A stretch of DNA of 64,000 nucleotides. Origin: Cupriavidus taiwanensis. Lineage in GTDB: Bacteria; Pseudomonadota; Gammaproteobacteria; Burkholderiales; Burkholderiaceae. Every line of letters starts with the position of its first letter. The first letter of the stretch is position 1. Made by a program: the position numbers and the translations under genes. The notes beneath the pieces are model-generated. The model was given only the letters and a program-made list of their open reading frames with translations. It made no database searches and was not told the origin of the DNA. The stretch is from NCBI RefSeq assembly GCF_900250115.1, contig NZ_LT984803.1:372001-436000 (forward strand), written 5' to 3'. This document shows, one piece after another, positions 1-64,000 of the stretch.

Positions 1-2
1 CC

Positions 3-1208
3 GGCGTCAAGGTGCTGTTCGCCTCGCTGACCGGCGATGCGGGCCTGGACATGCTGGTCGGCGCGTTCCTGACCATCCTGTGCTATTCGAGCCTGGCCGT
101 GGTGCTGTTCTGCGGCGCGCTGGCCTCGGCCGGGGTGGTGTCGATCCACGTGGCGCTGGCGCTGGTGCTGGGCGCCAACCTGGGCTCGGGGGTGTCGGCG
201 CTGCTGACCACCTCGGGCAACAACCAGCCGGGCAAGCGCGTGACGCTGGGCAACCTGCTGTCGCGCCTGCTGGGCTGCCTGATCGCGCTGCCGCTGCTGG
301 GCCAGGCCGAGGAACTGCTGGGGCTGGTCGACCATGAGCCGCAACGGCTGATCGTCAACTTCCACCTGCTGTTCAACGTTGCGCTGGCGGTGCTGCTGCT
401 CGGCGCCACCGCGCCGCTGGCGCGTTTGTGCGAAAAGGTGCTGCCCGGGCGCAATACCGGCGACAGCCAGGTCACGCCGCGCCATCTCGACACCGCGGCG
501 CTGTCCACGCCCACGCTGGCGCTGTCCAATGCCGCGCGCGAGGTGCTGCGCATCGGTGACCGCATCGAGCAGATGCTGGACAACATGCTGCGCGTGCTGC
601 GCACCAACGATGCCAAGCTGGCCACCGCCACCTGCCGCATCGACAACGAGGTCGACGACCTCTACACCGCGATCAAGCTCTACCTGACCCGCATCAGCCT
701 GGAAGCGCTGGACGAGCGCGACGGCCAGCGCTGGACCGAAATCATCTCGCTGACGATCAACCTGGAGCATGCGGGCGATATCATCGAGCGCATCCTGCTC
801 GATACCAAGGACAAGAAGATCGCCCACAACCTGATGTTCTCCGAGGCCGGCATGCAGGAGATCGCCGAAATGCATGCGCGCCTGGTGGCCAACCTGCGGC
901 TGGGCTTGTCGGTGTTTCTCAATGGCGACCTCAAGAGCGCGCAGGCGCTGATGGCGGAGAAGGCGAACTTCCGCGAGCTGGAGCGCAAGTACGCGCGTAC
1001 CCATCTGCAGCGTGTCGCGGTGCAGACCGCGGAAAGCATCGAGACCAGTTCGCTGCATCTCGACGTGATCAGCGAGCTGAAGCGGCTGAACTCGCTGTTC
1101 TGCGCCACCGCCTATCCGGTGCTGGAGCAGGCCGGCGTGCTCAACCGCAGCCGTATGAAGGAAGATGATGTGCCGCCCGTATCGACCGTAGAGGCAGCGC
1201 GGCCCTGA
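3..1208 (+). CDS. Na/Pi cotransporter family protein with PhoU domain (5' truncated by window)
   Basis: The reading frame is already open at the left edge, so the N-terminus lies outside the window. The visible N-terminal part has hydrophobic helices and a glycine-rich LGANLGSGVSALLTT segment, which resembles the repeated GAN motifs of Na+/phosphate symporters (PF02690). From roughly visible residue 165 onward the protein becomes soluble and helical with acidic and arginine-rich heptads, as in a C-terminal PhoU domain. Family members sit in the inner membrane and take up phosphate with sodium. The fusion to PhoU suggests coupling to phosphate status. The stop is followed 9 bp later by the 3' end of a convergent gene. 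Family assignment is firm; substrate is inferred from the family. Confidence 0.88.
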   Translation, partial: GVKVLFASLTGDAGLDMLVGAFLTILCYSSLAVVLFCGALASAGVVSIHVALALVLGANLGSGVSALLTTSGNNQPGKRVTLGNLLSRLLGCLIALPLLGQAEELLGLVDHEPQRLIVNFHLLFNVALAVLLLGATAPLARLCEKVLPGRNTGDSQVTPRHLDTAALSTPTLALSNAAREVLRIGDRIEQMLDNMLRVLRTNDAKLATATCRIDNEVDDLYTAIKLYLTRISLEALDERDGQRWTEIISLTINLEHAGDIIERILLDTKDKKIAHNLMFSEAGMQEIAEMHARLVANLRLGLSVFLNGDLKSAQALMAEKANFRELERKYARTHLQRVAVQTAESIETSSLHLDVISELKRLNSLFCATAYPVLEQAGVLNRSRMKEDDVPPVSTVEAARP

Positions 1209-1217
1209 GCGGATCGG

Positions 1218-1703
1218 CTACAGCTTGTAGCCGAACTTGCGCAATAGCTCTTTTCGTTCCGCCACATCTGCCTCGGTCTCGATACCCAGCGGCGAGGCGC
1301 CGTCGATCACCCCCACCACGCCGCGCCCGGCATCGGTTTGCGCCACGATCACCTGCGTCGGGTTCGCGGTCGCGCAGTAGATCCGGCACACCTCCGGCAC
1401 GGCTCGCACCGCGCCCAGCACGTTTACCGGGAAGAAGCCGTCGCCCAGGAAGATCAGGAAGCTGTGGCCCGCGCCGATGGCGCGCGCGTTCTCGCAGGCC
1501 ATGTCGATCAGCTGCTCGTCGGTGCCCGACCAGCGCACCAGTCGCTTGCCCGAGGCCTCGCAGAACGCCAGCCCGAAACGGATGCGGGGCACGGTGCCCA
1601 CCAGCGCTTCGTGCAGGTCTTCCACGGTCTTGATGAAATGCGAATGGCCGAAGATAAAGTTGGTGGCTTCCGGCTTGGTGACCGGTACGACCGTCAGTTC
1701 CAT
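1218..1703 (-). CDS. Adenosine-specific kinase family protein
   Basis: A 161-residue soluble protein that matches the compact adenosine-specific kinase family (PF04008) in length and pattern. It opens with MELTVVPVTKP and has conserved stretches such as NFIFGHSHFIKTVEDLHEA, IRFGLAFCEASG and a GHSFLIFLGDGFFPVNVLG core. It has no signal peptide or membrane segment, so it should be cytosolic. The name comes from structural work on archaeal members; the physiological role in proteobacteria is poorly established. The gene converges with the phosphate symporter gene and stands alone. I recognise the family from the sequence pattern; the reaction is taken from the family name only. Confidence 0.8.
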   Translation of the reverse strand: MELTVVPVTKPEATNFIFGHSHFIKTVEDLHEALVGTVPRIRFGLAFCEASGKRLVRWSGTDEQLIDMACENARAIGAGHSFLIFLGDGFFPVNVLGAVRAVPEVCRIYCATANPTQVIVAQTDAGRGVVGVIDGASPLGIETEADVAERKELLRKFGYKL

Positions 1704-1818
1704 GGCGGGGCTCCTGTGCGATGCGTGTCGACGTCCGCTTCATGGTAGGGCGCGAAGTAGCGAAAGCAAGCCGGCGCCTGCTATACCGAAAAGGGTTGGC
1801 CCATCAACGGAGCTGCCG

Positions 1819-2412
1819 ATGCCCGCCTTTTGCCGATTGCTTGCCCTGCTTGCCATCGTCCCGACGCTTGCCGCCGCGCAGGTCGCTCCGGCATCACAGC
1901 GCGAGATCGCGGTGAGTGAGTTGCGGCACCCGAATGTCGTGGTGGTGCTGCGCCATGCCAGCGCGCCGGGCGTGGGCGATCCGCCCGGGTTCCGGCTGGC
2001 GGATTGCGCCACCCAGCGCAACCTCGACACGCGCGGACGCGAGCAGGCGGCGCGGCTGGGAGCGAGCTGGAAGGCGGCCGGCTTCCGGCCGACGCAGGTA
2101 TGGAGCAGCGCCTGGTGCCGCTGCCAGGACACCGCGCGGCTGATCGGGCTGGGACCGGTGCAGGTGCAGCCGCTGCTCAATTCATTCTTCGGCGCGGATG
2201 CGCAGCGCCGCGACGCGCAGGTCGCGCAACTGTCGCGGCTGATCGACGGTCTCCACTCCCGCGGCGGGCCTTACCTGATGGTCACGCACCAGGTGGTGAT
2301 CACCGCGCTGACAGGCCATGGCGCCGACAGCGGCGGGGGTGTGGTGATCGAATTGCCGCAGGGTGGCACGGCGCGGCGCACGCGCGTGCTGCCGGCCGCC
2401 GGGCTGGATTGA
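1819..2412 (+). CDS. Exported histidine phosphatase superfamily protein
   Basis: A 197-residue protein whose first ~20 residues form a signal peptide (MPAFCRLLALLAIVPTLAAA, then Q). The open frame extends further upstream, but this ATG is chosen because it gives a clean signal peptide. The mature part has the N-terminal motif VVVVLRHASAPG, with Arg45 and the expected phospho-acceptor His46; the usual RHG is RHA here. A second catalytic-type His lies at about residue 157 in MVTHQVVITALTG. An NLDTRGREQAARLG stretch is also typical of the family. The likely role is a periplasmic phosphohydrolase of unknown substrate. There is no obvious operon partner. Confidence 0.85.
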   Translation: MPAFCRLLALLAIVPTLAAAQVAPASQREIAVSELRHPNVVVVLRHASAPGVGDPPGFRLADCATQRNLDTRGREQAARLGASWKAAGFRPTQVWSSAWCRCQDTARLIGLGPVQVQPLLNSFFGADAQRRDAQVAQLSRLIDGLHSRGGPYLMVTHQVVITALTGHGADSGGGVVIELPQGGTARRTRVLPAAGLD

Positions 2413-2464
2413 CCGCGGGCTGCGAAGGCTAGTACAGCAGCCGCTGGCCCTCGATGCGGTACGG

Positions 2465-2770
2465 CTATTCAACGACAAAAGACCCTTCACCGCGCGCGCA
2501 CAAGAATCCCACACATGCTTCGATATTGGTTCCAACCACTGCTTGAAACGATGGGGCCATACAGGCGGTAAAGCCGTCGACCTGGTGCGGATTCCATTGG
2601 ATCAGGCCCTCCCAGCTCCATTGGCATCCCAACAAAGGAATTCTCGATACGACGCGTCCTTTGGGGCTGCCTGTGAAATCATGAAAGATTGCGTAGGAAG
2701 CGGGATAGAAGAGGGTGTCTCTCTTAGTGATATAGCCGTTGTTCGGGTAGACGCTGATGGTAGGAATCAC
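2465..2770 (-). CDS. Hypothetical protein, GTG start overlapping upstream gene
   Basis: A 101-residue open frame starting with GTG whose last two bases are shared with the TGA stop of the gene at 2767-3198 (GTGA overlap), which implies translational coupling. I do not recognise the protein. It is rich in aromatic and cysteine residues (YPNNGYITKRDTLFYPASYA near the N-terminus; CVGFLC near the C-terminus) and has no clear signal peptide. The underlying DNA is visibly less GC-rich than its neighbours and lacks their strong third-position G/C bias, so it may be recently acquired or degenerate. It could be the broken C-terminal part of a longer ancestral gene. Moderate-to-low confidence that it is expressed. 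Confidence 0.45.
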   Translation of the reverse strand: MIPTISVYPNNGYITKRDTLFYPASYAIFHDFTGSPKGRVVSRIPLLGCQWSWEGLIQWNPHQVDGFTACMAPSFQAVVGTNIEACVGFLCARGEGSFVVE

Positions 2771-3198
2771 AGTCGATGAATGGGAGCCAAGCGGCCGTCC
2801 TGTTCGGGCGACAACATCCGCGGAGACTGCGGAATGAGGAAGGGCGCCTTCTCCATCTCGGTGTCGGGCGAAATGACATTCTGGTCGGGGCTCTTTGGGA
2901 TATAGGCGCCCGAGAATCCCGGCGCGGAAGGACCGAGCCGCCGGCAGACCACTGCGTCAAACGTCTTCGGCCCTAGCGTCACGTCGCGGTCATTGGTGAT
3001 GTCCACGCCGCCGTGCAGCTGGCACCAGCGCGCGTGGCGCTCATTGGCTTCAGGCAATTGTTGCGACCGCAGGATGGTGCGAGAGCCATCGGCATTGCGC
3101 ATCGCGTTGTCGGGCGCATTCTGCGCAAGGGCAGGGATCATGCATGCCGCAGCCCCGAGCGCGGCGATCGTGAGCGCATGCTGCATTCGACTTCGCAT
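2767..3198 (-). CDS. Hypothetical exported protein
   Basis: A 143-residue protein with an N-terminal signal peptide (MRSRMQHALTIAALGAAAC... ending near PALAQ). An ATG two codons upstream (3204) abuts a GAGGAG ribosome site with no spacing, whereas the ATG at 3198 sits about six bases from it, so 3198 is preferred. The mature part has four cysteines or so in a short polar domain (WCQLHGGVDITNDRDV, VVCRRLGPSAPGFSGAY) and no family I can name. It lies immediately upstream of, and overlaps by GTGA with, another unknown gene. It is probably periplasmic; function unknown. Confidence 0.65.
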   Translation of the reverse strand: MRSRMQHALTIAALGAAACMIPALAQNAPDNAMRNADGSRTILRSQQLPEANERHARWCQLHGGVDITNDRDVTLGPKTFDAVVCRRLGPSAPGFSGAYIPKSPDQNVISPDTEMEKAPFLIPQSPRMLSPEQDGRLAPIHRL

Positions 3199-3380
3199 CG
3201 GCATCTCCTCGTTGTCCAGTAAAGGAAGGACGTGGACGCGTCCATGCCTTCACGTTAGGAGATGAGCGGGCGCCTAGGCCATCAATGTCGGCACATCTTG
3301 ATGCAAGGCAACTAACGACTGCCGATGCGAGAAAGTCCAGAAGATTCTTGCACCGCGCCTCACCGAAAATTCCGAAGGCC

Positions 3381-6242
<2,862 letters not shown>

Positions 6243-6354
6243 ATGCCGAAAAGTCGTCGCCAGGCGGGCCGCCCCGGCCGGAATGCGCGCCCGGGCGCAC
6301 CTCTCGGGGGCAGCCGGCATGGCCAGGTGACCCGGGAAGCGCGAAGGAGCAAAC

Positions 6355-6370
6355 CTGTTAATATACCCAA
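6355..6370. promoter_or_regulatory. Possible degenerate LexA/SOS box in uvrA-MFS spacer
   Basis: The sequence CTGTTAATATACCCAA has the left half (CTGT followed by an AT-rich spacer) of the LexA consensus CTG-N10-CAG, but the right half reads CAA instead of CAG. It is the most AT-rich spot in the spacer between uvrA and the divergent transporter gene. On the uvrA strand it also contains a TATATT that could serve as a -10 element. uvrA is commonly SOS-controlled, which makes the location plausible, but the match is incomplete. Confidence 0.3.
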
Positions 6371-6466
6371 CTTCGGTTTCCGGGGTTGTCCGGCCACCAG
6401 CGGACCGACCATTGCCGCCCACCGGCATCCAGCCCGACCCCGAATTCACACGATCCCACGATCGCC

Positions 6467-7717
6467 ATGCCGTCGATCCCTTCTTCTTCCCCGGAAACGG
6501 GTGCCGCCGACGCATCCCAGGCCCCCGCGCGCGAACGCATGACGCGCGCCGAGCTGCGCGCCGCGGTGTCGCTGGCCAGCATTTTTGCGCTGCGCATGCT
6601 GGGCCTGTTCCTGATCCTGCCGGTCTTCGCCGAATACGCCCGGACCCTGCCCGACGGGCAGGACGCGCAGCGCGTGGGCCTGGCCATGGGCATCTACGGC
6701 CTGATGCAGGCGTTCCTGCATATCCCGCTGGGCTGGCTGTCCGACCGCGTCGGGCGCAAGCCGGTGATGGTGGGCGGGCTGCTGCTGTTTATCGCCGGCG
6801 GCCTGGTGGCCGCGTTCTCCGACACGCTGTCCGGCATCATCGCCGGGCGCGCGCTGCAGGGCATGGGGGCGATCTCCGCCGCCATCACCGCCTGCATCGC
6901 CGACCTGACCCGCGAGCGCCATCGCACCAAGGCGATGGCGATGGTGGGCGGCAGCATCGGGCTGACCTTTGCGCTGTCGCTGGTGATCGCCTCGCCGCTG
7001 CTGCACGGCATCGGCATGTCCGGCATCTTCGGGCTGATGTCGGTGCTGGGCCTGGTCGCCATCGGCGTGACCGTGTTCCTGGTGCCGACTCCGCCGCCGC
7101 CGCACCCGGTGCGGCTGCCGTTGCGCAAGGTGCTGCTCAACGGCGACCTGGCGCGGCTCAATGTCGGCGTGCTGGCGCTGCACGCGTCGCAAGTGGCGAT
7201 GTTCATGGTGGTGCCGGCGATGCTGGCCGATGCCGGCATGCCGCTGGACCAGCACTGGAAGGTCTACCTGCCGGTGGTGCTGGTGTCCTTCGTGCTGATG
7301 CTGGGCCCGATGATGGCGGCCGAGCGCTATGGCCGGGTGCGCCCGGTGCTGCTGGGCGCGGTCGCGCTGATGACCGCGGTGCAGCTGCTGTTTGCCGCGG
7401 TGCACGGGCTGTGGGCGATCGTCGGGGTCTTGCTGCTGTTCTTCGTCGCCTTCAACGTGCTGGAGGCGATGCAGCCGTCGCTGGTGTCGCGCTACGCCGC
7501 GGGCGCGCGCGGCGCCGCGCTCGGCGTCTACAACACCACCCAGGCGCTGGGCCTGTTCCTGGGCGGTGCCGCGGGCGGCTGGCTGCTCAAGCACGAGGGC
7601 CGCAATGCCGTGTTCGTCGGCTGCGCGGCGGTGCTGTTGCTGTGGCTTATAATCGCCTGGAGCATGAAGGCGCCGCCGGCGCGCGGTCAGGAAGCCGCAC
7701 CGGCGACCGCGGCCTGA
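6467..7717 (+). CDS. MFS transporter
   Basis: A 416-residue polytopic inner-membrane protein with about 12 predicted helices, typical of major facilitator drug/metabolite exporters. The conserved loop 2-3 motif is present as [17 protein letters not shown] at roughly residues 90-106. The start chosen ([12 protein letters not shown]) gives a short polar N-terminus before the first helix ([20 protein letters not shown]). The gene is divergent from uvrA and upstream of ssb, an arrangement common in Ralstonia and Cupriavidus. Substrate cannot be told from the sequence; a YajR-like or multidrug export role is possible. Confidence 0.9.
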
Positions 7718-7776
7718 GCCGGCGCCTGGGTTCGCATCATTTCGTAAAGCATTGGGGCCTGAAAGAGGCCTAGCAT

Positions 7777-7812
7777 CATCGCGCCACCCGGCATTCTGGC
7801 GGGGGCGCGATG
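7777..7812. repeat. Strong inverted repeat between MFS gene and ssb
   Basis: Nine-base arms CATCGCGCC and GGCGCGATG enclose a second short stem (CCCG/CGGG) and a nine-base loop. It lies 60 bp after the transporter stop and just before the duplicated ssb leader. There is no T-tract, so it is not a standard intrinsic terminator. It may still insulate the two genes or fold in the transcript. Confidence 0.55.
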
Positions 7813-7818
7813 TTCGTT

Positions 7819-7852
7819 TACGTCGCGGTACTATCTACGTCGCGGTACTATC
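7819..7852 (+). repeat. Perfect 17-bp tandem duplication in the ssb leader
   Basis: The unit TACGTCGCGGTACTATC occurs twice head to tail (7819-7835 and 7836-7852) with no mismatch. Each unit contains TACTAT, which could act as a -10-like hexamer at 7829 and 7846. The duplication lies about 80 bp upstream of the ssb start codon, in the region expected to hold its promoter. Confidence 0.9.
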
Positions 7853-7933
7853 GCGTCAAACCACAACCCGCTTTCACCGTCATCGTATTGCCACGCTTTT
7901 CAACACCGCGCGTGGCTTTTGGAGAACATTCAC

Positions 7934-8473
7934 ATGGCATCGGTCAACAAAGTCATTCTCGTCGGCAACCTCGGCGCAGACCCGGAAACGCGCTACATGC
8001 CCAGCGGCGACGCCGTCACCAACCTGCGCCTGGCCACCACCGACCGCTACAAGGACAAGCAGTCCGGCGAGATGAAGGAAGCCACCGAATGGCATCGCGT
8101 CGCGATGTTCGGCAAGCTGGCCGAAATCGCCGCGCAGTACCTGCGCAAGGGCTCGTCGGTCTATATCGAGGGCCGCATCCGAACCCGCAAGTGGCAGGAC
8201 CAGTCCGGCCAGGACAAGTATTCCACCGAGATCGTCGCCGACCAGATGCAGATGCTGGGTTCGCGCCAGGGCGGTGGCGGCGGTGGCGGCGAGGAAGGCG
8301 GCTACGGCGGCGGCGGTGGTGGCGGCGGTTATAGCCGCGAATCGTCGGGCGGCGGCTATGGCGGTGGCCGTGGCGCGCAGGGTGGTGGCGGCCAGCAGGG
8401 CGGCGCCGCGCGCCGTCCGCAACAGCCGGCCTCGAATGGCTTCGAGGACATGGACGACGATATTCCGTTCTGA
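7934..8473 (+). CDS. ssb: Single-stranded DNA-binding protein
   Basis: A 179-residue SSB. Residues 1 to about 110 form the OB-fold, starting [21 protein letters not shown] and including the family's [20 protein letters not shown] long glycine-rich, low-complexity linker follows (about 115-165). The protein ends with the acidic tail DMDDDIPF that recruits repair and replication proteins. The start is set by a GGAG site about ten bases upstream and by family alignment; an in-frame ATG five codons earlier is ignored. It acts as a tetramer on ssDNA in replication, recombination and repair. It is followed by a good intrinsic terminator. Confidence 0.98.
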
Positions 8474-8506
8474 GGATCGCGACAGAAGCTCGCCATCATT
8501 GGCAAG

Positions 8507-8536
8507 AAACCCCCGCCCTGCGGGGGTTTTGTTTTT
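8507..8536 (+). terminator. Rho-independent terminator of ssb
   Basis: A CCCCCGC / GCGGGGG stem closed by a short loop is followed by TTTTGTTTTTT, 35 bp downstream of the ssb stop codon. Confidence 0.9.
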
Positions 8537-8574
8537 TGTTCGGCGCGTGCAGGCGTGCCGCGCGAAGCCAGGCT

Positions 8575-9747
8575 TTACGCCAACGCCGGCAAGCCGGCCT
8601 CCCGCTCCCACTCGACGCAGTTGCGGCCGTTGCTCTTGGCAGCGTACAGCACGTGGTCCGCGCGCATCAGCAGCGCTTCCAGGTCTTCGCCGGGCCGCAG
8701 CGTGGCCACGCCAAAGCTGGCGGTCACGTTGCGCATGCCCGGCAGGGCCTCCATGCTGGTCTGCTCCAGCGTCTCGCGCAGCCGCCCGGCCAGCTGCAGC
8801 GCCGCTTCGTGCGGGGTGTCGGGCAACAGCACGACGAATTCCTCGCCGCCCAGGCGCGCGGCGATATCGCGGCGGCGGATGCCCGCGGCGATGACGCGTC
8901 CGACCTGCGCCAGCACCGCATCGCCGGCGCTGTGGCCGTAGTTGTCGTTGATGAACTTGAAGAAGTCCAGGTCGCACAGCAGCATGCTCAGCGACTCGCC
9001 GGGGCGCGGCGGGATCTGGCGCGCGGCGAGGGCCTCGAGGCTGCGGCGCGAGTGCAGCTGGGTCAGCGGGTCGGTATCGCGTTCATGGCGCAGGTCGTCG
9101 ATCACGTCCTGCGCGGTCGCCGCCAGCAGCGCCAGCCCGAGCGCCAGCAGCAGCAAGGCCAGCGTGGCCTGCAGCCATAGCCAGCAGGCGGCGGGCGGCA
9201 GCACGATGGCATCGTGCGCGGCGGCCGGCGCCAGCGCCAGCAGCGTGCGCGGCAGGAACTGGAGCGTGAACACCAGGTACACCCAGAACAGCACCCGGTC
9301 CACGGTGCGGCCGGTGCGCAGCCGGGCCAGCGACGCGACCCCCGTCAGCAGGATCAGTGCGACGCCGACATTCAGGATGCAGATGCGCGCGACCAGGCTC
9401 GGGTGCGCGAGGTCGAACCACGCCACCATGCCGAACAGGGCGAGCGGCAGCGCCACCGCCGCGCAGCGGTCGGGGCGCGCGCCGATGCGGGCCAGCATGC
9501 CGCGCAACATCAGCACGGCGCTGCCCAGGTAGAGCGCGCCGGCGACGGTGGCAGTCCCGCCGCCAGCGCGCGGCGGCCACGCGATCTGCAGGCCGATTGC
9601 CGCGGCGGCCAGCAGATAGCAGGCGCCCAGCTGCAGCAGATGGGGCCGCGTACGCTCATGGTGCCACGCAAACAGGAAGCACAGGGCAAGCAGCGAGGCA
9701 ATGGCGGGATTGACCAGTGCCAGGAATAGACCGGCATCGTGCAACAC
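8575..9747 (-). CDS. Membrane-bound diguanylate cyclase (GGDEF)
   Basis: A 390-residue protein: about six N-terminal hydrophobic helices (residues ~8-205) followed by a GGDEF domain. The catalytic motif is GGEEF at residues 300-304, and an inhibitory I-site RRRD lies at 291-294, exactly five residues upstream. It should therefore make cyclic di-GMP from two GTP and be product-inhibited. The GTG at 9747 is chosen because AGGGGA sits six bases upstream and the protein then begins directly with a membrane segment (LHDAGLFLALVNPAIASLLALC); the frame stays open further upstream without support. It is convergent with ssb and divergent from an RcnB-like gene. The membrane input signal is unknown. 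Confidence 0.92.
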   Translation of the reverse strand: MLHDAGLFLALVNPAIASLLALCFLFAWHHERTRPHLLQLGACYLLAAAAIGLQIAWPPRAGGGTATVAGALYLGSAVLMLRGMLARIGARPDRCAAVALPLALFGMVAWFDLAHPSLVARICILNVGVALILLTGVASLARLRTGRTVDRVLFWVYLVFTLQFLPRTLLALAPAAAHDAIVLPPAACWLWLQATLALLLLALGLALLAATAQDVIDDLRHERDTDPLTQLHSRRSLEALAARQIPPRPGESLSMLLCDLDFFKFINDNYGHSAGDAVLAQVGRVIAAGIRRRDIAARLGGEEFVVLLPDTPHEAALQLAGRLRETLEQTSMEALPGMRNVTASFGVATLRPGEDLEALLMRADHVLYAAKSNGRNCVEWEREAGLPALA

Positions 9748-10137
9748 GGAAAGTCCCCTGTCTTGGTGAGTTCTCTGGCAGGGAAGCCCGCGTGCGCAGC
9801 GCGTCCGGGCGCGCAAGCCAGGGAACATGGAAAGCGGTAGGCGCCCGCGCGTGCGCAGTGTCGCGCCGGCGAAGCCCGCAGTGCGGCCGCGGTCAATGAG
9901 CCGGGCGGCAACGGCTGGTAACAAATTGTTTCTTTGCCAGCATTCTAGACATGGGTGACGCCGGCGGCGCTCCCCCGAATGGGGGCGTGACCGGCAAACA
10001 ATTGTGAACACGCGGGGGCTCGCGCGGGCCCAGGCGCCGCGGCCCCCGGATGCCCCTTTGCCGGCATTTGTGACTAATCTGGTAGATGCTGTCGGATCCT
10101 CCGGCAGTTCGGTTTTCCCGTACGCAAGGAGATCACG
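9748..10137. other. 390-bp divergent intergenic region with paired palindromes
   Basis: No gene is seen here. Two related AT-rich palindromic sites lie 70 bp apart in opposite orientation: AACAAATTGTT at 9920-9930 and ACAATTGT at 9998-10005. Each is flanked on one side by GGCAAA when read in its own direction. Between them is a perfect CCCCC-GAAT-GGGGG hairpin (9972-9985). The region must carry the promoters of both the GGDEF gene and the RcnB-like gene, but no convincing -35/-10 pair could be assigned. Confidence 0.5.
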
Positions 10138-10476
10138 ATGAAGACCAAGAAAGCGATGCCAGTGTTGTTGCTGGCGGCAAGCGTGCTGGCGGTGCCGTTC
10201 GCGATGGCGCAGGGCGGTGCCAGGTCCAGGCCGATGACCGAACCCATGGCCGCGTCCGCGCCGATGGCGCAAAGCTCGCCCTATATGCAGGTGCAGCAGT
10301 GGAAGAAAGGGGACCGGCTGCCCACCGAGTTCCGGGACCGCCAGTATGTGATCGAGGACTACAAGCAGTACAACCTGCCTGCGCCGCGCAAGGGCACGCG
10401 CTGGGTCGGGGTCGGCGCCGAGTATTACCTGGTGGCGCCCAACGGCGTGATCCAGCAGGTCGGCTCAGGCTCCTGA
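10138..10476 (+). CDS. RcnB-like periplasmic protein
   Basis: A 112-residue exported protein with a clear signal peptide (residues 1-24, ending FAMAQ). The C-terminal half carries the RcnB-family pattern (PF11776): KKGDRLPTEFRDRQYVIEDY, a basic YNLPAPRKGTRWV segment, then YYLVAPNGVIQQV. In E. coli RcnB takes part in periplasmic nickel/cobalt homeostasis; many paralogues of unknown role exist in Burkholderiaceae, so a metal role here is only an inference. The ATG is preceded by AAGGAGA. An intrinsic terminator follows. Confidence 0.8.
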   Translation: MKTKKAMPVLLLAASVLAVPFAMAQGGARSRPMTEPMAASAPMAQSSPYMQVQQWKKGDRLPTEFRDRQYVIEDYKQYNLPAPRKGTRWVGVGAEYYLVAPNGVIQQVGSGS

Positions 10477-10508
10477 CGCCGCCCCCCGCATCCGCAGCAA
10501 ACATGGCG

Positions 10509-10540
10509 AACCGCCACGCTGACGCGTGGCGGTTTTGTTT
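10509..10540 (+). terminator. Rho-independent terminator after RcnB-like gene
   Basis: Perfect nine-base arms CCGCCACGC and GCGTGGCGG with a TGAC-type loop are followed by TTTTGTTTG, about 30 bp after the stop and between two convergent genes. Confidence 0.88.
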
Positions 10541-10557
10541 GTGGCCGGCATCGGCTG

Positions 10558-10818
10558 TCAGATGCCCAGGATCTTCTTCGCCTCGAGCAGCGACTTCATC
10601 GATTCATCGTGCTTGCCGGCCTTGTGATAGGCCTCGCCGTCGGCGCGCAGCTTGGCGACCTTGGCGGCGTCCTCGGTCGAGAGCTTGGGGTTGGTCGACA
10701 GCTTGGCATCGATGGCCTTCATCTCGTTGGGGCAGTTATGGGCGAATGCCATGCCGGCCGCGCCGCACAGCACGATTGCCGTCGCCAGGGGAAGGAACTT
10801 GTGCACAGTGGCCTCCAC
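10558..10818 (-). CDS. Small exported helical protein, unknown function
   Basis: An 86-residue protein with a signal peptide (up to about GMAFA, residue 26) and a short mature domain of about 60 residues. The mature part has one cysteine (HNCPNEMKAIDAKL) and lysine/alanine-rich helices ending AYHKAGKHDESMKSLLEAKKILGI, which looks like a single helical hairpin. A second possible start four codons later (GTG) would also preserve the signal peptide. Similar small signal-peptide proteins occur in Ralstonia relatives; I know of no assigned function. Confidence 0.7.
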   Translation of the reverse strand: MEATVHKFLPLATAIVLCGAAGMAFAHNCPNEMKAIDAKLSTNPKLSTEDAAKVAKLRADGEAYHKAGKHDESMKSLLEAKKILGI

Positions 10819-11262
10819 GCAGGACTGTTGGAGTCTTCAGCATAGTGCATGGCACTCCCAGCGGCGGCAGGCCGGCCGGCGGCGCCCAACATACCCTCTC
10901 GAAGGGGTAAATCGCGCTCTTTCGTTTCTGATTTGAACGCTGCCGCGCCGGCCCTTTACCGCCCCTTGGCCCGCCGTCCCATGCGCAGTTCATCCGATTC
11001 TCAGCCATTTGGGCGAAGCCGGCGCCGGGGCCCGATATGGCCATTCCGGTGGTCAAGTCCCGCATTTTTACCGGCCCTTTTGCAGGCTGACGCAACTGGC
11101 GGCCATGGCCATGGCCACGGCATTTGTTGGGATTTGATGCGCGCTTCAGCGTTGAAACAGCCCATGCGAATGCACGATTTATCGCAGGCGCTTCCTTTCT
11201 TAGATTGGAGCTATCCGGCATCGCACCGGGACTTCGATCCATGAAAACGGGGGGCTTTCACC
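10819..11262. other. 444-bp divergent intergenic region
   Basis: No supported gene. The stretch has somewhat lower GC content than its surroundings and a short inverted repeat with TACCC and GGGGTA arms near 10889-10908. Open frames crossing it lack the local codon bias. Promoters for the flanking divergent genes must lie here, but none is clear. Confidence 0.4.
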
Positions 11263-12240
11263 ATGCAACAGATCGACCTGAAACGCGCGGCGATTCCACT
11301 CGCCTGCCTCGCCATCCTGCTTGCGGGTTGCGGCGGCGGCGGTGGCGATTCCACCACCGCCGGGGCTGGCCCGGCCGCGAGCGTGCCCGGCCCAGCCGGC
11401 GCCGATGGCAAGACGATCCTGTCCGGCACCAATGCGCCGACCGCCGACGTGGGCGCCGATGGCGATTTTTACCTCAATGTCTCGAGCTCGACGCTGTACG
11501 GCCCGAAGGCCGGCGGCGAGTGGCCCGCCGGCGTGTCGCTGATCGGCCCGCAAGGCGTGGCCGGGGCGCCCGGCGCCACGCTGCTGCATGGCGCGGCCGA
11601 TCCCACCGCGGCCGACGGCACGGTGGGCAGCTTCTACCTGAATACCAGCACCAACACACTGTTCGGGCCGAAGACCGCCGACGGATGGCCGGCCGGGATC
11701 TCGGTGGTCGGCCTGACCGGCCCGGTCGGGCCCGCCGGCCCCGCCGGTGCGCCCGGTCCTGCCGGAGAGAAGGGCGAGCAGGGAGACAAGGGCGACCCCG
11801 GCGAGCCCGGCGCGGGCGGCACTGTCTACAGCGCCAACTTTGCCGTGACGGCGCCGCCGGGCGGTGTCGGCACCTTTGTCATGACCGGTACCGGCCTGAC
11901 CCTGCAGAGCAGCGACCCGTACTTCGGCGCGGTGATGCCGGTGGCCTGCGGGGGCGGCTTCACCCTGACCGCGATCCTGGCGGGCCAGGTGCCGGCCAAG
12001 GCCGAGTACACGGTCACGGCGCACCGTGTCGCCAGCGGCACGGCGCTGGACCAGGTCGACGTGCTGCCCATCACCGACGCGTCGCAATGCGTGCTCGACA
12101 ACAGCGAGCGCGCCTGCTCGACGCCGGCCACCACGCCGGTGGCCGCCAACGACGTAGTCCAGGTTCAGGTCAGCGGCAACACCGCCTTCAACTGGGGCGG
12201 CGGGCTGTACGTGAACCTGTCGTGCAAGTCCGGCAACTGA
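11263..12240 (+). CDS. Collagen-like repeat lipoprotein
   Basis: A 325-residue predicted lipoprotein. The signal ends in a LLAGCGG lipobox (Cys near residue 24), followed by a glycine run. Two similar modules of about 45 residues follow (roughly 53-98 and 107-149), each with a DGDFYLN- or GSFYLN-type strand and a GPK...WPAG turn. A block of twelve uninterrupted Gly-X-Y triplets spans about residues 150-185 (GLTGPVGPAGPAGAPGPAG, then charged GEKGEQGDKGDPGEPG). The C-terminal ~140 residues form a separate domain with four cysteines. The layout suggests a trimeric surface or periplasmic stalk with a globular head. Function is unknown; adhesion or matrix contact is a guess. A terminator follows. 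Confidence 0.85.
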   Translation: MQQIDLKRAAIPLACLAILLAGCGGGGGDSTTAGAGPAASVPGPAGADGKTILSGTNAPTADVGADGDFYLNVSSSTLYGPKAGGEWPAGVSLIGPQGVAGAPGATLLHGAADPTAADGTVGSFYLNTSTNTLFGPKTADGWPAGISVVGLTGPVGPAGPAGAPGPAGEKGEQGDKGDPGEPGAGGTVYSANFAVTAPPGGVGTFVMTGTGLTLQSSDPYFGAVMPVACGGGFTLTAILAGQVPAKAEYTVTAHRVASGTALDQVDVLPITDASQCVLDNSERACSTPATTPVAANDVVQVQVSGNTAFNWGGGLYVNLSCKSGN

Positions 12241-12358
12241 ACCATGGCACCGCATCGCGCCTTGCAAGACAGCGGCCGCCAGGCCGCCTCCTGACCCTCT
12301 GCCAGGGCCGCCGGCGGACGCCCCCGCGCGAGCCACGCAGCGCGCCCTGGTTTTCCCC

Positions 12359-12397
12359 CACGCCCTCCGGTGTTATTTTGGAGGGCGTCATTTTTCT
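12359..12397 (+). terminator. Rho-independent terminator after collagen-like gene
   Basis: Arms ACGCCCTCC and GGAGGGCGT enclose an AT-rich loop (GGTGTTATTTT) and are followed by CATTTTTCTT, roughly 120 bp after the lipoprotein stop. Confidence 0.8.
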
Positions 12398-12457
12398 TGC
12401 CCGGCCTGATCGGTGCCATCCCGATTGCACTGACGCCATACGGGAGCGCCCCTGCGC

Positions 12458-12958
12458 ATGGAAACCTCCGCCGAACACTATTCGCTGGCCCTGCTGTGCG
12501 CCGCCGTGCTGACCGTGGCGGTGGTCGGCATTCATTACGAAGCGCTGCGCCTGTTGTCGGCGATGCATCCGCGGCGCTGGAGCGGGCGCATGAATATCGG
12601 CGTGCTGATCGTCTGCATCATCCTGGTCCATTGCCTCGAGTCGCTGGTGTTCGCCGCGGGCTTCTGGTTTGCCGACCAGGTGCTGGGGCTGGGCGGGCTG
12701 GCCAGCGTGGCGATGCCCGGGGTCGAGGCCGCGCGCGCGCAGCCGGGCGCGCTGGTCTACGCCTACTTCGCGCTGGAAACCTTTACCACGCAAAGCCTGG
12801 GCGATATCGTGCCGGTGGGCGCCAGCCGCCTGATTGCCAGCATCGAGCCGCTGGTCGGCCTGATCCTGATCGGCTGGTCTACCTCGTTCACCTACGTCAT
12901 GATGCGCCGCGACTGGGAACTGGAGCGCGACGAAGGCGGCGAGCATCGCCGCGGCTAG
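12458..12958 (+). CDS. Small ion-channel-like inner membrane protein
   Basis: A 166-residue membrane protein with three hydrophobic helices (about 9-31, 47-77 and 124-148). Between the second and third is a pore-loop-like segment, YFALETFTTQSLGDIVPVG, at about residues 107-125. The order helix, pore loop, helix resembles two-helix potassium channels (Ion_trans_2), and GDIVPVG is typical of what follows a filter. However, the filter position reads TTQSLGD instead of TVGYGD, so potassium selectivity is not supported. The C-terminus is short and charged. A pore-forming or vestigial channel protein is the best description. It stands alone between unrelated genes. Confidence 0.65.
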   Translation: METSAEHYSLALLCAAVLTVAVVGIHYEALRLLSAMHPRRWSGRMNIGVLIVCIILVHCLESLVFAAGFWFADQVLGLGGLASVAMPGVEAARAQPGALVYAYFALETFTTQSLGDIVPVGASRLIASIEPLVGLILIGWSTSFTYVMMRRDWELERDEGGEHRRG

Positions 12959-13254
12959 CGTGTGACGGCATCGTTCCGGCTTGCTCCGCGCATTGCATCG
13001 ATGCGCTCAGCATGCTGACCGATCCGCGGCCGGCCGGGTGGGCAACATGACGCGCATGGTGCTGGGACAGATGCGGCGCCAGCGCCAGCACTGGCGTGAG
13101 CGCGGGCACGCTCGCGGGCCGCGCGCCGATCCGGGGAGGGCTCGGCGGCTGGCAATGTCGCAAGTGCCGCAAACTCCGGTAGTGCCAGGCCGCGCGGGAA
13201 CGATTAAGCTCGCGGTATTTGCTGAAACCGTCGAGCCAGAGGAGATCCCGCATC

Positions 13255-13602
13255 ATGCCAAGACGCCAGCGCAGCCTGACCCGCATTGCCGCCGTCGCCG
13301 CCCTGGCGGCGTGCGGTGCGCATGCGCAGGGGCAGGACCAGGGCGGCGCCGCCGCCGCCATCAATGAAGCCGTGCAGCAAGGCACCACTCCTTACCGGCC
13401 CGACCCTGCGGCGACGCCGGCCAGCATCCAGTCGGACGAGTGCCGGGCACTGGCCGAACAGATCGCGCAGGCGCCCAAGCGCGAGTACCGCGCCACCGCG
13501 CCGGCCATCGAGACCGCCCAGGGTCGCATGGTGCCGGAGCTGGAACGGGAGCGGCCGAAGCAATCGCTGCAGCAGGCGTACCGGGAGAAGTGCACGCAGT
13601 AA
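13255..13602 (+). CDS. Hypothetical exported protein
   Basis: A 115-residue protein with a signal peptide (MPRRQRSLTRIAAVAALAACG through about HAQG). The mature chain is polar and proline/glutamate-rich, with two cysteines (SDECRALAEQI and the terminal KCTQ) and a pattern RATAPAIETAQGRMVPELERER. The start is supported by GAGGAG about twelve bases upstream; an in-frame ATG 12 codons earlier is unsupported. No family was recognised. It is followed by the 3' end of a convergent regulator gene. Confidence 0.65.
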   Translation: MPRRQRSLTRIAAVAALAACGAHAQGQDQGGAAAAINEAVQQGTTPYRPDPAATPASIQSDECRALAEQIAQAPKREYRATAPAIETAQGRMVPELERERPKQSLQQAYREKCTQ

Positions 13603-13636
13603 GCCGCCCGGCCGCGATCTCGGGCTGGCCGCGCGC

Positions 13637-14569
13637 TCAGCCGTGCCCGGACGTCACGTAGGCGCCGGTGCGGTGCAATTCGCCCTCGGCCTGCTCCAGC
13701 GCGCGGATGGCGCCCTTGCCCTTGCGCGCCAGCAGTTGCTCGACCAGTGCCTCGACCACGGCCACGCCGGCCGTGATCGACGGGAAGAACGACGGGCTTT
13801 CGACCGAGAACAGCAGCGTGCAGTCCGCGGCCAGCGCGATCGGCGCCACCGTGCTGTCGGTCAGCGCGATCACCTTGCAGCCGCACTCGCGCGCGGCCTC
13901 GGCCACGCGGATGCTTTCCTGCGAATACGGGGCGAAGCTGACCACCACCACCGCATCCTTGGGCGCCAGGCCGCGCAGCTCCATCTCCAGCGTGCCGGCG
14001 TCGGCGCGGATCAGGTGCACGGTGCTGCGGAACAGCCGGTAGACATAGTGGAAGGTAAACGCGATCGGGAAGCATGAGCGGAAGCCCGCCACATGCACGC
14101 AGGCCGCGTGCGAGAGCAACTCCGCGGCTTGCGGCAGGGTCTTCTCGTTGCTGGCCGCGATCCGGTCCAGGTTGTGGTGCTGCGCCTCCAGCATCTCGCC
14201 CAGCATGCGGCTGGCGCTGCTTTCGCGCACCACCTTGCGCGCGCGCCGCGCATACGGCTGGGTGCCGCCGCGCAGCGCTTCGACAAACAGCTCGCGCATG
14301 GCCTGCCAGCCCTCGAAGCCCAGATGCTGCGACAGCCGCACCAGGGTGGCAGGCTGGACCCCGGCGCTTGCCGCGATCTTGCGCATCGACAGCACCGGCA
14401 CGTCCTGCGGGTGGTCGAGCAGGTAGCGGGCACCGCCCTGGAACTGCGTGCTGAGGCTGGGGAAGCCGCGGCGCAGCAGTTCCAGCAATGCCTCCAGGTC
14501 ATGGGGCGGCGCCGCCGGCGTCGGCGTGGGCGGCCCGGGCCGGGAGGAGGCGAGGGAATCGGACGGCAT
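13637..14569 (-). CDS. MurR/RpiR family transcriptional regulator
   Basis: A 310-residue regulator with the RpiR layout: an N-terminal helix-turn-helix domain (about residues 30-105, including SMRKIAASAGVQPATLVRLS) and a C-terminal SIS sugar-phosphate-binding domain (about 145-290, with VHVAGFRSCFPIAF and VVVVSFAPYSQESIRVA). RpiR proteins usually sense phosphorylated sugars or cell-wall sugars and control adjacent catabolic genes. No sugar catabolic gene lies next to it here, so its target is unclear. The start MPSDSLASS is chosen over an upstream in-frame ATG because the extra 19 residues are not family-like. Confidence 0.88.
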   Translation of the reverse strand: MPSDSLASSRPGPPTPTPAAPPHDLEALLELLRRGFPSLSTQFQGGARYLLDHPQDVPVLSMRKIAASAGVQPATLVRLSQHLGFEGWQAMRELFVEALRGGTQPYARRARKVVRESSASRMLGEMLEAQHHNLDRIAASNEKTLPQAAELLSHAACVHVAGFRSCFPIAFTFHYVYRLFRSTVHLIRADAGTLEMELRGLAPKDAVVVVSFAPYSQESIRVAEAARECGCKVIALTDSTVAPIALAADCTLLFSVESPSFFPSITAGVAVVEALVEQLLARKGKGAIRALEQAEGELHRTGAYVTSGHG

Positions 14570-14967
14570 GGTGGCTCCGGCTTCAAGGATGTAACGATTG
14601 TTGCACAGGTGCGGCCACCTACGCACTGCGTCGGGCGATGGCGGGCGGATTAACGTCCGCCCGCGCCGGAATCTTTATCCAGGAGACAGGGGGACCACGC
14701 CACTGTCACTTCGCTACAACGCCGGCCCACCCGCATCGTATTTTCCTTACCCGCTTAGCCGATCGTGACTTACACTCCGCGCCATAACCTCCGGCATTCG
14801 GTCGTCCGGAACATAATGAGTAGCGGAGCGCGAGCATGGGACACAGAAGCCCGGCAGTGCGACACGGTGGGAGGGTCAACCCGCCGTTTCGGGTCATATT
14901 CAGGGTCATCCCGGGGGTCGGATCCTACACAGGAATCCGGGCTGGCGGGACTCAGGGGGCTGCCGGC
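14570..14967. other. 398-bp region upstream of the minor pilin operon
   Basis: No gene is seen. It separates the divergent RpiR regulator from the pilin operon and should hold both promoters. CATAAT at 14812-14817 is a possible -10 hexamer for the pilin operon, but no matching -35 is evident. The frame of the first pilin stays open back to 14836 without pilin-like sequence, so that part is treated as leader. Confidence 0.4.
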
Positions 14968-15384
14968 ATGTCATGCCGGGGCAGGCCGCCGCATGGCTTC
15001 ACGCTGATCGAAGTGATGATCACCGTGGCGGTCATCGCCATTCTGGCCGCCGTCGCCATTCCCAACTACAGCCGTTACGTGGTGCGCTCGAACCGGGCCG
15101 CGATCGAGTCCTTCATGCTCGAGGTCGCGGGCGCGCAGGAGCGCTTCCTGGTCGACAACCGCGCCTATGCCGCCAGCCTCGGCGCGCTCGGCATGTCGGT
15201 GCCCGCCGGGCTGGCTACCCGCTACGACGTCACGGTGACACCGGGCGCGGCGCCGCCGCCGCGCTACAGCATCGTCGCCACGCCCCGCGGCAGCCAGCTT
15301 GCCGACTCCGATTGCGGCACGCTGACGCTGACCAGCGCCGGCGCCAAATCCGCGTCGGGCGCCGGCACCGACTGCTGGAACTGA
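14968..15384 (+). CDS. pilE: Type IV pilin-like protein (PilE family)
   Basis: A 138-residue prepilin. A short basic leader ends at Gly, then the processed N-terminus FTLIEVMITVAVIAILAAVAIP has the methylated Phe1 and Glu5 needed for pilus assembly, followed by NYSRYVVRSN. The C-terminal domain has two cysteines (SDCGTLTL and TDCWN) forming the likely D-loop. An AGGGGG site precedes this ATG; the upstream open frame is unlike pilin. It is the first gene of a run encoding minor pilins and PilY1, so it is probably a PilE-type minor subunit and not the major pilin. Confidence 0.9.
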   Translation: MSCRGRPPHGFTLIEVMITVAVIAILAAVAIPNYSRYVVRSNRAAIESFMLEVAGAQERFLVDNRAYAASLGALGMSVPAGLATRYDVTVTPGAAPPPRYSIVATPRGSQLADSDCGTLTLTSAGAKSASGAGTDCWN

Positions 15385-15386
15385 CC

Positions 15387-15881
15387 ATGCGGCCCAGCCT
15401 GTCCCGCGGGAATGAGCGCCGGCGGCCAGCCGGCCGCGGCTTTACGCTGATCGAGCTGCTGTGCGCCTTGTCGGTGCTGGCGATCCTGGCGGTCGCGGCG
15501 GCGCCTTCCTTTGCCACGCTGATCGCCAGCCAGCGCGTGCGCAGCGCCTCGCTCGACCTGGCTTCGGCGCTGGTGCTGGCGCGCAGCGAAGCGGTCAAGC
15601 GCAATGCCATGGTCTCGCTGGCACCGTCCGGCGCCGCCTGGACCGCCGGCTGGACGGTCAGCGCGGGCGCCGAGACGGTACGTTCGTTCGGGCCCTATGG
15701 CGGCCTGACCATCACGCCCAGTGCCGCCGGCGGCCTGGCGCTCGGCAACGACGGCCGGCTCACCGGCGCGGCGATGAGCTTCGAATTCGCGCCCGGTGGC
15801 GAGACCTCGGCCAGCCTGCGCGTATGCGTTCAGGTCAGCGAGACCGGCCGCATTGCTTCCACCAACGGAGCCTGCACATGA
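15387..15881 (+). CDS. fimT: Minor pilin FimT/GspH family
   Basis: A 164-residue prepilin with leader ending RGRG followed by FTLIELLCALSVLAILAVAA, with Glu5 present. The rest matches the FimT/GspH pattern: an amphipathic helix with SLDLASALVLARSEAVKRN, then a small beta domain ending with a cysteine pair (VCVQVSETGRIASTNGACT). It starts two bases after the previous stop and its own stop overlaps the next start by four bases (ATGA), so the run is translationally coupled. FimT-type pilins take part in pilus priming and, in some bacteria, DNA binding for uptake. Confidence 0.9.
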   Translation: MRPSLSRGNERRRPAGRGFTLIELLCALSVLAILAVAAAPSFATLIASQRVRSASLDLASALVLARSEAVKRNAMVSLAPSGAAWTAGWTVSAGAETVRSFGPYGGLTITPSAAGGLALGNDGRLTGAAMSFEFAPGGETSASLRVCVQVSETGRIASTNGACT

Positions 15882-16498
15882 CGCGCATCGCGAAGTCGCG
15901 GCGGCGCCCGCCGGCGCGCCGAGCGCAGGCCGGCTTCCTGCTGATCGAAGTGCTGGTGGCGGTGGTAATCCTGCTGGTCGCGCTGCTCGGCACCGCCGGA
16001 CTGGTGGCGCGCTCGGGGCAGACCGAGATGGAGTCCTACCAGCGCGTGCAGGCGCTGGCGCTGCTGCAGGACATGGCCGCGCGCCTGAACGCCAACCGCC
16101 AGGTGGCCGCCTGCTATGCCAACGGCGCCGCCGGCATGCAGCTGGGCAGCGCGGCCGCGCCGCCGGCGGCATGCACGCAGGGCAGCGCCGCGCAGAACGC
16201 CACCGCCGACGCCGACCTGCAGGCCTGGAACGCGGCCTTGCTCGGCAGCGCCGAGATGCGGCCCGGCGCCAGCGCGGTCGATCCCGCGCAAGCCGTGGGC
16301 GCGATGATCGGCGCGCGCGGCTGCATCGAGACCGTCGACGCGGTCGACCAGGTCTACCGCATCACCGTGGCGTGGCAGGGCCTGGCTGCCACGGCCGCGC
16401 CGGCGCTCGGCTGCGGCAAGGACCAGTACGGCAACGACGCCAATCGCCGCGCGGTCAGCACGCAGATCCGCATCGGCACCCTCGGGACCGTATCATGA
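15878..16498 (+). CDS. pilV: Minor pilin PilV
   Basis: A 206-residue prepilin starting within the stop of fimT (ATGA). After a basic leader the sequence GFLLIEVLVAVVILLVALLG gives a processed N-terminus with Glu5, and the following TAGLVARSGQTEMESYQR is typical of PilV. The C-terminal region has four cysteines and ends just inside the next gene. PilV, PilW, PilX and FimT form the tip/initiation complex of type IVa pili in the inner membrane. Confidence 0.9.
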   Translation: MTRIAKSRRRPPARRAQAGFLLIEVLVAVVILLVALLGTAGLVARSGQTEMESYQRVQALALLQDMAARLNANRQVAACYANGAAGMQLGSAAAPPAACTQGSAAQNATADADLQAWNAALLGSAEMRPGASAVDPAQAVGAMIGARGCIETVDAVDQVYRITVAWQGLAATAAPALGCGKDQYGNDANRRAVSTQIRIGTLGTVS

Positions 16499-17559
16499 CC
16501 GCGCCGCGTTTGCCTGTGCCTTCATCGCGGCCCCGCGCCACGCGCCTGCGCCGCCAGCGCGGCATCTCGCTGATCGAGCTGATGATCGGCATCACCATCG
16601 GCCTGGTGCTGCTGACCGCGCTGGCCAGCCTGTATTACGCCAACAGCCTGTCGCGCACCGAATTCGCCAAGTCGGCCGAACAGGTGGAAAACGGGCGCTA
16701 TGCGCTGGAGCAGATCCGGCGCGAGGTGGAGCTGGCGGGGTTCTTCGGCGTGGGCAATATCGCGCGCGGCAACAACGCCGCGGAGCCGGCGCTGTGCGCG
16801 ACCGATGCGGCCGTGCTGGGCTTCTCGCCCACCGCCGAGACCGTGCCGTTGGCGCTGACCGGCTATGCGCCGGGGGTGGCGGCCCCGTGCCTGCCGGACC
16901 TCGCGGCGACCTCCGAGGTACTGGTGGTGCGGCGTGTGTCGACCACCCCGGTGGCGGCACCGGCGCCGGGGTCGGCTTACCTGCAGGTCTCGGCCTGTTC
17001 GCTGGACGCGCACAGCTTCGTCTTCGACGCCAGCGGCGCGGCGGCCTTCGGGCTGCGCACCAAGGCCTGCGATGCGGCACAGCCGGCCGAATTGCGCCGG
17101 GCCATGGTGCGCATCTTCTACCTGGCCGGCTGCGACCGCTGCAGCAACGGCGGCGACGGCATTCCCACGTTGAAGATGGCCGAGCTGGTCAACGGCGCGT
17201 TCGAGTCGCGCTCGGTGGCCCAGGGCATCCAGGACATGCATGTGCAGTACGGCGTCGACCAGGACAGCAACGGCTCGGCCGACTGCTATGTGACCGACCC
17301 GCGTGCCAACAACAGCGCGGTGTGCACTGCCGTGCCGGGCTACGACTGGGACGTGGCGATCAACAACCTGGCCAATGTCACCACCGTGCGCGTGCACCTG
17401 CTGGCGCGCACGCTCAAGCCCTCCGGCGGCCATACCGACAACCGCACCTATGGACTCGGCCGCGCCGCGGCCGCGGGTCCGTTCAACGACGGCTACAAGC
17501 GCCACGTTTACGCCCAGGTGGCGCGGCTGGTCAACGTGGCCGGCCTGCGCGAGCAATGA
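16495..17559 (+). CDS. pilW: Minor pilin PilW
   Basis: A 354-residue prepilin, the usual size for PilW. The leader ends RRQRG and is followed by ISLIELMIGITIGLVLLTAL with Glu5. Next come YYANSLSRTEFAKSAEQVENG and RYALEQIRREVELAGFFG, a PilW signature. The long C-terminal domain has several cysteines, including CDRCSNGGDG. It overlaps pilV and pilX by four bases each, so the whole set should be co-transcribed and coupled. It belongs to the pilus priming complex that presents PilY1. Confidence 0.92.
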   Translation: MTAPRLPVPSSRPRATRLRRQRGISLIELMIGITIGLVLLTALASLYYANSLSRTEFAKSAEQVENGRYALEQIRREVELAGFFGVGNIARGNNAAEPALCATDAAVLGFSPTAETVPLALTGYAPGVAAPCLPDLAATSEVLVVRRVSTTPVAAPAPGSAYLQVSACSLDAHSFVFDASGAAAFGLRTKACDAAQPAELRRAMVRIFYLAGCDRCSNGGDGIPTLKMAELVNGAFESRSVAQGIQDMHVQYGVDQDSNGSADCYVTDPRANNSAVCTAVPGYDWDVAINNLANVTTVRVHLLARTLKPSGGHTDNRTYGLGRAAAAGPFNDGYKRHVYAQVARLVNVAGLREQ

Positions 17560-18146
17560 CGCCGCACCGGCACCACACTGCGATGAGAGCCATGATCAAG
17601 TCAACGGGCGGCGCGCTGCGCCGCGGTCAATCCGGGGTCACGCTGGTGGTGACGCTGGTGTTCATGGTGATGTTCCTGCTGATCGCGGTGGCCATGGTCA
17701 ACTCGGGCCTGATCAACGTCAAGGTGGCGTCAAACCAGCAGCACAGCGCCGAAGCGCGCGACGTGGCGCAGCAGGCGATCGAGCAGGTGATCAGCGACGA
17801 TTTCACCAAGGCGCCGGTGGCGGTGGACGTGCCGGTGGACGTGACCGGCGACGGCCAGCCAGACTACGTGGCGCAGGTGGCCGCGCCGACCTGCGTCACC
17901 AGCAAGCCGGTGGCCAAGGTGATCGATCCGGAGAAGCACCCCGAGGACGCCGAATGCACGCTCGGCAGCAGCACCGGCAACGGCAACCTGGTGGTGGGGC
18001 CAGGCGGAGCCAACGTGGTCAGCTCGCTTTGCAACGATACGCAGTGGGACCTGGCCGCCACCGTCAATGACGCCAACACCGGCACGGTCGCGACGGTGCA
18101 CCAGGGCGTGGCCGTGCGCACGCTGTATGGCTCCACCTGCCCCTGA
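17556..18146 (+). CDS. pilX: Minor pilin PilX
   Basis: A 196-residue prepilin. The N-terminal hydrophobic segment follows RRGQSG and reads VTLVVTLVFMVMFLLIAVAM; like other PilX/GspK-type pilins it lacks Glu5. The domain then has SNQQHSAEARDVAQQAIEQVI, typical of PilX. The annotated start overlaps the pilW stop (ATGA); ATGs at 17583 and 17592 are alternatives that shorten the leader. Cysteines near the C-terminus could stabilise the small head. It is followed 42 bp later by pilY1. Confidence 0.87.
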   Translation: MTPHRHHTAMRAMIKSTGGALRRGQSGVTLVVTLVFMVMFLLIAVAMVNSGLINVKVASNQQHSAEARDVAQQAIEQVISDDFTKAPVAVDVPVDVTGDGQPDYVAQVAAPTCVTSKPVAKVIDPEKHPEDAECTLGSSTGNGNLVVGPGGANVVSSLCNDTQWDLAATVNDANTGTVATVHQGVAVRTLYGSTCP

Positions 18147-18188
18147 TTGCCACGGGTGCGCCGCAGATCTTTAAAAGGAAGAACCAGC

Positions 18189-21100
18189 ATGTCCATGCCC
18201 GCCCGCCGGCTTCGCGCCTATGCCGCCTGTGCCACGGCCCTGTTCGGGCTGGCCGCCGCGCCCGCGGCGCAGGCCGAAGACATCGACCTGTTCACCGGCC
18301 TGCAGAGCAATGCCGGCGCGCGGCCCAACGTGCTGCTGATCCTGGACAACGCCTCCGCATGGAATGCTAATGCGCAGGTCGATTGCGAGACGCCGGGCGT
18401 GGTCGGCCCCAACAACCAGAACAATAACGTCGGCGCCGAGCAGTGCGCGTTGTACAAGGCGGTGTCGGACCTGATCAACGACGACAATACCAACGGCAAG
18501 ATCAACCTTGGCGTGATGATGTTCGGCGGCAGCAATAACTCCGGCGCCCAGTTCCGCTTCCCCAGCGTCACGCCACCGACCGCGCCGTCAGGGCTGGTGC
18601 TGCTGGACCGGACCACTGGTGGCCCGGCGATGCTCGAATTCATCAAAAGCATCGACCGCACCAAGGACAGCTCCAACAACTCGCAGGTCGGCGGCGCCAT
18701 GCAGGAAGCCTGGGCGTTCTTTTCCGGCAAGACGGGACTGTCAGGAACCACCTACAAGTCGCCGATCACCAATCCGTGCCAGAAGAACTTCATCATCTAC
18801 ATCGCCAACGCGCTCAACAACGGCAAGCCGCAGGACACGGGGCAGGATGCCTACAACAAGCTCAGGGAGGCCGGCGCCACCGCCGCGCAGCTGACGCCGA
18901 TCCCGCTGTCCAAGGCCAACAACATCGACAACTGGGGCGATGAATGGGCGCGCTTCCTTAACGGCATGGACCTCAACGCCACCAACAACGCGGGTTCGGC
19001 CACGGCGACGCGCCAGAACATCATCACCTACACCATTGGCGTCACTGACGGCAGCAAGCAGAGCCTGGACTACCTCGAGTTCGTCAACAGCATGGCCAGC
19101 AAGGGCGGTGGCGGCAACTTCACGGTCCGCGCCGGCGACGACGACGCGCTGGCCAAGGCGCTGAAGGACATCTTCAACGAGATGCAGGCGGTCAACAACG
19201 TGTTCGCCTCGGTCAGCCTTCCGGTCAGCGTGAACGGGCAGGGCTCGTACCTGAACCAGGTCTATATCGGCATGTTCCGCCCGGACGGCAAGGCCCGCCC
19301 GCGCTGGGTCGGCAACCTGAAGCAGTACAAGCTGGGCTACGACACCAATGGCAACCTGGTGATGCTCGACGCCGGCTTGCCCGGCGGCAGCGAGCAGACC
19401 TCGAAGAGCGCGATCAGCAATGCCGGCACCGGGTTTATCTCGCCCAACGCGCGCAGCTACTGGACCGAGGACCCACCCACGCAGGTGGCCAGTTCCAGCA
19501 TCGTGACCGACTGGCCGGCCGACGGCTTCTGGAAGAACGCCTCGGCGCAGCTGCGCAATGCCAAGGACGCGCCCGACGGCGAGATCGTCGAAAAGGGCGG
19601 CGCCGGCGAAATGCTGCGCGCAGACTACCTGACCAGCCAGAGCGGGCGCCGGCTGCTGACCTGTGCCAATGCCAAGTGCAGCAAGGGCACGGCGCTGGCC
19701 GGCTTCAATGCCGCCAACAAGGCCCTGACCGAGGGCAACGGCCCGTCGCTGCTGAAGACCACGGCGGCGGACGTGGCCAACATGATCGACTGGGTGCGCG
19801 GCAAGGACGTCTTTGCCGCGTTGACCGGCACCGACCCGAAGAAGGAAGCCGAGCCCGGCCCCGGTGGCAACGTCACGGTGCGCGGCTCGATCCACGGCGA
19901 CGTGCTGCATTCGCGCCCGGTGGTGGTCGACTACGGCGGCAGCACCGGCGTGGTGGTGTTCTACGGCGCCAATGACGGCGTGTTCCACGCCGTCAACGGC
20001 AACCGCACGGGCGCGATTTCCACCAGCACCGGCACCGTGCGCGCCGGCGGCGAACTGTGGGGCTTTATCCCGCCCGAGTTCTACGGCAAGCTGGCGCGGC
20101 TCTACAACAATGCGCCCGAGGTGCGGCTGACCGGCAGCCCGGAGGACACCGCCGAGATCCAGTTCACGCCGCGCGACTATTTCTTCGACGGCACCACCAC
20201 GGTCTACCAGAATCTGAGCAACCCTGCCGCGCCCGAGGTGACCATCTACCTGACCGCGCGGCGCGGTGGCCGCCTGGTGTATGCGCTCGACGTCAGCGAC
20301 CCGGCGCAGCCGAAGTACCTGTGGAGCAAGACCAGTGCCGACATCCCGGAACTGGGCCAGACCTGGTCGCAGCCGCGCGTGATGCGCGTGCGCGGCTACC
20401 GCTCGCCGGTGCTGATCATGGGCGCGGGCTACGACCCGGACGGCGAAGACAGCGATCCGGCGCTCGGTGGCGAGCCCACGGCGACCAACCAGCAGGGCCG
20501 CGGCGTGCTCGTGCTCGACGCCGGCACGGGCGATGTGGTGTGGGCCGCCCTGGCGAACTGCAGCGGCATCACCACCGGCACCTGCGTCACCATCGGCAGC
20601 CGCGCGATTCCGTCGGACGTGGCCGTGGTCGATCGCAACGGCGATGGCTATGCCGACAAGGCCTATGTCGGCGACCTGGGCGGCAATGTCTGGCGCATCG
20701 ACTTCGGCGCGCTGGAAACCGACGTGCCGTCGACATGGAGCATCGGCAAGCTGGCCCAGCTGGGCGGCGCGGTGAATAGCAACGACGCGCGCAAGTTCCT
20801 CTATCCGCCCGATGTGGTCGCCACCGGCAAGTACGACGCCGTGATGATCGCCTCAGGCGACCGCGAAAAGCCGCTCTATTCGCTGAGCCAGACCCCGGGC
20901 GCGGCGCAGAACGTGCGCAACCGCTTCTACATGGTCAAGGACCCGAATGTCGACGGCAAGCCGCCGGCAACGTGGGCCGCGGTCAAGGAGGCCGATCTGG
21001 TCGATGCAACCAGCGTGGCCTACCGCGATACCGCGACGGCGAGCGGTTTCTACCTGGCGCTCGAAGCCGGCGAGAAGGCGGTCAATGCGCCGCTGACGGT

Positions 21101-21461
21101 GGCCGGCTACACCTACTTCGGCACCAACACGCCTTCCAAGGTCCTGCCCGGCGCCTGCTACCCCGACCTGGGCGTGGCGCGTGGCTATGCGGTGTCGTTC
21201 CTGACCGGGCTGGGCATGAACAACGGGCCGCGCTATGTCACCTTCGACAACGGCGGGCTGCCGCCGTCGCCGGTGTTCGGCATGGTGTCGGTCACGCAGA
21301 CCGATGGCTCGACCCGGCTGGTGCCGGTGCTGATCGGTGGCGGCAAGGCGGGCGGCGGCGGCGGCGACGACAAGTCTTCGCTGGGCGGGCAGGAAGTGAA
21401 GCCCGCCAGCGCCGGCAAGCGCAAGCGCACCTACTGGTACACGCAGAGCGACAAGACCTGA
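18189..21461 (+). CDS. pilY1: Type IV pilus tip adhesin/assembly protein PilY1
   Basis: A 1090-residue exported protein with a signal peptide ending PAAQAE. The N-terminal half has a von Willebrand-like fold, but the metal-site motif reads LDNASAWN instead of the usual DNSGSM, so the MIDAS is degenerate. The C-terminal half is the PilY1 beta-propeller, with YGANDGVFHAVNG and a calcium-loop DRNGDGYAD at about residue 815 followed by KAYVGDLGGNVWRID. PilY1 caps the pilus, is needed for extension and mediates adhesion and surface sensing. An AAGGAAG site precedes the ATG. It is last in the pilin operon and converges with the efflux operon. Confidence 0.93.
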   Translation: MSMPARRLRAYAACATALFGLAAAPAAQAEDIDLFTGLQSNAGARPNVLLILDNASAWNANAQVDCETPGVVGPNNQNNNVGAEQCALYKAVSDLINDDNTNGKINLGVMMFGGSNNSGAQFRFPSVTPPTAPSGLVLLDRTTGGPAMLEFIKSIDRTKDSSNNSQVGGAMQEAWAFFSGKTGLSGTTYKSPITNPCQKNFIIYIANALNNGKPQDTGQDAYNKLREAGATAAQLTPIPLSKANNIDNWGDEWARFLNGMDLNATNNAGSATATRQNIITYTIGVTDGSKQSLDYLEFVNSMASKGGGGNFTVRAGDDDALAKALKDIFNEMQAVNNVFASVSLPVSVNGQGSYLNQVYIGMFRPDGKARPRWVGNLKQYKLGYDTNGNLVMLDAGLPGGSEQTSKSAISNAGTGFISPNARSYWTEDPPTQVASSSIVTDWPADGFWKNASAQLRNAKDAPDGEIVEKGGAGEMLRADYLTSQSGRRLLTCANAKCSKGTALAGFNAANKALTEGNGPSLLKTTAADVANMIDWVRGKDVFAALTGTDPKKEAEPGPGGNVTVRGSIHGDVLHSRPVVVDYGGSTGVVVFYGANDGVFHAVNGNRTGAISTSTGTVRAGGELWGFIPPEFYGKLARLYNNAPEVRLTGSPEDTAEIQFTPRDYFFDGTTTVYQNLSNPAAPEVTIYLTARRGGRLVYALDVSDPAQPKYLWSKTSADIPELGQTWSQPRVMRVRGYRSPVLIMGAGYDPDGEDSDPALGGEPTATNQQGRGVLVLDAGTGDVVWAALANCSGITTGTCVTIGSRAIPSDVAVVDRNGDGYADKAYVGDLGGNVWRIDFGALETDVPSTWSIGKLAQLGGAVNSNDARKFLYPPDVVATGKYDAVMIASGDREKPLYSLSQTPGAAQNVRNRFYMVKDPNVDGKPPATWAAVKEADLVDATSVAYRDTATASGFYLALEAGEKAVNAPLTVAGYTYFGTNTPSKVLPGACYPDLGVARGYAVSFLTGLGMNNGPRYVTFDNGGLPPSPVFGMVSVTQTDGSTRLVPVLIGGGKAGGGGGDDKSSLGGQEVKPASAGKRKRTYWYTQSDKT

Positions 21462-21481
21462 GCGCCGGCCCTTGCGCGCGG

Positions 21482-22969
21482 CTACTGCGGCGCCGCCACC
21501 GTCGTCCCGCCTTCCTCCTGCCACCATCCACCTCCGAGCGCCTGCAGCAGCGCCGCCGAATCCGCCAGCCGGTCGGCGCGCGCCTGCGCCAGGTCCAGCG
21601 CGGCCTGGCGCGACTGCCGCTCGGCATCCAGCAGCGCCAGCTGGCTGACGCCGCCGAGGCGATACTGCTCCGACACCACCGCCAGCGTATCGCGCGCCTG
21701 CCGCGCGCTGTCGGCGCGTTCGCGCAGCGCGGCGGCGTCGGCCTCGAGCGCGCGCAGCGAGTCGGCCACGTCTTGCAGGCCCTGCAGCACGGCTTGCCGA
21801 TACGCGGCCAGCGACTGCTCATACGCAGCTTCCGCCGCGCGCTTGCGGGCCTGCAGCTCGCCGCCCCGGAACACCGGCTGCACCAGCCCCGCGGCCAGGC
21901 TCCACACGTTGAGGCTGCTGAACAGGTCGCGCGCCGCGGTGGCCTGCGTGCCGCCGCTGGCGCTCAGCGTGAGCTGCGGATAGAGGTTGGCGGTGGCCAC
22001 GCCGATATTGGCCGAGGCCTGGTGCAGCAGCGCCTCGGCCGCGCGGATATCGGGCCGGCGCCGCGCCAGCGTGGCGGGCAGGCTGAGCGGCAGCGTGTCG
22101 GGCAGTTGCAGACCATCGAGATGGAATTCGGGCAGCGAGGCCGAGGCCGGGGTCTGGCCCGCGTAGACCGCCAGCTGGTGCCGGGTGGCATCGAGCCGGC
22201 GCTGCAGCGCCGGCACCAGCGCCTGGGTTTGCGCCAGTTCCGCGCGCCGGCGCTGCACCTCGACAGGCGCGACGCCGCCCGCGCGCAGGCGGGCCTCGGT
22301 GATGCCGAGCTGGCGCTGCTGCGCCGCGACCATCGCGGCGGTATCGGCCAGTTGCGCGCGCAGGCCGGCTTCGCGGATGGCGGCGGTGGCGACGTTGGCG
22401 GCCAGCGCCAGGCGCGCGGCCTCGAGTTCGTAGCGCTGGTAGTCAACCACCGCCTGCAGGCCTTCCAGCTCGCGCCGCTGGCCGCCGAACAGGTCCAGCG
22501 CGTATGACACCTGCACCGTCGCGCCGTACAGCGTGAACGGGCCAGGGCTTGGGATCGCAGTGATGCCCAGCGACTGGAAATCGACCTGCTGGCGCGCGGT
22601 GTCCAGCCTTGCATCGATCGCCGGCCAGCGCGTCGCGCCGGTGCGGGCGGCCAGGTTCTGCTGCGCTTCCAGCAGCCGTGCGCGCGCCTGCGCCAGCGTC
22701 GGGCTGGCGGCTAGTGCGGCGCGGATGGTGGCGTCCAGCGTGGGGCTGCGGAACAGCATCCACCATTGCGCCGGGACATCTGCGCCGGCGGCCAGCGCCT
22801 GCGCGTGGGACTGGGCCGACGCCTCGGCGCGGTCCGCCGCAACGGTCGCCACCGGCTGCGGACCCGGCACGTAGCCGGCGTCGTCCGGCGGCGCGGGCAC
22901 GCGGAAATCGGGCCCGACCGCGCAGCCGCACAGCAGCGCGGCGGCGAGCAGGGAGATGCGACGTTGCAT
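21482..22969 (-). CDS. Outer membrane efflux lipoprotein (NodT/OprM family)
   Basis: A 495-residue outer-membrane factor of the RND/ABC type I export class. The N-terminus MQRRISLLAAALLCGCAVGPDF has a lipobox with the acylated Cys and the conserved VGPDF. Two alanine-rich helical repeats follow, with the family's ASPTLAQARARLLEAQ and a second TLARRRPDIRAAEALLHQASANIGVATA. These form the trimeric beta-barrel and periplasmic tunnel. It is the last gene of a leftward operon with ABC permease, ATPase, membrane fusion protein and TetR regulator, so it should be the outer channel of that pump. Confidence 0.93.
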   Translation of the reverse strand: MQRRISLLAAALLCGCAVGPDFRVPAPPDDAGYVPGPQPVATVAADRAEASAQSHAQALAAGADVPAQWWMLFRSPTLDATIRAALAASPTLAQARARLLEAQQNLAARTGATRWPAIDARLDTARQQVDFQSLGITAIPSPGPFTLYGATVQVSYALDLFGGQRRELEGLQAVVDYQRYELEAARLALAANVATAAIREAGLRAQLADTAAMVAAQQRQLGITEARLRAGGVAPVEVQRRRAELAQTQALVPALQRRLDATRHQLAVYAGQTPASASLPEFHLDGLQLPDTLPLSLPATLARRRPDIRAAEALLHQASANIGVATANLYPQLTLSASGGTQATAARDLFSSLNVWSLAAGLVQPVFRGGELQARKRAAEAAYEQSLAAYRQAVLQGLQDVADSLRALEADAAALRERADSARQARDTLAVVSEQYRLGGVSQLALLDAERQSRQAALDLAQARADRLADSAALLQALGGGWWQEEGGTTVAAPQ

Positions 22970-22980
22970 GGCCAACCCCT

Positions 22981-24126
22981 TCAATCCAGCGTGCGCCGGT
23001 AGAAGCGCACCGCGATCGCCATCACCACCACGATAAACAGCGCCATCGGCCACACATTGGGCCACAGCTCGAACCAGCCGTTGCCCTTGAGCAGGATGCC
23101 GCGCACCATGCGGTGGAAATAGGTCATCGGCAGGATGTTGCCGATCGCCTGCGCCCAGCCCGGCATGCCGGCAAACGGGAACATGAAGCCGGACAGCAGG
23201 ATGTTGGGCAGGAAGTAGAAGAACGTCAGCTGCATCGCCTGCAGCTGGTTCTGCGCCAGCGAAGACAGCGTGATGCCCACGGTCAGGTTGGCCGCGATGA
23301 ACAGCAGCGCCGCCAGGTACACCGCCAGCACCGAGCCGACGAAGGGCACGCTGAAGATCCAGCGCGCCGCCAGCAGCACGATGGTCGACTGGATCAGGCC
23401 GATGAAGATGTACGGCACGATCTTGCCGGTCATCACCTCGATCGGCCGCACCGGTGTGGCCAGCAGGTTCTCCATGGTGCCGCGCTCGCGTTCGCGTGTC
23501 ATTGCCAGCCCGGTCATCATCACCATGGTCATCGACAGGATCACGCCCATTAGCCCGGGGATGATGTTGTACTGCGTGATGCCCTCGGGGTTGTAGAGCC
23601 GCTGCACCTGCACCTCGAACGGCGGCTTGCCGCCGGCCAGCGGCGCCAGCGCTCCCTTCAGGTCGTGCGCGGCAACGCGGTAGGGCAGCTGCGCCAGCGC
23701 GGCGATGGCCTGGCCGGTGGCGCCCGGATCGGTGGCGTCGGCCTCGACCAGCAGCGCGGGCCGCTCGCCGCGCAGCAGCCGGCGCGTGAAGTCGGGCGGG
23801 ATGGTCAGCACGAACTGCACCTCGCCCTTCATCAGCGCCTCGCGTCCGGCGCGCTCGTCCGGCAGCGTGCCGACCAGCCGGAAGTAGGTCGACTGCGCCA
23901 TGCTGGCGACGAACGAGCGCGTGAACTCGCTCTGGTCGGCGGCGATCACCGCGGTCGGCAACTGGCGCGGATCGGTGTTGATGGCAAAGCCGAACAGCAG
24001 CAGCTGCATGATCGGCAGGCCGACGATCATGCCGAAGGTGACACGGTCGCGCCGCAGCTGCAGGAATTCCTTCAGCACGATGCTCCACCAGCGCTGCAAC
24101 GAGAAGCGTGCCGAGGCGGGCGTCAT
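22981..24126 (-). CDS. ABC transporter permease (YhhJ/YbhR type)
   Basis: A 381-residue ABC-2 type permease. One helix near the N-terminus (MIVGLPIMQLLLFGFAIN) is followed by a large periplasmic domain (~50-180) and five C-terminal helices, the standard ABC2_membrane_3 layout. Conserved TRERERGTMENLLATPVRP lies in the cytosolic loop. Its ATG overlaps the stop of the ATPase gene by four bases. With the ATPase, HlyD-type and outer membrane proteins it forms a tripartite exporter; related E. coli systems export drugs or organic ions, but the substrate here is not evident. Confidence 0.92.
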   Translation of the reverse strand: MTPASARFSLQRWWSIVLKEFLQLRRDRVTFGMIVGLPIMQLLLFGFAINTDPRQLPTAVIAADQSEFTRSFVASMAQSTYFRLVGTLPDERAGREALMKGEVQFVLTIPPDFTRRLLRGERPALLVEADATDPGATGQAIAALAQLPYRVAAHDLKGALAPLAGGKPPFEVQVQRLYNPEGITQYNIIPGLMGVILSMTMVMMTGLAMTRERERGTMENLLATPVRPIEVMTGKIVPYIFIGLIQSTIVLLAARWIFSVPFVGSVLAVYLAALLFIAANLTVGITLSSLAQNQLQAMQLTFFYFLPNILLSGFMFPFAGMPGWAQAIGNILPMTYFHRMVRGILLKGNGWFELWPNVWPMALFIVVVMAIAVRFYRRTLD

Positions 24127-25082
24127 GACGCCTCCTTGGTCTTGCGCGCCATATTGTCCTCGGCGCCGCTCATCATGTGGATGAACACGTCTTCGAGGCT
24201 GGTCTGGGTCTGTTCGAGGCGCCGGCCCGGGCCGGCCAGGCGCGCGAGGGTGTCGGCCAGCGCCTGGGCATCGCGCCCGGTCACGTGCAGCGCGGTGCCG
24301 AAGGCGACGGTCTGCTCCACGCCCGGCGCGCCCTGCAGCTGCGCCGACAGCGCCGCGAGGTCGTCGCCTTCCACGCTCCAGGTCGACAGGTTCTGGCTTG
24401 CCACCACTTCATCGGCCGTGCCCTGCGCGAGCAGCCTGCCATAGGCGATATAGGCCAGCTTGTGGCAACGCTCGGCCTCGTCCATGTAGTGCGTGCTGAC
24501 CAGCACCGAGATGCCGCGCGCGGCCAGCTGGTGCAGCTGCTCCCAGAAGTCGCGCCGCGCCTTGGGGTCGACCCCGGCGGTAGGCTCGTCGAGCAACAGC
24601 AGCTCGGGCTGGTGCAGCAGGCACGCCGCCAGCGCCAGGCGCTGCTTCCAGCCGCCCGACAGCGCGCCGGCCAGCTGCGCCGAGCGCGTCGCCAGGCCCA
24701 GCTCTTCGAGCGCGCGCTCGACCGCCTCGCGCCGGTTGGGCATGCCGTACACGCGCGCGACGAAGTCCAGGTTCTCGCGGATCGACAGGTCGTCCCAGTA
24801 CGAGAATTTCTGCGTCATATAGCCGACGCGGCGCTTGATCTGGTCGGACTCGGTCAGGATGTCGTAGCCCAGGCAGGTGCCCGCCCCGGAATCTGGCGTC
24901 AGCAGCCCGCACATCATGCGAATCGAGGTGGTCTTGCCGCTGCCGTTGGGGCCGAGGAAGCCGAAGATCTCGCCGCGCGCGACCTGCATGCTGAGGTCGT
25001 TGACGACATGCTTGTCGCCGAAGCGCTTGTTCAGGCCGCGCACGTCGATGGCGAGGCCGTTGCCGTTGGCGGGAGTGTTCAT
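24123..25082 (-). CDS. ABC transporter ATP-binding protein
   Basis: A 319-residue single ATPase domain. Walker A is GPNGSGKTT at about residue 46, the signature reads LSGGWKQRLALA, and Walker B is LLLLDEPTAGVD; the C-terminal 90 residues form an ABC-2 accessory domain. The start MNTPANGNG overlaps the stop of the membrane-fusion gene (ATGA); upstream in-frame sequence belongs to that gene in another frame. It energises the permease encoded next. Unlike E. coli YbhF it has only one nucleotide-binding domain, so it must act as a homodimer. Confidence 0.93.
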   Translation of the reverse strand: MNTPANGNGLAIDVRGLNKRFGDKHVVNDLSMQVARGEIFGFLGPNGSGKTTSIRMMCGLLTPDSGAGTCLGYDILTESDQIKRRVGYMTQKFSYWDDLSIRENLDFVARVYGMPNRREAVERALEELGLATRSAQLAGALSGGWKQRLALAACLLHQPELLLLDEPTAGVDPKARRDFWEQLHQLAARGISVLVSTHYMDEAERCHKLAYIAYGRLLAQGTADEVVASQNLSTWSVEGDDLAALSAQLQGAPGVEQTVAFGTALHVTGRDAQALADTLARLAGPGRRLEQTQTSLEDVFIHMMSGAEDNMARKTKEAS

Positions 25083-26062
25083 TGCCGCACCACTTCCACC
25101 GGCTGGCCCGGCCGCAGCTTGGGCGCATCGGCGGCCGACGGGCGCGCCTCGACCAGGAACACCAGCTTGCGCCGGGTCTCGTTGCTGTAGATCACCGGCG
25201 GCGTGTACTCGGCCTCGTTGGCGACATAGCTGATGGTGGCGGCCACCGGCGCGGCGCAGCCGTCGCAGCGCACCTGCACCGCCTGGCCGTTGCGCAGCGC
25301 GCCGACCAGGGTCTCCGGCACATAGAAGCGCACCTTGACGTTGCCCGGCGGCAGCATGCGCACCACCGGGCTGCCCGCCGGCACCCATTCGCCCAGGCGG
25401 TAGGGCACGTCATAGACCAGCCCCGCTTGCGTGGCCGCCACGGTCTTGCGCGACAGCTTCCACTGCGCCTGTGCCAGCGCGGCGCGCGCGGCCGCCACCT
25501 GCGCGGCCTGCGCCGCCTGCTGCGCTTCGCGTCCCGGCAGGCGCGCCACGTCGATATCGCGCTGCAGCTCGCGCACGCGCGCGGCATCGCTGCTGGCCTG
25601 CGCGCGCGATTCGTCGAGCTGCGCCTGGGCGATGCCGCCGATCTCGTACTGGCGCTGGTCGCGCCGCAACGCCGCGGCGCTGCGTTGTGCCTGGGCCTGT
25701 GCCTGCGCCAGCTGGGCCCGGCTGACCTCGACCTCGACCGGGCGCTTGCCGGTCTTCATGTCCTGCAGCGTGGCTTCGGCGGCGCGCAGCTGGTCCTCGG
25801 CCTGCTGGCGCGCGGCGCGCTCGTCGTCGGCTTCGAGCGCGAACAGCGCGGCGCCCTGGCCGACCTGCTGGCCGCGTTGCACCGAGAGCGCGTCGAGGCG
25901 CCCGGCAAAGGGCGAGGCCACGCTGACGAATTCGCCTTCGACGTAGCCTTGCCAGCTGTCGGTGCGCGCGTTGCCGCAGGCGGCGGCAAGCAGCGCGGCG
26001 CCGAGCAGGGCAGTGCTGCGCAGCGCCGTGCGCGGGCGAGGGTTGGAAGCAGCGTGGTTCAT
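25079..26062 (-). CDS. HlyD-family membrane fusion protein
   Basis: A 327-residue periplasmic adaptor. The N-terminus is hydrophobic and ends LLAAACG, so it may be lipid-anchored. The barrel-sandwich half motif GYVEGEFVSVASPFAGRLDA is followed by a long alanine/glutamine-rich coiled coil (about 75-215) and the second half motif (KTVAATQAGLVYDVPYRLGE). It bridges the inner-membrane ABC unit and the outer-membrane factor encoded downstream. Its start overlaps the tetR stop by four bases, so the entire operon is stitched by ATGA junctions. Confidence 0.92.
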   Translation of the reverse strand: MNHAASNPRPRTALRSTALLGAALLAAACGNARTDSWQGYVEGEFVSVASPFAGRLDALSVQRGQQVGQGAALFALEADDERAARQQAEDQLRAAEATLQDMKTGKRPVEVEVSRAQLAQAQAQAQRSAAALRRDQRQYEIGGIAQAQLDESRAQASSDAARVRELQRDIDVARLPGREAQQAAQAAQVAAARAALAQAQWKLSRKTVAATQAGLVYDVPYRLGEWVPAGSPVVRMLPPGNVKVRFYVPETLVGALRNGQAVQVRCDGCAAPVAATISYVANEAEYTPPVIYSNETRRKLVFLVEARPSAADAPKLRPGQPVEVVRQ

Positions 26063-26796
26063 GCGGACTCCGGGGAATGCCTGGCCGTGCGGCCCTTCCG
26101 TCTGGCGGCGCCTGCGGGCGTCTTCGGGTTCTCCGTCGCCGGGGTCGCCGACAGCCCATGGGTCAGCAGCGCCGTGACATGGCGCACCAGCGCGTCGGTA
26201 TCGACCGCTTCCGCGCCGGGCAGCCGGCGCCAGATATGCGTGGTGGCCAGCGGCAGCAGCGTCAGGCCGATCAGCGACGGCACCACCAGCGCCGGCTCCA
26301 GTGCGGGGTTGAGCTGCCCGCGCGCGATGGCGGCCGCCAGCGGCGCCATCAGCGCGCCGGCGCGTTCCAGCGCAAAGCGCTTGAGCACGCGCTCGCGCAG
26401 CGCGCCGTCGTCGCTTGCCACTTCGCGGATCCACAAGCCCGGAAACCACGGCGCCTCCGTGACCGCGCGGATCAGCCGGGTGGCGATGCCGACCAGCATC
26501 GCCAGCGGCTGGTCGTCGGGCTGGCTGCCGGCAAAGAAGCGGGCCACCAGCGGCTGCACTTTCTCCTCGATCACGGCATCGAGCAGCAGCTCGCGCTCGC
26601 CGAAGTAGTAATGCACCAGCGCCGGCGTGACGCCGGCCAGCGTCGCGATGGCCTTGACCGGCGTGCCGGCCACGCCCTGCCGGGAGAACAGGTCGGTGGC
26701 CGCGTCAAGGATGCGCTCCCGCTGGCCCGGCTGGCCCGCTACCGGGCGGCCCGGGCTGCGACGGGGCGTCTTGGAGGTAGTGGGTTTGCGGGGCAT
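26059..26796 (-). CDS. TetR/AcrR family transcriptional regulator of the export operon
   Basis: A 245-residue regulator with an N-terminal TetR helix-turn-helix (ILDAATDLFSRQGVAGTPVKA and TLAGVTPALVHYYFGERE, residues ~28-75) and a C-terminal ligand domain of the CerR/DUF1956-like kind. It is the promoter-proximal gene of the efflux operon and overlaps the membrane-fusion gene by four bases, so it most likely autoregulates the operon and is released by an exported compound. A basic tail (AARRKGRTARH) ends the protein. Ligand unknown. Confidence 0.9.
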   Translation of the reverse strand: MPRKPTTSKTPRRSPGRPVAGQPGQRERILDAATDLFSRQGVAGTPVKAIATLAGVTPALVHYYFGERELLLDAVIEEKVQPLVARFFAGSQPDDQPLAMLVGIATRLIRAVTEAPWFPGLWIREVASDDGALRERVLKRFALERAGALMAPLAAAIARGQLNPALEPALVVPSLIGLTLLPLATTHIWRRLPGAEAVDTDALVRHVTALLTHGLSATPATENPKTPAGAARRKGRTARHSPESA

Positions 26797-26833
26797 GTGG
26801 CTGGCTTGGCGCGGCAGGGCAGGTTCAGATCAT

Positions 26834-26855
26834 ATTAATTTTTGCGTTAATTAAT
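26834..26855. promoter_or_regulatory. Putative TetR operator upstream of the efflux operon
   Basis: Two self-complementary ATTAAT boxes (26834-26839 and 26850-26855) are separated by ten bases in an exceptionally AT-rich patch just 38 bp upstream of the tetR start codon. Position and symmetry fit an operator overlapping the promoter. The assignment is by position only. Confidence 0.4.
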
Positions 26856-26970
26856 TCAAGGACGGTTACAACTCGGGCGCGGGTCGTGGGCGCCAGGCGG
26901 CAATGTGGTGTCAGGGGATACGAACGGAAGGCCGGCAACCAACGTTGCCGCCCCACGTGGTGAAGAACAG

Positions 26971-27094
26971 TCCCCTCTCCCGCGGGCTGGAGAGGGTTAG
27001 GGTGAGGGCGGGCGCATCGCAGTCTGGTGCCGCTCATCGCCAGGTACGCGCCTGCCCTCACCCCCGGCCCCTCTCCCGCGAGCGGGAGAGGGGA
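26971..27094. repeat. Dispersed composite palindromic repeat, copy A
   Basis: About 124 bp. A left hairpin built on CCCTCTCC/GGAGAGGG is followed by GGGTGAGGGC, a core of about 37 bases, then the complementary GCCCTCACCC and a right hairpin CCCCTCTCCCGC/GCGGGAGAGGGG. The core (around 27012-27050) is divergent from the other copies. It fills most of the 319-bp gap between tetR and queF, which otherwise holds only the AT-rich putative operator. Confidence 0.85.
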
Positions 27095-27115
27095 GCAAAC
27101 AAGCGTAGTTCAAGG

Positions 27116-27949
27116 CTACTGCCGCGCATTCCTCTTGTTATCCGGCCACGCCGTATTGAAGTTGGTGCGGAACGGATTGATATCCAGCCCCCCACGCCGC
27201 GTATAGCGCGCATACACCGCCAGCTTGACCGGCTTGCACTGGCGCATCACGTCCATGAAGATGCGCTCGACGCATTGCTCGTGGAATTCGTTGTGGTTGC
27301 GGAACGAGATCAGGTACTTGAGCAGGCCTTCCTGGTTGATCGGCGCGCCGACGTAGCGGATCTGCACGCTGCCCCAGTCCGGCTGGCCGGTCACCAGGCA
27401 GTTGGACTTGAGCAGGTGCGACACCAGCGTTTCTTCCACCGGCGTTTCTTCCTGGTCGGCGCCGAGCAGCTCCGGCGCGGGCTCGTAGCGGTCCACCTCG
27501 ATGTCGAGGCGGTCCAGCAGCAGGCCGTCGAGCTCGCCCATCTTCTGCGTGCCGAGCTCCGCCTCGGTCACCAGCCGCACCTGCACGGTGCCGCCGGTGG
27601 CTTCGGAAAGGTCGTGGTGCAGCAGTTGCTGCAGCGCTTCGGGCGACGCGATCCGGGTCTGGTTGAACGAGTTCAGGTAGAGCTTGAACGACTTGGACTC
27701 GATGATGCTGGGCGTGTCCGACGGGATGATGAAGGTGGCCAGCGCCACCTGCGGCTTGCCCTTCAGGTTCAGCCACGACAGCTCGTACGCGTTCCAGATG
27801 TCGACGCCGAAGAACGGCACCGACCGGCCCTCGGGCAGCCCGATCTCGGTGCGCTTGGGTTGGCGCGGGATCGGGAACAGCAGGGTGGCGTCGTATTCGG
27901 TCTTGTAGGCCGCGGGCTTGCCCAGCGGCGAGTGTTCTGGAAGGCTCAT
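27116..27949 (-). CDS. queF: NADPH-dependent 7-cyano-7-deazaguanine reductase
   Basis: A 277-residue long-type (unimodular, YkvM/YqcD-related E. coli class) QueF, which reduces preQ0 to preQ1 in queuosine biosynthesis. The signature [14 protein letters not shown] lies at about residues 84-97. The catalytic Cys is Cys184 in [16 protein letters not shown], and the substrate-binding [10 protein letters not shown] follows. Length and motif spacing match the E. coli enzyme. It sits 16 bp upstream of ilvA in the direction opposite to its neighbours' function, with no other queuosine genes in view. No preQ1-type leader was seen. Confidence 0.96.
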
Positions 27950-27965
27950 GGGGCGCTCGGCGGCA

Positions 27966-29504
27966 TCAGGACAGGAACAGCTTGTACACCGGGTTGTCGG
28001 TCTCGTCCCAGTGTACGTAACCCAACGTCGAAAGGAAGGCGCGGAAGGCGCGCTTCTCGTTCTTCGGCACCTGGATGCCGACCAGGATGTTGGAGGTGTC
28101 GGCGCCCTGGTTGCGGTAGTGGAACAGGCTGATGTTCCAGTTCGGGCTCATGCTCGACAGGAACTTCATCAGCGCGCCCGGGCGCTCCGGGAACTCGAAG
28201 CGGTACAGCAGTTCATCGTGCGCCAGCGCCGAGCGCCCGCCCACCATGTAGCGGATATGCTGCTTGGCGAGCTCGTCGTTGGACAGGTCGAGCGTGTCGA
28301 AGCCATGCTTGCGGAAGCTGGCGGCGATCTTGTCGTTCTCGGCGCGGCTGGCGATCTGCACGCCAACGAAGATATGCGCCATGCTGGTGTCGGCGATGCG
28401 GTAGTTGAACTCGGTCACGTTGCGCGTGCCGACCAGCTCGCAGAAGCGCTTGAAGCTGCCGCGCTCTTCCGGGATGGTCACGGCGAACACGCCTTCGCGG
28501 GCCTCGCCCACCTCGGCGCGCTCGGCGACAAAGCGCAGGCGGTCGAAATTCATGTTGGCGCCGCAGGCGATCGCCACCAGGTGCTCGCCCTTGAGCTTCT
28601 CGCGCTCGGCGTACGCCTTCAGGCCTGCCACCGCCAGCGCGCCGGCCGGCTCGAGGATGCTGCGGGTGTCCTGGAACACGTCCTTGACGCCCGCGCAGAT
28701 CGCGTCGGTATCGCACAGGATGATGTCGTCGACCAGTTCGCGCGTGATGCGGAAGGTCTCCTTGCCGACCAGCCGGACCGCGGTGCCGTCCGAGAACAGG
28801 CCAACTTCCTTCAGCTCGATGCGCTTGCCGGCATCGACCGAGCGCTTCATCGCATCCGAATCTACCGTCTGCACGCCGATGACCTTGATCTCCGGGCGCA
28901 CCGCCTTGATGTACGCGGCGACGCCGGAGATCAGCCCGCCGCCGCCGATGGCGACGAACACGGCATGGATCGGGCCCGGGTGCTGGCGCAGGATTTCCAT
29001 GGCGATGGTGCCCTGGCCGGCGATCACCTCGGGGTCGTCGAACGGGTGGATGAAGGTCAGCTTGTGCTTTTTCTCCAGCACCGCGGCGTGGTTGTAGGCA
29101 TCGCTGTAGGACTCGCCGTGCAGCACGATCTCGACCCACTGCCCGCCGCGCTCGCGCACGGCGTCGATCTTCACCTGCGGCGTGGTCACCGGCATGGCAA
29201 TGATGGCCTTGCATTGCAGCCTGGCCGCCGCCAGCGCCACGCCCTGGGCATGGTTGCCCGCAGACGCGGCGATCACGCCGCGCTTGAGTTCCTCGGGCGC
29301 CAGCGAGGCCATCTTGTTGTACGCGCCGCGCAGCTTGAAGGAGAAGACCGGCTGGGTGTCCTCGCGCTTGAACCAGACCGAATTGCCGGTGCGGGCCGAC
29401 AGCTGGTGCGCATAGGTCAGTTCGGTCTCCTGCGCCACGTCATAGACCTTGGCGGTCAGGATCTTCTTCAGGTAATCGGGTCGGGCTGCGGACTGGCGGG
29501 TCAT
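27966..29504 (-). CDS. ilvA: Threonine ammonia-lyase, biosynthetic (threonine deaminase)
   Basis: A 512-residue IlvA, which converts threonine to 2-oxobutanoate in isoleucine synthesis. The PLP lysine is Lys57 in [12 protein letters not shown], and the phosphate-binding glycine loop is IGGGGLISG. Two C-terminal ACT-like domains (about 330-400 and 425-505, beginning [14 protein letters not shown] and [14 protein letters not shown]) are those of the isoleucine-inhibited biosynthetic form. The start [16 protein letters not shown] is chosen by alignment; the frame is open further upstream without support. It is followed 16 bp later by queF. Confidence 0.97.
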
Positions 29505-29805
29505 GGTCTCGGGGCTGGCCGGCGCACGCGCGGCAGGCGCGCAAAAAAGCCGGGAAATTCTGGCGGAAACCGTCAATGATAAAGGATGCCGGCCTGGCGC
29601 ACCCGGTCGGGGCGGCGCAGCCGCCGCCTGGCCGCGCTGCCCGCCACGCGTGGGCCGTGGCGGCGGAGTGGATCGGCATTCACCCGGGGCATGGCGCGCC
29701 CGCCCGGCCGGGAGCCGGGCTTGCCTCGGCCCCGGGTTGCGCTTGCGCCATGTAGGACGGCGCCCGGTGGACGCAGGCCAAAACGACGTGTTACGGTGTA
29801 ACGCG
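29505..29805. other. 301-bp divergent intergenic region between ilvA and otsB
   Basis: No gene is seen. Just before the otsB start is a short inverted repeat GTTAC-GGT-GTAAC (about 29790-29802) that would overlap the promoter or ribosome site and could be an operator. The rest is GC-rich with no clear promoter hexamers. Confidence 0.35.
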
Positions 29806-30612
29806 ATGCCACAGCTACCGCTTATCGAACCCAATACCGCCCTGTTTCTCGACTTCGACGGCACGCTGGCCGACCTGGCCCCGCGGCCCGAACTGGTGCA
29901 GGTCGAACCAGAACTGGTCGGCACGCTGCGCACGCTGTACCAGCGGCTGGACGGCGCGCTGGCCGTCATCTCGGGGCGGCCGATCATCGAACTCGATCAC
30001 TTCCTGCAGCCGCTGCAACTGCCCGCGGCCGGCATCCACGGCGCCGAATTCCGCACCGACGGCGGCATGGTGACCAAGACCCCGGCGCCCGGGCTCGAAC
30101 CCCTGATCCCCCACCTGGAAGCGCTGGTGCACGCCTATCCGGCCCTGCGGCTCGAGCGCAAGTCGGTCGCGGTCGCGATCCACTACCGCCAGGCGCCCGA
30201 GCTGGCCGGCATCGTCGATGCCGCGGTCACTGACGTATTGCGCCATGCCGTCGGGCTGGAGGCGCTGCCGGGCAAGATGGTGGTCGAGATCAAGCCCGCC
30301 GGCGTCGATAAGGGCGATGCCATCGCGGCCTTCATGAAGGCCGCGCCGTTTGCCGAGCGCGTGCCGCTCTTTGCCGGCGACGACATGACCGACGAACCCG
30401 GCTTCGCCGCGGTGCGCAAGCTGGGTGGCCTGGGCGTGCTGGTGGGCCAGCGCGAGACCGTCGCCACGGTAACCGTGCCCGGGCCGGCGGCGCTGCGCAG
30501 CTGGCTGCACCGCTCGGCGCATGCGCTGGCGTCGGCGGCCAGCGCCGGCGCAGCGCGCGCCGTGCCCCACGAGGCCGGGCCGGGCCGGGGCCGGCGCCCA
30601 ACCACATCGTAA
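29806..30612 (+). CDS. otsB: Trehalose-6-phosphate phosphatase
   Basis: A 268-residue HAD-superfamily phosphatase. Motif I is FLDFDGTLADL with the nucleophile Asp16 and general acid Asp18. Motif II/III and the acidic motif FAGDDMTDEPGF are as in OtsB. It dephosphorylates trehalose 6-phosphate made by OtsA, encoded 2 kb downstream in the same direction. The C-terminal ~35 residues are an alanine/arginine-rich extension. The next gene starts 13 bp after its stop, so the three genes probably form an operon. Confidence 0.95.
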   Translation: MPQLPLIEPNTALFLDFDGTLADLAPRPELVQVEPELVGTLRTLYQRLDGALAVISGRPIIELDHFLQPLQLPAAGIHGAEFRTDGGMVTKTPAPGLEPLIPHLEALVHAYPALRLERKSVAVAIHYRQAPELAGIVDAAVTDVLRHAVGLEALPGKMVVEIKPAGVDKGDAIAAFMKAAPFAERVPLFAGDDMTDEPGFAAVRKLGGLGVLVGQRETVATVTVPGPAALRSWLHRSAHALASAASAGAARAVPHEAGPGRGRRPTTS

Positions 30613-30625
30613 CGGAGAACCTGCC

Positions 30626-32491
30626 GTGACCAACCCGAGCAGCCCGGCCGAGCTGGGCAAGCCGCCGACCGAAGGCGTGAATCGAACCGTCGACGGCGGC
30701 ACGCGCTTTGCCAACCCGTCGCTGTCGCTTGGCATGATCGGCAATTGCGCCATCTCGGCGCTGGTCGATTGCCGCGGGCGCATCGTCTGGTCCTGCCTGC
30801 CGCGCTTCGACGGCGACCCGGTGTTCAATGCCTTGCTCGACCCGAGCGAGAACGCCGGCCATTTCTCGATCGAGATCGAGGACTTCCATTCGTCGCGGCA
30901 GTGGTACGAGCCCAATACCGCGGTGCTGCGCACGCGGCTGACCGACATCCACGGCAACTGCCTGGAGATCACCGACTTTGTTCCGCGCTTTTTCCGGCTC
31001 GGGCGCTATTTCCGCCCGACCACGCTGATTCGCCGCATCCGCCCGGTGCGCGGCGCGCCGCGCGTGCGCGTGGTGGTGGCGCCGCGCTTCGAATGGGGCC
31101 GCAAGGCGCCGCACATCACGCGCGGCAGCAGCCACGTGCGCTACATCGGCGACGACATGACCCTGCGCATGACCACCGACGCGCCGCTGGCCTACGTGCT
31201 GTCGCACACGCCGTTCCTGGTCACGCGCGGGCACAACTTCATCCTGGGCCCGGACGAGACCCTGGCGCACGGGGTGGAGGAAACCGCGCGCGACTTCGAG
31301 CAGGAAACCACCGCCTACTGGCGCCTGTGGAGCCGCCGCCTGGCGGTGCCGCGCGAATGGCAGGACGCAGTGATCCGCGCCGCCATCACGCTGAAGATGT
31401 CGCTGTACGAAGAGACCGGCGCCATCGTCGCCGCCATGACCACCAGCATTCCGGAAGCGCCGGGCAGCGGCCGCAACTGGGACTACCGCTTCTGCTGGCT
31501 GCGCGATGCCTTCTTCGTGGTGCGCGCGCTCAACAGCCTGTCCGAGGTCGGCACCATGGAGGACTACCTGCGCTGGCTCTCCAACGTGGTGATGCAGTCG
31601 CAGGACGGCCATATCCAGCCGCTGTACGGCATCGGCCTGGAGCGCGAGCTGCCCGAAAGCATGCTCGACCACCTGCCCGGCTACCGCGGCATGGGGCCGG
31701 TGCGCGTCGGCAACCAGGCGCAGGAGCATTTCCAGCACGACGTCTATGGCAACGTGGTGCTGGGCGCGGCGCAGGCCTTCCATGACCACCGCCTGCTGCA
31801 TCGCGGCGGCGCGGCCGAGTTCGGCCGCCTCGAAGCGGTGGGCGAGCAGGCGGTGCGGGTGTTCGGCACGCCCGACGCCGGCATGTGGGAGCTGCGCACG
31901 CGGGCGCGCGTGCATACCTCGTCGGCGCTGATGAGCTGGGCCGCCTGCGACCGGCTCGCCAAGGTGGCCGAGAAACTGGTGCTGCCCGAGCGCGCCGCAT
32001 ACTGGCACGGCCACGCCAGCCGCATGAAGGAACGCATCCTGGCCGAGTCGTGGAGCGAATCGCGCCAGGCCTTTGCCGAGAGCTTCGGCGGGCGCGAGCT
32101 CGACGCCAGCGTGCTGCTGATGGCCGAGGTCAACTTCATCGACCCGCGCGACCCGCGCTTCATCGCCACCGTCAAGGCGCTGGAGACCTCGCTGTGCGAC
32201 GGCCCCTACATGCGCCGCTACGAGGCCCCGGACGATTTCGGCAAGCCCGAAACCGCGTTCAATATCTGCACCTTCTGGCGCATCGACGCGCTCGCGCGCA
32301 TCGGCCGCCGCGACGAGGCGCGCGAGATCTTCGAGGCCATGCTGGCCGCGCGCAACCCGCTCGGGCTGCTGTCCGAGGATACCCATCCGGTGACCGGCGA
32401 GATGTGGGGCAATTTCCCGCAGACCTATTCGATGGTGGGCCTGATCAATGGCGCCATGCGGCTGTCGGCGCCGTGGGATACGGTGATCTGA
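30626..32491 (+). CDS. Glycoside hydrolase family 15 protein
   Basis: A 621-residue cytosolic GH15 enzyme of the glucoamylase/trehalase-like group. An N-terminal beta domain (to ~230) precedes an (alpha/alpha)6 barrel. Typical motifs are NWDYRFCWLRDAFF at about 283, GMWELRTRARVH with a candidate catalytic Glu at about 421, and KPETAFNICTFWRIDAL with the second at about 542. The GTG start is supported by CGGAGAA upstream. Its position between otsB and otsA suggests a role in trehalose or maltodextrin turnover, possibly a trehalase; the substrate is not fixed by the sequence. Confidence 0.92.
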   Translation: MTNPSSPAELGKPPTEGVNRTVDGGTRFANPSLSLGMIGNCAISALVDCRGRIVWSCLPRFDGDPVFNALLDPSENAGHFSIEIEDFHSSRQWYEPNTAVLRTRLTDIHGNCLEITDFVPRFFRLGRYFRPTTLIRRIRPVRGAPRVRVVVAPRFEWGRKAPHITRGSSHVRYIGDDMTLRMTTDAPLAYVLSHTPFLVTRGHNFILGPDETLAHGVEETARDFEQETTAYWRLWSRRLAVPREWQDAVIRAAITLKMSLYEETGAIVAAMTTSIPEAPGSGRNWDYRFCWLRDAFFVVRALNSLSEVGTMEDYLRWLSNVVMQSQDGHIQPLYGIGLERELPESMLDHLPGYRGMGPVRVGNQAQEHFQHDVYGNVVLGAAQAFHDHRLLHRGGAAEFGRLEAVGEQAVRVFGTPDAGMWELRTRARVHTSSALMSWAACDRLAKVAEKLVLPERAAYWHGHASRMKERILAESWSESRQAFAESFGGRELDASVLLMAEVNFIDPRDPRFIATVKALETSLCDGPYMRRYEAPDDFGKPETAFNICTFWRIDALARIGRRDEAREIFEAMLAARNPLGLLSEDTHPVTGEMWGNFPQTYSMVGLINGAMRLSAPWDTVI

Positions 32492-32567
32492 GCGGCGAAG
32501 CGGCGGCGGCACCCGCGCACGGCAGGCAGTGCCGGCACCCAGGACAAGGAACTGAAGAAAAACATCT

Positions 32568-33959
32568 ATGCCAAGACTTGTAGCTGTATCCAACCGGGTC
32601 GCAGATCCACGCAACGTCGCCGCGGGCGGCCTGGCCGTCGCGCTGTCCGAGGCCCTGCGCCAGACCGGCGGCCTGTGGTTCGGCTGGAGCGGCAAGGCGC
32701 TGGAAACCGCCCAGGGTGGCACGCCCGGCGAAGGCGACCTGCACCTCCAGCAGGCCGGCAACGTCACGCTGGCCACGGTCGACCTGAGCCGCGAGGACCA
32801 TGATGCCTATTACCTCGGCTACAGCAACGGCGTGCTGTGGCCGGTGTTCCACTACCGTCTCGACCTGGCCGATTTCGATTCCAACTTCCTCAACGGCTAC
32901 CGGCGCGTGAACCAGCTGTTCGCGCGCAAGCTGGCGCCGCTGCTGCAGCCCGACGACATCATCTGGATCCACGACTACCACCTGATCCCGCTCGCGTCCG
33001 AGCTGCGCGCGATCGGCTGCGGGCAGAAGATCGGCTTCTTCCTGCACGTGCCGCTGCCGCCGCCGCTGATCCTGGCCGCGATCCCGCAGCACGAGTGGCT
33101 GATGCGCGCGCTGTTCGCCTACGACCTGCTCGGTTTCCAGAGCCATGCCGACGTCGAGCATTTCTCGCGCTACGTGCAGGCCGAGGCGCAGGCCGAGCCG
33201 ATGGGCGAGCACCGCTACCGCGCCTTCCACCGCACGGTGCGGGCGCAGGCGTTCCCGATCGGCATCGACGTCGACGAGTTCATGGAACTGGGCCGCGGCG
33301 AGGAAGCGCAGGAAACCTACGAGATGATGTGCGCGCAGTACGCGCGCCGCCGGCTGCTGCTGGGCATCGACCGGCTCGACTATTCCAAGGGCCTGCCGCA
33401 GCGGCTCAAGGCGTTCTACCGGCTGCTGGCCGAGTACCCCGAGAACCGCTCGAGCGCGACCCTGGTGCAGATCGCCGCGCCCTCGCGCGAATCGGTCGAT
33501 GCCTATGTCGACCTGCGCCGCGAGATGGAGCAGCTGAGCGGCTCGATCAACGGCGAATTCGGCGAGCTCGACTGGATGCCGGTGCGCTATATCCACCGCA
33601 CCACCGCGCGCAAGCGGCTGCCCGGGCTGTGCCGCGCCAGCCGCGTGGCGCTGGTGACGCCGCTGCGCGACGGCATGAACCTGGTGGCCAAGGAATTCAT
33701 CGCGGCGCAGGACCCGGAGGATCCGGGCGTGCTGGTGCTGTCGCGCTTTGCCGGAGCGGCCGAGCAACTGCGCGAGGCGCTGCTGGTCAATCCCTACGAC
33801 ACGCGCGCCACCGCCCAGGCAATCCAGCAGGCGCTGCACATGCCGCTGGCCGAGCGCCAGCAGCGCCACCAGAAGCTGCTGGAGCGCATCCGCGCGCAGG
33901 ATGTGCACTGGTGGAGCCGTGAGTACCTGCGCGCACTGACTGAGACCGAGGGCGCATAG
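32568..33959 (+). CDS. otsA: Alpha,alpha-trehalose-phosphate synthase (UDP/GDP-glucose forming)
   Basis: A 463-residue GT20 family glycosyltransferase that joins a nucleotide-glucose and glucose 6-phosphate. The N-terminus [35 protein letters not shown] and the [17 protein letters not shown] donor-site segment are all canonical, as is the C-terminal [16 protein letters not shown]. Length matches E. coli OtsA. It is last in the otsB-GH15-otsA run, preceded by AAGGAACTGAAG. Trehalose made this way is an osmoprotectant and stress solute. Confidence 0.97.
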
Positions 33960-34013
33960 CGCGCGGCGCGTTCCTGCATAGGGCAGGGCGCGTTGCGGTC
34001 GGGGAGCAAGACC

Positions 34014-34367
34014 ATGAGCGAGAACCTGGCAGAGCAATCCTGCACGCCGTGCCGTGGCGGCGTGCCGCCGCTGACGCCCGACGAGGCCGAGGCGCTGTTG
34101 CAGCAGGCGCCCGGCTGGGAGCTGGCCGATGGCGCGACGCGGCTGGAACGGCGTTTCACCTTCGGCAATTTCGCGCAGGCGCTGGCATTCGTGAACGGCG
34201 TCGGCCAGCTGGCCGAGGCGCAGGGGCATCATCCCGACATCAGCTTTGGCTGGGGACATGCCACGGTGTCGTGGCGCACCAAGAAGATCAAGGGCCTGCA
34301 CCGCAATGATTTCATCATGGCGGTGAAGACTACGGAGCTGGCCGAGGGGCAGGACGGGGGCGGCTGA
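34014..34367 (+). CDS. phhB: Pterin-4a-carbinolamine dehydratase
   Basis: A 117-residue protein with the family signature EAQGHHPDISFGW at about residues 70-82 and WRTKKIKGLHRNDFIMA following. The enzyme dehydrates 4a-hydroxytetrahydropterin and recycles the cofactor of phenylalanine hydroxylase; no phhA lies in the window. The ATG is preceded by GGGGAG. Some members have been proposed to act in molybdopterin-related chemistry, and a molybdenum hydroxylase cluster lies close by, but the two are convergent and separated by a repeat, so a link is speculative. Confidence 0.93.
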   Translation: MSENLAEQSCTPCRGGVPPLTPDEAEALLQQAPGWELADGATRLERRFTFGNFAQALAFVNGVGQLAEAQGHHPDISFGWGHATVSWRTKKIKGLHRNDFIMAVKTTELAEGQDGGG

Positions 34368-34429
34368 GGCTGCTGCGGCGCCTCGCGGGCATGCCTAGCA
34401 GCGTTGTCGTTCGAACCACCGTAAGCCGG

Positions 34430-34553
34430 TCCCCTCTCCCGCCTGCGGGAGAGGGCCAGGGTGAGGGCGGGAGCATCAACGAAGTGAAGGCCGTCGCTAT
34501 TGCCACCGCCCGCCCTCACCCCCGCCCCTCTCCCGCGCGCGGGAGAGGGGAGC
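34430..34553. repeat. Dispersed composite palindromic repeat, copy B (inverted core)
   Basis: About 124 bp with left hairpin CCCCTCTCCCGC/GCGGGAGAGGG, GGGTGAGGGCGGG, a core, GCCCTCACCCCC and a right hairpin CCCCTCTCCCGC/GCGGGAGAGGGG. The core at 34479-34497, read on the minus strand, is GCGACGGCCTTCACTTCGT, 17 of 19 identical to copy C, so this copy is in the opposite orientation to C and D. It lies between two convergent genes and could also act as a bidirectional terminator. Confidence 0.9.
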
Positions 34554-34584
34554 ACACCAGCGGGATGGGAAGGCATCCTCAGCC

Positions 34585-35190
34585 TCAGCGCAGATCCGCC
34601 GGCGTATCGATATCCCGGAACGCGCCCTCGTCCTCCGTCAGGATCCGCGTCACCGGCTTGTCCTTCAGCAGCGCGCGCGCGCCTTCGTCGCCATCCAGTT
34701 CCAGCAGGGCGTCGCGCCAGGCCGCGCCAAAGCCGACCGGATGTCCGCGCTGGCCGTTGCGCCACGGGGCCGCGATGGTATCGGGCGAGGTGATCGTCAG
34801 CGCCACGGCGCGGATCAGCTCCATCGGCAGCCACGGCATGTCGGCCAGCGCCACCACCCAGCCGCGCGCCTCGGGCGTGGCCGCGACCGCGGCGCGCAGC
34901 GCCGCGCCCATGCCGGCTTCGGCCTCGGGCGCTTCCAGCACGCGGCAGCCGCCGCGGCGCAGTTCCTCCGCCAGCGCGGGGTTGCCGGGGCGGATCACGG
35001 CGATCGATTCCGGCAGCGCCGCGGCCAGCGTGCGGGCGCTGCGCCAGGCCACAGTGCGTCCGCCGGGCAGGGCCTCGAGCAGCTTGTTGCGCTGGCCGGC
35101 GGCATCGAAGCGGCGGCCGAAGCCCGCGGCCAGCAGGATGCCGGTGGGCAGGTCGGTGCGGAGCAGGGGAGCGTTGGGGGCGGCGGTCAT
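34585..35190 (-). CDS. mocA: MobA-like NTP transferase (molybdenum cofactor cytidylyltransferase, MocA type)
   Basis: A 201-residue nucleotidyltransferase. The nucleotide-binding start GILLAAGFGRRFD (residues ~17-29), NKLLEALPGGRTV, VALADMPWLP and GQRGHPVGFG match MocA, which makes molybdopterin cytosine dinucleotide for xanthine-dehydrogenase-family enzymes. It is the last gene of the leftward molybdenum hydroxylase cluster, 19 bp after xdhC, so it most likely supplies the cytosine form of the cofactor to the enzyme encoded upstream. A purine-transferring activity cannot be excluded from sequence alone. Confidence 0.87.
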   Translation of the reverse strand: MTAAPNAPLLRTDLPTGILLAAGFGRRFDAAGQRNKLLEALPGGRTVAWRSARTLAAALPESIAVIRPGNPALAEELRRGGCRVLEAPEAEAGMGAALRAAVAATPEARGWVVALADMPWLPMELIRAVALTITSPDTIAAPWRNGQRGHPVGFGAAWRDALLELDGDEGARALLKDKPVTRILTEDEGAFRDIDTPADLR

Positions 35191-35209
35191 GGCGGCACTC
35201 GCGGGGACG

Positions 35210-36247
35210 TCAGGCGGGATCGGGCGCCACGTCGCAACTGCTGCCGGTGCTGGCAGCCATTTCGCGCGCGGCCTTGGCGCCTTCCACCTGCAGGATGTCG
35301 GGCAGCGACACGTGATTCTTGGCCGCGATGACCTCGGCCAGGATCGAGATCGCTATCTCCGGCGGCGTGCGGCTGCCGATATAGATGCCCACCGGGCCGT
35401 GCAGCCGCGCCAGCTGCAGCTCGGTCAGGTCGAATTCCTTGAGCCGTTCGCGGCGCGCCTGGTTGTTGCGGCGCGAGCCCAGCGCGCCCACATAGAAGGC
35501 GCGGGTGCGCAGCGCTTCCATCAGCGCCAGGTCGTCCAGCTTGGGGTCGTGGGTCAGCGCGATCACCGCGCAGCGCTCGTCCAGCTTCATGTCGGTGACG
35601 GTGTCGTCTGGCATGGTGCGCACCATGGTGACGCCGGCAATGTCCCAGGTCTCGGTGTACTCCTCGCGCGGGTCGCAGACGGTGACCTGGAAGCCCAGGC
35701 CGACGGCGATCTGGCACAGGTACTTGGACAGCTGCCCGGCGCCGATCACCAGCATGCGATAGCGCGGGCCGTGGATGGTGAGGAGGGACTTGCCGTCGAA
35801 CGCCAGCCCGTCGGTGGCGTTGGCCGGGCCCAGCGTGGCCACGCCCGTAGTCATGTCCAGCGTGCGCGCGACCAGCCGGCCGTTCTCAACGGCATCGAGC
35901 AGTTCGGCAATGCCGCTGGCCGGCTTGAGCGGCTCGGCGACCAGCTCGATGGTGCCGCCGCACGGCAGGCCAAAGCGGTGCGCCTCCTCGGCGCTGATGC
36001 CGTACTTGATCGCTTCGGGGCGGTCCGAAGTGATGCCTTGCCGGCGCACGCGGTCGATGATGTCGTCCTCGATGCAGCCGCCCGAGACCGAGCCCACCAC
36101 CAGGCCGTCGTCGCGCACCGCCAGCATCGCGCCCTCGGGACGGGGCGACGAGCCCCAGGTCCGCACTACCGTCACCAGCAGCACGCGATGGCCCTGCTGC
36201 TGCCACTGCACGCTGTTCTTCAGGACTTCGAGATCCACGCTGTCCAT
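35210..36247 (-). CDS. XdhC/CoxI family molybdenum enzyme maturation protein
   Basis: A 345-residue XdhC-family protein. The N-terminal XdhC domain has TWGSSPRPEGAMLAV and GSVSGGCIEDDII. The C-terminal part is a Rossmann domain with MLVIGAGQLSKYLCQIA and CDPREEY. Such proteins bind the molybdenum cofactor, help its sulfuration and insert it into xanthine-dehydrogenase-type hydroxylases. It overlaps the end of the CoxG-like gene by 28 bp and precedes mocA by 19 bp, consistent with one maturation operon. Confidence 0.93.
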   Translation of the reverse strand: MDSVDLEVLKNSVQWQQQGHRVLLVTVVRTWGSSPRPEGAMLAVRDDGLVVGSVSGGCIEDDIIDRVRRQGITSDRPEAIKYGISAEEAHRFGLPCGGTIELVAEPLKPASGIAELLDAVENGRLVARTLDMTTGVATLGPANATDGLAFDGKSLLTIHGPRYRMLVIGAGQLSKYLCQIAVGLGFQVTVCDPREEYTETWDIAGVTMVRTMPDDTVTDMKLDERCAVIALTHDPKLDDLALMEALRTRAFYVGALGSRRNNQARRERLKEFDLTELQLARLHGPVGIYIGSRTPPEIAISILAEVIAAKNHVSLPDILQVEGAKAAREMAASTGSSCDVAPDPA

Positions 36248-36777
36248 GATCGTTTCCGCTTCGCTTGCTCTGTCGGTTCGTTATCGCCGGCGGCTGCGGC
36301 GGGGGCGCCCTCGGCCGCTGGCGTGCTGTCTGTGGCGTCAGGGGTGACGGCCTCGGTGAAGCGCGCAAAGAAGGTGTCAGCCATCTTGCGTGCCGCGGCG
36401 TCCACCAGCCGCGAGCCGATCTGTGCGATCTTGCCCCCCACCTGGGCGTTGACGGTATAGGTCAGGACAGTTTCGTCGCCGTCTGGTTCCAGCCGGACCC
36501 GGGCACTGCCCTTGCCGAAGCCCGCCGCGCCACCCTGGCCGTCGAAACGGATGGTGTAGCTGTCGGGCGCCTGGATGTCTTCGAGCGCCATGCGGCCCTT
36601 GAAGCGCGCCTTGACCGGGCCCACCGCGGCCGTCATGGCCAGCAGGTAGGCGTGGTCGCCGTCGGGCTCGATACTCTCACATCCCGGGATGCATTGCTTG
36701 AGCAACTCGGTGTCGTTGAGCGCTTCCCATGCCACCTGCTGCGGGACCGGCAGGCGCTGGCTCTGGTTCATTTCCAT
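36220..36777 (-). CDS. coxG: CoxG-like SRPBCC family protein
   Basis: A 185-residue carbon monoxide dehydrogenase subunit G-like protein. The fold is apparent from the start MEMNQSQRLPVPQQVAWEAL, NDTELLKQCIPGCESIE, VGPVKARFKGRMAL and GGKIAQIGSRLVDAAARKMA. The last ~45 residues are a low-complexity Ala/Glu/Pro tail ending KRKRSWTAWISKS. CoxG homologues assist membrane attachment or assembly of CO-dehydrogenase-like enzymes. It overlaps the CoxE-like gene by 10 bp and xdhC by 28 bp. Confidence 0.92.
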   Translation of the reverse strand: MEMNQSQRLPVPQQVAWEALNDTELLKQCIPGCESIEPDGDHAYLLAMTAAVGPVKARFKGRMALEDIQAPDSYTIRFDGQGGAAGFGKGSARVRLEPDGDETVLTYTVNAQVGGKIAQIGSRLVDAAARKMADTFFARFTEAVTPDATDSTPAAEGAPAAAAGDNEPTEQAKRKRSWTAWISKS

Positions 36778-38033
36778 GGCGGGGCTTCCTTGTGGGGCGG
36801 GGCGGGAATGGCGGTAGTGGCGGCGCGGGCCGGGCCGCCGTGTTCGGACAGCAGCGTCTCGAGCGCCAGCAGGCTGTCCAGGTTATGGGCCGGCCGCAGC
36901 GCGTCGACGTGCGGCAGGATGGCCTGCACGCCACGCGCCTGCGGCGTGAAGCCGGGGTAGCGCAGCAGCGGGTTGAGCCAGACGATGCGGTGGGCAAAGC
37001 GGCGCAGCCGCGCCATCTCTTCGCCCAGCAGCTCGATCTGCTCGTGATCCAGGCCGTCGGTGACGAGCAGCACGGTGGCGCGCCCGGACAGCGTGCGCCG
37101 CGCCCAGTGGCGGTTGAAGCTCGCCAGCGCCGCGCCGATGCGGGTGCCGCCGGCCCAGTCGCGCACCTGGCCTGTGATCACGGCGACGGCTTCGTCGGGA
37201 TCGCGTTCGCGCAGCGAGCGGGTGATGTTGGTCAGCCGCGTGCCGAACAGGAACACCGCCAGCCGCTCGCGCGACTGCATCAGCGCATGGCAGAAGTACA
37301 GCACCGCGCGCGAGTACTGGCTCATCGAGCCGGAGATGTCGAGCAGCAGCACCAGCGGCGGCTTGCGCTCGGCGTGCTTGCGCAATTTCCAGCGCAGCCA
37401 CTCGCCGTGCTGGCGCACCGCCAGGCGCGCGCTGGCGCGCAGGTCGGCGTGGCTGCCGCAGGTGGCGGCGCGCAGCCGGCGCGTGCGCTGCAGGGCCAGA
37501 TGGGTGCGGCGGGTGCGCACCAGGTGCTGCAGCGCGCGCCATTCCTGCGCGCTCAGGGTTTCGAAGTCACGTTGCGCCAGGCGCTCCTGATCGGAGAAGG
37601 TCAGCGGCACGTGGATGCGTTCCGCCTCGGTCTGCGCCGGGCGCGACGGCATTTCCGGCTGGCGCGCGGCGAGCGCATCGGCAAGACGGTTGCTGCGCCT
37701 GGGGGGCGGCGCGCCCGCGTCGACACGCGGCAGCAGCAGAGCGCGCAGCTTGCCTTCCCAGTCGGGATCGCGCCAGAACAGGTCGAAGGCGGCGTCGAAC
37801 AGGGGGCGTTGGTCGGGACCGGACAGCACCAGCGCCGCCAGCGCGGCGCGCACCTCGTCGCGCTGGCCGATATCGACCAGGCGTAGCGCGGCCAGGGCAT
37901 CGACCGCGTGCGCCGGCGACAGGGCGAAGCCGCCATCGCGCAGCAGCCGCATGAAGTGGGTGACGTTGCGCGCCAGCACCGGCAGTCCCCCCTGCGGACC
38001 GCGGCTGCGCGCGCCGGCGTGCAGCATCGGCAC
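36768..38033 (-). CDS. coxE: CoxE-like von Willebrand factor A domain protein
   Basis: A 421-residue protein with an N-terminal helical region (~20-200) and a C-terminal vWA domain whose MIDAS motif is DISGSMS beginning at Asp232, followed by VLLVTDGLDHE. In Oligotropha carboxidovorans CoxE works with the AAA+ ATPase CoxD to mature the Cu-S-Mo centre. Here it starts 3 bp after the MoxR/CoxD-type ATPase gene and overlaps the CoxG-like gene by 10 bp, the classical D-E-G order. Family assignment is firm; the precise chaperone role is inferred. Confidence 0.92.
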   Translation of the reverse strand: MPMLHAGARSRGPQGGLPVLARNVTHFMRLLRDGGFALSPAHAVDALAALRLVDIGQRDEVRAALAALVLSGPDQRPLFDAAFDLFWRDPDWEGKLRALLLPRVDAGAPPPRRSNRLADALAARQPEMPSRPAQTEAERIHVPLTFSDQERLAQRDFETLSAQEWRALQHLVRTRRTHLALQRTRRLRAATCGSHADLRASARLAVRQHGEWLRWKLRKHAERKPPLVLLLDISGSMSQYSRAVLYFCHALMQSRERLAVFLFGTRLTNITRSLRERDPDEAVAVITGQVRDWAGGTRIGAALASFNRHWARRTLSGRATVLLVTDGLDHEQIELLGEEMARLRRFAHRIVWLNPLLRYPGFTPQARGVQAILPHVDALRPAHNLDSLLALETLLSEHGGPARAATTAIPAPPHKEAPPWK

Positions 38034-38036
38034 GGC

Positions 38037-38933
38037 TCAGCCTCCCGGCGTGGCGCGCGCCAGCAATTCCGCCACGGTGGGGCCGTCGACGCGTGCCAGG
38101 TCGTCCTGGTATTTGAGCAGCACGCCCAGGGTATCGCGCACCGATTGCGGATCGAGCTCGGTGGTGCCCAGCGCCGCCAGCGCGCGGCACCAGTCGATGG
38201 CCTCGGCGATGCCGGGCGCCTTGAACAGGTCGATGCCGCGCAGCCGGTGCACGAAGTCGATCGCCTGCACCTGCAGCGCGGCCGCGGCCTCGGGTGCGCG
38301 CGCGGCGACGATCTGCAGCTCGCGGTCGCGTTCGGGATAGCCCACCCACTGGTACAGGCAACGGCGCTTGAGCGCGTCGTGGACCTCGCGTGTGCGGTTG
38401 GAGGTGATCACGATCAGAGGGGGCCGCTCGGCGCGGATCACGCCGATTTCGGGAATCGAAACCTGGAATTCGGACAGCACCTCGAGCAGGAAGGCCTCGA
38501 ACGGTTCGTCGGCGCGGTCGATCTCGTCGATCAGCAGCACGCGCGGCACGCCCGGTGCGGCGGGATCGGGCAGCAGCGACTCCAGCAGGGGGCGCTTGAG
38601 CAGGTAGTCGTCGTGGTACAGCGACTGCGCCTCGGGCCGCTCGCCACGGGCTTCGGCCAGGCGCAGCGCCATGATCTGGCGGGGGTAGTCCCATTCATAC
38701 AGCGCGCTGGCGGCGTCGAGTCCTTCATAGCACTGAAGCCGCAGCAGACGCGTGCCGAGCACGCCGGCCATCGCCTGCGCCAGTGCGGTCTTGCCGACGC
38801 CGGGCTCGCCTTCGAGGAACAGCGGCCGCTGCATGCGCATGGCAAGGTAGAGCACCGTGGCGGTTTCGCGGTCGGCGAAGTATTGCTGGTGTTCGAGCTG
38901 GGCGAGGGTGTCGTCGATGGAAGTGGGGAGCAT
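38037..38933 (-). CDS. coxD: MoxR-type AAA+ ATPase (CoxD-like)
   Basis: A 298-residue AAA+ protein. Walker A is GEPGVGKT at residues 42-49, Walker B is VLLIDEIDRAD near 140, and sensor 1 is IVITSNRTREVHDALKRR. Partnered with the downstream CoxE-like vWA protein it should act as a metallo-chaperone for the molybdenum hydroxylase. The start MLPTSIDDTLAQLEHQ is chosen because upstream frame runs into repeat copy C. About 200 bp, mostly the repeat, separate it from the structural genes upstream. Confidence 0.93.
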   Translation of the reverse strand: MLPTSIDDTLAQLEHQQYFADRETATVLYLAMRMQRPLFLEGEPGVGKTALAQAMAGVLGTRLLRLQCYEGLDAASALYEWDYPRQIMALRLAEARGERPEAQSLYHDDYLLKRPLLESLLPDPAAPGVPRVLLIDEIDRADEPFEAFLLEVLSEFQVSIPEIGVIRAERPPLIVITSNRTREVHDALKRRCLYQWVGYPERDRELQIVAARAPEAAAALQVQAIDFVHRLRGIDLFKAPGIAEAIDWCRALAALGTTELDPQSVRDTLGVLLKYQDDLARVDGPTVAELLARATPGG

Positions 38934-38978
38934 GAAGAGATCTATATTGCCGACGCGTCTCGCACGCCAGCGGTTTGC

Positions 38979-39104
38979 TCCCCTCTCCCACTTGTGGGAG
39001 AGGGGCGGGGGGTGAGGGCGGGCGCTGGCAACTGCGACGGCGCTCACTTCGTGGAGGCGCCGGCCCCCACCCCCGGCCCCTCTCCCGCGTTGCGGGAGAG
39101 GGGA
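38979..39104. repeat. Dispersed composite palindromic repeat, copy C
   Basis: About 126 bp with left hairpin CCCCTCTCCCAC/GTGGGAGAGGGG and right hairpin CCCCTCTCCCGC/GCGGGAGAGGGG, inner GGTGAGGGCGGG and a weaker pairing arm. The core at 39034-39052 is GCGACGGCGCTCACTTCGT. It interrupts the otherwise continuous leftward operon between the FAD subunit gene and the MoxR-type gene. Confidence 0.9.
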
Positions 39105-39132
39105 GACCACAACGGGGGGACGCGAAGCGCTA

Positions 39133-39933
39133 TCAGCCTTTGGTCGCCGCCTCCACCGCCCTGGCCGCCAGCACCGGAATCAGATGCGCCCGGTACTCCG
39201 CCGACGCATGCAGGTCGGTATTCAGCTTCCCCGCATCGACCTTCACCCCACGCGCCGCCTGCGCGCTGAAGTCGGCCGACAACGCCTGCTCCAGCGGCTG
39301 GCACCGGAACACGCTGTCGGCAGCTCCGGTGACCGCCACGCGCACCGTATTCTTTGAGCGCGCCACCATCACCCCCACCAGCGCAAAGCGCGATGCGGGA
39401 TTGTGGAACTTCACATATGCCGCCTGATCCGGGATCGGGAAGCGCACCGCGGTGATCAGTTCGTCCGGCTCCAGCGCGGTCTCATACAGACCCTTGAAAA
39501 AATCATCCGCCGCGATGCTGCGCCGGTCGGTGACCACCGTAGCGCCCAGCCCCAGCACCGCCGCCGGATAGCAGGCCGCCGGATCATCATTGGCCAGCGC
39601 GCCGCCGATGGTGCCCATCGCGCGCACCTGGCGGTCGCCGATGCCGCCTGCCAGCGCCGCCAGCGCCGCGATGCGCTGGCGCACCTCGGCGTTGGCTTCG
39701 ACGTCGGCATGACGCGCCGCGGCGCCGATGACGATCTCCTTGCCTTCGACGCGGATCGCGGCCATGCCGGGGATGCGCGCGACGTCGACCAGCGTCGACG
39801 GCGATGCCAGCCGCAGCTTCATCGCCGCCAGCAGGCTCTGGCCGCCGCCCAGGAACTTGGCGTCGGGATCGGCCTTGAGTTTGGCCACTGCCGCCTTGGC
39901 ATCCGCGGCGCGTTCAAAGTTGAATGCGTACAT
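39133..39933 (-). CDS. Molybdenum hydroxylase FAD-binding (medium) subunit
   Basis: A 266-residue CoxM/XdhB-type subunit. FAD motifs are FLGGGQSLLAAMKLRLASPS (residues ~27-46) and RAMGTIGGALANDDPAACYP (~105-124), followed by the C-terminal CO_deh_flav_C domain. It passes electrons from the Fe-S subunit to the final acceptor. It is third in the small-large-medium leftward gene order, 26 bp after the large subunit, and is followed by repeat copy C and then the maturation genes. Confidence 0.93.
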   Translation of the reverse strand: MYAFNFERAADAKAAVAKLKADPDAKFLGGGQSLLAAMKLRLASPSTLVDVARIPGMAAIRVEGKEIVIGAAARHADVEANAEVRQRIAALAALAGGIGDRQVRAMGTIGGALANDDPAACYPAAVLGLGATVVTDRRSIAADDFFKGLYETALEPDELITAVRFPIPDQAAYVKFHNPASRFALVGVMVARSKNTVRVAVTGAADSVFRCQPLEQALSADFSAQAARGVKVDAGKLNTDLHASAEYRAHLIPVLAARAVEAATKG

Positions 39934-39959
39934 GTCGGTTTCCTTTGCGGTGCGGTGGC

Positions 39960-42341
<2,382 letters not shown>

Positions 42342-42352
42342 GGCGGTCTCCC

Positions 42353-42841
42353 TCATTCGGCGCTGGACTGCATGGCCGCCTGGCCCTGCTGCACCGCGCG
42401 CACGATATTGTGGTAGCCGGTGCAGCGGCACAGGTTGCCTTCCAGGTGCTTGCGGATGGTGGCGGCGTCGGCGCCGGGATGTTCCTGGACCAGTGCGGTC
42501 GCGCTCATCACCATGCCCGGCGTGCAGAAGCCGCATTGCAGCCCGTGGCATTCGCGGAAGGCCTCCTGCATCGGATGCAGGCCGTTGCCGACCTTGTCGC
42601 CGGCCAGTCCTTCGATGGTGGTCACGGTGGCGCCGTCCGCCTGCAGCGCCAGCAGGTTGCACGACTTGACCGCGCGGCCGTCGAGGTGCACCGTGCAGGC
42701 GCCGCACTGCGCGGTGTCGCAGCCGACGTGGGTGCCGGTCAGGCGCAGCTGTTCGCGCAGGAACTGGACCAGGAGGGTGTTGGGTTCTACCTGCGCGTCA
42801 ACGGGCTTGCCGTTGACCGTCAGGCGGATCGGAATCGCCAT
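42353..42841 (-). CDS. Molybdenum hydroxylase [2Fe-2S] small subunit
   Basis: A 162-residue iron-sulfur subunit. The plant-type cluster ligands are Cys41, Cys46, Cys49 and Cys61 ([16 protein letters not shown]). The second, XDH-type cluster uses Cys103, Cys106, Cys138 and Cys140 (CGFCTPGM and [12 protein letters not shown]). The start at 42841 ([11 protein letters not shown]) is favoured by GGAG at a proper distance; an ATG four codons upstream lacks this. It is the first structural gene of the leftward cluster, 11 bp before the large subunit gene. Confidence 0.95.
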
Positions 42842-43160
42842 GCTTGTCTCCATGTGGGGTGGACGCGCATGACCAATACCCAGATCCCCAAAGCAAAGCG
42901 CGGGACTGGCCACGACGCGGTACTGCCGCTTAAGACGGCTATAGGACGGCTAATTCGTGATATTGGTGCTGCCGCTGCAACTGCTGTTGGTGCGCCAGCG
43001 AACCTTGCGGCCGGCGCATCGGCACGGCCGGCGAACGTTTGGCCGCGACAGGCTCTAACAGTTAATCACAAATCCCGCACAGGTGCCATGTGGTTTGCCC
43101 GCGCCCCGTTTGGGGCACGGCCCGCTAGAATGAGCCGGGCCACCGGCCCTGTCCCCTTAC
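42842..43160. other. 319-bp divergent intergenic region
   Basis: No gene is seen. It lies between the molybdenum hydroxylase operon (leftward) and the YqaA-like gene (rightward). TAGAAT at 43126-43131 is a possible -10 hexamer for the rightward gene, but the preceding GC-rich hairpin GCCCC-GTTT-GGGGC (43103-43116) occupies the -35 position. No leftward promoter is clear. Confidence 0.4.
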
Positions 43161-43739
43161 ATGGAAGCCTTCTTCGACTGGCTGTTCGAAACCGTTGCCT
43201 TGCCCAAGGTAGGCCTGCCCGCGATCTTCGTGGTCAGCCTGGTGTCGGCCACCTTGCTGCCGCTCGGCTCCGAGCCCGCCGTGTTCGGCTACGTCAAGCT
43301 CGATCCGCAGATGTTCTGGCCGGCGATCCTGGTGGCCACCGCCGGCAACACGGTCGGCGGCGCGATCGACTGGTGGCTGGGCTACGCCGCCAAGCTGGCG
43401 CTGGTGCGCTACCACAAGCGCCGCCGCGCGCGCGAGCACGAGGCCGAGCACCTGGAGCACCGCGCCCACGCGCGCAAGCCGCCCAAGCCCAAGCTCGATG
43501 TCCGCTACTTCCGCTGGATGCGCCGGCTGGGCCCGCCCACGCTGCTGCTGTCGTGGCTGCCTGCTGTTGGTGATCCGTTGTGCACTTTGGCGGGCTGGCT
43601 GCGCCTGTCATTCTGGCCCAGCCTGGCGTGGATGGCCGTGGGCAAGTTCCTGCGCTACCTGGTCATGACCGCAGGCCTGATGTGGATCCCGGACACTTTC
43701 TGGCAGAACATTGCGCACACGTTAAAGGCCTGGTTCTGA
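43161..43739 (+). CDS. YqaA/VTT-domain inner membrane protein with charged insertion
   Basis: A 192-residue membrane protein related to YqaA and the DedA/VTT superfamily. Helices flank conserved LVSATLLPLGSEPAVFGYV and ATAGNTVGGAIDWWLG in the first half and LSWLPAVGDPLCTLAGWLR in the second. Between them, residues ~84-112 form a basic, His/Arg/Glu-rich hydrophilic stretch (RRRAREHEAEHLEHRAHAR) that makes the protein about 50 residues longer than E. coli YqaA. VTT proteins are linked to lipid scrambling or flippase activities; YqaA itself is uncharacterised. Confidence 0.85.
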   Translation: MEAFFDWLFETVALPKVGLPAIFVVSLVSATLLPLGSEPAVFGYVKLDPQMFWPAILVATAGNTVGGAIDWWLGYAAKLALVRYHKRRRAREHEAEHLEHRAHARKPPKPKLDVRYFRWMRRLGPPTLLLSWLPAVGDPLCTLAGWLRLSFWPSLAWMAVGKFLRYLVMTAGLMWIPDTFWQNIAHTLKAWF

Positions 43740-43800
43740 TGGCCGGGCGGCTCCGGCGCCGTTTTCGCGGCCGGATACGGCCGCCACGCAGCGCTAATCC

Positions 43801-43861
43801 CTTGTTCCGACAAGGATTCCGTCATGCTGCGGTGCGGCGAAAGCAGGGCTTGCAGTACAAT
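43801..43861 (+). promoter_or_regulatory. Possible promoter/operator upstream of the large oxidoreductase
   Basis: TACAAT at 43856-43861 is a good -10 hexamer about 60 bp before the start codon; the -35 is poor (TGCGGC). Upstream at 43801-43814 is a perfect inverted repeat CTTGT-TCCG-ACAAG that could bind a regulator. Confidence 0.35.
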
Positions 43862-43919
43862 CGCCCTTTACTGAACGATTCGCGCACTGTCCCCGTGCGC
43901 AGCAGGAAGCGGTCCCCCC

Positions 43920-46900
43920 ATGAACGCCCCACTCGTGCTCGACGCCAAGCTCGCCGCGCAGGACGCCCCGCCGCGCCTGCGTGAAATCCCCTATAACTAC
44001 ACGTCCTTCTCGGACCGCGAGATTGTCATCCGCCTGCTGGGCGAAGAGGCCTGGCGCATCCTGGACGAGCTGCGCAGCGAGCGCCGGACCGGCCGCTCGG
44101 CCCGCATGCTGTACGAGGTGCTGGGCGATATCTGGGTGGTGCGCCGCAACCCCTACCTGCAGGACGACCTGCTGGAAAATCCCAAGCGCCGCCAGATGCT
44201 GGTGAGCGCGCTGCACCACCGCCTCAACGAGATCGAGAAGCGCCGCGCCGCCGACCGTGCCGAGCACGCCGAGCCCGCCGCCGAGGACCGCTCGCACCGC
44301 GTGGAGCAGCTGGTCGCCTTCGCCAAGCAGGCGATCGAAGATTTCAAGAACGAATTCGCCGCCGCCTACGACCTGCGCAAGCGCGCGCAGCGCGTGCTGG
44401 GCCGCGTCACGCAGAAGGACAACATCAAGTTCGACGGCCTGTCGCGCGTGTCGCACGTGACCGACGCCACCGACTGGCGCGTGGAATACCCGTTCGTGGT
44501 GCTGACGCCGGATACCGAGGAAGAGATCGCCGGGCTGGTCAAGGGCTGCTTCGAACTCGGCCTGACCATCATCCCGCGCGGGGGCGGCACCGGCTACACC
44601 GGCGGCGCCGTGCCGCTGACGCCGATGAGCGCGGTGATCAATACCGAGAAGCTGGAACAGCTGGGGCCGGTCGAGCAGACCGACCTGCCGGGTGTGCCGC
44701 ACCAGGTCGCGACCATCTTCTCCGGCGCCGGCGTGGTGACGCGCCGCGTCGCCGATGCCGCCGATCGCGCTGGCCTGGTGTTCGCGGTCGATCCGACTTC
44801 GATCGACGCTTCGTGCATCGGCGGCAATGTCGCCATGAACGCCGGCGGCAAGAAGGCCGTGCTGTGGGGCACCGCGCTCGACAACCTGGCCTGGTGGCGC
44901 ATGGTGGATCCGGAGGGCAACTGGCTGGAAATCACCCGGCTGGACCACAACCTGGGCAAGATCCACGACGTGCCGGTGGCCACCTTCGAGCTGAAGTGGT
45001 CGGACGGCAATCGCGCCCCGGGCGAGAAGGTGCTGCGCACCGAGACGCTCGCCATCGAAGGCCGCAAGTTCCGCAAGGAAGGCCTGGGCAAGGACGTCAC
45101 CGACAAGTTCCTGGCCGGCCTGCCCGGCGTGCAGAAGGAAGGCTGCGACGGCATCATCACCAGCGCGCGCTGGATCCTGCACCGCATGCCGAAGTTCATC
45201 CGCACCGTGTGCCTGGAGTTCTTCGGCCAGGCGCGCGACGCCATCCCCAGCATCGTCGAGATCAAGGACTTCCTCGATGCGGAGACCAAAAAGCCCGGCG
45301 GCGCCATCCTGGCCGGCCTGGAGCACCTGGACGAGCGCTACCTGCGCGCGGTCGGCTATGCCACCAAGAGCAAGCGCAACGCCTTCCCGAAGATGGTGCT
45401 GATCGGCGATATCGTCGGCGACGATGAAGACGCCGTGGCGCGCGCCACCTCGGAAGTGATCCGCATGGCCAACGGCAAGAGCGGCGAAGGCTTTATCGCC
45501 GTCAGCCCGGAGGCCCGCAAGAAGTTCTGGCTCGACCGCTCGCGCACTGCGGCGATCGCGAAGCACACCAACGCCTTCAAGATCAACGAAGACGTGGTGA
45601 TCCCGCTCAACCGCATGGGCGAGTACACCGACGGCATCGAGCGCATCAATATCGAGCTGTCGATCAAGAGCAAGCTGCAGCTGGTCGACACGCTGGAAGC
45701 GTTCTTCGCGCGCGGCAACCTGCCGCTGGGCCGCAGCGACGACGCCAACGAGATTCCCAGCGCCGAGCTGCTGGAAGACCGCGTGCAGCACGCGCTGACG
45801 CTGCTGCGCGAGATCCGCGCGCGCTGGCGCTATCTGCAAGCCCATCTCGACACGCCGCTGGCGCAGGCCAGGGCCTCGCTGATCGGGCACGGGCTGGGAC
45901 TGCTGGGCCAGGAGTTCGAGGCGCGGCTGCAGCAGCAGCCGGACGCGACCGTGTTCCACCTGCTGCAGGACCGCACCATCCGCGTGTCGTGGAAGACCGA
46001 GATCCGCGCCGAGCTGCGCAAGATCTTCAACGGCGGCGAGTTCAAGCCGATCCTGGACGAAGCCCAGAAGATCCACAAGCAGGTGCTGCGCGGCCGCGTC
46101 TTCGTCGCGCTGCACATGCACGCCGGCGACGGCAATGTGCACACTAACATCCCGGTCAACTCCGACGACTACGACATGCTGCAGGACGCGCACCGCGCGG
46201 TGGCCCGCATCATGGACCTGGCGCGTTCGCTGGACGGCGTGATTTCCGGCGAGCACGGCATCGGCATCACCAAGCTGGAGTTCCTGACCGAGGAAGAGAT
46301 CGGCGACTTCCGCGCCTACAAGCAGAAGGTCGACCCGCAGGGCCGCTTCAACAAGGGCAAGCTCCTGCCTGGCGCCGACCTGCGCAATGCCTACACGCCG
46401 TCGTTCGGCCTGATGGGGCATGAGTCGATCATCATGCAGCAGAGCGACATCGGCGCGATTGCCGAGAGCGTCAAGGACTGCCTGCGCTGCGGCAAGTGCA
46501 AGCCGGTGTGCGCCACGCACGTGCCGCGTGCCAACCTGCTGTACAGCCCGCGCAACAAGATCCTGGCGACCTCGCTGCTGGTCGAGGCCTTCCTGTATGA
46601 AGAGCAGACCCGCCGCGGCATCTCGGTCAAGCACTGGGACGAGTTCTCCGACGTGGCCGACCACTGCACGGTTTGCCACAAGTGCGTGACGCCGTGCCCG
46701 GTCAAGATCGACTTCGGCGACGTGTCGATGAACATGCGCAACCTGCTGCGCAAGATGGGGCAGAAGAAGTTCAATCCCGGTACCGCGGCGTCGATGTTCT
46801 TCCTCAACGCCACCAACCCCGAGACCATCAACCTGACCCGCAAGGTCATGATCGACTGGGGCTACAAGGCGCAGCGCCTGGGCAACGAGGTGCTGAAGAA

Positions 46901-47894
46901 GCTGGCGAAGAAGCAGACCGCGCATCCGCCCGCGACGGTTGGCAAGCCGCCGGTGCGCGAGCAGGTGATCCACTTCATCAACAAGAAGATGCCGGGCAAC
47001 CTGCCCAAGAAGACCGCGCGCGCGCTGCTCGACATCGAAGACAACGAGATCGTGCCGATCATCCGCGACCCCAAGGCGACCACGCCGGAAACGGAAGCGG
47101 TGTTCTACTTCCCGGGCTGCGGCTCGGAGCGGCTGTTCTCGCAGGTGGGGCTGGCGACGCAGGCGATGCTGTGGCATGTCGGCGTGCAGACCGTGCTGCC
47201 ACCGGGCTACCTGTGCTGCGGCTATCCGCAGCGCGGCAATGGCCAGTACGACAAGGCCGAGAAGATCGTCACCGACAACCGCGTGCTGTTCCATCGCGTC
47301 GCCAACACGCTGAACTACCTCGACATCAAGACCGTGGTGGTCAGCTGCGGCACCTGCTACGACCAGCTCGCGGGCTATGAATTCGACAAGATCTTCCCGG
47401 GCTGCCGCATCATCGACATCCACGAGTACCTGCTCGAGAAGGGCGTCAGGCTGGAGGGCGTGACCGGTACGCGCTACATGTACCACGATCCCTGCCACAC
47501 GCCGATCAAGACCGTCGATCCGACCAAGCTGGTCAACGACCTGATGGGCGGTAACGCCGGCCTGGGCAAGATCGAGAAGAACGAGCGCTGCTGCGGCGAG
47601 TCGGGCACGCTGGCGGTGACGCGTCCTGACATTTCGACCCAGGTCCGCTTCCGCAAGGAAGAGGAAATGACCAGGGGCGCCGACAAGCTGCGCGCCGACG
47701 GCTTCACCGGCGACGTCAAGATCCTGACCAGCTGCCCGTCGTGCCTGCAGGGCCTGTCGCGCTACAAGGAAGACGCGTCGGTGCAGGCGGATTACATCGT
47801 GATCGAGATGGCCAAGCACCTGCTGGGCGAGAACTGGATGCCCGAGTATGTGGCCAAGGCCAATGCGGGTGGCATTGAACGGGTGCTGGTGTAA
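43920..47894 (+). CDS. Large FAD/Fe-S/CCG oxidoreductase with DUF3683
   Basis: A 1324-residue fused enzyme. The N-terminal DUF3683 (~1-190) precedes a PCMH-type FAD domain with [17 protein letters not shown] (~220). Then come a D-lactate-dehydrogenase-like C-terminal FAD oxidase domain with [12 protein letters not shown] and two [4Fe-4S] motifs: C854-x2-C857-x2-C860-x3-C864 and C916-x2-C919-x2-C922-x3-CP. Two CCG domains (~1060-1290) end it, with [28 protein letters not shown] and CCGESG. It joins the catalytic and Fe-S/CCG parts of glycolate or lactate oxidases in one chain. The substrate is probably a 2-hydroxy acid but unproven. Confidence 0.93.
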
Positions 47895-47926
47895 GGCGGC
47901 TACCTTCCCGTTACCCGCGGGTTTGC

Positions 47927-48053
47927 TCCACTCTCCCGCGCGCGGGAGAGTGGCCGGGAGAGAGGGCCGGCGCCTCGCATGGCGACGTCGTTCACTTCGT
48001 GGAGCCTCTCGCCCTCTCCCCCAACCCCTCTCCCGCAAGCGGGAGAGGGGAGA
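47927..48053. repeat. Dispersed composite palindromic repeat, copy D
   Basis: About 127 bp. The left hairpin is CCACTCTCCCGCG/CGCGGGAGAGTGG, with a compensatory base change that keeps pairing. The right hairpin is CCCCTCTCCCGC/GCGGGAGAGGGG. The core at 47982-48000 is GCGACGTCGTTCACTTCGT, 17 of 19 identical to copy C and in the same orientation. It lies in the 190-bp gap between the oxidoreductase and HIT genes. Confidence 0.9.
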
Positions 48054-48083
48054 CCACACTCAGCAAGAAAGGTACGCACCACG

Positions 48084-48521
48084 ATGCCCCGCACCCCCCA
48101 CTGCCCCCTCTGCGAAACCGACGGCGGCGAACTGGTCTGGATGGGCGACCGTGCCCGCCTGATCCTGGTCGAGCATGACCGCTTCCCCGGCTTCTGCCGC
48201 ATCGTCTGGAACGACCACGTCGCCGAGCTGAGCGATCTGGATGACGGCGACCAGGCCTGGCTGATGCGGCTGGTCGCGCGCGTCGAGCGCGTGGTGCGCG
48301 AGGTGATGGCGCCCGACAAGGTCAACCTGGCGGCGTTCGGCAACATGGTGCCGCACCTGCACTGGCACATCATCCCGCGCTACCGCTGGGACACGCATTT
48401 CCCCGAGGCGATCTGGGCCGCGCCGCAGCGCGCGGCCGACGCCGCGCGCGTGCAGGAACTGGCCGGCCGGCTGCCGGCGCTGCGTACCGCGCTTGCGCTG
48501 GTCCAGGCGGACGACGCCTGA
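48084..48521 (+). CDS. HIT family protein (nucleotide hydrolase/transferase)
   Basis: A 145-residue histidine triad protein. The triad is HLHWHIIPRY near residue 92, preceded by VNLAAFGNMVPHL. Near the N-terminus CPLCETDG is a potential zinc-binding pair typical of this subgroup. HIT proteins act on nucleotide conjugates such as Ap4A or AMP-lysine; the substrate is not evident here. An AAAGGT stretch precedes the chosen ATG; upstream frame is repeat copy D. Confidence 0.92.
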   Translation: MPRTPHCPLCETDGGELVWMGDRARLILVEHDRFPGFCRIVWNDHVAELSDLDDGDQAWLMRLVARVERVVREVMAPDKVNLAAFGNMVPHLHWHIIPRYRWDTHFPEAIWAAPQRAADAARVQELAGRLPALRTALALVQADDA

Positions 48522-48650
48522 AGCCGGGCGCGGAACCCGCGCCGGCCAGCGACCGTCTGAATGCTGATGCCGCCGCGGTCGCGCCTGCGCCGCGGCACCA
48601 GAACAACAGCCCGGCCAGGGAGCGCGCTGGCGGGCCAGAAAGCTGCCGCT

Positions 48651-50516
48651 ATGTCCTCGACCCCGACTTCCGTCACCGTACCGGGCCCGGCCGTTCCCGC
48701 CCGGGCCCTCAAGATCCAGAGCCGGCTGCGCATGGCCGCGACCTGGGCGCTGATCAAGCCCTACTGGAAATCCGAAGACCGCCTCGCCGGGCTGGGGTTG
48801 CTGGCGCTGGTGGTGGTGCTCAACCTGGGCATCGTCTATATCAACGTGCTGCTCAACGAATGGAACCGCGTGTTCTACAACGCGCTGGAGCAGCGCGACT
48901 ATGCCTCGTTCAAGGTGCTGCTGCTGCGCTTCTCGTGGATCGCGGCGTTCTTCATCGTCGCGGCGATCTCGCGCCAGTACTACACCATGATGCTGCAGAT
49001 GCGCTGGCGTACCTGGATGACCGGACGCTTCATGGGCCACTGGCTCGGGCACCAGGCCTATTACCGCATCGAACAGACCCACGCCACCGACAACCCCGAC
49101 CAGCGGATTGCCGATGACCTGCGCCTGTTCACCGACGGGGCGCTGTCGCTGTCGCTGGGGCTGCTCAACTCGGTGGTGACGCTGCTGTCCTTCGTCGGCA
49201 TCCTCTGGACCGTGTCGGGGCCGATCAGCTTCGCGCTGGGCGGCACCGAGTGGACCATCCCCGGGTACATGGTGTGGTTCGCCGCCGGCTATGCGGTGAT
49301 CGGCTCGCTGGTGGCGCACGTGGTCGGCCGGCCGCTGATCGGGCTGAACTTCCAGCAGGAACAGTACGAAGCTGACTTCCGTTTCACGCTGGTGCGCCTG
49401 CGCGAGAACAGCGAGCCGGTGGCGCTGTACCGCGGCGAGCCGACCGAGCAGGCAGGCCTGCACGCGCGCTTCGACCGCATCCGCGCCAACTGGAACCAGC
49501 TGATGCGCTATACGCGGCGGCTGACCTTCGTCAGTTCCGGCTACGCGCAGTTCGCCATCATCTTCCCGATCCTGGTGGCGGCGCCACGCTATTTCGCCGG
49601 CAAGATGACGCTGGGCGGGCTGATGCAGACCAGCTCGGCGTTCGGGCAGGTGCAGGGCGCGCTGTCGTGGTTCGTCGACAGCTATGCCACGCTGGTGGGC
49701 TGGAAGGCGGCGGCCAACCGCCTGATCGACTTCCAGGAGGCCATCCGCGTGGCCGAGCGGCAGGATGCGTCGCAGGACGGCAGCCGCGATATCGAGGTGG
49801 CGTACCACGGCGAGCCGCGGCACGGCATCGCCATCGACAGCCTGGCGCTGGCCTTGCCGGTGCGCGCCGCGCGCGGCGCGGCGCTGGGCCAGCGGCTGCT
49901 GGTGGCGCCGTTTTCCCTGACGGTGGCGCCGGGAGAGCGCTGGCTGGTCAGCGGTCCGTCGGGCTGCGGCAAGAGCGTGCTGTTCCGCGCGCTGGCCGGG
50001 ATCTGGCCGTACGGCAGCGGCACCGTGACCATGCCGGAGGGCGCGCGCCGGCTGTTCCTGCCGCAGCGCAGCTACCTGCCGATCGGCACGCTGGCCGATG
50101 CGCTGGCCTATCCGGACGCCGGCACCGAACACAGCAAGGATGTGCTGCAGGCGGCGCTGCGCCAGACCCGCCTGGCCGCGCTGGCGGACCAGCTCGATGT
50201 GTTCGACAACTGGTCGCTACGGCTGTCGCCGGGCGAGCAGCAGCGCCTGGCCTTTGCCCGCGCGCTGCTGCAGCAGCCGGATTACCTGTTCCTCGACGAA
50301 GCCACCAGCGCGCTGGACGAGGATACCGAGCGCGCCATGTACCAGCTGATGGTGGAGCAGTTGCCACAAACGGCCATCGTCAGCATTGCGCACCGCAGCA
50401 CCGTGGCGGCGTTCCACCAGCGCCGGCTGCGTTACGTGCCGCAGGACGGCGAGGCGGCCCGGGCTGCGCAAGCCGGCGAGCCTGGGGTAAGCTATCGGGT
50501 CGTATGCGAAGCGTGA
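48651..50516 (+). CDS. SbmA/BacA-like ABC transporter (fused permease-ATPase)
   Basis: A 621-residue half-transporter of the SbmA_BacA/YddA type. An N-terminal membrane domain with six helices (about 50-360) includes YINVLLNEWNRVFYNALEQRD, NPDQRIADDLRLFTDGAL and NFQQEQYEADFRFTLVRLRE. It is joined to an ATPase with Walker A GPSGCGKS (~436), LSPGEQQRLAFARALL and YLFLDEATSALDE. Related proteins move vitamin B12, bleomycin, antimicrobial peptides or very-long-chain lipids. The substrate is not evident. It sits between HIT and DUF971 genes, not in a clear operon. Confidence 0.93.
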   Translation: MSSTPTSVTVPGPAVPARALKIQSRLRMAATWALIKPYWKSEDRLAGLGLLALVVVLNLGIVYINVLLNEWNRVFYNALEQRDYASFKVLLLRFSWIAAFFIVAAISRQYYTMMLQMRWRTWMTGRFMGHWLGHQAYYRIEQTHATDNPDQRIADDLRLFTDGALSLSLGLLNSVVTLLSFVGILWTVSGPISFALGGTEWTIPGYMVWFAAGYAVIGSLVAHVVGRPLIGLNFQQEQYEADFRFTLVRLRENSEPVALYRGEPTEQAGLHARFDRIRANWNQLMRYTRRLTFVSSGYAQFAIIFPILVAAPRYFAGKMTLGGLMQTSSAFGQVQGALSWFVDSYATLVGWKAAANRLIDFQEAIRVAERQDASQDGSRDIEVAYHGEPRHGIAIDSLALALPVRAARGAALGQRLLVAPFSLTVAPGERWLVSGPSGCGKSVLFRALAGIWPYGSGTVTMPEGARRLFLPQRSYLPIGTLADALAYPDAGTEHSKDVLQAALRQTRLAALADQLDVFDNWSLRLSPGEQQRLAFARALLQQPDYLFLDEATSALDEDTERAMYQLMVEQLPQTAIVSIAHRSTVAAFHQRRLRYVPQDGEAARAAQAGEPGVSYRVVCEA

Positions 50517-50604
50517 TGCGGGGCTGCCGTGGCAGCCGGCGCGGCCACGGCGGCATCATGCGGCAATCATCCTCACCGGCGCCCCTCAGCGGGCCGCGAT
50601 CACC

Positions 50605-51021
50605 ATGGCAGGCCTGGAAAAAGACACCCCCCATCCCACCGCGCTGACGGTGCACACGCAATCGCGCGTGCTCGAGATCGGCTTCGACAACGGCCGCAGC
50701 TTCCGGCTGCCGTTCGAGCTGCTGCGCGTGTACTCGCCCTCCGCCGAAGTCCAGGGCCACGGCCCGGGGCAGGAGGTGCTGCAGACCGGCAAGCGCGAGG
50801 TCGGCGTCGACGCGGTCGAGCCGGTCGGCAACTACGCCATCCAGATCCGCTTTTCCGACGGCCACGACACCGGCATCTATTCCTGGGACCTGCTGTACCG
50901 CCTGGGCGACAACCAGGACGCGTTGTGGCAGGACTACCTGCAGCGCCTGGAAGCGGCCGGCGCCGATCGCGACACCCCGATGCCCGCCGCCGGCGGCGGG
51001 CACGCCTGTGGCCATCACTGA
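50605..51021 (+). CDS. DUF971 protein with His/Cys-rich tail
   Basis: A 138-residue protein of the gamma-butyrobetaine hydroxylase N-terminal-like family (DUF971), with LEIGFDNGRSFRLPFELLRVYSPS near the N-terminus and YAIQIRFSDGHDTGIYSWDLL later. The C-terminus ends GGGHACGHH, a potential metal site. DUF971 modules often occur near or fused to Fe-S assembly factors (as in some ApbC/Mrp proteins). Here the next gene is ubiE, 31 bp downstream, so it may be co-transcribed with ubiquinone genes. Function unproven. Confidence 0.88.
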   Translation: MAGLEKDTPHPTALTVHTQSRVLEIGFDNGRSFRLPFELLRVYSPSAEVQGHGPGQEVLQTGKREVGVDAVEPVGNYAIQIRFSDGHDTGIYSWDLLYRLGDNQDALWQDYLQRLEAAGADRDTPMPAAGGGHACGHH

Positions 51022-51052
51022 GCCACCCCCGACAATCCTGGAGTCTTGAAAG

Positions 51053-51784
51053 ATGAGTGAAACCCACTTCGGGTTCGAAAAGGTCGACGAAACGGAAAAG
51101 GCCGGCAAGGTGGCCGGCGTGTTCCATTCGGTGGCCACCAAGTACGACGTGATGAACGACCTGATGTCGGGCGGCATGCACCGTCTCTGGAAGATGTTCA
51201 CCATCGCACAGGCCGGGGTGCGCCCGGGCCACAAGGTGCTGGACATTGCCGGCGGCACCGGTGACCTGGCCAAGGCGTTCGCGAAGCAGGCCGGGCCGAC
51301 CGGGCAGGTCTGGCTGACCGACATCAACGAGTCGATGCTGCGCGTCGGCCGCGACCGGCTGCTCGACAAGGGCATCGTCACGCCGGTGGCGCTGTGCGAC
51401 GCCGAGAAGATCCCCTTCCCCGACAACTACTTCGACCTGGTCACGGTCGCCTTCGGCCTGCGCAACATGACGCACAAGGACGCCGCGCTGGCCGAGATGC
51501 GCCGCGTGGTCAAGCCGGGCGGCAAGGTCATGGTGCTGGAGTTCTCCAAGGTGTGGAAACCGCTGGAGAAGGCCTACGACGTCTATTCTTTCAAGGTGCT
51601 GCCCTGGCTGGGTGAAAGGGTGGCAGGGGATGCCCCGAGCTATCGCTATCTCGCGGAATCGATCAGAATGCATCCAGACCAGGTTTCGCTTGTACGCTTA
51701 ATGGAACATGCGGGCCTGGAGAATGTCGAATACTTCAATCTGACGGCCGGAGTGGTGGCGCTCCACGTCGGGCGCAAGTATTAG
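51053..51784 (+). CDS. ubiE: Demethylmenaquinone/ubiquinone C-methyltransferase UbiE
   Basis: A 243-residue methyltransferase that adds the C-methyl group in ubiquinone (and menaquinone) synthesis using S-adenosylmethionine. The start [22 protein letters not shown] motif [15 protein letters not shown] (about residues 63-77), [19 protein letters not shown] and the C-terminal [14 protein letters not shown] are all canonical. It begins 31 bp after the DUF971 gene and heads a stretch carrying two more ubiquinone genes, ubiJ and ubiB. Confidence 0.97.
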
Positions 51785-51846
51785 AAGCATTGAAATCGCC
51801 ATGCCTCGCCCCAAGATGGGGTGAAACTGACAGGGGATAGCAGAAT

Positions 51847-52827
51847 ATGTCGTCAATTCGTGGAAAATTCCTGGTTGGGTCGCTGATTACCGCGATTGCC
51901 TTCGGGATGGTGTTCGACGCCAATGCCAAGCGCATGGGTGGCTCGCGCAGCATCGGCAAGCAATCGTCGACGGTCACGCAGCAGCGCCAGCAGGCGCCGC
52001 AGCCTACTTCGCCGACCCAGCAACCGGCGCAACAGCCCACCCAGGCAGCCCCTGCCACCGCCGGTGCCGCCGGCGCGGCGGCGGCCGCGGCGCCCAAGCG
52101 CAACTGGGGCGGGATCCTGGGCGGCATCGCCGCGGGCCTGGGCATTGGCTGGCTGCTGTCGCACCTTGGCCTGGGCGGCGCGGCACTGAGCTTCCTGTCC
52201 AACCTGATCCTGATCGCGCTCGTCGCGTTCGCCGCGATCTGGCTGATCCGCAAGTTCCGCGGCGGCAGCAAGCGCGGCGCGCAGCCGGCCTACGCCGGTG
52301 CCGGCCATGCGCCCGACCTCGGCCGCAATGCCGAGCCGATGTTCCGCGGCGAGCCGACGCCGCCCGCCTCCGGCAACGTGTCGGCCAGCCCGGTATTGCC
52401 CGCCGCCGCTGGCGCCGCCGCCGCCGGTGCCGTGGCGCAGCAGCCCTGGGGCGTGCCGGCCGACTTCGACGCCGAAGCCTTCCTGCGCAACGCCAAGGTC
52501 CACTTCGTGCGCCTGCAGGCCGCGTGGGATGCCGGCAACCTGGACGACATCCGCGAATTCACCACGCCGGAGATGTTCGCCGAGATCAAGATGGACCTGG
52601 CCGAGCGCGGTACCGAGGTCAACAAGACCGACGTGGTCACGCTCGAAGCCCAGCTGCTCGGCATCGAGTCGTCGCCGGCCCAGCACCTGGCCAGCGTGCG
52701 TTTCTCTGGCATGATCCGCGAAAAGGCGGGCGAGGCGGCGCAGCCGTTCGGCGAGGTCTGGAACCTGGCCAAGCCGGTCTCCGGCAGCGGCGGCTGGCTG
52801 CTGGCCGGGATCCAGCAAGAGTCCTGA
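51847..52827 (+). CDS. Tim44-like domain inner membrane protein
   Basis: A 326-residue protein. A signal/anchor segment (~8-25) precedes a Gln/Pro/Ala-rich linker (~38-80), then a membrane segment with glycine-rich and hydrophobic helices (about 83-140: ILGGIAAGLGIGWLLSHLGL and LSFLSNLILIALVAFAAIWL). The C-terminal Tim44-like domain (~205-325) has FLRNAKVHFVRLQAAWDAGN and LDDIREFTTPEMFAEIKMDL. Bacterial Tim44-like proteins are membrane-tethered with unknown roles. It lies between ubiE and ubiJ in the same direction and is followed by a strong terminator. Confidence 0.9.
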   Translation: MSSIRGKFLVGSLITAIAFGMVFDANAKRMGGSRSIGKQSSTVTQQRQQAPQPTSPTQQPAQQPTQAAPATAGAAGAAAAAAPKRNWGGILGGIAAGLGIGWLLSHLGLGGAALSFLSNLILIALVAFAAIWLIRKFRGGSKRGAQPAYAGAGHAPDLGRNAEPMFRGEPTPPASGNVSASPVLPAAAGAAAAGAVAQQPWGVPADFDAEAFLRNAKVHFVRLQAAWDAGNLDDIREFTTPEMFAEIKMDLAERGTEVNKTDVVTLEAQLLGIESSPAQHLASVRFSGMIREKAGEAAQPFGEVWNLAKPVSGSGGWLLAGIQQES

Positions 52828-52875
52828 TGCCGCACCCCGCGGCGGTGATGCGCCGGGGGGAGTAGCTTAGAATGG

Positions 52876-52907
52876 AGGCCCACGCGAAAGCGTGGGCCTT
52901 TTTGTTT
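52876..52907 (+). terminator. Rho-independent terminator after Tim44-like gene
   Basis: A perfect stem GCCCACGC/GCGTGGGC capped by a GAAA tetraloop is followed by CTTTTTGTTT. It separates ubiE-Tim44 from ubiJ-ubiB. Confidence 0.93.
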
Positions 52908-52954
52908 GCGACGCCGCTCCCGCGCGTCGCCGCCTGCCCGCCAACCGCGCTGTC

Positions 52955-53644
52955 ATGAATACTCTGCCTTCCGCCCTGGCCACGCCTGCCGTCTCGGCAC
53001 TGAACCACCTGCTCGAGCAGGAGCCGTGGGCCCGCAACCAACTGGCGCCGTTTGCCGGACGCGTGATCCGTTTCGATGCCGCCGCCTTCGAGCTGTCGCT
53101 CAAGGTGACCGAGCACGGCTGCACGGAACTGGCGCCCGCGGCCGAGGCGCCCGCGGTGACGCTGCGCGTGCCGGTGCAGCAGTGGCCGCTGGTGGCCGCC
53201 GACGTGGCCGAGGGCGGCCAGGCCGCCGCCATGCGCCATGTGCGCATCGAGGGCGACGCCGAGCTGGCCAACACGGTTTCGACGCTGGCGCGCAACCTGC
53301 GCTGGGATGCCGCCGAGGACCTGTCGCGCGCGCTGCGCGGCATCCTGGGCGGGCCGGTCAGCGACAGCGTGGCGCAGCGCGTGGTCGACGGCGCGCGCCA
53401 GGTCCACGAACAGGCCACGCGCGTGGGCCGTGCGCTGGTGGACAACGTCACCGAATACCTGCTCGACGAACGGCCGACCCTGGTGCGACACGCCGCGCTG
53501 GACGACTTCGGCGCCGACGTGGGCCGGCTGCGCGACCGCCTGGCGCGGCTGGAGAAGCGGCTGGAGCGGCTCGAGCGCGGCGCCGCGCCGCCCGCGCCGG
53601 GCGCTTCCGGCCCTTCCGGCAAGCTGCCGTCGCCGCACCGCTGA
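52955..53644 (+). CDS. ubiJ: Ubiquinone biosynthesis accessory factor UbiJ (SCP2 domain)
   Basis: A 229-residue protein with an N-terminal SCP2-like lipid-binding domain (about 12-110; [20 protein letters not shown] and [20 protein letters not shown]). A helical C-terminus ends in a coiled coil ([19 protein letters not shown]). UbiJ binds ubiquinone intermediates and organises the soluble Ubi complex with UbiK. Position directly upstream of ubiB and downstream of ubiE matches the usual ubiE-ubiJ-ubiB order, here broken only by the Tim44-like gene. The start is set by alignment. Confidence 0.92.
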
Positions 53645-53711
53645 GCCGGCCCAGCCGCGCTTCCCCCCGACCATCCACCGACTGCCTGCCCGGCCCCGTG
53701 AAGACTCCCGA

Positions 53712-55289
53712 ATGACCCGCCTCCTGCGCCTTGGCAAGATCCTTTTCGTCATCCTCTACTACGGCCTGGACGAGCTGGTGCTCTCGGGCTTCAGCAGCCG
53801 CAGGATCCGCTTCCTGGTACGGGTCATCACCATTGGCCGCAAGCTCGACATGCCGCGCGGCGTGCGGCTGCGGCTGGCGCTGACGCGGCTGGGCCCGATC
53901 TTCGTCAAGTTCGGCCAGGTGCTGTCGACCCGGCGTGACCTGATGCCGCCGGACATTGCCGACGAGCTTGCCAAGCTGCAGGACCAGGTGCCGCCGTTCG
54001 ATTCGGCGGTGGCGGTCAGGATCATCGAGCGCTCGCTCGGGCGGCCGCTGGACCAGCTGTTCGAGACCTTCGAGCACCAGCCGGTGGCGAGCGCGTCGAT
54101 CGCGCAGGTCCACTTCGCCACGCTCAAGGGCGGCCCCAGTCACGGCCGCGAGGTCGCGGTGAAGGTGCTGCGTCCCGGCATGCTGCCGGTGATCGACAGC
54201 GACCTGGCGCTGATGCGCGACATGGCCACCTGGCTCGAGCGCTTCTGGGCCGACGGCAAGCGCCTGAAGCCGCGCGAGGTGGTGGCCGAGTTCGACAAAT
54301 ACCTCCACGACGAGCTCGACCTGATGATCGAGGCGGCCAACGCCAGCCAGCTGCGCCGCAACTTTGCCGATACCAACCTGCTGCTGGTGCCCGAGGTGTT
54401 CTGGGACTGGTGCAGCAGCACGGTGTTCGTGATGGAGCGCATGCACGGCATCCCGATCTCGCGCACCGAGTCGCTCAAGGCCGCCGGCGTCGACATGCAC
54501 CAGCTGGCGGAGGAGGGCGTCGAGATCTTCTTCACCCAGGTGTTCCGCGACGGCTTCTTCCATGCCGACATGCACCCGGGCAACATCCTGGTGTCGGTGC
54601 AGCCCGAGACCTTCGGCCGCTATATCGCGCTCGACTTCGGCATCGTCGGCGCGCTGTCCGAGTTCGACAAGAACTACCTGGCGCAGAACTTCATCGCCTT
54701 CTTCCGCCGTGACTACCACCGCGTGGCGTTGCTGCACGTGGAATCAGGCTGGGTCCCGCCCGAGACCCGCGTCGAGGAACTGGAAAGCGCGGTGCGCGCC
54801 TGCTGCGAGCCGTACTTCGACAAGCCGCTCAAGGAAATCTCGCTGGGCATGGTGCTGATGCGGCTGTTCCAGACCTCGCGCCGCTTCAACGTCGAAATCC
54901 AGCCGCAGCTGGTGCTGCTGCAGAAGACCCTGCTCAATATCGAGGGGCTGGGCCGCCAGCTCGATCCGGACCTGGACCTGTGGAAGACCGCGAAGCCGTT
55001 CCTGGAGCGCTGGATGCACGAGCAGGTGGGCTGGCAGGGCGCGTGGGAGCGGATCAAGGTGGAGGCGCCGCTGTGGGCCAAGATGCTGCCCGATTTCCCC
55101 CGCCTGGCGCACCAGTTCCTGGAGCGTCGCGCGCTCACCACCAATGGCGAGCAGGACAAGCTGCTGGCGCTGCTGGTGGTGGAGCAGCGCCGCACCAACC
55201 GGCTGCTCGGCACCGCGGTGCTGCTGGTGGGCGGCTTTGTCGCCGGCATCGTGCTCACGCACGTGCTGGGCTGGGCCGGCTACTGGTAG
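53712..55289 (+). CDS. ubiB: Ubiquinone biosynthesis protein kinase-like UbiB
   Basis: A 525-residue UbiB/ADCK-family atypical kinase. The KxGQ motif is [16 protein letters not shown], the alanine-rich loop is [13 protein letters not shown], the ATP-site lysine is in VAVKVLRPG, and the metal-binding LDFGIVGAL lies near residue 310. Two C-terminal transmembrane segments ([20 protein letters not shown]) anchor it to the inner membrane. It is needed for ubiquinone production, probably by extracting or presenting lipid intermediates. It starts 67 bp after ubiJ. Confidence 0.97.
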
Positions 55290-55319
55290 TGGCAGCCGGC
55301 AAGTAACCCAAGGAAACCG

Positions 55320-55940
55320 ATGAGCGATACCACCAAGCCAGCGCCCAGCTTCACCACCCGCAACGCCGGCGACCCGGCGTTCTGGGACGAGCGCTTCAAG
55401 GAGGGCTTCACGCCCTGGGACCTGGGCGGCGTACCCGAGGAATTCCGCCGCTTTATCGAAGGCCGCCAGCCATGTCCGACGCTGGTGCCGGGCTGCGGCA
55501 ACGGCTGGGAGGCGGCGTGGCTGTTCGAGCGCGGCTGGCCGGTGACGGCAATCGACTTCTCGGCGCAGGCGGTGGCGTCGGCGCGGCGCGCGCTCGGGCC
55601 GGCCGGGGCCGTGGTGCAGCAGGGCGATTTCTTCGCCTTTGCGCCGCAGCCGGCGTGCGAGCTGATCTACGAGCGCGCCTTCCTGTGCGCGCTGCCGCCG
55701 GCGCTGCGCGCGGCCTATGGCGCCCGCGTGGCCGAGCTGCTGCCCCCGGGCGGCTTGCTGGCGGGCTACTTCTACCTGGGCGAGAACCGCGGCGGACCGC
55801 CGTTCGCGATGCCGGAGGCGGAGCTCGACGCGCTGCTCGGGCCGGCCTTCGAGCGCATCGAAGACCGCGCCTCGGCCGCGCCGCTGCCGGTGTTCCAGGG
55901 GCAGGAGCGCTGGCAGGTATGGCGCCGGCGCGGCGCCTGA
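55320..55940 (+). CDS. Thiopurine S-methyltransferase-family methyltransferase
   Basis: A 206-residue SAM-dependent methyltransferase of the TPMT family. It shows FWDERFKEGFTPWDLGGVPE near the N-terminus, the SAM-binding LVPGCGNGWEAAWLFERGW at about residues 53-71, and YERAFLCALPPALRAAYG. Members methylate small thiols, metalloids (tellurite, selenite) or halides; the substrate here is unknown. It starts 30 bp after ubiB and could be part of that operon. Confidence 0.9.
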   Translation: MSDTTKPAPSFTTRNAGDPAFWDERFKEGFTPWDLGGVPEEFRRFIEGRQPCPTLVPGCGNGWEAAWLFERGWPVTAIDFSAQAVASARRALGPAGAVVQQGDFFAFAPQPACELIYERAFLCALPPALRAAYGARVAELLPPGGLLAGYFYLGENRGGPPFAMPEAELDALLGPAFERIEDRASAAPLPVFQGQERWQVWRRRGA

Positions 55941-56012
55941 AGCCGCCTGCCCGGACGTCCTGTGGCGAAGCCGGGGCCCCGCGTGGCGCATTCGCGCCAG
56001 CGGGGAATTTTT

Positions 56013-56042
56013 TTCGCCCGCGCCGGTCTGCGTCGCTATAAT
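56013..56042 (+). promoter_or_regulatory. Probable sigma70 promoter of the sodium:solute symporter gene
   Basis: A perfect TATAAT at 56037-56042 has a weak -35 (TTCGCC at 56013-56018) with 18-base spacing. It lies about 190 bp upstream of the symporter start in an otherwise empty 288-bp gap. Confidence 0.5.
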
Positions 56043-56228
56043 CCGCGTTTTGATTCGGCTACGACCGCGGGCCCCCGCCGCGTTGCCCGCCACGCCGGGA
56101 CAGCGCCAGGTACCCCGATATGCGGCCCCGACCGATGAATTGGACTCCGGGCCACCGCGCGCACCCGCGCCCGGCCGCCCGGCATTCGGTTTTTCGCCAC
56201 AAGGGCACCTTCTGCATAGGGCAGCGGC

Positions 56229-57665
56229 ATGCTGATCTGGTTTGTCATCATCTACTGGGTAATCTCGGTCGGCATCGGCCTGTGGGCGGCGCTGCGCGTG
56301 CGCAACACCACCGATTTCGCCGTCGCCGGGCGCAGCCTGCCGTTCCATATCGTCACTGCCACCGTCTTCGCCACCTGGTTCGGCTCGGAGACGGTGCTGG
56401 GCATTCCCGCCGTATTCCTGAAGGAAGGCCTGTCGGGCGTGGTTTCCGACCCGTTCGGGTCGTCGCTGTGCCTGATCCTGGTGGGCCTGTTCTTCGCCCG
56501 GCCGCTGTACCGGATGAACCTGCTGACCATCGGCGACTACTACCACAACCGCTATGGCCGGCTGGCCGAGGTGCTGACCACGCTGTGCATCGTGGTCTCC
56601 TACCTGGGCTGGGTCGCGGCGCAGATCAAGGCGCTGGGGCTGGTGTTCTATACCGTGTCGGACGGCGCGCTGTCGCAGGAGGCCGGCATGATGATCGGCG
56701 CCGCCAGCGTGCTGGTCTATACGCTGTTCGGCGGCATGTGGTCGGTGGCGATCACCGACTTCATCCAGATGATCATCATCGTGATCGGCATGATGTATAT
56801 CGGCTACGAGGTCAGCGGCCAGGCCGGCGGCGTCAGCGCGGTGGTGTCGCATGCCGCCGCGGCCGGCAAGTTCGAGTTCTGGCCGGCGCTGGATTTCGTG
56901 CAGATCATCGGCTTCGCCGCGGCGCTGTTCACCATGATGCTGGGCTCGATCCCGCAGCAGGACGTGTTCCAGCGGGTGACCTCGTCGCGCACCGAGCAGA
57001 TCGCCGGGCGCGCCTCGGTGCTGGGCGGCGTGCTGTACTTCGGCTTCGCCTTTATCCCGATGTTCCTGGCGTATTCGGCCACGCTGATCGATCCGGGCAT
57101 GGTGGCCAGGTACATCGACACCGACTCGCAACTGATCCTGCCGCAACTGATCCTGCAGCACGCGCCGATGTTCGCGCAGGTGATGTTCTTCGGCGCGCTG
57201 CTGTCGGCGATCAAGAGCTGCGCCTCGGCGACGCTGCTGGCGCCGTCGGTGACCTTTGCCGAGAACATCCTGCGGCCGTACTTCCGCCACCTCGACGACA
57301 AGCAGTTCCTGCGCGTGATGCAGACGGTGGTGCTGGTGTTTACCGCGCTGGTGACGCTGTTCGCGCTGAACTCGCACCTGTCGATCTTCCATATGGTCGA
57401 AAATGCCTACAAGGTCACGCTGGTGTCGTCGTTCGTGCCGCTGGCCTTCGGCATGTTCTGGAAGCACGCTACCCGCCAGGGCGGGCTGGCCGCGATCCTG
57501 CTGGGACTGTCGTCGTGGCTCACCTGCGAGATCGCCTTTGCCGACGCCGTGGTGCCGCCGCAGATGGTGGGCCTGCTGTTCTCGGTCAGCGGCATGGTGA
57601 TCGGTTCGCTGCTGCCGCAGTGGATTGCGGATCACGCGCCGGTCAAGGAAGTCCATATCGCCTGA
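56229..57665 (+). CDS. Sodium:solute symporter family protein
   Basis: A 478-residue membrane protein with about 13 helices typical of the SSS/SLC5 family. The N-terminus LIWFVIIYWVISVGIGLWAA, followed by RNTTDFAVAGRSLPFHIVTATVFATWFGSE (residues ~25-55), and IPQQDVFQRVTSSRTEQIA are characteristic. It should take up an organic solute with sodium; the substrate (for example an amino acid, sugar or organic acid) cannot be deduced. It is monocistronic, with its own promoter candidate. Confidence 0.92.
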   Translation: MLIWFVIIYWVISVGIGLWAALRVRNTTDFAVAGRSLPFHIVTATVFATWFGSETVLGIPAVFLKEGLSGVVSDPFGSSLCLILVGLFFARPLYRMNLLTIGDYYHNRYGRLAEVLTTLCIVVSYLGWVAAQIKALGLVFYTVSDGALSQEAGMMIGAASVLVYTLFGGMWSVAITDFIQMIIIVIGMMYIGYEVSGQAGGVSAVVSHAAAAGKFEFWPALDFVQIIGFAAALFTMMLGSIPQQDVFQRVTSSRTEQIAGRASVLGGVLYFGFAFIPMFLAYSATLIDPGMVARYIDTDSQLILPQLILQHAPMFAQVMFFGALLSAIKSCASATLLAPSVTFAENILRPYFRHLDDKQFLRVMQTVVLVFTALVTLFALNSHLSIFHMVENAYKVTLVSSFVPLAFGMFWKHATRQGGLAAILLGLSSWLTCEIAFADAVVPPQMVGLLFSVSGMVIGSLLPQWIADHAPVKEVHIA

Positions 57666-57721
57666 CGGCGCGGGCGCGCCCACCCCCTTATTTCCACCGA
57701 TCAGGCAGCCCCGGAACGGTT

Positions 57722-57727
57722 TATAAT
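57722..57727 (+). promoter_or_regulatory. Likely -10 element of the fmdB-DUF502-aspS operon
   Basis: A perfect TATAAT hexamer lies 104 bp before the fmdB start codon. No good -35 was found at 16-18 bases (GATCAG at 17), so activity may depend on other features. Confidence 0.45.
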
Positions 57728-57830
57728 TCAAGGCTTTGCATCGCCGCGCGGGCTATTCCCGCGGCTGCCCCGGCGGGCGGCGATGCCCGTCCTGGTACCG
57801 AATCCCCAAGTTTTCTCGCTAAATAACACC

Positions 57831-58169
57831 ATGCCGATCTATGCCTACCGTTGCGACGCCTGCGGCCACGGGCGCGATGTGCTGCAGAAAATGAGCGATG
57901 CCCCGCTGACGGACTGCCCGTCGTGCGGCGCCGCCGGCGCGTTCAAGAAGCAGCTGACCGCTGCCGGCTTCCAGCTCAAGGGCTCGGGCTGGTACGTGAC
58001 CGACTTCCGCGGCGGCAGCGGCGGAGCCAGCGCGCCCGCGGCCACCGGCGGCGCTGCCGCGGCCGCGGCGAGCGCGCCGGCGGCGGCTGAAGCGTCGTCG
58101 GGCGGCGCCGCCGCGGCGGCCCCGGCGCCGGCCGCCGGCGGTTGCGGCAGCGCCTGCGCCTGCCACTGA
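57831..58169 (+). CDS. FmdB-family zinc ribbon protein
   Basis: A 112-residue protein. Residues 1-45 are the FmdB/CxxC zinc ribbon with MPIYAYRCDACGHGRDVLQK and CPSCGAAG. Then comes FQLKGSGWYVTDFRGGSGG and a long alanine-rich, low-complexity stretch. The chain ends GGCGSACACH, adding a second cysteine cluster. FmdB was proposed as a regulator in methylotrophs; the wider family is uncharacterised. The ATG 16 codons upstream is rejected because the family starts at MPIYAY. It is followed 14 bp later by the DUF502 gene. Confidence 0.9.
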   Translation: MPIYAYRCDACGHGRDVLQKMSDAPLTDCPSCGAAGAFKKQLTAAGFQLKGSGWYVTDFRGGSGGASAPAATGGAAAAAASAPAAAEASSGGAAAAAPAPAAGGCGSACACH

Positions 58170-58183
58170 GCCGGACCCGCCCC

Positions 58184-58894
58184 GTGGTAGCCAAGAAGAC
58201 TTCCGCCCTGAAAACCTGGTTCCTGACCGGGCTGCTGGTGCTGGTGCCGCTGGGCATCACGCTGTGGGTGCTGAGCCTGATCATCGGCACGATGGACCAG
58301 AGCCTGGCGCTGCTGCCCGAGGCCTGGCGGCCGGACCGGCTGATGTTCGGCAAGCGCGTCACCGGCCTCGGCGCGATCCTGACGCTGCTGTTCATCCTGC
58401 TGGTCGGGCTGCTGGCGCATAACTTCATCGGCCAGCGCCTGGTGCGCTGGTGGGAAGCGCTGCTGGGCCATATCCCGGTGGTGGGCCCGATCTACACCAG
58501 CGTCAAGCAGGTCTCGGACACGCTGCTGTCGTCGTCGGGCAATGCCTTCCGCAAGGCGCTGCTGGTGCAGTACCCGCGCGAGGGCTCGTGGACCATCGCC
58601 TTCCTGACCGGCCGCCCCGGCGGCGACGTGCAGAACCACCTGCAGGGCGAATACGTCAGCGTCTACGTGCCGACCACCCCCAATCCGACCTCGGGCTTCT
58701 TCCTGATGATGCCCAAGGCCGACACCATCGAACTCGACATGACCGTCGACGCCGCGCTCAAGTACATCGTCTCGATGGGCGTGGTGGCGCCGGCGGAATT
58801 GCCGCGCAAGAACGGCAGCGCGCCCCGGCCGGTAACCGCGAGTGCGGCCGGCAGGTCCAGCAGCGAGGAACCGGTCCAGACGACCGATCCTTGA
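58184..58894 (+). CDS. DUF502 inner membrane protein
   Basis: A 236-residue protein with two N-terminal helices ([22 protein letters not shown] and [20 protein letters not shown]) and a soluble C-terminal part, with family pattern [20 protein letters not shown] and [20 protein letters not shown]. The start codon is GTG ([10 protein letters not shown]). Function is unknown. It lies between fmdB and aspS in the same direction, a conserved order in Burkholderiaceae, so it is likely co-transcribed with them. Confidence 0.9.
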
Positions 58895-58959
58895 GCCTCC
58901 AAACTGATCACGGGCTGCGCGCTGCAAGCGGGCAGCCGCGTTTTACCGGGAATCTCCTT

Positions 58960-60768
58960 ATGTCCTCCATGCGTACTCACTACTGCGGTCTGGTGACCGA
59001 ACAATTCTCGGGCCAGGAAGTGGCCCTGACCGGCTGGGTCCAGCGCCGCCGCGACCATGGCGGCGTGATCTTCATCGACCTGCGCGACCGCGAGGGCCTG
59101 GTGCAGGTAGTGTGCGATCCGGATCGCCCCGAGATGTTCAAGGCCGCGGAAGAGATCCGCAACGAGTTCTGCATCCGCATCACCGGCAAGGTGCGCCCGC
59201 GCCCGGCCGGCACCGAGAACGCCAACCTGACCTCGGGCAAGATCGAGGTGCTGTGCCACGAGCTGAACGTGCTGAACCCGTCGGTCACGCCCCCGTTCCA
59301 GCTCGACGACGACAACCTGTCGGAAACCACGCGCCTGACCCACCGCGTGCTGGACCTGCGCCGCCCGCAGATGCAGTACAACCTGCGCCTGCGCTACAAG
59401 GTGGCGATGGAAGTGCGCAAGTTCCTGGACGCGCAGGGCTTCATCGACATCGAGACCCCGATGCTGGGCAAGAGCACGCCCGAAGGCGCGCGCGACTACC
59501 TGGTGCCGTCGCGGGTGAACCCGGGCCACTTCTTCGCGCTGCCGCAATCGCCGCAGATCTTCAAGCAGATGCTGATGGTGTCGGGCTTCGACCGCTACTA
59601 CCAGATCACCAAGTGCTTCCGCGACGAAGACCTGCGCGCCGACCGCCAGCCGGAATTCACGCAGATCGACTGCGAGACCTCGTTCCTGACCGAGCAGGAG
59701 ATCCGCGACCTGTTCGAGGACATGATGCGCACGGTGTTCAAGAACGCCATCGATGTCGACCTCGACGCCAAGTTCCCGGTGATGGAGTTCCGCGAGGCCA
59801 TGGCCCGCTTCGGCTCGGACAAGCCTGACCTGCGCGTCAAGCTGGAATTCACCGAACTGACCGAGGTGATGAAGGACGTCGACTTCAAGGTGTTCTCGGG
59901 CCCGGCCAACAGCGACAACGGCCGCGTGGTCGGCCTGCGCGTGCCGGGCGGCGGAGCCATCTCGCGCGGCGAGATCGACGCCTACACCCAGTTCGTCGGC
60001 ATCTACGGCGCCAAGGGCCTGGCCTGGATCAAGGTCAACGAAGTCGCCAAGGGCCGCGACGGCCTGCAATCGCCGATCGTCAAGAACCTGCACGACGCCG
60101 CCATTGCCGAGATCCTGAAGCGCACCGGCGCCCAGGACGGCGACATCATCTTCTTCGGCGCCGACAAGGCCAAGGTGGTCAACGACTCGATCGGCGCGCT
60201 GCGCCTGAAGATCGGCCACTCGGACTTCGGCAAGGCCAACGGCCTGTTCGAGGATGCCTGGAAGCCGCTGTGGGTGGTGGACTTCCCGATGTTCGAGTAC
60301 GACGAGGAAGACGCGCGCTGGGTGGCGATGCACCACCCGTTCACCAGCCCAAAGGACGAGCACCTGGAATACCTCGAGACCGATCCGGGCAAGTGCCTGG
60401 CCAAGGCCTACGACATGGTGCTGAACGGCTGGGAAATGGGCGGCGGCTCGGTGCGGATCTTCCGTTCCGACATCCAGAGCAAGGTGTTCCGCGCGCTCAA
60501 GATCAACGACGAGGAAGCCCGCGCCAAGTTCGGCTACCTGCTCGACGCGCTGCAGTACGGCGCGCCCCCGCACGGCGGCCTGGCGTTCGGCCTGGACCGC
60601 ATCGTCACGATGATGGCCGGCGCCGACTCGATCCGCGACGTGATCGCCTTCCCCAAGACCCAGCGCGCCCAGGACCTGCTGACGCAGGCGCCGAGCTCGG
60701 TCGACGAGAAGCAGCTGCGCGAGCTGCATATCCGCCTGCGCACCGCCGAGCCCAAGCCCAACGCCTGA
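58960..60768 (+). CDS. aspS: Aspartyl-tRNA synthetase
   Basis: A 602-residue bacterial-type class II AspRS. The N-terminal OB-fold anticodon domain starts with [17 protein letters not shown] and [20 protein letters not shown]. The catalytic motifs follow: [38 protein letters not shown] and [16 protein letters not shown]. It also has the GAD insertion domain (~280-420). ATG at 58960 or 58969 could start it. It charges tRNA-Asp; whether it also charges tRNA-Asn was not judged. A terminator follows. Confidence 0.98.
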
Positions 60769-60792
60769 CCGCTTCCGGATCGCTCGTTCTGC

Positions 60793-60823
60793 AAAAAAGC
60801 CGCGCAAATGCGCGGCTTTTTTT
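60793..60823 (+). terminator. Rho-independent terminator after aspS
   Basis: Arms AGCCGCGCA and TGCGCGGCT around a two-base loop are followed by TTTTTTTCTTTC, 25 bp after the aspS stop. An upstream A-run could make it work in both directions. Confidence 0.93.
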
Positions 60824-60983
60824 CTTTCTGCGCAACGCCGCTGCGCTGGGCGTATGGTTTCGATTTGTTACCGTCCGGAACGAAGGCGGCGGCGGGGCGG
60901 TCTTTTTTCTTTGATCCGCAATTCAACACGCAATTTGCCGAGGGGCCCTGTGATGAAGGTTCCCGGCACTCGGGAGGAAATTC

Positions 60984-61901
60984 GTGAACCTGAACCTGGA
61001 TATTGAACTGATCCGCCAGTTCCTGCTGGCCCACCAGGAAACCATCCTGACCTGGCTGGCGGCCGGACTGATCATGATGCTGCTGGCCCGCTTCGAGCTG
61101 CGCCGCGCCCAGCGCCGCGCGGCGCAGGCCATGTCCGAATCGGTTGCCACCACCGTGGCCGCCTGCGTGCCGGATATCGCCCATGCGGTGCAGGCGGCGT
61201 CGCCCGAGGCGGCGGCCGAGCCGGTCGAGATGCAGCGCGCCGAGGCCCTGCGCCGGCTGGCGCTGGACACCGTCGGCGTGGTGATGACGCGCGGGCGCTG
61301 GCTCGACGAACTGGGCAACCTGCGCCTGGCCGACGATGCCTTGCTCGCCGGCCAGCGCGCCGAGGGCGCCGATCCGCTGCTGGTGGTGGCGCCGCAGCCG
61401 GTGGTGCAGGCCTACCTCGATGCGCAGCGCGTATTCGAGGACGAGGCCGCGCAGGTGCAGGCGCTGCGCCGCGACGCCCAGCGCGTGCAGGAGGCGCTGC
61501 AGGCGCTGGACGCCGAGGCCGCCCATATCGAGCAGGAAACCGGCAGCATCGTGCTGCGCTTCGAGCAGGTCAACGCGCAAGTGGCGCAGGGCATGGATGG
61601 CGGCGATTACCAGCGCTTCCTGATCCAGAAGTACAACACGCTGGGCCAGCGCGAGAAGGACATCGCGCAGGAGCGCACGCGGCTGCAGGGCGAAGCGCGG
61701 CAGCGCGCCGAGACCCTGGCCACCCACGCGCATGCCGCCTCAAAGCGCTACCGCCACGCGCTGGCGCCGCTGATGGAGCAGCTGCGCGCGGCCTGGGGCC
61801 ATGGCGAATCGCCGCAGGTGTTCGACACCTGGCAGCGCCACGGCGGCACCGAGCCGTACCTGGCACCGCATTCCATGCACGGCGCGCGCAGCGCGGCCTG
61901 A
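60984..61901 (+). CDS. Membrane-anchored coiled-coil protein, unknown function
   Basis: A 305-residue protein with one N-terminal membrane helix (about 20-36, TILTWLAAGLIMMLLARF) followed by basic residues. A long, mostly helical soluble part follows, with heptad-rich segments (about 150-200: AQVQALRRDAQRVQEALQAL; and 220-250: GQREKDIAQERTRLQGEARQ). No enzyme motif is visible and I do not recognise a family. GGGAGGAAA precedes the ATG. Its position between aspS and nudB suggests a housekeeping neighbourhood but not a function. It could be a cell envelope or division-associated scaffold; that is a guess. Confidence 0.8.
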   Translation: MNLNLDIELIRQFLLAHQETILTWLAAGLIMMLLARFELRRAQRRAAQAMSESVATTVAACVPDIAHAVQAASPEAAAEPVEMQRAEALRRLALDTVGVVMTRGRWLDELGNLRLADDALLAGQRAEGADPLLVVAPQPVVQAYLDAQRVFEDEAAQVQALRRDAQRVQEALQALDAEAAHIEQETGSIVLRFEQVNAQVAQGMDGGDYQRFLIQKYNTLGQREKDIAQERTRLQGEARQRAETLATHAHAASKRYRHALAPLMEQLRAAWGHGESPQVFDTWQRHGGTEPYLAPHSMHGARSAA

Positions 61902-62004
61902 TCCGGCATGCGGGCGCAGCGCGCGCATGCCCGCGGCGCGGCGCTTTCCCGTGGCAAGCGCGCGCGCCTGCGCTATCCTTGGGTTTGTCCTTTGGCCCAG
62001 ACCC

Positions 62005-62508
62005 ATGTCCTACAAGATCCCGGAATCCGTGCTGGTGGTGATTTACACGCCAGATCTTCAAGTCTTGCTGCTGGAACGCGCCGATCGCCCGGGGTTCTGG
62101 CAGTCCGTCACCGGCAGCCTCGACACCCTGGACGAACCGCTGGGGCTGACCGCGGCGCGTGAAGTCGCCGAGGAAACCGGCATCGTCGCCGGCGAGCACC
62201 AGCTGACCGACTGGGGCCATGCCATCCAGTACGACATCTACCCGCAGTGGCGCCACCGCTACGCCGAAGGGGTGACGCGCAATACCGAGCACTGGTTCGG
62301 CCTGCGCGTGGCCGAGGCGCTGCCGGTGACGCTGGCGCCACGCGAACACCTGCAATACAAGTGGCTGCCCTGGCAACAGGCGGCGCAGCAATGCTTTTCC
62401 AGCAGCAATGCCGACGCCATCCGCCAGCTGGCGTGGCGCGCGGCCGGTGCCGGCGCGTCGGGCGCGTCGGGCATGACGGCAGCAGCGGCAGTCGGAGGGC
62501 AGCCATGA
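62005..62508 (+). CDS. nudB: Dihydroneopterin triphosphate diphosphatase
   Basis: A 167-residue Nudix hydrolase. The Nudix box is EPLGLTAAREVAEETGIV at about residues 49-66, preceded by GFWQSVTGSLDTLD. It has one extra residue between the box's first Gly and Glu compared with E. coli NudB, as is common in related bacteria. It removes pyrophosphate from dihydroneopterin triphosphate in folate synthesis. Its stop overlaps the start of the next gene by four bases (ATGA). The first ATG after a GC-rich leader is used. Confidence 0.92.
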   Translation: MSYKIPESVLVVIYTPDLQVLLLERADRPGFWQSVTGSLDTLDEPLGLTAAREVAEETGIVAGEHQLTDWGHAIQYDIYPQWRHRYAEGVTRNTEHWFGLRVAEALPVTLAPREHLQYKWLPWQQAAQQCFSSSNADAIRQLAWRAAGAGASGASGMTAAAAVGGQP

Positions 62509-63287
62509 AGTTGCGCGTGGTCACCTACAACATCCACAAGGGAGTGACCGGCATCGCGCGGCGCCCGCGCATCCAGAACGTGCGTGCCGGCCTGCACGCG
62601 ATGGACGCGGACATCGTGTTCCTGCAGGAAGTGCAGGACCGCAACGACCGCCTGGTGGCCGCCGCGCTGTTCGACCCGGAACACACCCAGCTCAACTATC
62701 TCGCCACCGACGCCTATCCGCATTCGGTCTATGGCCGCAATGCGGTCTACGACTACGGCCATCACGGCAACGCGATCCTGTCGCGCCATCCGATCCTGAT
62801 GTCCGAGAACCTCGATATCTCCGACCACCGCTTCGAGCAGCGCGGGCTGCTGCATGCGGTGGCGGACGTGCACGGCGTCGAGACCCACCTGATCTGCGTG
62901 CATTTCGGCCTGTTCGCGCGCAGCCGCGCGCGCCAGGCCGAGGCGCTGGTGGAGCGGGTGCAGAACGTGGTGCCGGCCGGCGTGCCGCTGGTGATCGCCG
63001 GCGACTTCAATGACTGGAACCACCGGCTCGACGCCCAGATCTGCAATACGCTGGGCGCGGTCGAGGCCTCGCACGCGCGCGGCGCGCGCCTGCATACCTT
63101 CCCCAGCCACATGCCGTGGTGGCAGCTCGACCGCATCTATGTGCGCGGCTACGAGATCGAGCGCGCCCACGCGCTGACCGGCCGCGACTGGGCGCAACGC
63201 TCCGACCACGTGCCGCTGGTGGCGGAACTGGGCCATCCGCTCGGCGGGATGGTGGAGCGGGACACGCCCGCGGACAAGGCCGCGTGA
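62505..63287 (+). CDS. Endonuclease/exonuclease/phosphatase family protein
   Basis: A 260-residue EEP-superfamily metal-dependent hydrolase. Its motifs are VVTYNIHKGVTG (residues ~5-16), DIVFLQEVQDRND, the catalytic VIAGDFNDWNHR (~163-174), and SDHVPLVAELGHP at the end. It overlaps nudB by four bases and has GGAGGGC upstream. In relatives it often precedes a cardiolipin synthase gene (clsB); here the next gene is instead mobB on the other strand. A phospholipid or nucleic-acid substrate is possible but not shown. Confidence 0.9.
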   Translation: MKLRVVTYNIHKGVTGIARRPRIQNVRAGLHAMDADIVFLQEVQDRNDRLVAAALFDPEHTQLNYLATDAYPHSVYGRNAVYDYGHHGNAILSRHPILMSENLDISDHRFEQRGLLHAVADVHGVETHLICVHFGLFARSRARQAEALVERVQNVVPAGVPLVIAGDFNDWNHRLDAQICNTLGAVEASHARGARLHTFPSHMPWWQLDRIYVRGYEIERAHALTGRDWAQRSDHVPLVAELGHPLGGMVERDTPADKAA

Positions 63288-63299
63288 GGCAGGCGGGGG

Positions 63300-63833
63300 T
63301 CAGCCCGCGCCGCCGTCGCGGCCGGGCAGGGGATAGTCGCGGATAAAGGCGAACACCGCCTGCGCATCGTTCAGGTCCAGCACCGGCAGCGTGGTCATGG
63401 CGGCGACGGCGGCGGGATCGTCGCTGGCGACCGCCACCACGCCCGGCACCTCGTCCCACAGCGGCGCGCGGCCCAGCGCGGGGCGGAACACCTCCAGCTT
63501 GGGAAAATCGCTGCGCTTGTATCCTTCCACCAGCACCAGGTCGGTGTCGGGCGGCAGCACCGCGAGCGCATCGTCGAGTTCGGGCGAAGGCGCGGCTTCG
63601 GGGTAATGCCGCATCAACGTCAGGTGGCGCGCGCCGACCAGCACGACGTTGGCGCAGCCGGCCGCGCGCATGCGCCACGAATCCTTGCCGGGCGTGTCGG
63701 GATCGAAGCCGTGGTGGGTGTGCTTGACGCCGGCCACGCGCAGGCCGGCGCCGACGAAGCAGGGGATGAGCTGGTCCAGCAGCGTGGTCTTGCCGCTGCC
63801 GGACGAACCGGTAATGCCGAATACCTTCACCAT
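63300..63833 (-). CDS. mobB: Molybdopterin-guanine dinucleotide biosynthesis adapter MobB
   Basis: A 177-residue GTPase-like protein. The P-loop is GSSGSGKTTLLDQLIP at about residues 9-24; GVKHTHHGFDPDTPGKDSWR and LVLVEGYKRSDFPKLEVFR are conserved in MobB. It supports MobA in making the guanine form of the molybdenum cofactor, used by enzymes such as nitrate reductase and formate dehydrogenase. It is distinct from the cytosine-form pathway implied by the MocA-like gene near 35 kb. It converges with the EEP gene 12 bp away. Confidence 0.95.
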   Translation of the reverse strand: MVKVFGITGSSGSGKTTLLDQLIPCFVGAGLRVAGVKHTHHGFDPDTPGKDSWRMRAAGCANVVLVGARHLTLMRHYPEAAPSPELDDALAVLPPDTDLVLVEGYKRSDFPKLEVFRPALGRAPLWDEVPGVVAVASDDPAAVAAMTTLPVLDLNDAQAVFAFIRDYPLPGRDGGAG

Positions 63834-63970
63834 GGGTTCCGTAGGGCCATCGGGAGTCTGCCTGTACGCCGGAATCGGTGCGCAGCGCATCGGCATCGAC
63901 GATAGCAGAGTTCCGCGCCCCAATGTGCAGGCCGCGCCTTGCCCGCCGCAAACTGTCCGATAATCACGGC

Positions 63971-64000
63971 ATGTCACGGATCTCCCACTCCGCCCAGGCC
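63971..64000 (+). CDS. Start of a further gene, truncated by window end
   Basis: An ATG at 63971 opens a frame of ten codons reading MSRISHSAQA to the edge, divergent from mobB. Too little is present to identify the product; the start itself is uncertain. Confidence 0.3.
   Translation, partial: MSRISHSAQA

Follow-up and report, generated by a model that had tools for sequence, protein, structure and literature searches.

Composite palindromes in Cupriavidus taiwanensis probably belong to a REPIN-like family of intergenic repeats that differ in their cores

The window, i.e. the whole stretch of 64,000 nucleotides analyzed here, corresponds to C1:372001-436000 in the genome of Cupriavidus taiwanensis (G000; 7.01 Mb on the three contigs C1, C2 and C3) and harbors four composite palindromes, copies A to D, each of which is situated between genes (Table 1). 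Genes were called with a home-made gene finder based on codon usage and seeded with seven genes having Pfam or NCBIfam matches. Copy A resides between a tetR-type gene (26059-26796, minus strand) and queF (27116-27949, minus strand) and thus in a tandem gap. Copy B is found in a convergent gap formed by a gene at 34014-34367 (plus strand) and a gene for a MobA-like NTP transferase (34585-35190, minus strand). Copy C lies between the tandem genes 39133-39933 and 38037-38933 (both minus strand), the latter encoding a MadB-like ATPase and starting about 45 bp from the element. Copy D is located between the tandem genes 43920-47894 (plus strand, FAD/Fe-S oxidase-like) and 48084-48521 (plus strand, HIT domain), 30 bp before the ATG of the HIT gene.

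These palindromes were first noticed in an initial annotation, and the observation is real: all four copies of about 125 bp were confirmed with a nested build of hairpin, inner stem, core of about 35 bp, inner stem and hairpin. In copy A the left hairpin is imperfect and the core is other than the shared one (type-4 identity 0.80, z 5.5; type-1 z 1.4). The 19-bp core motif common to copies B, C and D, inverted in B, and the compensatory change in the left hairpin of copy D were found as described. With at most one mismatch, the arm sequence CCCCTCTCCC matches 17 times in the window compared with 5.8 expected, and 17 matches were reached in 0 of 100 shuffles.

Table 1. Coordinates of the four composite palindromes and their parts within the window
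Feature	Position	Strand	Remarks
Copy A, full composite	26971..27094	+	core of type 4 (GCGCATCGCAGTCTGGTGCCGCTCATCGCC..)
Copy A, hairpin 1	26972..26996		3' arm imperfect (CTGGAGAGGG), read directly
Copy A, hairpin 2	27068..27093		pattern match
Copy B, full composite	34430..34553	+	type-1 core, reference orientation
Copy B, hairpin 1	34431..34456		pattern match
Copy B, inner stem, 5' arm	34459..34471		GGGTGAGGGCGGG
Copy B, 19-bp core motif	34479..34497	-	GCGACGGCCTTCACTTCGT on the minus strand; 17/19 to copy C
Copy B, inner stem, 3' arm	34509..34521		CCCGCCCTCACCC
Copy B, hairpin 2	34525..34550		pattern match
Copy C, full composite	38979..39104	-	type-1 core, inverted relative to B; type-1 z 6.2
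Copy C, hairpin 1	38980..39005		compensated CCCAC..GTGGG
Copy C, 19-bp core motif	39034..39052	+	GCGACGGCGCTCACTTCGT
Copy C, hairpin 2	39077..39103		pattern match
Copy D, full composite	47927..48053	-	type-1 core, z 4.9
Copy D, hairpin 1	47928..47953		compensatory change CCACTCTCCC/GGGAGAGTGG
Copy D, 19-bp core motif	47982..48000	+	GCGACGTCGTTCACTTCGT; 17/19 to copy C
Copy D, hairpin 2	48025..48050		pattern match

The hairpins have REP-like arms (CCCCTCTCCC/GGGAGAGGGG) and stand in inverted orientation to each other. Across 48 composites, conservation runs 10-15 bp past the ends listed in Table 1, with GGAGCAAACCNGCGG on one side and, more weakly, roughly CCGCTTGCGTACTCC on the other, and the terminal bases are inverted (GGTTTGCTCC / GGAGCAAACC). 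The inner stem occurs in two compensated forms, GGGTGAGGGC/GCCCTCACCC in 13 and GGGAGAGGGC/GCCCTCTCCC in 11 of 25 copies, with one mixed case (T-A 13, A-T 11). When the hairpins are read as local structures, 97.6% of 800 cells are paired and four pairs have changed on both sides, either value occurring in 0 of 500 shuffles, while the number of further pair types was reached by 15 of 500 shuffles; the structure scored for covariation was itself drawn from the same alignment. Among 20 arm substitutions, nine keep the local and four the long-range pair, six of the nine being the two sides of three compensated pairs. Since arm substitutions favor the local pair, it is apparently the local hairpin whose register is maintained, judged on few events. 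Template switching during the repair of quasi-palindromes can also produce compensatory changes, with no selection involved. The cores are shared rather than random, with 39 of 46 composites scoring z>3 against the main core and seven of 46 falling below, figures that are partly circular because most of the loci scored had been found with the main core.

The "four-copy" element of the initial annotation turned out to be a far larger family once the whole genome was searched. BLAST with copy B yielded at least 93 matches (best 40 of 204 candidates scored). A covariance model built from 25 copies gave at least 143 matches, which a hand count with strands merged reduced to at least 96 distinct composite places (best 150 of 4847 candidates), at least 51 of them on C1 and at least 45 on C2. 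The bare hairpin with exact arms occurs 187 times genome-wide, compared with zero for a reversed-pattern control, and anyone engineering Cupriavidus should bear in mind so large a number of near-identical arms. By the hand count, the density of composites in the window, which rests on four of them, is about four times the C1/C2 average. For C3 (0.60 Mb), about nine composites would be expected from the C1/C2 density; no model or BLAST match on this contig was among the matches listed, and three 20-kb samples (60 kb) contained no hairpin. Within the genus, model matches (E 1e-6) were obtained in at least 57 of 60 Cupriavidus genomes (at most the best 55 candidates scored per genome), with none among the candidates scored in G018, G047 and G050. 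In a family-level sample of 120 genomes, all ten Cupriavidus genomes contain the hairpin (2 to 388 copies; control 0), as does one of the 110 others (two copies in a 70%-complete genome).

Some copies form clusters. By eye, mosaic arrays are apparent on C2 near 288.7, 525.4, 608.4, 655.8 and 1673.0 kb, and four composites are present at 618.0-618.7 kb on the same contig. In these tandem mosaics, elements alternate with a spacer that is alike within one locus; in one array a single hairpin is common to two elements, and some array edges break inside the core (all by eye). Three right-hand half-copies from different C2 arrays (L034, L035 and L036) all stop at GCATC(A/C)ACGAAGTC. In these half-elements, the B-side hairpin and inner stem are joined to the start of the A-side core, as if by inversion or template switch at one point.

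The sites of the four copies were compared with orthologous sites in other Cupriavidus genomes (20 genomes for sites A, B and D; 30 loci for site C, taken from the 60 genomes with a match). In 20 other genomes these sites are empty or occupied by a solo hairpin or a full element. Empty sites in relatives, proposed at the outset as a check, do exist: site B is empty in G008 and G054, with 9-10 bp between the aligned flanks, and site D in G030 and G002, with 8 bp. Comparison with the empty sites revealed no target-site duplication recognizable by eye; boundaries are blurred, element ends are not sharp, and the insert includes variable flanking DNA. Solo hairpins occupy site C in G008, G019, G026, G041, G044, G045, G054 and G055. 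At site D, the solo hairpin of G015 is a perfect palindrome whose left loop and right flank match the full element of G059, the left flank differing at two bases; a deletion between the arms of the two hairpins would be expected to leave such a product.

Where full elements are present, one site can hold different cores in different genomes. Site A has type 4 in G000, G014, G015 and G019 and type 1 in G044. Site B carries type 1 in G000, G014, G046 and G051 and a type-4-like core in G015 (z 4.1). Site C has type 1 in G000, G003, G015, G046 and G059 and type 2 in G002, G014, G025, G030, G033 and G051. At site D, type 1 occurs in G000 and G051, and the cores of G003, G019, G046 and G059 score z<3 for every reference type. 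The sequences of these sites also supplied reference types 2 and 4. As cores differ between genomes at one and the same site, the odd core of copy A is another core type. Site A of G015 contains two tandem copies of the element (L219), in which roughly at least 100 bp of flank have been duplicated along with it; judging from this arrangement, amplification units can exceed the element. In the more distant genomes G013, G053 and G022 (L204, L205 and L207), site C has a different hairpin/core type (CTCCCTCTCCCCTCATGGGGAGAGGG, core with GATCCAGC), and in two of the three a core-hairpin unit is repeated.

Site states do not follow the tree, which was built from six marker pieces of 21 genomes and has four branch supports under 0.5. 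Parsimony requires at least 11 changes among 21 genomes for site C (shuffled mean 10.3, P 0.85), six among 21 for site D (shuffled mean 7.1, P 0.28) and five among 16 for site B (shuffled mean 5.5, P 0.50), where G003, G025, G029, G002 and G026 were dropped because of large or missing gaps. For site D, G008, G045 and G029, with 1.2-1.4 kb of other DNA, were scored as absent. Some states were assigned by eye against the script call: at site C, G035 is full type 2 (script: solo) and the shortened core of G029 was scored type 1 although z<0; at site B, G041, with an enlarged loop, was scored as present (script: none); at site A, the script found nothing in G003, yet a hairpin with an enlarged loop is there. 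The missing relation to the tree points to very fast change at the sites or to transfer of whole regions, and such transfer or wrong branches could mimic site-by-site change.

The position of the elements relative to genes is strongly biased. In the fetched loci of the own genome, which hold part of all copies and in which arrays enter more than once, 113 elements were counted. After leaving out seven at a locus edge, 106 elements with both neighbors remained, 48 of them in convergent, 58 in tandem and none in divergent gaps. The base shares, taken from 210 gaps of at least 40 bp in 20 regular 20-kb samples across the genome, are 62% tandem, 20% divergent and 18% convergent. With elements treated as independent, the probability of finding no divergent case is about 4e-11 and that of at least 48 convergent cases about 8e-11. 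Gaps of the element-centered loci themselves (tandem 137, divergent 31, convergent 4) were set aside as biased. Four hairpins occur in the 17 regular C1/C2 stretches, three of them in scored gaps (two convergent, one tandem). Elements lie at a median of 48.5 bp from the 3' end of a neighbor, and at 88.5 bp where the neighbor's 5' end faces them. At tandem sites the core is oriented opposite to transcription in 14 cases and in the same direction in six, which we did not count as a bias.

This placement at gene 3' ends, together with the preference for convergent gaps, would suit functional RNA or DNA sites, for instance mRNA 3' stabilizers, bidirectional terminators or gyrase/IHF-type sites, that are kept by selection and for which mobility is secondary; REP/BIME repeats are bound by gyrase, IHF and Pol I. 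The locally compensated hairpins would fit as well, and so would the very stable folds: eight RNA folds of the four copies range from -80 to -105 kcal/mol, with z from -5.4 to -9.7. However, copies B to D contain no terminator-like site (five found versus 5.6 expected in the scanned region 34300-48200), and in the alignment the stems are followed by GGGGAGCAAACC or GGGAGTACGC, neither of which is a T-tract. An identity as intrinsic terminator was therefore rejected for these three copies. Rfam returned no match at the gathering threshold, and a conserved need at each site is argued against by relatives in which the orthologous site is empty or reduced, irrespective of their place in the tree. 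Altogether, selection for such a function is a very improbable explanation. If transcribed, the elements are predicted to form hairpins of very high stability, situated at the 3' ends of mRNAs or in the spacers of operons, and because a T-tract is lacking, the predicted effect is more likely to concern mRNA decay than transcription termination.

The elements had initially been proposed to be REP/BIME-type or MITE-like. Of the two outcomes named in advance as refuting the observation, a lack of further copies in the genome and random cores between the hairpins, neither occurred. The first part stands with regard to kind and behavior, whereas neither an autonomous MITE partner, looked for at two places, nor linkage to a RAYT gene was found. 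ERIC and NEMIS-type MITEs are intergenic imperfect palindromes that can be transcribed. The Cupriavidus elements resemble them in being intergenic imperfect palindromes of about the same size but consist of two independent hairpins, also exist as solo hairpins and revealed no clear TIR/TSD signature in the loci compared. As a MITE, the element would derive from a DDE insertion sequence, having lost its autonomy and kept the hairpins as terminal inverted repeats. We consider this improbable to a high degree, despite the inverted terminal bases, a size of 125-150 bp and the existence of empty sites: no target-site duplication was recognized in the site comparisons, hairpins on their own are common (50 solo hairpins called by script in the loci examined), and two pairs of hairpins spaced by about 1.1 and 1.3 kb, examined as candidates for the autonomous partner, enclose ordinary genes, namely one for SAICAR synthetase and one for a PUA/SAM methyltransferase. 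ERIC and NEMIS-type MITEs are named in PMC3733652.

A Y1 (HUH) transposase that is nearly universal in Cupriavidus might instead move the elements in trans from an unlinked place, which would make them RAYT-type REPINs. A Y1_Tnp match over the cut-off is present in 59 of 60 genus genomes (the exception, G012, is 54% complete), and a low-scoring kind (about 29-37 bits, ORFs mostly 239-411 aa) is listed for 58 of 60, missing from G012 and G024. The organization in doublets, singlets and clusters is also the same as that given for P. fluorescens REPINs in PMC3116915. The own genome contains one Y1_Tnp gene, but its product reaches 39.3 bits against a cut-off of 80 in the RAYT model. According to PMC2817692, a RAYT gene invariably has two inverted REPs at its sides; in Cupriavidus, 31 distinct Y1 loci (32 stretches, the own locus being covered twice) had no hairpin in the flanks that were fetched, the loci comprising the own one (11 kb), 17 more of the low-scoring kind and 13 IS200-like genes or fragments. 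A GTAG/GTGG head is present at neither end of the element, the ends reading GTACTCCC and GGTTTGCTCCCC in a 25-row alignment and the flank consensus, and a Y1 gene exists in G018, G047 and G050 as well, all genomes without a model match. Linkage to a RAYT-type transposase, which the initial annotation had recommended looking for, is thus not borne out where tested. A RAYT mobilizer was not adopted after the Y1_Tnp search in the own and 60 genus genomes, and we regard movement in trans by the Y1 enzyme as unlikely.

The low-scoring Y1/RAYT-like gene of the own genome is located at L031 1102-1821 (C1:3230253-3230516, minus strand). Beside it lies what is presumably a dGTPase gene. The adjoining sequence GGGGACAC fits the GGGGWSAS motif of the 'TIRtrons' described in PMC3733652.

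Taken together, we consider it probable (roughly 0.7) that copies A to D are members of a REPIN-like family of intergenic repeats in Cupriavidus, made up of inverted REP-like hairpins, an inner inverted pair and a core of about 35 bp, with solo hairpins arising by deletion and cores changing by conversion. Several traits are REP/BIME-like: copy number is high, the elements are extragenic and placed at gene 3' ends, their hairpins are paired and inverted, the arrays are tandem mosaics, and relatives have empty sites. The doublets of inverted palindromes that form a long hairpin and are accompanied by singlets and clusters are of the REPIN type. Solo hairpins would originate from deletion between the repeated hairpin arms, gene conversion among copies would exchange the cores, a putative enzyme acting in trans may bring the elements to new sites, and copies in promoter regions would be selected away. 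Mobility itself is inferred from sequence comparison, in which a given site is seen occupied, reduced or empty and with different cores; a linked transposase, a target-site duplication or an excision product was not encountered in the loci and sites compared. A bolder idea, which we offer as no more than tentative, is that the hairpins are fixed docking frames in which recombination, without involvement of RAYT transposases, swaps or removes short core cassettes. If so, the moving unit would be the variable part and not the whole repeat, and its change would be fast enough for sister Cupriavidus genomes to differ in state at the same site.

In bacteria, REPs rank with the most abundant repeats outside coding sequence, and RAYT transposases are credited with spreading REPINs. 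In P. fluorescens SBW25, REPINs are REP doublets forming hairpins (PMC3116915), and the Cupriavidus repeats share with them the inverted pair of REP-like palindromes, the less conserved spacer, compensatory changes, singlets, tandem clusters and many intergenic copies. They differ from these REPINs in that they lack the GTAG/GTGG head, have no repeat-flanked RAYT gene in the loci examined, possess an additional inner inverted pair and, from one orthologous site to another, carry cores of three or more types. With E. coli BIMEs, partly covered by PMC2817692, they have in common the mosaics of palindromic units with interspersed motifs, the location at gene 3' ends and the arrays, but the sequence is unrelated. 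REP families without a dedicated transposase have already been described, among the CGTC-tagged REPs and TIR repeats covered in PMC3733652, and the Cupriavidus family, for which no linked transposase was found in the loci examined, resembles them, although it carries neither a CGTC nor a GTAG tag. Cupriavidus, Ralstonia and Burkholderia are absent from the main text of the same source. A previous description of the hairpin family was not found among the papers listed in searches of the open-licence literature, which is weak evidence of absence. Since the GTAG tag is lacking and the fetched flanks of all 31 Y1 loci are free of the hairpin, we file the family as REPIN/BIME-like in working and kind and outside the RAYT-linked REPINs; it is a new relative of REP repeats and not a wholly new kind of element. 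With a REPIN architecture, no RAYT linkage in the loci examined, and individual sites that vary among empty, solo and full even in close relatives, it offers a natural system for studying how repeats move, shrink and exchange parts.

The hairpin family also marks the landing sites of a specialized IS481-family insertion sequence. REPs are known as targets of insertion sequences (PMC1525189), and an IS481-family element using REPs as landing sites has been reported for P. fluorescens SBW25 (PMC11708052). The IS481-like element of Cupriavidus encodes integrase-core domains and is assigned through NF033577, the best NCBIfam match to both parts of one copy, each part scoring below the whole-protein cut-off. 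It is present in 11 copies on C1 and C2 of the own genome (L359-L378), none of which lies in the window. All 11 are inserted into hairpin elements, ten of them exactly in a hairpin loop. The use of REP sequences as landing sites is common to this element and that of SBW25; the repeat family hit is unrelated, and in Cupriavidus it receives all 11 copies. Among the ten loop insertions, seven are flanked by the same hexamer on both sides and two by two different hexamers, and for one a single end was seen. The eleventh copy sits between the inner stem and the hairpin with CCGCCC on both sides, so that eight of the 11 copies have the same 6-mer at either end. Identical flanking hexamers are seen even where the loop reads ATAAAT instead of GCNNGC.
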